Source: a virus
Length of the DNA: 22,292 nucleotides
Strand: one strand, 5' to 3'
Virus record (IMG/VR): IMGVR_UViG_3300032285_000281
Location: 1 to 22,292 of that record
Shown piece by piece: positions 1 through 22,292 of the stretch. Position 1 is the stretch's first letter; each line of letters opens with the position of its first letter. The notes under the pieces were generated by a model. The model saw nothing but the letters and a program-made list of their open reading frames with translations, was not told the DNA's origin and made no database searches. The translations under genes and the position numbers were made by a program.

Positions 1-93
1 ACTGTTAGTTATTGCGACGGCTACAATTGGTTTTCCGTCCAATAGTGAAGCGCCTCTATAAATGATATAACCACTGATTTTTTTTGCTGCCAT
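1..93 (-). CDS. Conserved small phage protein, 5' part only (runs off left edge)
   Basis: An ATG at 93-91 opens a frame that stays open for 31 codons to the window edge. It reads MAAKKISGYIIYRG, then ASLLDGKPIVAVAI. I recognise the pattern Y-R-G-x-S-x-L-D-G-x-P-I-V as the N-terminus of a conserved hypothetical protein found in many phages and some plasmids, often next to replication or antirestriction genes. Its function is not established. A strong ribosome site, GGAGG, lies ten bases before the ATG inside a 16-base leader shared with the ardC gene. It is the third and last visible gene of the leftward operon, 81 bases after the ardC stop. The Cys-containing C-terminal half expected in this family lies outside the window, so the family call rests on the first 31 residues. 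Confidence 0.6.
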   Translation of the reverse strand, partial: MAAKKISGYIIYRGASLLDGKPIVAVAITNS

Positions 94-100
94 GATATTA

Positions 101-116
101 CCTCCAGTTTAGGATA
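101..116 (-). promoter_or_regulatory. Shared 16-base leader with GGAGG ribosome site (copy 1)
   Basis: On the minus strand this reads TATCCTAAACTGGAGG, immediately before the start at 93. The identical 16 bases occur at 1068-1083 before the ardC start. Both end in an exact GGAGG ribosome site. The rest of each copy is more than a ribosome site needs, which suggests duplication or a shared translational control site. Confidence 0.7.
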
Positions 117-134
117 ATGCCTAGAATGATATTG

Positions 135-163
135 CCTAGGTTAACCGGTAAAGTCAACCTAGG
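135..163. repeat. Inverted repeat between ardC and the next leftward gene
   Basis: CCTAGGTT at 135-142 and AACCTAGG at 156-163 are perfect 8-base arms. Two further pairs (AC with GT) follow after one mismatch, leaving a 7-base loop. The element lies 12 bases past the ardC stop on the minus strand. No T-run follows in the leftward direction, so an intrinsic terminator is unlikely. A protein-binding dyad or an mRNA processing or stability hairpin fits better. Confidence 0.5.
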
Positions 164-174
164 ATAAACCCTTA

Positions 175-1059
175 TTATGCTGCGACTAATTCGGACTCTT
201 CGGCGACTGGCTGCGCTGCCTCTTCGCTGCTGGCGAATGCCTTAATATAGTCGGCTGCTTTTTGCGCTAGTGCTGCCGCTTTAAATATTGCTTTATTGTC
301 ATTTTTTAGGACTCTCAACCAAGAGGCGATATATCCAGCATGGCGCAGGTCGCCATTAATCTGATAATTGGCGCATAAGAATGCGGCGGACAATTCGGCT
401 ATCAACTCTTCGGCGGCATATGCTTCATTCCCAAATCTACCGGACAAATCACGATTAAGGCGACTGGCTGCGCCGCTCCAGTGAGTGAGCTCATGCAATA
501 AAGTAGCATAATAAGCGGCTTCAGTTTTAAAGTCTGTTTTTTGTGGCATTTGAATAAAATCTTGAGCCGGTGAATAAAATGCCTTGTCGCCGCCATGTTT
601 AATGACTGCGCCGCTGGCTGCTGCCAGTGTCTCAAGCGCTGCAATGCTATTGAATGTTTTTGCCGGTAACACTGGCGCAGTGTATCCGTCGACTTGGTCG
701 GCATTAAATACACTGTATGATTTTAAAACATAATGATATGTTTTCTCTTCGCCGCTTGCCGTAACCTTGCTGCCAGTGACTGGCGAATAAAAGATAATTG
801 TAGTGCCTTTAGTGCCTTTTTTAACTTGAGCGCCGACTGATAACCACTGCTTATAAGTACCCCATGCGCCGGACTTGTAACCGGCTGCAGCTTCGCTCAT
901 GCCTAGAATGATAGTATTAATACCATTGTAGCCCTTGCCACTGATTACATTATGGCTGCCGCTGCTGCTGCCTTGCCATTGCTTTACCCATGGCGCTGCG
1001 CCGCTCTCAAGCTGCTTAATAATAGTGTCTGTTACTTGTTGATAGATTAATGCGCTCAT
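175..1059 (-). CDS. ardC: ArdC-type antirestriction protein (ssDNA-binding domain plus zincin-like metallopeptidase)
   Basis: 294 residues, full length for the family. Residues 1 to about 125 match the ArdC N-terminal ssDNA-binding domain: PWVKQW near 23-28, GKGYNGINTIILG near 41-53, WGTYKQW near 66-72 and a GAQVKKGTKGT stretch near 76-86. Residues about 135-275 are the peptidase-like domain, with HELTH at 189-193 and a likely third metal ligand in EELIAEL at 217-223. Known plasmid ArdC proteins protect incoming DNA from host restriction, acting in the recipient cytoplasm. Here an early role in protecting injected phage DNA is inferred. The start has GGAGG nine bases upstream. It is the second gene of a leftward operon, 36 bases after the 70-residue gene. 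The coding region is much richer in GCGC than the structural genes, suggesting separate ancestry. The family call is firm; in vivo activity is not shown. Confidence 0.93.
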   Translation of the reverse strand: MSALIYQQVTDTIIKQLESGAAPWVKQWQGSSSGSHNVISGKGYNGINTIILGMSEAAAGYKSGAWGTYKQWLSVGAQVKKGTKGTTIIFYSPVTGSKVTASGEEKTYHYVLKSYSVFNADQVDGYTAPVLPAKTFNSIAALETLAAASGAVIKHGGDKAFYSPAQDFIQMPQKTDFKTEAAYYATLLHELTHWSGAASRLNRDLSGRFGNEAYAAEELIAELSAAFLCANYQINGDLRHAGYIASWLRVLKNDNKAIFKAAALAQKAADYIKAFASSEEAAQPVAEESELVAA

Positions 1060-1067
1060 TTTTAATG

Positions 1068-1083
1068 CCTCCAGTTTAGGATA
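1068..1083 (-). promoter_or_regulatory. Shared 16-base leader with GGAGG ribosome site (copy 2, before ardC)
   Basis: Minus-strand TATCCTAAACTGGAGG, identical to 101-116, placed just before the ardC ATG at 1059. It abuts a second short duplication: the 15 bases at 1080-1094 recur exactly at 1222-1236 inside the neighbouring gene. Confidence 0.7.
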
Positions 1084-1095
1084 CTGCGGTTTAGT

Positions 1096-1308
1096 TTAAG
1101 AGAATATTACATTTTGATTGAGCGCAATAAAATTATTTTTTACTGCCTCAAGTGTTGCAATGCGCTTGCGTAGGTTAGCGATAAGTAAGTCGTCCGGCTT
1201 ATCCGCAATTGAATGATTAAAGATACTGCGGTTTAGCGTATAGATTACGCTATCAATACAACCCATTGCGGTGTATAGGTCATCGGCATGGTTTTCTGTT
1301 ATTTGCAT
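1096..1308 (-). CDS. Unknown 70-residue protein, first gene of the leftward operon
   Basis: I do not recognise this protein. It is short, mostly helical by composition, mildly acidic at the N-terminus (MQITENHADDLYTAMG), and has a Lys/Arg segment near residues 46-50 (ANLRKRI). It has one cysteine and no membrane segment. The start is supported by AAGGAA ten bases upstream. Its place as the promoter-proximal gene in front of ardC is typical of small early phage proteins that act on the host or regulate transcription, but nothing in the sequence shows which. Its 1222-1236 stretch is repeated at the gene's downstream edge (1080-1094). Confidence 0.65.
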   Translation of the reverse strand: MQITENHADDLYTAMGCIDSVIYTLNRSIFNHSIADKPDDLLIANLRKRIATLEAVKNNFIALNQNVIFS

Positions 1309-1419
1309 AGTCTTAATTCCTTATCTACGGGTTTAAATTGTGCTGCTTACCTATAGTATAACGGCACAATTCTATAAAAGTATACAATTATTTTATAGGG
1401 ATATACCCTTAGTTGCGTA

Positions 1420-1495
1420 AATACAACACTGTTTGTATTGTCATTTTAGAGTATAGTTCCCTTGTCCTGGTAATGAAATAGTGTTGTATTAATAC
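1420..1495. repeat. Nested dyads: AATACAA-N6-TTGTATT, and an 11-base inverted pair ending in a 10-base palindrome
   Basis: AATACAACACT at 1420-1430 is the exact reverse complement of AGTGTTGTATT at 1480-1490, 49 bases away. The left copy is also half of a local dyad, AATACAA (1420-1426) with TTGTATT (1433-1439). The right copy runs into the perfect palindrome GTATTAATAC (1486-1495). Recurrence of the GTATT/AATAC half-site looks like paired operator sites for one DNA-binding protein, possibly by looping. The regulator is not in the window. Confidence 0.55.
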
Positions 1496-1497
1496 CA

Positions 1498-1563
1498 CTG
1501 TATAGGTATCCAGTAGTTACCCTGTATAGGTGCATCATAGCAACACTCACTAGACCTGTATAG
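1498..1563. repeat. Three copies of CTGTATAG(G)
   Basis: CTGTATAGG occurs at 1498-1506 and 1522-1530, and CTGTATAG at 1556-1563, spaced 24 and 34 bases. On the minus strand each gives CTATACAG, which contains a -10-like TATACA, but no -35-like hexamer sits 16-18 bases before any of them. They may be activator or regulator sites for the leftward operon. Confidence 0.4.
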
Positions 1564-1575
1564 AATTACAGTATC

Positions 1576-1666
1576 GACTCTGTCCCTATTATTATCCTAT
1601 GTAAGTGCTTACTATCATTGACTCTGTCCCCATTATTGCTTCATTGATGTAAGTGAGTGCTTACTT
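1576..1666. repeat. Two-unit direct repeat with GTAAG...CTTAC dyads
   Basis: Each unit starts with GACTCTGTCCC(T/C)ATTATT (1576-1593 and 1620-1637, 17 of 18 identical, 44 bases apart) and ends with a GTAAG/CTTAC dyad. In unit 1 the dyad is ATGTAAGTGCTTACT (1599-1613). In unit 2 it is ATGTAAGTGAGTGCTTACTT (1647-1666), the same with four added bases. The 20-base unit 2 dyad recurs exactly, inverted, at 9820-9839. Confidence 0.75.
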
Positions 1667-1761
1667 CGCTATAGGGGGGAGGGGGTTGATGTTATAGTAT
1701 AATATTGTGGGAGGCGCTATAGCACACAAAAGAGTAAAATAGGACTTATGCTAATATAGAC

Positions 1762-1789
1762 TTAACTGATTGATAATAAAAGATAAAAT
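1762..1789 (+). promoter_or_regulatory. Possible sigma70 promoter
   Basis: TTAACT at 1762-1767, a 16-base spacer and TAAAAT at 1784-1789. Transcription would start near 1796, just ahead of the hairpin-rich 1814-1882 segment and upstream of the stronger promoter at 1909. The -35 is weaker than that of the 1909 promoter. Confidence 0.35.
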
Positions 1790-1795
1790 AGTCAA

Positions 1796-1905
1796 CATTG
1801 TCAATAATGGAAAATGCTCACTGCGAAGCAGGTCTGCGGAGGTCAACAAAGCTATGGTAGCCCCGCTACGGTAAAGACATAGTAAGTGTAGGGTCTATAA
1901 AATAA
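1796..1905 (+). ncRNA. Candidate structured RNA (or leader with a mini-ORF)
   Basis: CTGC-GAA-GCAG (1821-1831) is a small hairpin. A longer one is built from CTATG (1852-1856) plus GTAGC (1857-1861), a CCC loop, GCTAC (1865-1869), an 8-base bulge (1870-1877) and CATAG (1878-1882). This gives ten pairs around one bulge. A possible promoter ends at 1789. No terminator follows before the next promoter at 1909. The same DNA can encode a 22-codon peptide (ATG 1814, stop 1882, MLTAKQVCGGQQSYGS...) with only a weak ribosome site. An RNA role is inference; a short leader peptide is the alternative. Confidence 0.35.
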
Positions 1906-1908
1906 TGC

Positions 1909-1937
1909 TTGACAAAATCACGAAAGTATGCTAAAAT
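1909..1937 (+). promoter_or_regulatory. Strong sigma70-type promoter for the packaging operon
   Basis: TTGACA at 1909-1914, exactly 17 bases, then TAAAAT at 1932-1937. The upstream flank is A/T-rich. Expected start is near 1944, giving a leader of about 199 bases before terS. It closely resembles the promoter at 9777-9805, including the GC just before the -35. Confidence 0.8.
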
Positions 1938-1943
1938 CGCTTT

Positions 1944-2142
1944 ACAAGAGTTCAGCAACACACTATAAAGTAATCGGGACAGTCCCCTTCGGGACGACAA
2001 GTTATAGCGTACTGTAGCATGGGGAACGAATAACCGACAGGTAGTTCCCCCTAATAGCGAACAACGGTCTACGACAGCACTCTATAGTATTAGTAGGGCT
2101 TTGAATTTTTTTAATGTGTCTTCCTAAAAGGATAAAAGACTA
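1944..2142 (+). promoter_or_regulatory. Long structured 5' leader before terS
   Basis: GGGAC (1976-1980), GTCCC (1982-1986) and GGGAC (1991-1995) lie in series, with a CTTC loop between the second and third. The central GTCCC could pair with either flank, although pairing with the first would leave only one base between the arms. GGGGAAC (2021-2027) and GTTCCCC (2044-2050) form a second hairpin with a 16-base loop. A T-run follows at 2106-2112 without a strong hairpin directly before it. The leader ends in AAGGA before the ATG at 2143. It may act in translation control, antitermination or DNA packaging; the sequence does not decide. Confidence 0.5.
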
Positions 2143-2598
2143 ATGTCTGATGATGTGTCTTCAAACGAAGTGGTTGTTCTTGAAAAAAAGAAACGACCAA
2201 AGATTCGCAGACGAGAAGTGGTTAATGGTAAACCGAAGCGTGGTCGTCCTTCAAACAAGGCAATTGCTAAAAAGAAGAATCCCGGCACACTGGGCAGACC
2301 TCCCGGAGATGCAGCCCGAATAGCCGAGTTTAAAGCAAGACTACTTGCTACTGCTGGTGACAGTGTTATCACCAAGATTATTGAAACAGCACTTGCTGAC
2401 GGACACCCAGCACAGGGTGCAATGTTAAAGTTCTGTGGAGAACGACTGTTACCACTGTCTAGTTTTGAGGCAAAGTCTGGTGGTGGTACTCCGCAGATTA
2501 GTATTAATATTACTGGGATTAATTCACCAACAGTAGAAACTGCAGAAGAAGTAATTGAAAACGATTACACTGATGTAGTCATAAAGGATATAGAATAA
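2143..2598 (+). CDS. terS: Terminase small subunit (putative)
   Basis: 151 residues directly upstream of, and overlapping by one base, the large terminase. The first 50 residues are very basic with AT-hook-like GRP motifs (KKKRPKIRRR, KRGRPSNK, LGRPPGD), suiting a DNA-recognition subunit that marks the packaging start and loads the motor. Residues about 53-100 are predicted helical (AARIAEFKARLLATAG, VITKIIETALADG), and the C-terminus is acidic. Small subunits diverge strongly, so the call rests on position, length and the basic N-terminus rather than a signature. The start is set by AAGGA about ten bases upstream. It is the first gene behind the 1909 promoter and its structured leader. Confidence 0.75.
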   Translation: MSDDVSSNEVVVLEKKKRPKIRRREVVNGKPKRGRPSNKAIAKKKNPGTLGRPPGDAARIAEFKARLLATAGDSVITKIIETALADGHPAQGAMLKFCGERLLPLSSFEAKSGGGTPQISINITGINSPTVETAEEVIENDYTDVVIKDIE

Positions 2599-3857
2599 TG
2601 GCAGATTTGAACTTCAGTCTGCTAAAGTGGCAACAAGAAGTATTTAAAGACACTACTCGCTTTAAGGTTATTGCTGCGGGTCGTCGCTGTGGTAAAAGTA
2701 GATTATCTGCAGTAACCCTATTGATTGAAGGGTTAAATTGTCCTGAAGGCTCAAGTGTGATGTATGTCGCACCAACGCTAGGACAAGCCCGTACAATTAT
2801 CTGGGATTTGTTGATGGACTTAGGTAGACCGATTATTAAGTCTGCTCACATTAACAACTTAGAGATTACTTTAGTTAATGGTCGTAAGATTCTAGTTCGT
2901 GGTGCAGATAATCCTGACTCGCTTCGTGGTGTCAGTTTGACATATCTGGTGATGGACGAGTGTGCGTTTATTAAAGCAGAGATTTGGGAAAAGGTATTAC
3001 GAGCATCTTTGTCTGATAAAAAAGGTAGAGCCATGTTTATTTCTACCCCATCTGGTCGTAATCACTTTTATGACTGGTATCAGTTAGGACAAGCTGGTGA
3101 CGATGAAGAGTGGAAGTCTTGGCACTTTACCACTGCAGATAACGAAACCATTGACCCTAAAGAGATTGAAGCAGCTAAAAGGACATTAAGTTCCTTTGCG
3201 TTTGGACAAGAATATTTGTCTTCCTTTAACAACGCTGGTGCAGGTTTGTTTAAAGAAGAATGGGTTAAGTTCGGAGATGAACCTAAGTCTGGTAGTTGGT
3301 ACATTGCAATTGACTTAGCTGGATTTGAAGAAGTGGCTAAGAACGCTAGTGCCTCTAAGAAAAGATTAGACCAATCCGCTATTGCGTGTGTTAAAGTAAC
3401 CGATGACGGGAAATGGTATGTGGACAAGATTGAAGCAGGTCGTTGGGACATTGAAGAGACAGCGACTAGAATACTTAAAAATATCGCACAGTACGAGCCG
3501 ATGGCTGTAGGGATTGAGCGAGGAGCATTAAAGAACGCTGTATTGCCTTATTTGAGTAACTTGATGCGTCAGCACAATTGCTACGCTCATATCGCTGATT
3601 TAACGCATGGAAATAAGAAAAAAGTAGATAGAGTTATTTGGGCTTTGCAAGGTAGGTTTGAGCATGGTCAAGTGATTCTGAATGCTGAAGGTGACTTTGA
3701 TGAGTTTGTAGACCAGTTGCTAATGTTTCCTACAAATCAAGTTCACGACGATTTACCTGATGCTTTGTCTTACATCGACCAACTAGCCGTAACAACTTAT
3801 GGCTTTGACGATGCTGATGAAGAATATGAATGTATGGATATTATAAGCGGATACTAA
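2598..3857 (+). CDS. terL: Terminase large subunit (packaging ATPase and nuclease)
   Basis: 419 residues, normal for a compact phage TerL. N-terminal ATPase: Walker A AAGRRCGKS at 26-34, Walker B YLVMDE at 116-121 and the coupling motif FISTPSG at 148-154. C-terminal RNase H-like nuclease: YIAIDLA with D239, GIERG with E307 and HDDLPDAL at 383-390, giving the expected acidic metal ligands. It drives DNA into the prohead at the portal and cuts concatemers. ATG overlaps the terS stop in a TAATG junction, so translation is coupled. Next to it lie terS and, after one small gene, the portal. No key residue is missing. Confidence 0.97.
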   Translation: MADLNFSLLKWQQEVFKDTTRFKVIAAGRRCGKSRLSAVTLLIEGLNCPEGSSVMYVAPTLGQARTIIWDLLMDLGRPIIKSAHINNLEITLVNGRKILVRGADNPDSLRGVSLTYLVMDECAFIKAEIWEKVLRASLSDKKGRAMFISTPSGRNHFYDWYQLGQAGDDEEWKSWHFTTADNETIDPKEIEAAKRTLSSFAFGQEYLSSFNNAGAGLFKEEWVKFGDEPKSGSWYIAIDLAGFEEVAKNASASKKRLDQSAIACVKVTDDGKWYVDKIEAGRWDIEETATRILKNIAQYEPMAVGIERGALKNAVLPYLSNLMRQHNCYAHIADLTHGNKKKVDRVIWALQGRFEHGQVILNAEGDFDEFVDQLLMFPTNQVHDDLPDALSYIDQLAVTTYGFDDADEEYECMDIISGY

Positions 3858-3858
3858 T

Positions 3859-4272
3859 ATGAAATGTCCTATTGCTACACATGATATAAAAACCAATCTA
3901 AAAAACAGAGACTGGGCATTTAAGAATGTCGGTTACGGTCCTGCAAATCCCAATGAACCTAACAGTGCCTTTTGGAATGCTAAAGCCAATGAATGGCAAA
4001 CAGAACTAAAGCAAGCCAAGTCTATGCGTTGTGGTAACTGCTCTGCGTTTATCCAAACCCCTGAGATGATGGAATGTATTCGTACTGGCATTGACGAAGA
4101 AAAAGACAGTTACGCAGAAGATGTCATTGAGTCTGCTGGCTTAGGATATTGTGAACTATTTGATTTTAAATGTGCAGACACTCGCACTTGTAATGCTTGG
4201 TTAATTGGCGGTCCTATTACAGAAAGTAATATGGAAATGCCTGATATGATGACAGACACCACTGAGGACTAA
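3859..4272 (+). CDS. Conserved Cys-rich phage protein between terminase and portal
   Basis: 137 residues with seven cysteines: C3, a CGNC pair at 58/61, C73, C98, C105 and C111. The pattern RCGNC-SAF, then GYCELFDFKC, then RTCNAW-x-x-GGP recurs in small proteins of many marine and freshwater phages at this locus. Its function is unknown. The cysteines suggest a zinc or iron-sulfur site; the spaced Cys and Trp with GYC resemble high-potential iron-sulfur proteins, but that is speculation. The C-terminal 15 residues are acidic and Met-rich. It starts two bases after the terL stop and ends one base before portal, so it is co-transcribed and perhaps stoichiometrically linked to head assembly. Confidence 0.8.
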   Translation: MKCPIATHDIKTNLKNRDWAFKNVGYGPANPNEPNSAFWNAKANEWQTELKQAKSMRCGNCSAFIQTPEMMECIRTGIDEEKDSYAEDVIESAGLGYCELFDFKCADTRTCNAWLIGGPITESNMEMPDMMTDTTED

Positions 4273-4273
4273 A

Positions 4274-6331
4274 ATGGCTCAAATGAAAGACAACAACGAA
4301 TCAACTCAGTGGGATGAACCTACTGAATCAGATAAAGAGATTATTGCATTCGTTATTGAACACACTGACTTATGGAGAGACTATCGTGACCAAAACTTCC
4401 TAGATGATTGGGAAGAGTACGAAAGAATCTTTAGAGGTGAGTGGGAAGCTCAGGACCGTACTCGTGAGTCAGAGCGTAGCCGTATTATTTCTCCTGCAAC
4501 TCAGCAAGCTATTGAGACTCGTCACGCAGAAATTATGGAAGCTATCTTCGGTGATGGTGAGTATTTTGACATTGAAGATGACGCTGCTGACGACCAACCA
4601 ATGGATGTTGCCCAGCTTAAGATTCAGTTACAAGAAGATTTAGAAAAACAAAAGGTTCGTAAACAGATTGATCAAATCGAACTGATGGCAGAGATTTATG
4701 GTACTGGTATTGGTGAGATTGTAGTTAAAAAAGATAAAGAGTATATTCCTTCTACTCAGCAAATCCCCGGCTCTACTCAAGCCGCTTATGGTGTTACTGA
4801 GCGTGAATACACTTGCGTTAAACTTAATCCTGTAAATCCTAAGAACTTCCTCATTGACCCTAATTCTTCTACTGTGGAAGATGCACTAGGTTGTGCTGTT
4901 GAGAAGTTTGTGTCTATTCACAAAGTTGTAGAAGGCATGGAAAAGGGTATCTATCGTAAAGTCAACATCAACTATGCTTCTGATGATACTGCACTAGAGC
5001 CAACTCAAGAACTTAAACAGTTCCAAGATGGTAAAGTTCGTCTATTAACTTATTATGGTTTAGTTCCTCGTGAATACATTGAACAGTTGGAAAATTCAGA
5101 TGGTGAAGAAGTTATTGACTTGTTCCCAGATGACTCTGTTGCTGATGATTATGCTGACCTTGTAGAAGCGATTATTGTCATTGCTAACGACTCTATGCTC
5201 CTCAAGGCAGAAAAGTCTCCTTACATGATGAAAGACCGTCCTATCGTTGCGTATCAAGACGATACAGTCCCTAATCGTTTCTGGGGTCGTGGTACTGCTG
5301 AAAAAGCATACAATATGCAAAAGGCTATAGATGCCCAGTTACGCAGTCATTTAGACAGTCTAGCCCTTACCACCTCACCAATGATTGCTATGGACGCTAC
5401 AAGGCTTCCTAGAGGTGCTAAATTTGAAGTTAAACCGGGTAAAGCAATCCTTACCAATGGTGCTCCTTCAGAGATTCTGTTCCCATTTAAGTTCGGTCAG
5501 ACAGACCAGACTAACATTGCTACCTCACAGAACTTTGAGCGTATGCTTTTACAAGCTACTGGTACTGTAGATTCGTCAGGCATGCCTTCACAAGCCCCTC
5601 GTGACGCTGGTACAGGCGGTATGTCTATGGCAATGGCAGGTATTATTAAGAAATACAAGCGTACATTGACCAATTTCCAAGAAGATTTCTTGATTCCGTT
5701 CATTCGTAAGGCTGCATATCGTTATATGCAATTTGACCCTGAGCGTTATCCGTCAAAAGACTACAAGTTTATGCCAACTGCTACCCTTGGTATCATGGCT
5801 CGTGAGCATGAACAGCAGCAATTCATCGCTTTACTGCAAACTTTAGGACCAAATACACCAGTATTGCCAATTATTCTCAAAGGAATCATCGGTAACTCTA
5901 GTTTATCTAACAAAACTGAACTTGCACAAGCATTAGACCAGATGAGTCAGCCTAATCCACAGGTACAACAGCTCCAACAAGCAGAACAACAGCTTAAATT
6001 ACAGGCTGCACAGGCTCAAATCAAGAGTTTGGATGCTTCTGCTGCTAAAGACATGGCTGATGCTCAGAAAACAATGGTTGAGGCTCAATTAGCTCCTAAA
6101 GAGACTGAAGCTAAGGTAATTGCTTCTGTTTCTCGTAATCTGCCACAACAAGGCGACCAAGCAAACGCTGAATTTGATAGAAGAGTGAAGATTGCTGAGT
6201 TAATGTTAAAAGAAGCAGACCTAAAAAACAATACTAAAATTGTTGAAATGCAAATGTTTGATAAGTCTGCTACAATAGGAAAGACTGAAGAAGATTTCTT
6301 AAATAATCTGACTGCAAAGCTCTCTAAATAA
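4274..6331 (+). CDS. Portal (head-to-tail connector) protein
   Basis: 685 residues, in the size range of P22-like portals. The N-terminal half carries features typical of these proteins: YRDYRDQN-like helix with WEEYERIFRGEWE near 40-57, an RSRIISP stretch, IETRHAEIMEAIFG near 80-93, VNPKNFLIDP near 188-198 and GRGTAEKAYNMQKAIDAQLRSHLD near 338-361. The GTVDSSGMPSQAPRDAGTGG loop near 430-449 is followed by long helices. Residues about 560-640 are Gln/Ala/Lys-rich coiled coil, like the barrel of P22 portal. A dodecameric ring at one capsid vertex would bind TerL during packaging and the adaptor afterwards. It sits after terL and before the fibre gene, whose ATG overlaps its stop. Confidence 0.9.
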   Translation: MAQMKDNNESTQWDEPTESDKEIIAFVIEHTDLWRDYRDQNFLDDWEEYERIFRGEWEAQDRTRESERSRIISPATQQAIETRHAEIMEAIFGDGEYFDIEDDAADDQPMDVAQLKIQLQEDLEKQKVRKQIDQIELMAEIYGTGIGEIVVKKDKEYIPSTQQIPGSTQAAYGVTEREYTCVKLNPVNPKNFLIDPNSSTVEDALGCAVEKFVSIHKVVEGMEKGIYRKVNINYASDDTALEPTQELKQFQDGKVRLLTYYGLVPREYIEQLENSDGEEVIDLFPDDSVADDYADLVEAIIVIANDSMLLKAEKSPYMMKDRPIVAYQDDTVPNRFWGRGTAEKAYNMQKAIDAQLRSHLDSLALTTSPMIAMDATRLPRGAKFEVKPGKAILTNGAPSEILFPFKFGQTDQTNIATSQNFERMLLQATGTVDSSGMPSQAPRDAGTGGMSMAMAGIIKKYKRTLTNFQEDFLIPFIRKAAYRYMQFDPERYPSKDYKFMPTATLGIMAREHEQQQFIALLQTLGPNTPVLPIILKGIIGNSSLSNKTELAQALDQMSQPNPQVQQLQQAEQQLKLQAAQAQIKSLDASAAKDMADAQKTMVEAQLAPKETEAKVIASVSRNLPQQGDQANAEFDRRVKIAELMLKEADLKNNTKIVEMQMFDKSATIGKTEEDFLNNLTAKLSK
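4670..4673. other. The only GATC tetranucleotide found in the window
   Basis: The site lies in TTGATCAA inside the portal gene. A line-by-line reading of all 22,292 bases found no other GATC. See the finding on restriction-site avoidance. Confidence 0.8.
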
Positions 6332-9300
6332 TGGCTAATATTAAAGATTTTATCAAGAAAATAGGAAACGAAACTGTTTCCTTAGAAGAACAGCAAAAAG
6401 CCTTAGCAGCGGTTGAACAAACCATTGTTGAGGCTAAAGCTAAACGAGAAGAGTCTATCGGTAAGAATGTAGACTTAGTTATCTCTGCCTTAAAAAAGAT
6501 TGAATCTGACTTAGAAGCTAAACTAGTTGAACTGAATAACACTCCTGCTAAACAGGGTGTTGCTGGTCCTAAAGGTGAAAAAGGTCGTGATGGTAGTGAT
6601 GGTAAAGACGGCTACAAAGGTCAAGATGGTAAAGACGGAGTAGATGGACAAGACGGCAAAGATGGTGCAGATGGTATTTCTGTCACTGACGCTAAGGTAG
6701 ACTTTGACGGCTCTTTAGTTATCACTTTATCTGATGGTCGTGAGATTGATGCTGGTACTGTTTTATCTGTTGATGCTGCCAAGCACATTCACTCTGTACA
6801 AACTGGTGGTACTGGTTCTACATCACAAGCTGTATTAGATGCTATTGCTGCTATTCAAGCACAAATTATTAGTATTATTGGATTTAGCAATACTGCTGCA
6901 AGCGGCACACAAATTGTATTGACTGCTACTTCTGTACCAAATTATGTAATTACTGGTTCAGGCGGTCAAACAATTAAGCTACCCGATGCTACAACGCTAC
7001 CTAATGGCGCAGTATTTTCATTTAATAATAATCAATCTAGTGGTGCAATTAGTGTAAACAATAATTCTAATACTTTAGTAGTTTCTATACCGTCAGGTGC
7101 TTTTACTGTAGTTACTTTGTTGTCTAATTCGATTGCCGCAGGTTCTTGGGATACTCATGACCAAGCTCCATCTAATGTAAGTTGGTCAACTAATACATTT
7201 TCTTATCCCGGTTCTATTACATCAGCTACTTGGAATGGTAATGTCGTACAAGTAAACAGGGGCGGCACAGGAGCAAACACATTAACTGGATATGTCAAAG
7301 GTAGTGGCACAACTGCATTAACAGCTTCTTCTACTATCCCTAGTACGGATATTAGCGGTCTTGGCACAATGTCCACGCAAAATGCAAGCTCTGTAGCTAT
7401 TACAGGCGGCACAATAGACAACACAGTTATTGGTGGCACTACCCCAGCCGCAGGTACATTTACTACTATTACAGGACAGACAGAAGTATTAAAAGGTACT
7501 GGGCAGAATTTATTAGTTCAATCTAGTGTTTTAACAAATGCTTCTTGGCTTCAATCTGTTATTACTGTTACTGGCTCTCAAACAGACCCATTTGGAGGTA
7601 CTACTGCGGCTTTGCTAAACAATGGAACTTCTGCTGGAACTCATCAAATAGCACAAGCAGTTTCATCAATTTCTAGTAGCAATTTAACTTATACATTTAG
7701 TGTTTATGCAAAAGCTGGAACAGCAAATTACATAGGTTTATATTCTAGTAGTCAAGGCGCATTTTTTAATTTAACTACAGGTGCGTTTAGCGCAAATATT
7801 ATTGGCGCACCAATTTCCTATACATCTACAAATACTGGTTTGCCTGCAGGGTGGTGGCGAGTTTCTATTACTGTAAGCGGAAATTCAGGCGCACAATTTC
7901 AAATAATTATGTCAGAAGATGGCACTAATTATTCCTATACTGGCACAAGCAAAACAGTAACAATTTCATCGCCACAATTAGAATTTGGCACAACAGCAAA
8001 CGCTTATCAATCCACAACCTCAGCAATTGTTTATGGAACTCCATCATTATCATTTAATAATGCGGCTTCTGTTTCAATGGATAATTTGGGCAATTTAGCT
8101 GTTTCCCCAGCAGGAACAGGCGCACTACAAGCACAAGCTACTACATCTTCTGCTACTGGTGGTAATGCTAGGGGTGCTAATGCAACAGATTGGCAAACAA
8201 GTAGAAGTAGTGCAGGGCAAGTTGCTAGTGCTTCCCAAGCAGTAATAGGCGGTGGTGCAAGTAATACAGCTTCAGGTGCATATTCTGTTGTTGGTGGTGG
8301 CAATACAAACTTAAATCAAGGTGCTGGTGATTTTATTGGTGGTGGTAACGGAAACGCTACGGCTAGTAACTTTGCTTCAGTTGTAGGCGGTCAAGGTAAT
8401 TCCGCTAACGGATTTTATAATGTTATTGGTGGTGGTTACACAAATTCAGGAACTTCAAGTTCTACTGTAACTACCCAAACTTCTGCAACTACAGGCGGTT
8501 CTACTGCTGTAACTTTGGCGGCAAGTAACGCAAGCATTAAAGTAGGTCAAATGGTTCGTGGTACAGGAATACAAGATTATTCTTATGTAGCCGCAATATC
8601 AGGCACATCTTTAACTTTAAGCCAAAACGCAAATTCAACTCAAGCATCAACAACTTTACAATTCTATACCCCTCATGGAATAGTAGTAGGCGGTGGTAAT
8701 AACCAAGCTACAGGTAGTTATTCATTTATTGGTGGTGGTGGTGATGCTGGTACTGCTGGAAACCGAAATGTGGCTAGTGGGGACTGGAGTTTTGTTGGTG
8801 GGGGAACTAAGAATACGGCTAGTGGATTGTATTCATCCGTAAATGGTTCAAGCAATACTTCTAGCGGAACATCATCGGTTGTTGCTGGTGGCGGTGCGTA
8901 TGGAGCGCAAGGATTTTTAGGAAATAATGCAAGTGGCACAAGTGCTTTTATTGGAGCAGGATTAGGAAACATTGCTAATTCTAGTTATTCTGCTGTTGTA
9001 GCTGGAACTTTTGGAACAACAAGAGCGATTGATGCTATCCATGTTTTTCCAGCAATTAATAATGCTTTTGGGGCAAATGCCACAGGTGTTGCTCAAGCTG
9101 CTTTATTAGTTCTTGCAAAACAAACAACTGATGCAACTCCTACAGTTCTCGTTTCTAATAATAATGCCGCTAGTTCAACAAACCAAGTAATACTACCTAA
9201 TAACTCTGCTTATTACTTTACTGGCGAAGTTATATCAGGAGTAACTGGCGGTGGAAACACTAAAGGTTGGGAAATCGCTGGTGTAATTAAGCGAGGTGCT

Positions 9301-9489
9301 AACGCTGGTGCTACAACCCTTGTAGGCTCAACCGTCACATCTATGTACGCTGATGTAGGTGCGGCAACATGGACTATTGGTCTTACAGCCGACACTACTA
9401 ATGGTGGTTTAGCAGTTACTTTTACAGGGCAAGCAAGCACAACTATTCGTACAGTTTGCCAAATCCGTACAACAGAAATGACTTACTAA
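6331..9489 (+). CDS. Large mosaic tail fibre (collagen-like, carbohydrate-binding-like, YadA-like)
   Basis: 1052 residues in modules. Residues 1-75 are a helical, probably trimeric stalk. Residues 76-115 are 13 consecutive G-X-Y triplets rich in KD and QD. Residues 116-150 are a short beta segment, and about 160-385 are fibre shaft with GGTG-type repeats. Residues about 389-560 (NLLVQSSVL ... AGWWRVSITV) look like a jelly-roll carbohydrate-binding module. Residues about 635-890 are YadA-head-like repeats (VVGGGxxNxASG), interrupted near 707-778 by a beta domain (VGQMVRGTGI...). About 900-1052 is a beta C-terminal head. It would bind host surface glycans. It starts on the portal stop (TAATG), an unusual site between portal and scaffold. 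Several GCGC sites, rare in other structural genes, cluster at 7007-8122, consistent with module acquisition. Confidence 0.85.
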   Translation: MANIKDFIKKIGNETVSLEEQQKALAAVEQTIVEAKAKREESIGKNVDLVISALKKIESDLEAKLVELNNTPAKQGVAGPKGEKGRDGSDGKDGYKGQDGKDGVDGQDGKDGADGISVTDAKVDFDGSLVITLSDGREIDAGTVLSVDAAKHIHSVQTGGTGSTSQAVLDAIAAIQAQIISIIGFSNTAASGTQIVLTATSVPNYVITGSGGQTIKLPDATTLPNGAVFSFNNNQSSGAISVNNNSNTLVVSIPSGAFTVVTLLSNSIAAGSWDTHDQAPSNVSWSTNTFSYPGSITSATWNGNVVQVNRGGTGANTLTGYVKGSGTTALTASSTIPSTDISGLGTMSTQNASSVAITGGTIDNTVIGGTTPAAGTFTTITGQTEVLKGTGQNLLVQSSVLTNASWLQSVITVTGSQTDPFGGTTAALLNNGTSAGTHQIAQAVSSISSSNLTYTFSVYAKAGTANYIGLYSSSQGAFFNLTTGAFSANIIGAPISYTSTNTGLPAGWWRVSITVSGNSGAQFQIIMSEDGTNYSYTGTSKTVTISSPQLEFGTTANAYQSTTSAIVYGTPSLSFNNAASVSMDNLGNLAVSPAGTGALQAQATTSSATGGNARGANATDWQTSRSSAGQVASASQAVIGGGASNTASGAYSVVGGGNTNLNQGAGDFIGGGNGNATASNFASVVGGQGNSANGFYNVIGGGYTNSGTSSSTVTTQTSATTGGSTAVTLAASNASIKVGQMVRGTGIQDYSYVAAISGTSLTLSQNANSTQASTTLQFYTPHGIVVGGGNNQATGSYSFIGGGGDAGTAGNRNVASGDWSFVGGGTKNTASGLYSSVNGSSNTSSGTSSVVAGGGAYGAQGFLGNNASGTSAFIGAGLGNIANSSYSAVVAGTFGTTRAIDAIHVFPAINNAFGANATGVAQAALLVLAKQTTDATPTVLVSNNNAASSTNQVILPNNSAYYFTGEVISGVTGGGNTKGWEIAGVIKRGANAGATTLVGSTVTSMYADVGAATWTIGLTADTTNGGLAVTFTGQASTTIRTVCQIRTTEMTY

Positions 9490-9498
9490 GGAGCAATA

Positions 9499-9768
9499 AT
9501 GGCACTACAACTTAACCTTTCAACAACGCAATTCGGTGTACCTGCACCACAAGCATACGCTAGAATTACTAACTTTTTTGGTACAAAAGACCAAATTCAA
9601 GTCCAAGTAGCTATCTACTATAACGAAGATGCAAGACATGGCAACATGGCTACAGTTAAAGAAAATGCTCATTACATTGCTATTGAGGACTTAAAGGGTG
9701 ATTTAATCCCTGCAATCTATGAAGTGTTAAAGACATTTAGCGATTATGAAGGTGCTATAGACGCATAA
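9499..9768 (+). CDS. Small conserved protein following the tail fibre
   Basis: 89 residues, beginning MALQLNLSTTQFGVPAPQAY, then ARITNFFGTKDQIQVQV and a C-terminal DLIPAIYEVLKTF. I recognise this as a recurrent small protein encoded directly after fibre genes in environmental tailed phages, with an alternating beta pattern in the middle. Its function is unknown. A fibre-associated structural or assembly role is inferred from position. GGAG precedes the ATG by six bases. It is the last gene before the promoter at 9777, so it closes the terminase-portal-fibre transcription unit. No Cys, no membrane segment. Confidence 0.7.
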   Translation: MALQLNLSTTQFGVPAPQAYARITNFFGTKDQIQVQVAIYYNEDARHGNMATVKENAHYIAIEDLKGDLIPAIYEVLKTFSDYEGAIDA

Positions 9769-9776
9769 AAAATAGC

Positions 9777-9805
9777 TTGACTTTTTTATAAAGTTGTGGT
9801 AAAAT
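9777..9805 (+). promoter_or_regulatory. Strong sigma70-type promoter ahead of the scaffold/capsid unit
   Basis: TTGACT at 9777-9782, exactly 17 bases, then TAAAAT at 9800-9805, with an A-tract and GC before the -35 as at 1909. Start near 9812. It lies in the 89-base gap between 9768 and 9858, and the 20-base operator-like element begins about eight bases into the transcript. Confidence 0.8.
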
Positions 9806-9817
9806 ACGGCTATATAA

Positions 9818-9839
9818 GTAAGTAAGCACTCACTTACAT
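9818..9839. promoter_or_regulatory. Operator-like or hairpin element shared with the divergent region
   Basis: AAGTAAGCACTCACTTACAT at 9820-9839 is the exact reverse complement of 1647-1666. Within it, extended by two bases, GTAAGT (9818-9823) and ACTTAC (9832-9837) are six-base arms around an eight-base loop. It lies just downstream of the expected start, so a protein bound there would block elongation. As RNA it would form a hairpin near the 5' end. Confidence 0.65.
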
Positions 9840-9857
9840 TCTCCAAAAGGACAAAGA

Positions 9858-10109
9858 ATGGATGAAAAACTACAAGCCTATTACGAGGCAAGATTCTCGA
9901 TGATGGCTACAGAAGGTTGGAAAGACCTTATTGAAGACGCTCAAAAGATATTTGACGCTTTGAATAATGTTTTACCAATACAGAATGAATCAGAATTAAA
10001 CCTTAAAAAGGGACAACTTGACATCCTTCAGTGGTTGTTAAGCCTAAAAGGTAGTTCTGAGCAGTCCTATGAGCAGCTCATGTCGGGAGACTCAGCAGAT
10101 GGCTCTTAG
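9858..10109 (+). CDS. Conserved hypothetical phage protein
   Basis: 83 residues, first gene behind the 9777 promoter. The pattern YYEARFSMMATEGWKDLIED, followed by a central NNV segment and KGQLDILQWLLSL, is one I recognise from many phages as a small helical protein near scaffold and capsid genes. No function is known. It is acidic and Trp-containing, with no membrane segment. AAAGGAC nine bases upstream supports the ATG. Its last 11 bases overlap the start of the next gene in another frame, indicating coupled translation. Confidence 0.75.
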   Translation: MDEKLQAYYEARFSMMATEGWKDLIEDAQKIFDALNNVLPIQNESELNLKKGQLDILQWLLSLKGSSEQSYEQLMSGDSADGS

Positions 10110-10335
10110 GGTATTTGATTTCCTCTGTGAGGATAACCATTTACACGAACACTTTGTTAGTTATGAGGTGACAGAAGTATCGTGTGAAACTTGTAGTAAA
10201 CCTGCTTTAAAACAGATTTCAACTCCTAATATCAAACTTGAACCCTACTCTGGCATTTTTGTTGGTGCAGCAGACAAGTGGGCTAGAAACAGAGCTGAGA
10301 AACTGAAACAAGAGCAGAAGCAGAACCAAGCCTAA
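10099..10335 (+). CDS. FmdB-like small zinc-ribbon protein
   Basis: 78 residues from the ATG at 10099. An in-frame ATG at 10069 would add ten residues but lies deep in the preceding gene, whereas MALRVFDFLC is the usual family start and GGGAGA lies ahead of 10099. A likely zinc site is C10, H14 or H16, then C29 and C32 (CETC). Then follow PALKQISTPNIKLEPYSG and a Lys/Gln-rich tail. This matches the FmdB-type regulatory zinc-ribbon family common in phage head modules. Its role there is not known; nucleic-acid binding or assembly assistance are guesses. It overlaps the previous gene by 11 bases and is 68 bases ahead of the scaffold gene. Confidence 0.8.
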   Translation: MALRVFDFLCEDNHLHEHFVSYEVTEVSCETCSKPALKQISTPNIKLEPYSGIFVGAADKWARNRAEKLKQEQKQNQA

Positions 10336-10356
10336 GACACCTCGAAAGAGCCTTAG
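10332..10356 (+). repeat. Hairpin overlapping the zinc-ribbon stop codon
   Basis: CTAAG (10332-10336) pairs with CTTAG (10352-10356). An inner CTC-GAAA-GAG (10341-10350) gives a GNRA-type loop, with an asymmetric internal loop between the two stems. No T-run follows, so it is more likely an mRNA element than a terminator. It is short and could be chance. Confidence 0.3.
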
Positions 10357-10403
10357 ATTATAAATCCTAAAATCACTTGATACGGTGACAGGAGACTTTA
10401 AAA

Positions 10404-11216
10404 ATGGCAGCACAATTGATTGATGATAACGAACTGTTAGATAACCAAAACCAAACAGCCGACGATATTACTGATGAGACTTCTAGTGTACCAGAAGCAA
10501 CCCCAGAAGTAAACGCACCTGTAGAAGAATTACCAGAGAAGTATAAAGGTAAGACTGCTATAGAGATTGCTAAGATGCACCAAGAAGCTGAAAAGCTCAT
10601 TGGCAGACAAGCAAACGAAGTGCATGAAGTTCGAAGTTTGGCAGACCAGTTATTAAAACAGCAACTCGATTCCAACAAGCCAATCGCAGCCCCAATTGAA
10701 GAATCGCTTGAAGAAGACTTTTTTGTAGACCCTAACCGGGCAGTCGCAAGAGCAGTTGAGAAGCACCCTGCTGTAATTGAAGCTAAAAACACAGCAATGG
10801 AATTGAGGAAGAATAAGACGGCAGCACAACTGTCGGCTAAACATCCTGATTTTGGAACTATTGTACAAGATACAGGTTTTCAAGATTGGGTTAAGGCTTC
10901 TCCAGTTCGATTGAATATGTTTGCTAAAGCAGACGCTGAATATGATTTTGATAGTGCAGATGAGTTGTTATCTACTTACAAAGAGATTAAACAAATTCGT
11001 CAAACACAACAAACTCGTAAAACAGATGTTGTAGAAGCAAAAGCTCAAGATGCAGCGATGAAAGCAGCAACTGTTGATGTAGGCGGTACTGGTGAGTCTA
11101 GTAAAAAGGTTTATCGAAGGGCAGACCTTATTAAACTGAGAATGACAGACCCTGACAGGTACATGGCACTTCAAGATGAAATCATGAGTGCTTATGCCCA
11201 AGGACGAGTCAAGTAA
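10404..11216 (+). CDS. Capsid scaffolding protein
   Basis: 270 residues, directly before the major capsid gene, which is the canonical place. The N-terminal 60 residues are acidic and disordered-looking (LIDDNELLDN, DDITDETSS), followed by EKYKGKTAIEIAKMHQEAEKLIG near 44-66 and long helices. The C-terminus (KKVYRRADLIKLRMTDPDRY, then a basic GRVK end) is the recurring scaffold tail that contacts coat protein in podovirus-like phages. It would nucleate prohead assembly and leave before or during packaging. AGGAG lies about eight bases before the ATG. No protease gene is visible nearby, so scaffold exit without cleavage is possible. Confidence 0.88.
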   Translation: MAAQLIDDNELLDNQNQTADDITDETSSVPEATPEVNAPVEELPEKYKGKTAIEIAKMHQEAEKLIGRQANEVHEVRSLADQLLKQQLDSNKPIAAPIEESLEEDFFVDPNRAVARAVEKHPAVIEAKNTAMELRKNKTAAQLSAKHPDFGTIVQDTGFQDWVKASPVRLNMFAKADAEYDFDSADELLSTYKEIKQIRQTQQTRKTDVVEAKAQDAAMKAATVDVGGTGESSKKVYRRADLIKLRMTDPDRYMALQDEIMSAYAQGRVK

Positions 11217-11232
11217 TTTTAAAATTTATAAT
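11215..11232 (+). promoter_or_regulatory. A/T-rich capsid leader with palindrome and TATAAT
   Basis: AATTTTAAAATT (11215-11226) is a perfect 12-base palindrome overlapping the scaffold stop codon. TATAAT at 11227-11232 matches a -10 box, but no good -35 lies 16-18 bases upstream. A separate capsid promoter is possible but weakly supported. Confidence 0.25.
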
Positions 11233-11248
11233 TTAAAGGAAATATATT

Positions 11249-12169
11249 ATGGCACTAGGTACAGACCATGTAACGGTCACAACAGCGAATACATTCATCC
11301 CAGAAATCTGGAGTGACGAGATTGCCGCTGCTTACAAAAAATCATTAGTACTAGCTAATCTTGTCAAGAAGATGTCTTTCAAAGGCAAAAAAGGCGATAC
11401 AGTACATATCCCTGTTCCAACTCGTGGTTCAGCATCTGCTAAGTCTGCATCAACTCAAGTAACTTTGATTGCTGCAACTGAGTCAGAAGTAACAGTAACT
11501 ATCGACAAACACTATGAATATAGCCGTTTGATTGAAGATATTGTCGAAGCTCAAGCATTGTCTTCACTGCGTCAGTTCTACACAGACGACGCTGGTTACG
11601 CTTTGGCTAAACAAGTTGACACCAACCTAATTCAATTAGGTCGTATCGCTCAAGGCGGTGCTAATACAGCAGCTTACACTAAGGGTTACATCGGTGGTGA
11701 CGGTTCAACATTGTATGTTGCTGCTTCAAACAACGCTTCTGCATTGACTGATGCTGGTATCCGTCGTGCTATCCAGCGTTTGGATGACAGCGATGTTCCA
11801 ATGGATGGTCGTTATTTCGTTATTCCTCCATCAAGCCGTAATACATTGATGGGCTTGGCTCGTTATACTGAGCAAGCGTTTGTTGGTGAAGTTGGTTCAA
11901 ACAACACCATCCGCAATGGTGAAATCGGTAACTTGTACGGTATGCCTGTATTTGTGTCTTCTAACGCTGACACAACTTCTGGTTCTACTGCAGCTCGTGC
12001 TTGCTTAATGGGTCACAAAGATGGTATCGTACTTGTTGAGCAGATGGGTGTTCGTTCACAGACTCAGTACAAACAAGAGTACCTTGGTACATTGTTCACT
12101 GCAGATACACTCTACGGTGTAAATGAGTTGCGTGACTACGCTACTGTTGCTTTGATTGTTCCAGCTTAA
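11249..12169 (+). CDS. Major capsid protein (HK97-fold coat)
   Basis: 306 residues. The order is N-terminal arm (FIPEIWSDEIAAAYKKSLVLANLV near 16-39), an extended-loop-like segment with PVPTRGSASAK near 56-66, then YSRLIEDIVEAQALSS near 90-105 on the spine helix. Next is an Ala-rich A-domain helix (GIRRAIQRLDDSDVP) with RYFVIPPSSRNTLM, and a beta-rich C-terminus ending ELRDYATVALIVPA. This is the usual layout of HK97-fold coats in podovirus-like phages. Many copies form the icosahedral shell. AAAGGA lies eight bases before the ATG, and a terminator hairpin follows the stop, as expected for a very highly expressed gene. Codon choice looks smoother than in neighbours (many GGT, CGT and GCT), consistent with high expression. 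Confidence 0.93.
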   Translation: MALGTDHVTVTTANTFIPEIWSDEIAAAYKKSLVLANLVKKMSFKGKKGDTVHIPVPTRGSASAKSASTQVTLIAATESEVTVTIDKHYEYSRLIEDIVEAQALSSLRQFYTDDAGYALAKQVDTNLIQLGRIAQGGANTAAYTKGYIGGDGSTLYVAASNNASALTDAGIRRAIQRLDDSDVPMDGRYFVIPPSSRNTLMGLARYTEQAFVGEVGSNNTIRNGEIGNLYGMPVFVSSNADTTSGSTAARACLMGHKDGIVLVEQMGVRSQTQYKQEYLGTLFTADTLYGVNELRDYATVALIVPA

Positions 12170-12186
12170 TAGCTAGTTGATTTACT

Positions 12187-12219
12187 CTGCCCCGGTAGAA
12201 ACTGCTGGGGCAGTTTACT
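12187..12219 (+). terminator. Hairpin terminator after the capsid gene
   Basis: CTGCCCC (12187-12193) and GGGGCAG (12207-12213) form a GC-rich 7-base stem with a 13-base loop, followed by TTTACTTT. The T-run is interrupted, so termination may be partial, lowering but not abolishing readthrough into the fibre-tip genes. Confidence 0.75.
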
Positions 12220-12263
12220 TTAGTGCTCTGTCAAGAGTTTTAAAATAAACTGTGGAGATATAA

Positions 12264-12434
12264 ATGGTAAAGTTTAAGTGTATTGCATCTGGCAATTTTA
12301 TTTCTTTTGAACATGAAGTAGATATTGTTACTACTCGTGACAATCCTGCTTATGAAGAAGTTACAGAAGAAATCAAACAAGAAGAAAAACCTGTAGCAAA
12401 GAAAATTACCAAGAAAACAACCTCTGAGGAGTAA
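12264..12434 (+). CDS. Small conserved phage protein after the capsid gene
   Basis: 56 residues starting MVKFKCIASGNFISFEHEVD, then an Asp-Asn-Pro-Ala-Tyr-Glu-Glu-Val segment and a Lys/Glu-rich tail. Short proteins of this form (KFxCxxSGN, then a hydrophobic stretch, then P-x-Y-x-E-V) are common directly after coat genes in environmental phages. Function unknown; a head or connector role is inferred from place only. The start is supported by GGAG about nine bases upstream. The stop is two bases before the GTG of the next gene. Confidence 0.7.
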   Translation: MVKFKCIASGNFISFEHEVDIVTTRDNPAYEEVTEEIKQEEKPVAKKITKKTTSEE

Positions 12435-12436
12435 TC

Positions 12437-13066
12437 GTGAGTAATTATACAAAAACGACTAACTTTACTTCAAAAGATAGTTTATCTACTGGTAATCCGC
12501 TAAAGATTGTTCGTGGTGCTGAACACGATACAGAATACAACAATATTGCTACAGCTATTCAGACTAAAGCTGATTTAGCATCTCCTGCATTAACCGGAAC
12601 AGCTACTGCTGTAAACTTAACTGTTAGCGGTACTTTAACTACTGCTAGTGGTGTTTTAGTAGCCTCTGCTACAACAGATACAACTAATGCAAGTAACATC
12701 TCTAGTGGTACTTTACCTGCTGCAAGACTTCCTGCACACACAGGTGATGTCACAAATTCTGCGGGTTCAGCAGCATTAACACTAGCTACAGTAAATTCTA
12801 ACACAGGTGCTTTTGGTTCTAGCACATCTATCCCAGTAGTTACAGTCAATGCTAAGGGTCTTATAACTGCGGTTTCGACTGCTACTGTAGCTGGTGGTCA
12901 ATACTTTGGCTCTGCTTCTACCAAGGCTATTGCATATAACTCTAACACCATCGCAGAAAATGTCACAATAACTGCTGGCAATAATGGTTTATCTGCTGGT
13001 CCTATAACAATTTCAGATACTTATACAGTAACAGTTGAAACTGGTGCTGTGTGGGTAATCGTCTAA
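12437..13066 (+). CDS. Short tail fibre / receptor-binding protein (GTG start)
   Basis: 209 residues starting at GTG 12437, with GAGGAG eight bases upstream; no ATG gives the conserved N-terminus. The N-terminus (NYTKTTNFTSKDSLSTGNPLK, then GAEHDTEYNNIATAI) is a known fibre attachment segment in environmental phages. The middle is Thr/Ser/Ala/Gly-rich shaft with the repeat-like NASNISSGTLPAARLP. The C-terminus (ENVTITAGNNGLSAGPITI ... VETGAVWVIV) is a beta head ending in the W-V-I-V motif typical of trimeric fibre tips. It probably attaches to the virion by its N-terminus and binds host surface. It opens the 12.4-15.0 kb receptor-binding cassette. Confidence 0.82.
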   Translation: MSNYTKTTNFTSKDSLSTGNPLKIVRGAEHDTEYNNIATAIQTKADLASPALTGTATAVNLTVSGTLTTASGVLVASATTDTTNASNISSGTLPAARLPAHTGDVTNSAGSAALTLATVNSNTGAFGSSTSIPVVTVNAKGLITAVSTATVAGGQYFGSASTKAIAYNSNTIAENVTITAGNNGLSAGPITISDTYTVTVETGAVWVIV

Positions 13067-13076
13067 GGAAAATATT

Positions 13077-13469
13077 ATGGCTGGCAAAATAACAGTTTCA
13101 ACAATTAATGACAGTAGCGGAGTTCTTGCCACGCAAAATGGCATGACTGGTATTGCTAAAGCATGGGTTCAATTTGTTGGTGGAACATCACCATCAATAA
13201 ATGGTTCTTTTAATGTAAGTTCTGTTACATATGTAGCAACAGGTGTTTATCAAATAAATTTTACTACCGCTATGAGCAATTCAAATTATGCTCCACAAGC
13301 CTGTTATGCAATTAATGCTGGTACAGCATATTCTGCTGGTTGTGGTTTATTTTGGAATAATTCTGCAACTACAGCACCAACTACATCTTCATTTTATTTT
13401 GTTACTGCTGGCATAACAAGTGGACCATACAATCCATCTTATGTTTCAGTAGTAGTTTTTGGAGCATAA
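13077..13469 (+). CDS. Fibre-tip domain protein A (KAWVxF family)
   Basis: 130 residues made of one beta-rich domain: MAGKITVSTINDSSG, then GIAKAWVQFVGG, NGSFNVSSVTYVATGVYQIN, FTTAMSNSNYAP and a YVSVVVFG end. The AKAWVxFxG ... VSSVTxxxxGxYxINFTxAM signature is normally the C-terminal domain of larger phage fibres; here it stands alone. It is a paralogue of the next gene with the same blocks in the same order. A receptor-binding or fibre-decorating role is likely. AAGGAAA lies about nine bases before the ATG, and the stop is three bases before the paralogue. Confidence 0.78.
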   Translation: MAGKITVSTINDSSGVLATQNGMTGIAKAWVQFVGGTSPSINGSFNVSSVTYVATGVYQINFTTAMSNSNYAPQACYAINAGTAYSAGCGLFWNNSATTAPTTSSFYFVTAGITSGPYNPSYVSVVVFGA

Positions 13470-13472
13470 ATC

Positions 13473-13838
13473 ATGGCAGGAACTTTAACAATATCAACGC
13501 TATCAGACGGCACTAATAGCACTTCTGCAACTAACTGTATTCAAGGTTCTGCAAAGGCTTGGGTAAGGTTTTATGGAATAGGAACAGCAACTAATAACGC
13601 ATCATACAATATTAGTTCTGTTACTAGAAATTCATCAGGAAATTATACTATTAATTTTACAAATGCAATGGTTGATACAAATTATTCTGTTGGAGGAACG
13701 GTTGGATATAATGATGCGTCATCAAGCGGTAATTTAAGTCCAAAAACTTTTAACACAACTTCATTGCGTTTTATAACACAATATGCAAATGGTAGTTTTA
13801 ACGATTACGATTACATTTCTGTTCAAATTTGGCGATAA
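13473..13838 (+). CDS. Fibre-tip domain protein B (paralogue of A)
   Basis: 121 residues: MAGTLTISTLSDGTNSTSAT, then GSAKAWVRFYG, ASYNISSVTRNSSGNYTINF, TNAMVDTNYSVGG and a final YISVQIW. Conserved blocks with the preceding protein are MAG-x-x-T, AKAWV-x-F, SSVT, INFT-x-AM, NY and the Y-x-SV end, while the segments between them differ strongly. This pattern of constant framework and variable loops suits a duplicated receptor-binding domain under diversifying selection. GGAG overlapping the preceding stop codon serves as ribosome site, and the TAAATCATG junction implies coupling. It has no N-terminal attachment region of its own, so it must bind another fibre protein or the tail. Confidence 0.78.
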   Translation: MAGTLTISTLSDGTNSTSATNCIQGSAKAWVRFYGIGTATNNASYNISSVTRNSSGNYTINFTNAMVDTNYSVGGTVGYNDASSSGNLSPKTFNTTSLRFITQYANGSFNDYDYISVQIWR

Positions 13839-13854
13839 AAATAAGGAAATTAAA

Positions 13855-14256
13855 ATGACACAAGCAATTATTTTCACTAACTCCAATGGCGGTGTATCAG
13901 TTTGCATCCCCACTGGCGAAATCTCAATCGAAGCCGTACAAGCTAAAGACACCCCCGTTGGTTCTTTAATTGTGAACACTTCTGACCTACCAAGAGATAA
14001 CGACTTCTTTGATGCTTGGGAACTAGCTGACGGAGTAGTTACTGTTAGCCTAGATAAAGCTAAAGAAATCACTAAAAAGCGTCTAAGAGCAGAGCGTGAG
14101 CCTTTGCTTTCCGCACAAGATGTTTTATTCCAACGAGCACAAGAATCTAATGCTGACACTACTGCTATTGTTGCTGAAAAACAAAGATTGCGTGATGTAA
14201 CTAACTTCTCTGCAACAACTTTAGACGAATTGCGTAGCCTTAAAGCTGGAGTGTAA
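13855..14256 (+). CDS. Tail fibre assembly/chaperone-like protein
   Basis: 133 residues from the ATG at 13855, which has AAGGA nine bases upstream. The frame opens earlier, at 13783, but that would overlap the preceding gene by 56 bases without a ribosome site. The N-terminus is a small beta fold (QAIIFTNSNGGVSVCIPTG). The C-terminus holds KAKEITKKRLRAEREPLL, QDVLFQRAQE and EKQRLRDVT, the recurring helical tail with LRxxREPLL and KQxLRD seen in phage proteins that accompany fibre genes and resemble tail assembly chaperones. It lies between fibre-tip genes, as expected. The chaperone role is inferred; a structural role is possible. Confidence 0.65.
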   Translation: MTQAIIFTNSNGGVSVCIPTGEISIEAVQAKDTPVGSLIVNTSDLPRDNDFFDAWELADGVVTVSLDKAKEITKKRLRAEREPLLSAQDVLFQRAQESNADTTAIVAEKQRLRDVTNFSATTLDELRSLKAGV

Positions 14257-14258
14257 TC

Positions 14259-14729
14259 ATGGCAGTTACTATATATGGTAGTGGACAAGTCCCAGTACAA
14301 GTGGTTAGCACAACTTTAAATACGCCATTTTCAACGGCTAGTACATCATTTACAGATTTAACTGGGTTATCTGCAACAATTACTCCAAAATCTGCATCTA
14401 ATAAAATATTAATACTTGTTACTTCTTATCAATCAAACAGTAGTACAAGCGGATTAACTGTTTATAACTTGGTTCGTGGTTCAACTAATATTTGTACCCC
14501 ATCAAATACAGGATTAACATTTTCAGCTAGTGCTGGTTGCTATATAGCTTCGGCAGATAATATTTTTCCTTTTAGCATCAGTTATGTAGATTCTCCAGCA
14601 ACAACTTCTGCAACAACATATAAAGTGCAAATAAAAGGCAATGCTGGAACTGCTTACATTAACCAAAGGGTGACCGCAGACACGGCTTTAACTTCTACAA
14701 TTACATTAATGGAGTTGGCATATGCTTGA
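14259..14729 (+). CDS. Fibre-tip / receptor-binding domain protein C
   Basis: 156 residues, entirely beta-rich. It has the recurring environmental-phage domain pattern SFTDLTGLSATITPKSASNK, ILILVTSYQS, then LVRGSTNI, SYVDSPATTSATTYKVQIKG and TITLMEL at the end. This domain usually caps longer fibres and probably binds glycans; here it has only an 11-residue extra N-terminus. It is unrelated to proteins A and B by motif. It starts two bases after the chaperone-like gene. Its stop overlaps the next ATG by eight bases, so fibre tip and small partner are co-translated. Confidence 0.8.
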   Translation: MAVTIYGSGQVPVQVVSTTLNTPFSTASTSFTDLTGLSATITPKSASNKILILVTSYQSNSSTSGLTVYNLVRGSTNICTPSNTGLTFSASAGCYIASADNIFPFSISYVDSPATTSATTYKVQIKGNAGTAYINQRVTADTALTSTITLMELAYA

Positions 14730-14979
14730 TTATTCACTTATTCTTACAATTAACTATGCTGGTAAAGAATGGTCTTTAAGTGGTAATTCTTATGATGGTC
14801 TTGTATGGCTGTCAGATACACCTAAACCTACCCAATCTGAACTTGATGCCTTGTGGGAATCAACACAAGCCGCAGTAGCCGCTAAAGCACAAGCCGCCAT
14901 TGATACAAAGGCTTCTGCACTAGCTAAACTAGCGGCTCTTGGGTTAAACCAAGACGAAGTTAAAGCGTTAGTTGGGTAA
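14722..14979 (+). CDS. Small fibre-associated protein, XkdW-like
   Basis: 85 residues. The first 45 (WSLSGNSYDGLVWL, then PKPTQSELDALWES) match the small XkdW-like/fibre-assembly pattern YDGLVW...KPTxxELDALW. The rest is an Ala/Lys helix ending ALAKLAALGLNQDEVKAL, common at the C-terminus of such proteins. It overlaps the preceding fibre tip by eight bases, which supports a partner or chaperone role for that protein. No membrane segment. Confidence 0.7.
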   Translation: MLDYSLILTINYAGKEWSLSGNSYDGLVWLSDTPKPTQSELDALWESTQAAVAAKAQAAIDTKASALAKLAALGLNQDEVKALVG

Positions 14980-14982
14980 GTC

Positions 14983-15153
14983 ATGACCGAATTAATTGAC
15001 AATACAGAGGCTAGACTGAACTCACACGAGGCTGTGTGTGCAGAAAGGTATCTAGGTATCAACGGACGATTAAAACGCTTAGAACAGATTCTGATATGTT
15101 CTTGTGGCTTTATTATTACTTTACTGGCTACTGTAGCATTTAAACTACACTAA
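14983..15153 (+). CDS. One-TM small membrane protein, holin candidate
   Basis: 56 residues. Residues 1-35 are hydrophilic and helical (TEARLNSHEAVCAERY, then NGRLKRLEQI). Residues 36-53 (ILICSCGFIITLLATVAF) form one membrane segment, followed by KLH. An amphipathic N-terminus with LKRLEQ before a single C-terminal TM helix resembles XhlA/holin-type proteins. No endolysin is in the window to confirm a lysis role. It starts three bases after the previous stop, with only a weak ribosome site (GGGTAAG), suggesting low, coupled expression, which would suit a holin. A membrane anchor for ejection proteins is the alternative. Confidence 0.6.
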   Translation: MTELIDNTEARLNSHEAVCAERYLGINGRLKRLEQILICSCGFIITLLATVAFKLH

Positions 15154-15166
15154 TTTTAGGATTATC

Positions 15167-15526
15167 ATGTTTTCAGATTTAATTGCTTTGTTATTATCCA
15201 GTAGAGATGCTGCTCATAAGCAACATTGGAATACTGTTAGTTTTTCACAGCACAAGACTTTAAATGAGTTTTATGATTCTATTCTTGAATTAACTGATTC
15301 ATTGATGGAAAAATATCAGGGACGAAAAGGTCGTGTTGAAATACCAGCATTGATTGAACCGGGTATTTATACAGAAACACCAATGACATTGCTAAAAAAG
15401 CATTTACACTGGATTGAGAATAATCGTTACAAAGCAATCCCTAAGAACGATACTGCACTGCAAAACATTGTTGATGAAATAGTTGGTCAATATTTAGAAA
15501 CTTTGTATTTACTAACTTTAAAATAA
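15167..15526 (+). CDS. Ferritin/Dps-like helical protein (DUF5856-like)
   Basis: 119 residues, helical. LLSSRDAAHKQHWNTVSF near 9-26, then SQHKTLNEFYDSILELTDSL near 27-46, recalls the first two helices of Dps/ferritin-like proteins, with His and acidic residues at 17, 20, 29, 34, 37 and 41. I recognise the family as a conserved phage protein of the DUF5856 type. A second pair of helices follows (LLKKHLHWIENN, LQNIVDEIVGQY). Whether it binds iron is unknown. AGGA precedes the ATG. It lies among structural genes and may be a virion component. Confidence 0.65.
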   Translation: MFSDLIALLLSSRDAAHKQHWNTVSFSQHKTLNEFYDSILELTDSLMEKYQGRKGRVEIPALIEPGIYTETPMTLLKKHLHWIENNRYKAIPKNDTALQNIVDEIVGQYLETLYLLTLK

Positions 15527-15535
15527 GGATTAATT

Positions 15536-15853
15536 ATGAGCACATTTCAACTAGACCCTAACGGAGTAGCTAACGGAGTTCCTGCTTTAGGAACAACTCA
15601 AGTATTTACTGTTACCAACTCTAGTGTAGCTTCAACAGCTTTTGGTCAAAATACAACAATGGTTCGGATTGCTGTATCTTTAGGACATTGTCATTTTGCA
15701 ATCGGTACAGCACCTACTGCATCTATTACAACAAGTCCTATGGCAGCAACTAATAATATTTTCTTTGTTAGAGTAAATCCCGGAGATAAAATTGCTGTTA
15801 TTAAAGACTCTGGTGTAACATCTTCTACATTATCTGTAACTGAACTTCTATAA
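15536..15853 (+). CDS. Small beta-rich conserved phage protein
   Basis: 105 residues. The pattern MVRIAVSLGHCHFAIGT followed by VRVNPGDKIAVI and a TLSVTEL end is one I recognise from environmental phages near capsid or connector genes. The VNPGDKIAVI turn and alternating beta pattern suggest a small beta sandwich like those of head decoration or fibre-tip proteins. Function not established. AAGGA precedes the ATG by nine bases. It sits ten bases after the ferritin-like gene and nine before the first lysine-rich protein. Confidence 0.68.
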   Translation: MSTFQLDPNGVANGVPALGTTQVFTVTNSSVASTAFGQNTTMVRIAVSLGHCHFAIGTAPTASITTSPMAATNNIFFVRVNPGDKIAVIKDSGVTSSTLSVTELL

Positions 15854-15862
15854 GGATAAATC

Positions 15863-16051
15863 ATGAAAGAAACTAAAAAGCAACAAGCTAAAATTGGTAA
15901 AGTAATGCACGAGTACAAAGCAGGTACATTAAATACTGGTTCTAAGACTGGTCCTGTAGTTAAGTCTCGTAAGCAAGCTATTGCTATTGCCATGAGTCAA
16001 GCAGGAATGGCTAAGAAGCCAATGAAGAAGTCTGCTGGCAGAGGTAGATAA
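15863..16051 (+). CDS. Lysine-rich small protein 1 (DUF6496-like)
   Basis: 62 residues, strongly basic: KETKKQQAKIGKVMHEYKAG, then SGSKTG-like TGSKTGPVVKSRKQAIAIAM and a KKPMKKSAGRGR tail. KVMxEYKxGxLxxGSKxGPVVKSRKQAIAIAxSxAG is a recurrent phage and bacterial small-protein pattern (DUF6496-like). Function unknown. High charge suggests DNA or RNA binding, possibly with packaged DNA. AAGGA is upstream, and the stop shares its last base with the next ATG (TAATG). Confidence 0.78.
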   Translation: MKETKKQQAKIGKVMHEYKAGTLNTGSKTGPVVKSRKQAIAIAMSQAGMAKKPMKKSAGRGR

Positions 16052-16200
16052 TGAAGCAAGGACTCTATTCCAATATCGCTGCAAAGCGTAAAAGAATAGC
16101 TGAAGGCTCTGGAGAGAAGATGCGTAAGGTCGGTAGCAAAGGTGCTCCTACTGCTAAAGCATTTAAAGACTCTGCTAAAACAGCTAAGAAGAAAAAATAA
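16051..16200 (+). CDS. Lysine-rich small protein 2
   Basis: 49 residues (ATG 16051, TAA 16198-16200): MKQGLYSNIAAKRKRIAEGS, then GEKMRKVGSKGAPTAKAFKD and a poly-Lys end. LYxNIxAKRKRIxxGSGEKMRKxGSKGAPT is a pattern I recognise from many environmental phages, commonly beside the genes flanking it here. It is entirely hydrophilic and about one third Lys plus Arg. Overlaps both neighbours by one base in TAATG junctions, so the three lysine-rich proteins should be made in fixed ratio. Nucleic-acid binding is inferred from charge alone. Confidence 0.8.
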   Translation: MKQGLYSNIAAKRKRIAEGSGEKMRKVGSKGAPTAKAFKDSAKTAKKKK

Positions 16201-16451
16201 TGGTTAAGAAAGTTTATCAGAATCCTGAAGGTGGTCTTAACCAAAAAGGTAGAGACTATTATAACAAGACTACTGGCTCTAAACTAAAGCCGCCAGTGTC
16301 TGCTAAAGAGGCTGCAAAGTCTCCCAAAGCTGCAGGTAGACGAAAGAGTTTCTGTGCTCGTATGAGTGGTGTTGACGGTCCAATGAAAGATGAAAAAGGA
16401 AGACCTACTCGTAAAGCACTGGCATTAAAAAAGTGGGATTGTAAAAAATAA
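16200..16451 (+). CDS. Lysine-rich small protein 3 (DUF6321-like)
   Basis: 83 residues: a GGLNQKGRDYYNKTTGSKLK block, then PPVSAKEAAKSPKAAGRRKS, FCARMSGVDGPMKDEKGRPT and RKALALKKWDCKK. This is a highly conserved phage small-protein pattern (DUF6321-like) with two cysteines (FCARM and WDC). Function unknown. Very basic; the invariant-looking GPMKDEKGRPTRKALAL segment suggests a specific binding surface rather than mere charge. It closes the operon in front of the promoter at 16455. Confidence 0.82.
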   Translation: MVKKVYQNPEGGLNQKGRDYYNKTTGSKLKPPVSAKEAAKSPKAAGRRKSFCARMSGVDGPMKDEKGRPTRKALALKKWDCKK

Positions 16452-16454
16452 TTG

Positions 16455-16483
16455 TTGACACATTGACAAAAGTGTGATAAACT
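16455..16483 (+). promoter_or_regulatory. Sigma70-type promoter directly before the adaptor gene
   Basis: TTGACA at 16455-16460, exactly 17 bases, then TAAACT at 16478-16483. A second TTGACA at 16463-16468 overlaps the spacer. The expected start (about 16490) is only about four bases before the ATG at 16494, so the AAGGA at 16484-16488 would not be in this transcript. Confidence 0.6.
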
Positions 16484-16493
16484 AAGGAACAAC

Positions 16494-17150
16494 ATGGCAA
16501 CAACTTACCTACAAGCTGTTAACTCTGTTTTGCGTAGATTGCGTGAGACAGAAGTTTCTACAGTCAATGAAAACAGCTACTCTAAATTAATTGGAGAGCT
16601 GGTCAACGACGCTAAAAAACAAGTAGAAGATTCGTACGATTGGAATTCCTTAACTACTTATTTTACTGTTACCACTGTAGCAGACCAGTATGATTACACT
16701 GTCACAGGTCTAGGTGATAGATTTAAAGTTATTGACTTTCTAAACGATACTCAAGACTATGCAATGATTAACATCACTGCAGAGCGTATGAATCGTTTTA
16801 CAACCTTTGGCACACCACAAAAGTCTTCCCCTTTGTATTACACTTTTAATACTATTGATTCAGCTACAGGAGATACTAAAGTTAGTTTGTTTCCGTTGCC
16901 TGATAAAACATATTCTTTAATTTTAGATGCTGTTGTGCCACAAGCAGACTTGACTTCAGATGGAACAATCATCTTAGCCCCACCAACACCTATCATTCTT
17001 AATGCCTACGCTAGAGCATTGCTTGAGCGTGGTGAAGATAATGGATTAAATTCTAGCGAAGCATGGGCTTTGTACAAATCTTCTTTAAGCGACAATATTG
17101 CTGTGCAAGCTGCACACCACACTGAGTTTACTGAGTGGGTTGCTAATTAA
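16494..17150 (+). CDS. Tail adaptor protein (SU10 adaptor / T7 gp11-like)
   Basis: 218 residues. MATTYLQAVNSVLRRLRETE, then LVNDAKKQVEDSYDWNSLTT is the helical start typical of SU10-type adaptors. VTGLGDRFKVIDFLND and PLYYTFN follow, with a beta insertion, then PTPIILNAYARALLERGED and a helical C-terminus. The adaptor ring sits beneath the portal and carries the nozzle and fibres. Finding it with the nozzle gene next door is the main evidence for a short-tailed virion. The start is conserved. The ATG is preceded by AAGGA but also by a promoter close enough to give an almost leaderless mRNA. Its stop overlaps the nozzle start (TAATG). Confidence 0.88.
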   Translation: MATTYLQAVNSVLRRLRETEVSTVNENSYSKLIGELVNDAKKQVEDSYDWNSLTTYFTVTTVADQYDYTVTGLGDRFKVIDFLNDTQDYAMINITAERMNRFTTFGTPQKSSPLYYTFNTIDSATGDTKVSLFPLPDKTYSLILDAVVPQADLTSDGTIILAPPTPIILNAYARALLERGEDNGLNSSEAWALYKSSLSDNIAVQAAHHTEFTEWVAN

Positions 17151-18730
17151 TGTCTAAAGCACTACAAGCCGCTACGATTGCAGCTCCGGGGTTCATGGGT
17201 TTAAATACCCAAGACTCTGGTGTTACTTTAGAATCTGGATATGCTTTAGTTGCTCAAAACTGTATTATTGATAAGTTTGGTCGTGTTGGTTCTCGTAAAG
17301 GCTGGACACCAGTTCATGCTTCTAATGGGGATTTAAGTACTTCAGATGTTAAGACATTAGCACAAGTTCGTGGTCCTGATAACAATACTGTCTTATTTGC
17401 TGCTGGTAATAATAAACTCTTCCTTGAAGAGTCTAGCGCTTTAGTTAAGAAGAATGTTCGTAATGCTGCCGATAGTGCTGATGTAAGCTATACCATTACT
17501 GCAGACCATTGGCAAGTATCTAACATTCAACAGTCTGGTGAAACTAAAGCATTTGCTACTGTAGTTCAAGCTGGTCATCCAGTATTGTTAATGAACTACT
17601 TAACTACTGCTTTTGGTTTTCAAAGACTAGGTGACTTAGGAACTGTACCGTCAGGCTATACAACGACTACCTTTACTCCTAACTGTTCTTTAGCTGCTTA
17701 TGGACGCACTTGGGTTGCTGACATTACTGGTGACAAACAAACAGTCTATTTTACAGATTTAGTCAATGCTTTAAACTACAGCACCGGAACTTCTGGAAGA
17801 TTAAACATTTCTGAAGTGGTTGGTGATGGAGACCCTATCACTGCAATTACAGAGCATAATGGTTTCTTAATCATATTCTGTACTCGCCATGTAGTTATCT
17901 ATAGCAATGCTAAAGACCCTTCTAATTTAACTCTTTCTGACATGATTAGCGGTGTTGGTTGCATCGCTCGTGATTCTGTACAAAAGACAGGTACAGATGT
18001 TATCTTCTTGTCTGAAACAGGTGTGCGTTCACTGATGCGAGTGATTCAAGAGAAATCTGCTCCTTTGCGTGATTTGTCTAAGAATGTTCGTGATGATTTG
18101 TTATTGGATATCACAACGGAAAGTGACCGTACAAAGATTAAAGCAATCTATTCCCCATTAGATGCTTTTTACTTATTATCGTTACCTACCGTAGTTAAAA
18201 CATATTGTTTTGATACTAGAACACAATTACAAGATGGTGCTTCTCGTGTAACAACATGGGATGTTGCACCAACAGCATTTTGTCTTACAACAACAACTGC
18301 ATTATATTTAGGCAAAGCTGGTTATGTTGGTTTGTACACTGGATACATTGATAACTCTTCATCGTATTCTATGTCATATTATACCAATTATGCTGACTAT
18401 TCAGCACCAACCACACTGAAGATGCTAAAGAGTGCTGATTTCTTTTTAATTGGTGGAGCATCTCAGAATGTGACCATTAAATGGGACTTTGATTACGCAG
18501 GTTCTTATAATGCACAAGCAGTTACTTTAGATGCGTCTTCTATTGCAGAATACGGTATTGGTGAATACGGTATTGGTAAATACTCAGGTGGGTCTGTAAT
18601 TACTAAATTAAAGATACCAACTTCAGGTTCTGGTCGTGTAATTCAATTAGGTCTTGAGTCTAGTATTGGTGGTAATTCATTGTCTATTCAAAAATTAGAT
18701 GTTTATGTCAAAATTGGAAGAACATTATAA
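17150..18730 (+). CDS. Tail nozzle protein (T7 gp12 / SU10 nozzle-like)
   Basis: 526 residues, beta-rich throughout, as expected for a beta-propeller-like nozzle. The N-terminus (PGFMGLNTQDSGVTLESGYA, then QNCIIDKFGRVGSRKGW) is a recurring signature of these proteins. Further landmarks are RTWVADITGDKQTVYFTD near 185-202, VVGDGDPITAITEHNGFLII near 223-242, FCTRHVVIYS and a platform near GVRSLMRVIQEKSAPLRDLS. The Tyr/Ser-rich C-terminus contains a YGIGEYGIGKYSGG repeat. Six copies would close the distal tail until ejection. TAATG junctions couple it to the adaptor before and the GNAT-like gene after. Confidence 0.88.
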   Translation: MSKALQAATIAAPGFMGLNTQDSGVTLESGYALVAQNCIIDKFGRVGSRKGWTPVHASNGDLSTSDVKTLAQVRGPDNNTVLFAAGNNKLFLEESSALVKKNVRNAADSADVSYTITADHWQVSNIQQSGETKAFATVVQAGHPVLLMNYLTTAFGFQRLGDLGTVPSGYTTTTFTPNCSLAAYGRTWVADITGDKQTVYFTDLVNALNYSTGTSGRLNISEVVGDGDPITAITEHNGFLIIFCTRHVVIYSNAKDPSNLTLSDMISGVGCIARDSVQKTGTDVIFLSETGVRSLMRVIQEKSAPLRDLSKNVRDDLLLDITTESDRTKIKAIYSPLDAFYLLSLPTVVKTYCFDTRTQLQDGASRVTTWDVAPTAFCLTTTTALYLGKAGYVGLYTGYIDNSSSYSMSYYTNYADYSAPTTLKMLKSADFFLIGGASQNVTIKWDFDYAGSYNAQAVTLDASSIAEYGIGEYGIGKYSGGSVITKLKIPTSGSGRVIQLGLESSIGGNSLSIQKLDVYVKIGRTL

Positions 18731-19122
18731 TGGCACTTGCTCAAGAATATACACCAACCGAGATTATCAAGAAAGACTTAGCTCGTGGTGGTTTTAGTAA
18801 AGAAGAAGACAAACTCTTAAAAGGATTTGTCGCTTTAATCAATGCAAATAAAGCTGTTCTTGTTCGTCATAACAACACTGTGTTTGTTGGTATCCGTAAA
18901 GAACCCGGTGTATTAGAAGTACATATGTATACACTAGACCCTTTGTCTACACTACCACAAGCAATGAAAGTTGCTTTTGATACCGTTAAAAAAGCTGGTG
19001 TTAAGAAACTACAATCTGAAACTACTAATCCTAGATTGATTAAAATGTTAGAAACACTAGGACCAGTAAAAACAACTAAAAAAGGTAAGAATATTGCATG
19101 GGAATTGGAGATTGCTAAATGA
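18730..19122 (+). CDS. GNAT-fold-like small protein
   Basis: 130 residues. The middle and end look like a reduced GNAT fold: TVFVGIRKEPGVLEVHMYTL, then QAMKVAFDTVKKAGVKKLQS, TTNPRLIKMLETLG and a final beta strand (GKNIAWELEI). The typical Q/RxxGxG/A acetyl-CoA loop is not clear, so catalytic activity is doubtful. GNAT-like proteins occur at this position, after the nozzle gene, in many podovirus-like phages and in the T7-like gp13 region, where they act in virion assembly. TAATG and ATGA overlaps with both neighbours tie its dose to nozzle and internal proteins. Confidence 0.6.
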   Translation: MALAQEYTPTEIIKKDLARGGFSKEEDKLLKGFVALINANKAVLVRHNNTVFVGIRKEPGVLEVHMYTLDPLSTLPQAMKVAFDTVKKAGVKKLQSETTNPRLIKMLETLGPVKTTKKGKNIAWELEIAK

Positions 19123-21008
19123 GATATAGTTTAGATTCTACGCTTCCAATCAATGCGTTTTCTCCTCGTGGTAATGGTCCTTTTGCGTATGGAATGACAC
19201 TTGAAGGCGGTAGTAATCCAGTTCAAAGTGTTGTTAATGCTGTATCGGATGCAGGGCAGTCTATAGCTAATGTAGTTTCTGATGCTGGAACAGTGATTGA
19301 TAAAAATGTTATTCAACCAGCTATTGATGACCCTGTAGGTACTGCAGTTAAGATTGCAGCGATTGCTGCTGCTCCTGCTACTGGCGGTACATCGTTGTAT
19401 GCTATTCCAGCCTACGCAGCCGCTAAAGCAACTGCTGCTGGATTACCTATTGAAGATGTAGCGTTTAGAGCAGCCGTTTCTGCTGCTGCTACTGCTGCAG
19501 GTGTAGAAGTTGGTGACTACATTGGAACAATGGCAGAATATGGAACTGATGTTGGTTCACAACAAACAGCAATGTTAGCACAACAAAATATTGGTATTGG
19601 TACAGGTAATGTAGCTTCTACCACTGCTGGACAGATTGCTGGTGGCGCTGCTTCGGGCGGTATTGCTGCTGCTGCAAATGACAAACCAATAGATTTAGGT
19701 TTGTTGTCTGGAGCTACAAGCGGTGCAATTGGTGCAGGTGTTGGTGCAACAGTAGACGCTGCTGCAAATTCAGGATTATTTAATAATGTAGTTAGTCAAG
19801 CGAATACAGGAAATACAAATATGGAAGATTGGTTAACAGCGAGTGGATATTACGACAATCCCGCTAATGTGGATACATACACACCTCCGACGGCAGCAGA
19901 TTTTTCTCCAATAGATTATGGACAAAACTCTGGTGATGTGGAAGCACAGGCAGGGGGATATTATGGTGGAGTTGCCCCAGTAAATCCGTATACTAATATG
20001 TCTGATGAACAGATTGCGGCTGAATTAGCTAAAACTCCTGCTTTTGTTGGTTCAGGAACAGACAGCAATACAATTCTTGGAATGGTTAAAAGTCTTGGTT
20101 CTTCTGTTGTTAAATCATTATTAGGTGGAACAGCTACTGCTGCACAAAGAGCCGCTGCTCAAAATTCAGGATTTGGTAACTTACTTGGTGCTGCTACTGG
20201 TTTATTTACTGCTAATCAAAATAAAGCTGCACTACAAAATTCTTATAATACTCAAGCACAATCAGTTCGCAATGCAGCTACTCAAGCACAAAACCTAGCA
20301 TCCTTTACTCCTATTGGAACTACGAACTTCTTTGGTTCTTCACAGTTCACTAGAGACCCAGTAACAGGACAAATCACTTCTGCTGGTTTTACTCCTACAG
20401 CACAAGTTGGTGGACAGATACAGAATCTGTTTGGTTTAGGTGCTCAAGCACTCCCAACTACAACAAATACTCAAGACATACAAAGACAATATATTGCACA
20501 GCAACAGGGTTTGTTAGCTCCGGGTCGTGAACAAGCATTAGCTAACTTAAATAATACTCAGTTCCAAACTGGAACAACTGGTTTAGCTACTGGTGGTACA
20601 ATGGCTGGCTATGCTCCCGGTCAAGCTGGATTAATGCAGACTAATCCTCAACTAGCTGCTTATTATAATTCTTTAGCACAACAAGATGCTCAATTAGCTG
20701 CTAACGCACCTACTTATGCTCAAAACTTGTTAAATTCACAAATTAATACAGGCACTGGTTTGTTTGGTTCTGCAAACACATTACAAGGATATGCACAACA
20801 ACCGTTGACAATCTCTACAGACCTTGCTAAAGCACAATCTGCTGCAGGCGCTTATGCAGGTAATCTAGGTCTTACAGGACAAACTAACGCTGCTCAGTTG
20901 GCTGCCACAGGTATGTTACAAGGAAATGCAGCAATGCAAGGTACTTACAATCAATTAGGACAGACAGCAACTGGTCTTGGTAATACAATTGCAAACTGGT
21001 TAAGTTAA
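19119..21008 (+). CDS. Internal virion / DNA ejection protein 1 (putative)
   Basis: 629 residues, rich in Ala, Gly, Gln, Thr and Asn, lacking cysteine. Residues about 34-70 hold two similar VVxxVSDAG segments. About 72-108 is hydrophobic (GTAVKIAAIAAAPATGG...), and about 165-225 has Gly/Ala repeats resembling membrane-active helices. The second half (TGLFTANQNKAALQNSYNTQ near 360-380, then FTRDPVTGQITSAGF and many Gln/Asn/Ala helices) matches the general character of phage ejection proteins that leave the head and form a conduit through the cell envelope. Position after nozzle genes supports this. No enzymatic motif is visible. ATG overlaps the previous stop (ATGA). Confidence 0.65.
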   Translation: MRYSLDSTLPINAFSPRGNGPFAYGMTLEGGSNPVQSVVNAVSDAGQSIANVVSDAGTVIDKNVIQPAIDDPVGTAVKIAAIAAAPATGGTSLYAIPAYAAAKATAAGLPIEDVAFRAAVSAAATAAGVEVGDYIGTMAEYGTDVGSQQTAMLAQQNIGIGTGNVASTTAGQIAGGAASGGIAAAANDKPIDLGLLSGATSGAIGAGVGATVDAAANSGLFNNVVSQANTGNTNMEDWLTASGYYDNPANVDTYTPPTAADFSPIDYGQNSGDVEAQAGGYYGGVAPVNPYTNMSDEQIAAELAKTPAFVGSGTDSNTILGMVKSLGSSVVKSLLGGTATAAQRAAAQNSGFGNLLGAATGLFTANQNKAALQNSYNTQAQSVRNAATQAQNLASFTPIGTTNFFGSSQFTRDPVTGQITSAGFTPTAQVGGQIQNLFGLGAQALPTTTNTQDIQRQYIAQQQGLLAPGREQALANLNNTQFQTGTTGLATGGTMAGYAPGQAGLMQTNPQLAAYYNSLAQQDAQLAANAPTYAQNLLNSQINTGTGLFGSANTLQGYAQQPLTISTDLAKAQSAAGAYAGNLGLTGQTNAAQLAATGMLQGNAAMQGTYNQLGQTATGLGNTIANWLS

Positions 21009-21017
21009 GGAATAATT

Positions 21018-22109
21018 ATGGCAGACGGATTCGATAACATTGTTGGTGGTCTTTTTGGTGTAAGCCCAGAAAGTCTAAATCTTGCTCGTGAACAACAGAA
21101 TTTAAACTTTGCTAAAGAAGTTGCTTCTGCAGAGGGACTAAAGCCCGGTGCTGGTTCAGTGCTTGGTGCTAATGTCATGGGTGCTCGTGGAGTACAGCAA
21201 GCAGGTGCTTTATTTGGTGTTCAAGACCCACTAATGCAACGAGTAACACAACAACAGCAATTACTTGGTGGTGTTGATTTTACTAACTTGCAATCTTTAC
21301 AAACTGCTGCTCAAGAAGCCTCTAAAGCAGGTCGTCCCGACATTGCTCAAGAACTTGCTAAACGAGCTTTAGAGATTCAAACTAAAGTAGAAGAGAGACA
21401 ATTAACTCGTGATACGCAATTACAGATTGCTCGTGAGCGTATTCAAGGTCAATTAGATGCTGCGGTGCAACGAGGTGCAGACCAAAAAGAAATAGCAAGA
21501 ATTATGACAGAAGGTAGACAGCAGATGGCTATGTTGGCTGCTTCTCTTAAAGGACCTAAACCACTTGCGGCAAGTTTGCAAAAAGAAGAAGATACTAATT
21601 TAGCTGCTTTAGATAATTACACTGCTCAACAAGAAGCACTTGCTCCGTCAATTAAAGCATTGACACCAGATGCTAAAGGTGTTCGTCAGTTAGAATTAGG
21701 TCCGCTTAAAAATGCTGAATACATGGCACAAAACGCTGCTGGTAATTCTACACCACAAAGTCGTGCTTATGAGAATTTAAAATCTTCTGTAGATACTGCA
21801 GTAAACTTGTTAGTTAGTGCAGAAAAAGGTGTACAAACCGATGCCGATGTGAAGCGTTTTGCTCAAGCACTTGTTGCAGCATACGGACGCAATGATACTG
21901 CAACAACTCTACAAGCATTAACACGCTATAACGAAGCTATTGGTAAAGCGGCTAATAGAACAAAAGACAGAATTGAATCTCGTCGTCGTTCACAAGGTGT
22001 TGAATCTTATGGATTTGAACAAAGACCAGCAACACCAACACAAGAATCTGCAGCACCTAAGAAAACTCGTACACTCAAGTCTGGTCTTGTTGTAACTATT
22101 GAGGATTAA
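21018..22109 (+). CDS. Internal virion protein 2 (putative)
   Basis: 363 residues. An N-terminal Gly-rich part (GFDNIVGGLFGVSPESLNLA, then LGANVMGARGVQQAGALFGV) leads to a long, charged, Gln-rich helical region about 95-190 (AGRPDIAQELAKRALEIQTK, RDTQLQIARERIQGQLDAAV). More helices and a basic Pro/Lys tail (SAAPKKTRTLKSGLVVTIED) follow. Composition and position resemble T7 gp14/gp15-region internal core proteins. AAGGAA precedes the ATG by about eight bases, and it starts nine bases after the previous stop. Not recognised as a specific family; the role is inferred from context. Confidence 0.6.
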   Translation: MADGFDNIVGGLFGVSPESLNLAREQQNLNFAKEVASAEGLKPGAGSVLGANVMGARGVQQAGALFGVQDPLMQRVTQQQQLLGGVDFTNLQSLQTAAQEASKAGRPDIAQELAKRALEIQTKVEERQLTRDTQLQIARERIQGQLDAAVQRGADQKEIARIMTEGRQQMAMLAASLKGPKPLAASLQKEEDTNLAALDNYTAQQEALAPSIKALTPDAKGVRQLELGPLKNAEYMAQNAAGNSTPQSRAYENLKSSVDTAVNLLVSAEKGVQTDADVKRFAQALVAAYGRNDTATTLQALTRYNEAIGKAANRTKDRIESRRRSQGVESYGFEQRPATPTQESAAPKKTRTLKSGLVVTIED

Positions 22110-22111
22110 TA

Positions 22112-22292
22112 ATGCCAAAATATACCATTAATGGTGTAACCTACAACTCCGCTACAGAATTATCTGATTCAGATTTAGAAGAATTGGCTGGTGGAACAGC
22201 ACAGACAGTACCAACTGCTGCACCACAAACAGCACCAGTTCCTCAACAGCGTTCAATGTTAGATGAACTAGGAAGACAAGTAGGGCTAACTG
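22112..22292 (+). CDS. Start of a further virion protein (runs off right edge)
   Basis: ATG at 22112, two bases after the preceding stop, then 60 open codons to the edge: MPKYTINGVTYNSATELSDS, then DLEELAGG, a Pro/Gln/Thr-rich linker and SMLDELGRQVGLT. A short N-terminal cap, Pro/Gln linker and LGRQVGLT-type helix are typical of large internal virion proteins in this position, some of which carry a lytic transglycosylase. Only the N-terminus is present, so the function is a guess. GAGGA, overlapping the end of the preceding gene, is the likely ribosome site. Confidence 0.6.
   Translation, partial: MPKYTINGVTYNSATELSDSDLEELAGGTAQTVPTAAPQTAPVPQQRSMLDELGRQVGLT

Follow-up and report, generated by a model that had tools for sequence, protein, structure and literature searches.

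The DNA analysed here (the window, 22,292 bases that make up a complete IMG/VR virus record, with a GC content of 0.399) is purged of a series of short words. The depletion has enzyme-like borders and a phylogenetic pattern among related phages, and forbidden words are left in imported genes. This word loss is very probably the outcome of prolonged type II restriction, with several systems as the selecting force. Several orthodox type II systems, met via one or more hosts, would have acted on an unmodified virulent genome, with their recognition words cleared mostly through synonymous changes; incoming unmethylated DNA without sites would then escape cutting. The words cleared would be GATC, ACGT, GGCC, CGCG, GGNNCC, CCWGG, AAGCTT and CAGCTG, together with RCATGY from the pooled relatives, and subclades exposed to other host repertoires would have lost other words. 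Host type II nucleases are the presumed selecting agent, and the word set may stem from one host group or from several successive hosts.

Word loss in the window

An exact count over the whole window finds GATC once and GGCC, CGCG and ACGT not at all, in agreement with the initial annotation for the first three words. GGNNCC, AAGCTT and CAGCTG are likewise absent, while CCWGG and RCATGY occur once each. The single sites are placed as follows:

4670..4673, the sole GATC, within the portal gene
1466..1470, + strand, the sole CCWGG (CCTGG), in a non-coding stretch
5580..5585, the sole RCATGY (GCATGC), retained also in relative G002

The expected numbers first given for GATC, GGCC and CGCG (80, 35 and 35) were zero-order values and too high; a first-order Markov model of the window gives 45, 34 and 19. 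Synonymous-codon shuffling within 26 genes (300 shuffles) gives 45.0 ± 5.4, 19.0 ± 3.6 and 12.6 ± 3.0, and the depletion survives this check, the shuffled minima being 32, 8 and 5, respectively. For ACGT the shuffled expectation is 53.6 ± 5.6 (minimum 36), and the means for GGNNCC, AAGCTT, CAGCTG and CCWGG are 18.5, 9.0, 15.0 and 16.3. The observed counts of GATC, ACGT, GGCC, CGCG, GGNNCC, CCWGG and AAGCTT were reached in none of the 300 shuffles. When GATC, ACGT, GGCC and CGCG are summed, one observed site stands against 128.5 ± 8.4 (minimum 101 in 1,000 codon shuffles). Chance and codon usage are therefore rejected.

The initial list of depleted words was correct as far as it went and missed ACGT, GGNNCC, CCWGG, RCATGY, AAGCTT and CAGCTG. 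CATG, which had served there as a control that is present, does occur at 49 sites, but it masks the loss of RCATGY. In the window RCATGY is found once, against 33 expected by the first-order Markov model but only 5.6 by codon shuffling; its loss is thus weak from the window alone and solid only with the pooled relatives. We dropped it as a window-only claim and retained it on the pooled evidence.

The completely depleted 4-mers are palindromes without exception, which speaks for the type II reading. In the codon shuffle AATT, AGCT, TATA and TCGA come out modestly low, a result in favour of a general avoidance of palindromes or hairpins, of dinucleotide bias or of codon usage as the origin of the losses. 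Such an origin is nevertheless extremely improbable. CCGG, GCGC, CATG, CTAG, GANTC, GTNAC and TTAA are normal or near expectation in the same shuffle, so that palindromes as such are not avoided, and sister subclades of equal GC have lost different words. Composition bias was rejected on these two grounds.

Two non-palindromic words are also low. CACGG/CCGTG occurs once in the window (expected 7.4 ± 2.3), with both strands depleted, and 2/65 times when pooled over subclade A (the window and relatives G001, G002, L002, L004 and L007), the only subclade in which it is purged; this may be the mark of a type IIS or type III system. ACGCC/GGCGT, found once in the window (expected 12.2 ± 3.1), is low in subclades A and B but occurs at normal levels in relative G005 and throughout the outer clade.

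Enzyme-like borders and the TerL tree

The depletion ends where the specificity of a restriction enzyme would end. In two subclades of pooled relatives RCATGY stands at 5/145 and 0/210, with RCATGR, YCATGY and YCATGR near expectation. CCWGG stands at 2/114 (observed/expected, pooled relatives) versus 76/34 for CCSGG, and hardly any sites remain in any subclass of GGNNCC, against 167/144 for GGNNNNCC. Apart from CACGG/CCGTG and ACGCC/GGCGT, only enzyme-like palindromes are lost, and their borders are sharp. The purged words are targets of enzymes of the NspI, EcoRII, NlaIV, HaeIII, DpnII, BstUI, MaeII, HindIII and PvuII types.

We collected 80 relatives by their terminase large subunit (TerL) and built a tree of 80 TerL sequences that includes the window, whose clade comprises 32 rows. 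GATC is purged in 31 of these (the exception being L031) and normal outside the clade; its state changes twice on the tree, compared with about 25 times when labels are shuffled. GGCC changes twice, ACGT five times and CCWGG seven times (17 with shuffled labels), and the pattern of GGCC and ACGT across the clade nearly matches that of GATC. One clade member, G008, has 91 ACGT sites of 116 expected and no GATC of 107. The subclade of the window lost CCWGG, AAGCTT and CAGCTG and kept CCGG; neighbouring groups lost CCGG and GCGC and kept CCWGG, AAGCTT and CAGCTG; the outer clade lost CCWGG and GGWCC and kept GATC, ACGT and GGCC. Site loss therefore varies with lineage, as type II avoidance under differing hosts predicts.

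No loss in the clade is more stable than that of GATC, with only two changes, and in an earlier survey all 46 phages whose hosts had such systems avoided this type IIM site (PMC6286503). It may thus have been avoided separately, through host Dam marking, mismatch repair or methyl-directed nucleases, with the other words lost via restriction. We consider this unlikely, as it covers one of nine words while the loss of the other eight is just as complete, and neither within genes nor by strand does GATC take a special place.

The leftover GGCC sites of G004 and G007 lie less than 100 bases from a contig end (L088, position 1; L094, position 37; L095, position 18397) and are possibly assembly-end errors, so single sites can be doubtful. 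The chance that the losses as a whole arose in assembly or sequencing is next to nil: the same words are absent from about 30 contigs of many separate metagenomes, yet present in the related outer clade, which comes from the same collection. An artefact was rejected because the same losses recur in many independent contigs.

Gene content, imported genes and ArdC

The window is probably a piece of a larger genome, about 40% of which lies outside the record; relatives measure 37-39 kb. Apart from tail proteins, it encodes:

175..1059, - strand, ArdC-like antirestriction protein of 294 aa (Pfam ArdcN and MPTase-PolyVal, E 8.9e-34 and 2.3e-51)
2598..3857, + strand, TerL, the tree marker (Pfam Terminase_6N)
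4274..6331, + strand, SU10-like portal protein (Pfam SU10_portal, 2.8e-21)
6331..9489, + strand, long fibre-like gene with seven GCGC sites, at the expected rate
11249..12169, + strand, capsid protein (Pfam Phage_capsid_2, 5e-10)
16494..17150, + strand, SU10-like adaptor protein (Pfam SU10_adaptor, 3.1e-08)

Judging from the relatives, the missing part carries a DnaB-like helicase, a family A DNA polymerase, a class II ribonucleotide reductase, exonucleases and lysis genes. In the window, some 800 bases (1310-2142) that separate the terminase genes from the divergent ardC side hold no clear gene; sigma-70-like boxes, judged by eye, lie at about 1910-1935, and this gap is probably the early/late control region.

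Integrase and repressor families were not found in the corresponding genome part of the relatives, and the window TerL and an 11-row TerL alignment retrieved no relative from 84,980 GTDB genomes; a virulent lifestyle is therefore likely, and the phage is apparently podovirus-like. Among cultured phages, pelagiphages come closest in DNA polymerase (about 46% identity). A near-identity search against 50,697 phage records gave no match, a search for tRNAs as a clue to the host found none in the window or in ten relatives, and no published description of the lineage was found in the literature.

Several records hold their forbidden words in discrete segments, listed here with a third segment that is distinguished by its GCGC sites:

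L084 10687-11115 (record G001), peptidase M15-like lysis gene that holds all GATC and ACGT of an otherwise purged record
L098 12136-15536 (record G009), block of 3.4 kb with SAM-methyltransferase-like and oxygenase-like ORFs
1..1714 of the window, ardC block with 17 of the 27 GCGC sites of the window (binomial p 4.6e-13 for clustering)

In G001, a record of 28.4 kb, the four GATC and the three ACGT sites all fall inside this one gene of 429 bases, a pattern that a recent replacement of the gene would produce. In G009 every GGCC and CGCG lies within its block, where GATC is absent. In the window, the ardC block is free of GATC, ACGT, GGCC and CGCG; besides its 17 GCGC sites there are seven in the fibre-like gene and three in the remainder, where about 26 are expected. 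The ardC block was probably imported, and the fibre-like gene probably has a different module history; we read both as imports from relatives purged of GATC, ACGT, GGCC and CGCG but not of GCGC. Forbidden words that are missing in the window but present at the aligned place in close relatives differ from it synonymously in 12 of 14 cases (direction unpolarised); three of these differences are common to L006 and L007, which leaves fewer independent events.

By Pfam, the ArdC protein has an ArdcN domain followed by a zincin-like metallopeptidase domain, the two-domain arrangement of ArdC. Among the 11 records searched the gene is found in the window only, and the contig of a close relative, L004, aligns across the ardC region at 91%. 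The target of ArdC is type I restriction of DNA entering the cell, and such an action, predicted for the phage protein, would be complementary to the avoidance of type II sites. Word purging is just as strong in relatives that have no ArdC, so it neither replaces nor causes avoidance, and we rejected it in either role. The suggestion that the phage combines passive and active antirestriction thus stands as a gene inventory and not as a coupled strategy.

Self-methylation as the reason for word loss was also rejected. N6/N4 methylases were found in none of ten relatives, and no methylase was found in the window, about 40% of the genome being outside this record. A C5 methylase is present in one of 11 records (G002, L082 2702-3904); the region of this gene itself contains GGAACC, GGTTCC and AAGCTT, and its specificity is unreadable because the similarity to HhaI and HaeIII methylases spans the catalytic half only. 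A genome without sites offers nothing to cut, which would make a methylase of its own needless.

Probable restriction pressure and comparison with known phages

The claim of selective type II site loss has strong support from the codon-shuffle null, the enzyme-like borders, the clade-specific sets and the concentration of forbidden words in imports. Of the proposed escape from host restriction, the site loss holds, while the tie to a host system is putative: no host, nuclease, methylase or spacer linked to the phage was found, the TerL queries against the 84,980 GTDB genomes included.

Two sets of results count against the type II reading. The first is the pair of low non-palindromic words. 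The second concerns the pelagiphages HTVC103P (L103) and HTVC115P (L112), which lack nearly the same 4-mers (GATC, ACGT, GGCC and almost GGNNCC) although their hosts seemingly have no nucleases; Pelagibacter MAGs are reported with methylases but without partner nucleases (PMC9516812). On both grounds a share of the pressure other than type II is possible. We give a low, though not negligible, probability to the view that the restriction repertoires met by the ancestors of each subclade can be read from its purged set, so that host switches and recent imports could be placed on the phage tree without a known host, with part of the pressure perhaps other than host type II.

The purging in pelagiphages would also suit phage-encoded nucleases that attack the DNA of the host specifically at these words, the phage genome being word-free for self-protection, and a T5orf172/MUG113 GIY-YIG-like protein is indeed encoded in G002. 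This is very unlikely. Only replication exonucleases and that single GIY-YIG-like protein were found in G002; no GIY-YIG-like protein was found in G003, yet 13 words are purged there; and at least eight specificities would need at least eight enzymes, while the set changes between close relatives.

Selection by type II systems is in line with what is known of other phages. Restriction-site avoidance in virulent dsDNA phages reportedly goes back to work by Sharp in 1986 and Rocha in 2001. It is a textbook phenomenon, and its breadth here is high but not unique. Near-complete elimination is seen in about one tenth of viral genomes and almost solely concerns orthodox type II sites, mainly in non-temperate phages (Rusinov et al. 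2018, PMC6286503). The present phage resembles those of that survey in its near-eliminated palindromic type II words, its lytic gene content and its normal remaining palindromes. It differs from usual avoidance in that more words are lost at once than the typical one or two, and the set changes clade by clade. This form of evasion is unusually broad and lineage-specific.

Counting as eliminated those words with observed/expected <0.1 and at least 10 expected, overlaps being merged to independent words, the window has 8 and longer relatives 9-17, compared with 7 in T7, 6 in phi29, 3 in KHP30, 13 in A-4L, 15 in HMO-2011, 10 in HTVC103P, 18 in ctz7E20 and 0 in ct2os315, counts that depend on record length and on the merging of overlapping words. 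As benchmark phages reach 13-18 eliminated words, we rejected the label 'extreme and unique'. What the lineage offers is breadth and resolution, not a new mechanism: about 80 related records have sharply different purged sets, G008 having regained one word and others carrying fresh imports. The lineage is thus a natural data set for rates of restriction-site loss and regain, and useful to infer the restriction repertoires of the hosts of uncultivated phages.

Anabaena phage A-4L, Puniceispirillum phage HMO-2011 and Pelagibacter phage HTVC103P share the multi-motif purging, HTVC103P also lacking GATC, ACGT and GGCC; however, the word sets are partly different and kinship is distant (best DNA polymerase identity about 46%). 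T7 is similarly poor in GATC (6/149), CCWGG (2/69) and AAGCTT (0/11) but, unlike the window, keeps ACGT, GGCC (68/104), CGCG and GGNNCC. The window protein resembles ArdC of conjugative plasmids in combining ArdcN with a zincin-like metallopeptidase domain, and plasmids carry many homologues of it (with identities of up to about 48% among the matches listed); unlike these, it is phage-borne, sporadic in its lineage and predicted from sequence. Within the phage collection, its best ArdC match (47.8%) is encoded by Caudoviricetes ct2os315 (MW202796, Manatee Spring), which has a similar gene order (ardC, terminase, portal, capsid, class II RNR) but differs in having no eliminated words and an annotated C5 methylase.

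Follow-up and report, generated by a model that had tools for sequence, protein, structure and literature searches.

Mycobacteriophage L5 carries stoperators, which are sites dispersed in intergenic DNA and bound by the phage repressor, and other phages make use of host regulators, as with the Spo0A boxes of phi29 and the LexA-controlled CTX and GIL01. Phage proteins such as lambda Kil inhibit the division protein FtsZ. SlmA, a TetR-family nucleoid-occlusion protein that keeps bacteria from dividing across their chromosome, has as its target the 12-bp palindrome GTGAGTACTCAC, and in E. coli the SlmA-binding sites (SBSs) lie mostly within genes (PMC3116907). The consensus oligonucleotide SBScons (AAGTAAGTGAGCGCTCACTTACGT) is bound by two SlmA dimers (a 4:1 complex) with a Kd of ~25 nM, and the natural sites SBS17 and SBS12 are bound with Kd values of 190 and 270 nM (PMC4423959). 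DNA-bound SlmA is the active FtsZ antagonist, and multicopy SBS plasmids combined with mildly raised SlmA cause a lethal division block in E. coli (PMC3573117, PMC4117426), where SlmA amounts to ~300-400 molecules per cell (PMC4726725). SlmA can either repress or activate from an SBS placed at a promoter (PMC3573117, PMC5519180), and repression of a reporter was obtained with an SBS inside the promoter (PMC3573117).

The DNA considered here is the record of a freshwater phage of 22,292 bases, analysed at its full length and called the window below. Its gene order is podovirus-like, with large terminase, portal and tail-like genes followed by scaffold-like and capsid-like genes. The left end, on the early side, has an ArdC-like anti-restriction gene (175-1059) and a further leftward ORF (1096-1308), both on the minus strand. 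On the plus strand follow the putative small terminase gene terS (2143-2598), so assigned from its position and from annotated relatives such as H49, and the large terminase gene terL (2598-3857), which has PHROG matches. A promoter, TTGACA-17-TAAAAT, lies upstream of terS (1909-1937, plus strand). The promoter that an earlier note on this DNA had placed at 9777 was confirmed as sigma70-type (9777-9805, TTGACT-17-TAAAAT, plus strand, with TG before the second hexamer), and it controls two ORFs (9858-10109 and 10069-10335), the scaffold-like gene (10404-11216) and the capsid-like gene (11249-12169).

The same note had drawn attention to the 20 bases at 1647-1666 (ATGTAAGTGAGTGCTTACTT), which are indeed the exact reverse complement of 9820-9839 (AAGTAAGCACTCACTTACAT) and form with them the sole exact 20-bp inverted pair in the window. 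A 20-bp inverted match arose in 5 of 300 window shuffles, a count that includes long palindromes matching themselves, and the estimated expectation for a non-overlapping pair is ~2e-4. Both copies are non-coding, the one at 1647 in the 833-bp gap 1309-2142 and the other between ORFs 9499-9768 and 9858-10109, where it covers about +8 to +27 of the promoter. The element at 9820 is real but longer than first given: its dyad frame is 9818-9837 (GTAAGTAAGCACTCACTTAC), and a match to an SlmA-type site (AAGTAAGTAAGCACTCACTTACAT, plus strand) spans 9816-9839, downstream of the scaffold/capsid promoter. The site upstream of terS occupies 1647-1668 on the minus strand, with its 20-bp frame at 1649-1668 (GTAAGTGAGTGCTTACTTCG), and is kept, beside a G-run, in relatives L003, L004, L005, L007, L009, L055 and others. 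The shorter variant described at 1599-1613 (ATGTAAGTGCTTACT) was also found; framed as 1597-1616 (minus strand), it has a 12-bp core (1601-1612, GTAAGTGCTTAC) that fits GTRAGYRCTYAC, its outer half-sites are poor, and L003 and L004 have the same sequence. A weak leftward promoter-like sequence (ATGATA-16-GATAAT, 1591-1618) has this variant between its two hexamers; matches of that kind occur at chance level within the window.

When set against the 24-bp SBScons, 9816-9839 is identical at 21 of 24 positions; the best match anywhere in 300 window shuffles is 18 of 24. The dyad at 9818-9837 agrees at 20 of 20 positions with a viral consensus, GTWAGTRAGYRCTYACTWAC, derived from 211 oriented sites, and the 20-bp core of the SlmA oligonucleotide fits every position of that consensus. 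The outer bases of the viral consensus were imposed by the search pattern and the inner ones were free; the latter read R-A-G-Y-R-C-T-Y, with the A in 201 and the G in 205 of the 211 sites. Cores of the 12-bp SlmA type occur in the window at 9822-9833 (GTAAGCACTCAC) as well as at 1601-1612, and the exact GTGAGTACTCAC is present in viral records G009, G018 and G024. A matrix built from the viral sites, with SBS17 and SBS12 left out, scores these two natural E. coli sites at 18.7 and 13.8, respectively, and among ~700,000 E. coli positions a score of 12 was reached by two and 13 by one. The extended site of 20-24 bp that goes with a dimer of dimers is found in the sequence at 9816-9839. On this sequence agreement, the element is probably a binding site for host SlmA, to be occupied by the SlmA of the phage's real host.

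Sites of this type extend well beyond the window. The full 20-mer GTWAGTRAGYACTCACTWAC is present in at least 120 IMG/VR viral contigs with several terminase families, while the same pattern reversed (read backwards) is present in none; a literal search for the E. coli consensus 20-mer finds just 2 viral contigs, and its control finds none. With the 16-mer GTAAGCACTCACTTAC, at least 119 loci were found in IMG/VR. Of 236 distinct sites, 230 are intergenic. The half-sites GTNAGT/ACTNAC are separated by spacers of 0, 4 and 8 in 83, 496 and 251 contexts, with no other spacer seen in more than 8 contexts, and the spacer-4 form was absent from the search pattern. Such spacing would arise if two 16-bp dimer sites, shifted by 4 bp from each other, overlapped in the inner 12 bp. 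Three contexts appear among the matches listed. Arrays of 2-11 sites lie in intergenic DNA upstream of the small/large terminase genes, often adjoining a run such as GGGGGGAGGGGG and facing leftward genes. Further sites lie at the scaffold/capsid promoter, which is conserved, and in other phages a site occupies the space from a stop codon to a terminator. The occurrence of near-perfect SlmA sites in many unrelated uncultured phages suggests that phages recruit SlmA. In another phage group (L092, L110, L118, L130, L137, L140) a single dyad lies between a stop codon and the terminator hairpin caccgccttcgggcggttttt, and in the two members whose flanks were read (L118, L137) dyad and hairpin lie where converging genes meet. 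The dyads were unmatched in cultured relatives and plasmids by short-query BLAST, a search of low power. When exact dyads were ranked de novo, conserved homologous blocks dominated and the ranking was uninformative.

Relatives keep the promoter that precedes ORF 9858. Of 26 distinct upstream regions from close relatives, 14 have a dyad with at most one mismatch at the corresponding position, where shuffles would give 0.045. These dyads are ~36-48 bases before the start codon and differ in sequence yet keep the consensus (GTAAGTAAGCGCTAAC, GTAAGTGAGTACTTAC, GTTAGTATACGCTAAC and others). The conserved promoter and its dyad variants support the earlier proposal of a protein-binding site in operator position, and the check for conservation at syntenic promoters thus came out in its favor. 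The site is not essential, since about half of the close relatives do without it. A timing role for it is plausible.

Turning to the DNA upstream of terS, 49 non-redundant regions of this kind (55 kb) contain 37 exact spacer-4 dyads, compared to 1 in 293 kb of downstream DNA and 0.4 in shuffled sequence. The same 49 regions are enriched in other motifs: DnaA boxes (TTATCCACA; 35 exact vs 0.8 shuffled, with clusters in 14 of 49 relatives), LexA-like boxes (6 vs 0.2, in the regions of 4 of 49 relatives), NtrC-like sites (16 vs 0.6), sigma54-like sites (11 vs 0.6) and Fur-like sites (14 vs 3.8). For the palindromic motifs other than the dyad, both strands were counted in real and shuffled sequence alike, and because of this, and because some regions are related, the figures are enrichments rather than counts of events. 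Near-consensus examples upstream of terS are Fur-like (L020, L023, L052, L060, L078, L079), LexA-like (L036, L037), NtrC-like (L017) and sigma54-like (L041, L048, L068). The window itself has a LexA-box-like palindrome (CTGTATAGAATTACAG, 1556-1571, no strand assigned) in the same intergenic region as the 1647 site, and a direct repeat, GACTCTGTCCC(C/T)ATTATT, at 1573-1593 and 1617-1637, which is REP-type-like and has related copies in L009, L024 and L025. A cluster of DnaA boxes is absent from the window, where only TTATCCGCA at 1199 was found, with one mismatch; upstream of terS in L015, L022 and L030, exact DnaA boxes (ctgtggataa) stand in tandem next to the G-run and probably mark the phage replication origin.

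The run itself (GGGGGGAGGGGG, 1674-1685, plus strand) adjoins the 1647 site, and almost every relative has one in this position. Variants of the form G4-7[A/T]G3-5 were seen in relatives L003-L082, usually ~10 bp or less from an SlmA-type dyad, and a similar run accompanies the arrays of other phage families; a G-quadruplex, an origin and a packaging signal are candidate roles. The phage L333 (MW202483.1, Manatee Spring) has a terL akin to those of the L085 family; in the same place (4700-5150) it carries arrayed copies of another repeat (GTTTACATAAAC), which adjoin a G-rich stretch and are perhaps meant for another host's regulator. The region upstream of terS may hold the origin of the phage and also bring together sites for several host factors.

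The earlier note had one regulator joining the two regions of the window. The link between the sites holds and proves much wider, reaching at least 120 viral contigs, while the phage regulator that the note implied is not supported: 36 records yielded no TetR gene, the presence of sites is not followed by any phage gene family, and the known target of a host protein, SlmA, agrees with the site. The search of these 36 phage records for the TetR_N domain had a control that was positive in each of 14 genomes. In a set of 32 genomes or large fragments there is no protein family both common and confined to site-bearing genomes, and the widely shared families are structural or replication genes that also occur in site-less genomes. 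On the bacterial side, SlmA (NF007015) scored above the cut-off in 47 of 60 Burkholderiales genomes. With no TetR gene in the 36 records, no tracking family and SlmA common in Burkholderiales, a host factor is the simplest account, and the missing regulator is probably the host's.

Under the best-surviving alternative, a repressor encoded by the phages themselves would bind the sites as operators, in the manner of stoperators in cluster A mycobacteriophages, and its family would have spread by exchange among phages. The arrays upstream of terS, combined with isolated sites far from them at a promoter or next to terminators, do look stoperator-like. Viral contigs are also where the full 20-mer is concentrated, and few chromosomes have it. 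About 85,000 bacterial and archaeal genomes yielded 49 stretches with the 20-mer, scattered over many phyla; a single one of these is an array, on a viral contig (L246) that lies in a beta-proteobacterial bin with slmA. In Burkholderiales chromosomes the strict 12-bp core shows no excess (64, with 91 for the reversed control) and hardly any near-consensus 20-mers occur; near-consensus sites across the class are in modest excess (26 vs 9). Matches to the viral matrix in E. coli, which are few, are not clearly more abundant near oriC than near Ter or with a control matrix. The lack of a core excess in chromosomes leaves room for a non-TetR phage protein. Against a phage repressor stand the missing TetR domain, the lack of any family confined or common to site-bearing genomes, and the identity of the sequence with a known host protein's site. 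Furthermore, the helix-turn-helix proteins tested (the DSL-LC05 repressor C, a DnaA-like protein of MW202483 and one of L089), which came from one site-bearing phage and two relatives without sites, have no homologues across the other site-bearing phages. We therefore consider a phage repressor unlikely. The small terminase, with the motifs as cosB-like sites, was rejected as the binder because phages with unrelated TerS have the same motif.

A second alternative would make the sites iterons at a replication origin, bound by a phage initiator, with the promoter copy as a by-product. The DnaA-box clusters and the universal G-run would suit an origin, but phages of several families, whose terminases differ, have the motif, it is missing from half of the close relatives, and no shared initiator was found among the 32 genomes or large fragments. 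In addition, single promoter copies are kept over 8 kb away with compensating changes, and this explanation is quite improbable. Less probable still is another host TetR regulator with SlmA-like specificity, through which the phage would sense the state of its host. Burkholderiales have more TetR proteins, with weaker similarity to SlmA, and further host-factor-like boxes lie in the same region; to our knowledge, however, SlmA is the only protein with this published target, and its recognition helix is conserved. In three Burkholderiales proteins aligned, that helix (VSEAALYRHF) and T33 are the same as in E. coli SlmA. Chance, or a neutral repeat without function, could appeal to the relatives that lack the site but is contradicted by all counts against shuffles and reversed patterns, which leaves it with almost no probability, and ordinary repeats and chance are excluded.

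Autoregulation of slmA was rejected as confirmation, with the core in only 1 of 40 slmA upstream regions, judged to be chance. Host assignment through terL found no relative in 399 Burkholderiales genomes.

The reading that we favor, and think likely on balance, is that host SlmA sites serve as an operator and also recruit SlmA to phage DNA. SlmA at 9816-9839 would block polymerase until copies of phage DNA outnumber the supply of SlmA. At the E. coli number of SlmA molecules and four of them per site, some tens of phage copies carrying two or three sites each would titrate the protein; expression would then be timed by copy number, with no phage repressor required. The chances that bound SlmA represses this promoter appear about even, and the position of the site at about +8 to +27 would suit repression. 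The terS-upstream sites would draw SlmA onto replicating phage DNA, where it would turn into an active division inhibitor. A division block by phage-borne sites is possible, although we lean against it. F65 and N102 are conserved in the three Burkholderiales SlmA proteins aligned and R73 is not. In E. coli SlmA, FtsZ regulation is lost on an R73D change; the block may therefore not carry over, and it is the weaker reading compared to binding. Still more speculative is a DNA-only takeover cassette upstream of terS in freshwater phages, in which arrays of near-consensus host-regulator sites would titrate or activate these regulators as phage copies multiply. SlmA would come first among them, and one relative or another would add DnaA, LexA, Fur and perhaps NtrC and sigma54; it is equally tentative that non-coding DNA, and not a phage protein, would encode division block and late-gene timing.

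If these proposals are true, FtsZ would be inhibited by carried sites for the cell's own nucleoid-occlusion factor, a takeover by non-coding DNA, and the late switch would be driven by copy number and free of a dedicated regulator. In metagenomes the sites would also serve as a sequence tag of phages whose hosts have SlmA. The open-access library searched yielded no report of phage genomes with SlmA sites; the component pieces are known, and the phage use of SlmA sites appears to be new within that library.

Compared to the systems described at the outset, the phage sites resemble the chromosomal SBSs of E. coli and Vibrio in having a 12-bp palindromic core compatible with GTGAGTACTCAC, a 20-bp frame and a sequence near the consensus oligonucleotide. 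They differ in being intergenic, in lying in arrays and at a promoter, and in being much nearer the consensus than SBS17 and SBS12. SlmA as a transcription regulator, at the V. cholerae chb promoter and in the synthetic Psbs::lacZ, likewise acts from an SBS at a promoter, although at chb it is an activator from -167, whereas the phage site is downstream of the start. The multicopy SBS plasmids present numerous SBSs outside the chromosome, and replicated phage DNA would do likewise (PMC3573117, PMC4117426), but the plasmids are laboratory constructs, used with SlmA raised about fourfold. The L5 stoperators are similarly dispersed, operator-like and intergenic; in the present phages, in contrast, a repressor gene was not found. 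As in phi29, CTX and GIL01, the phage DNA would read a host DNA-binding protein, but the factor here would be a cell-division inhibitor.
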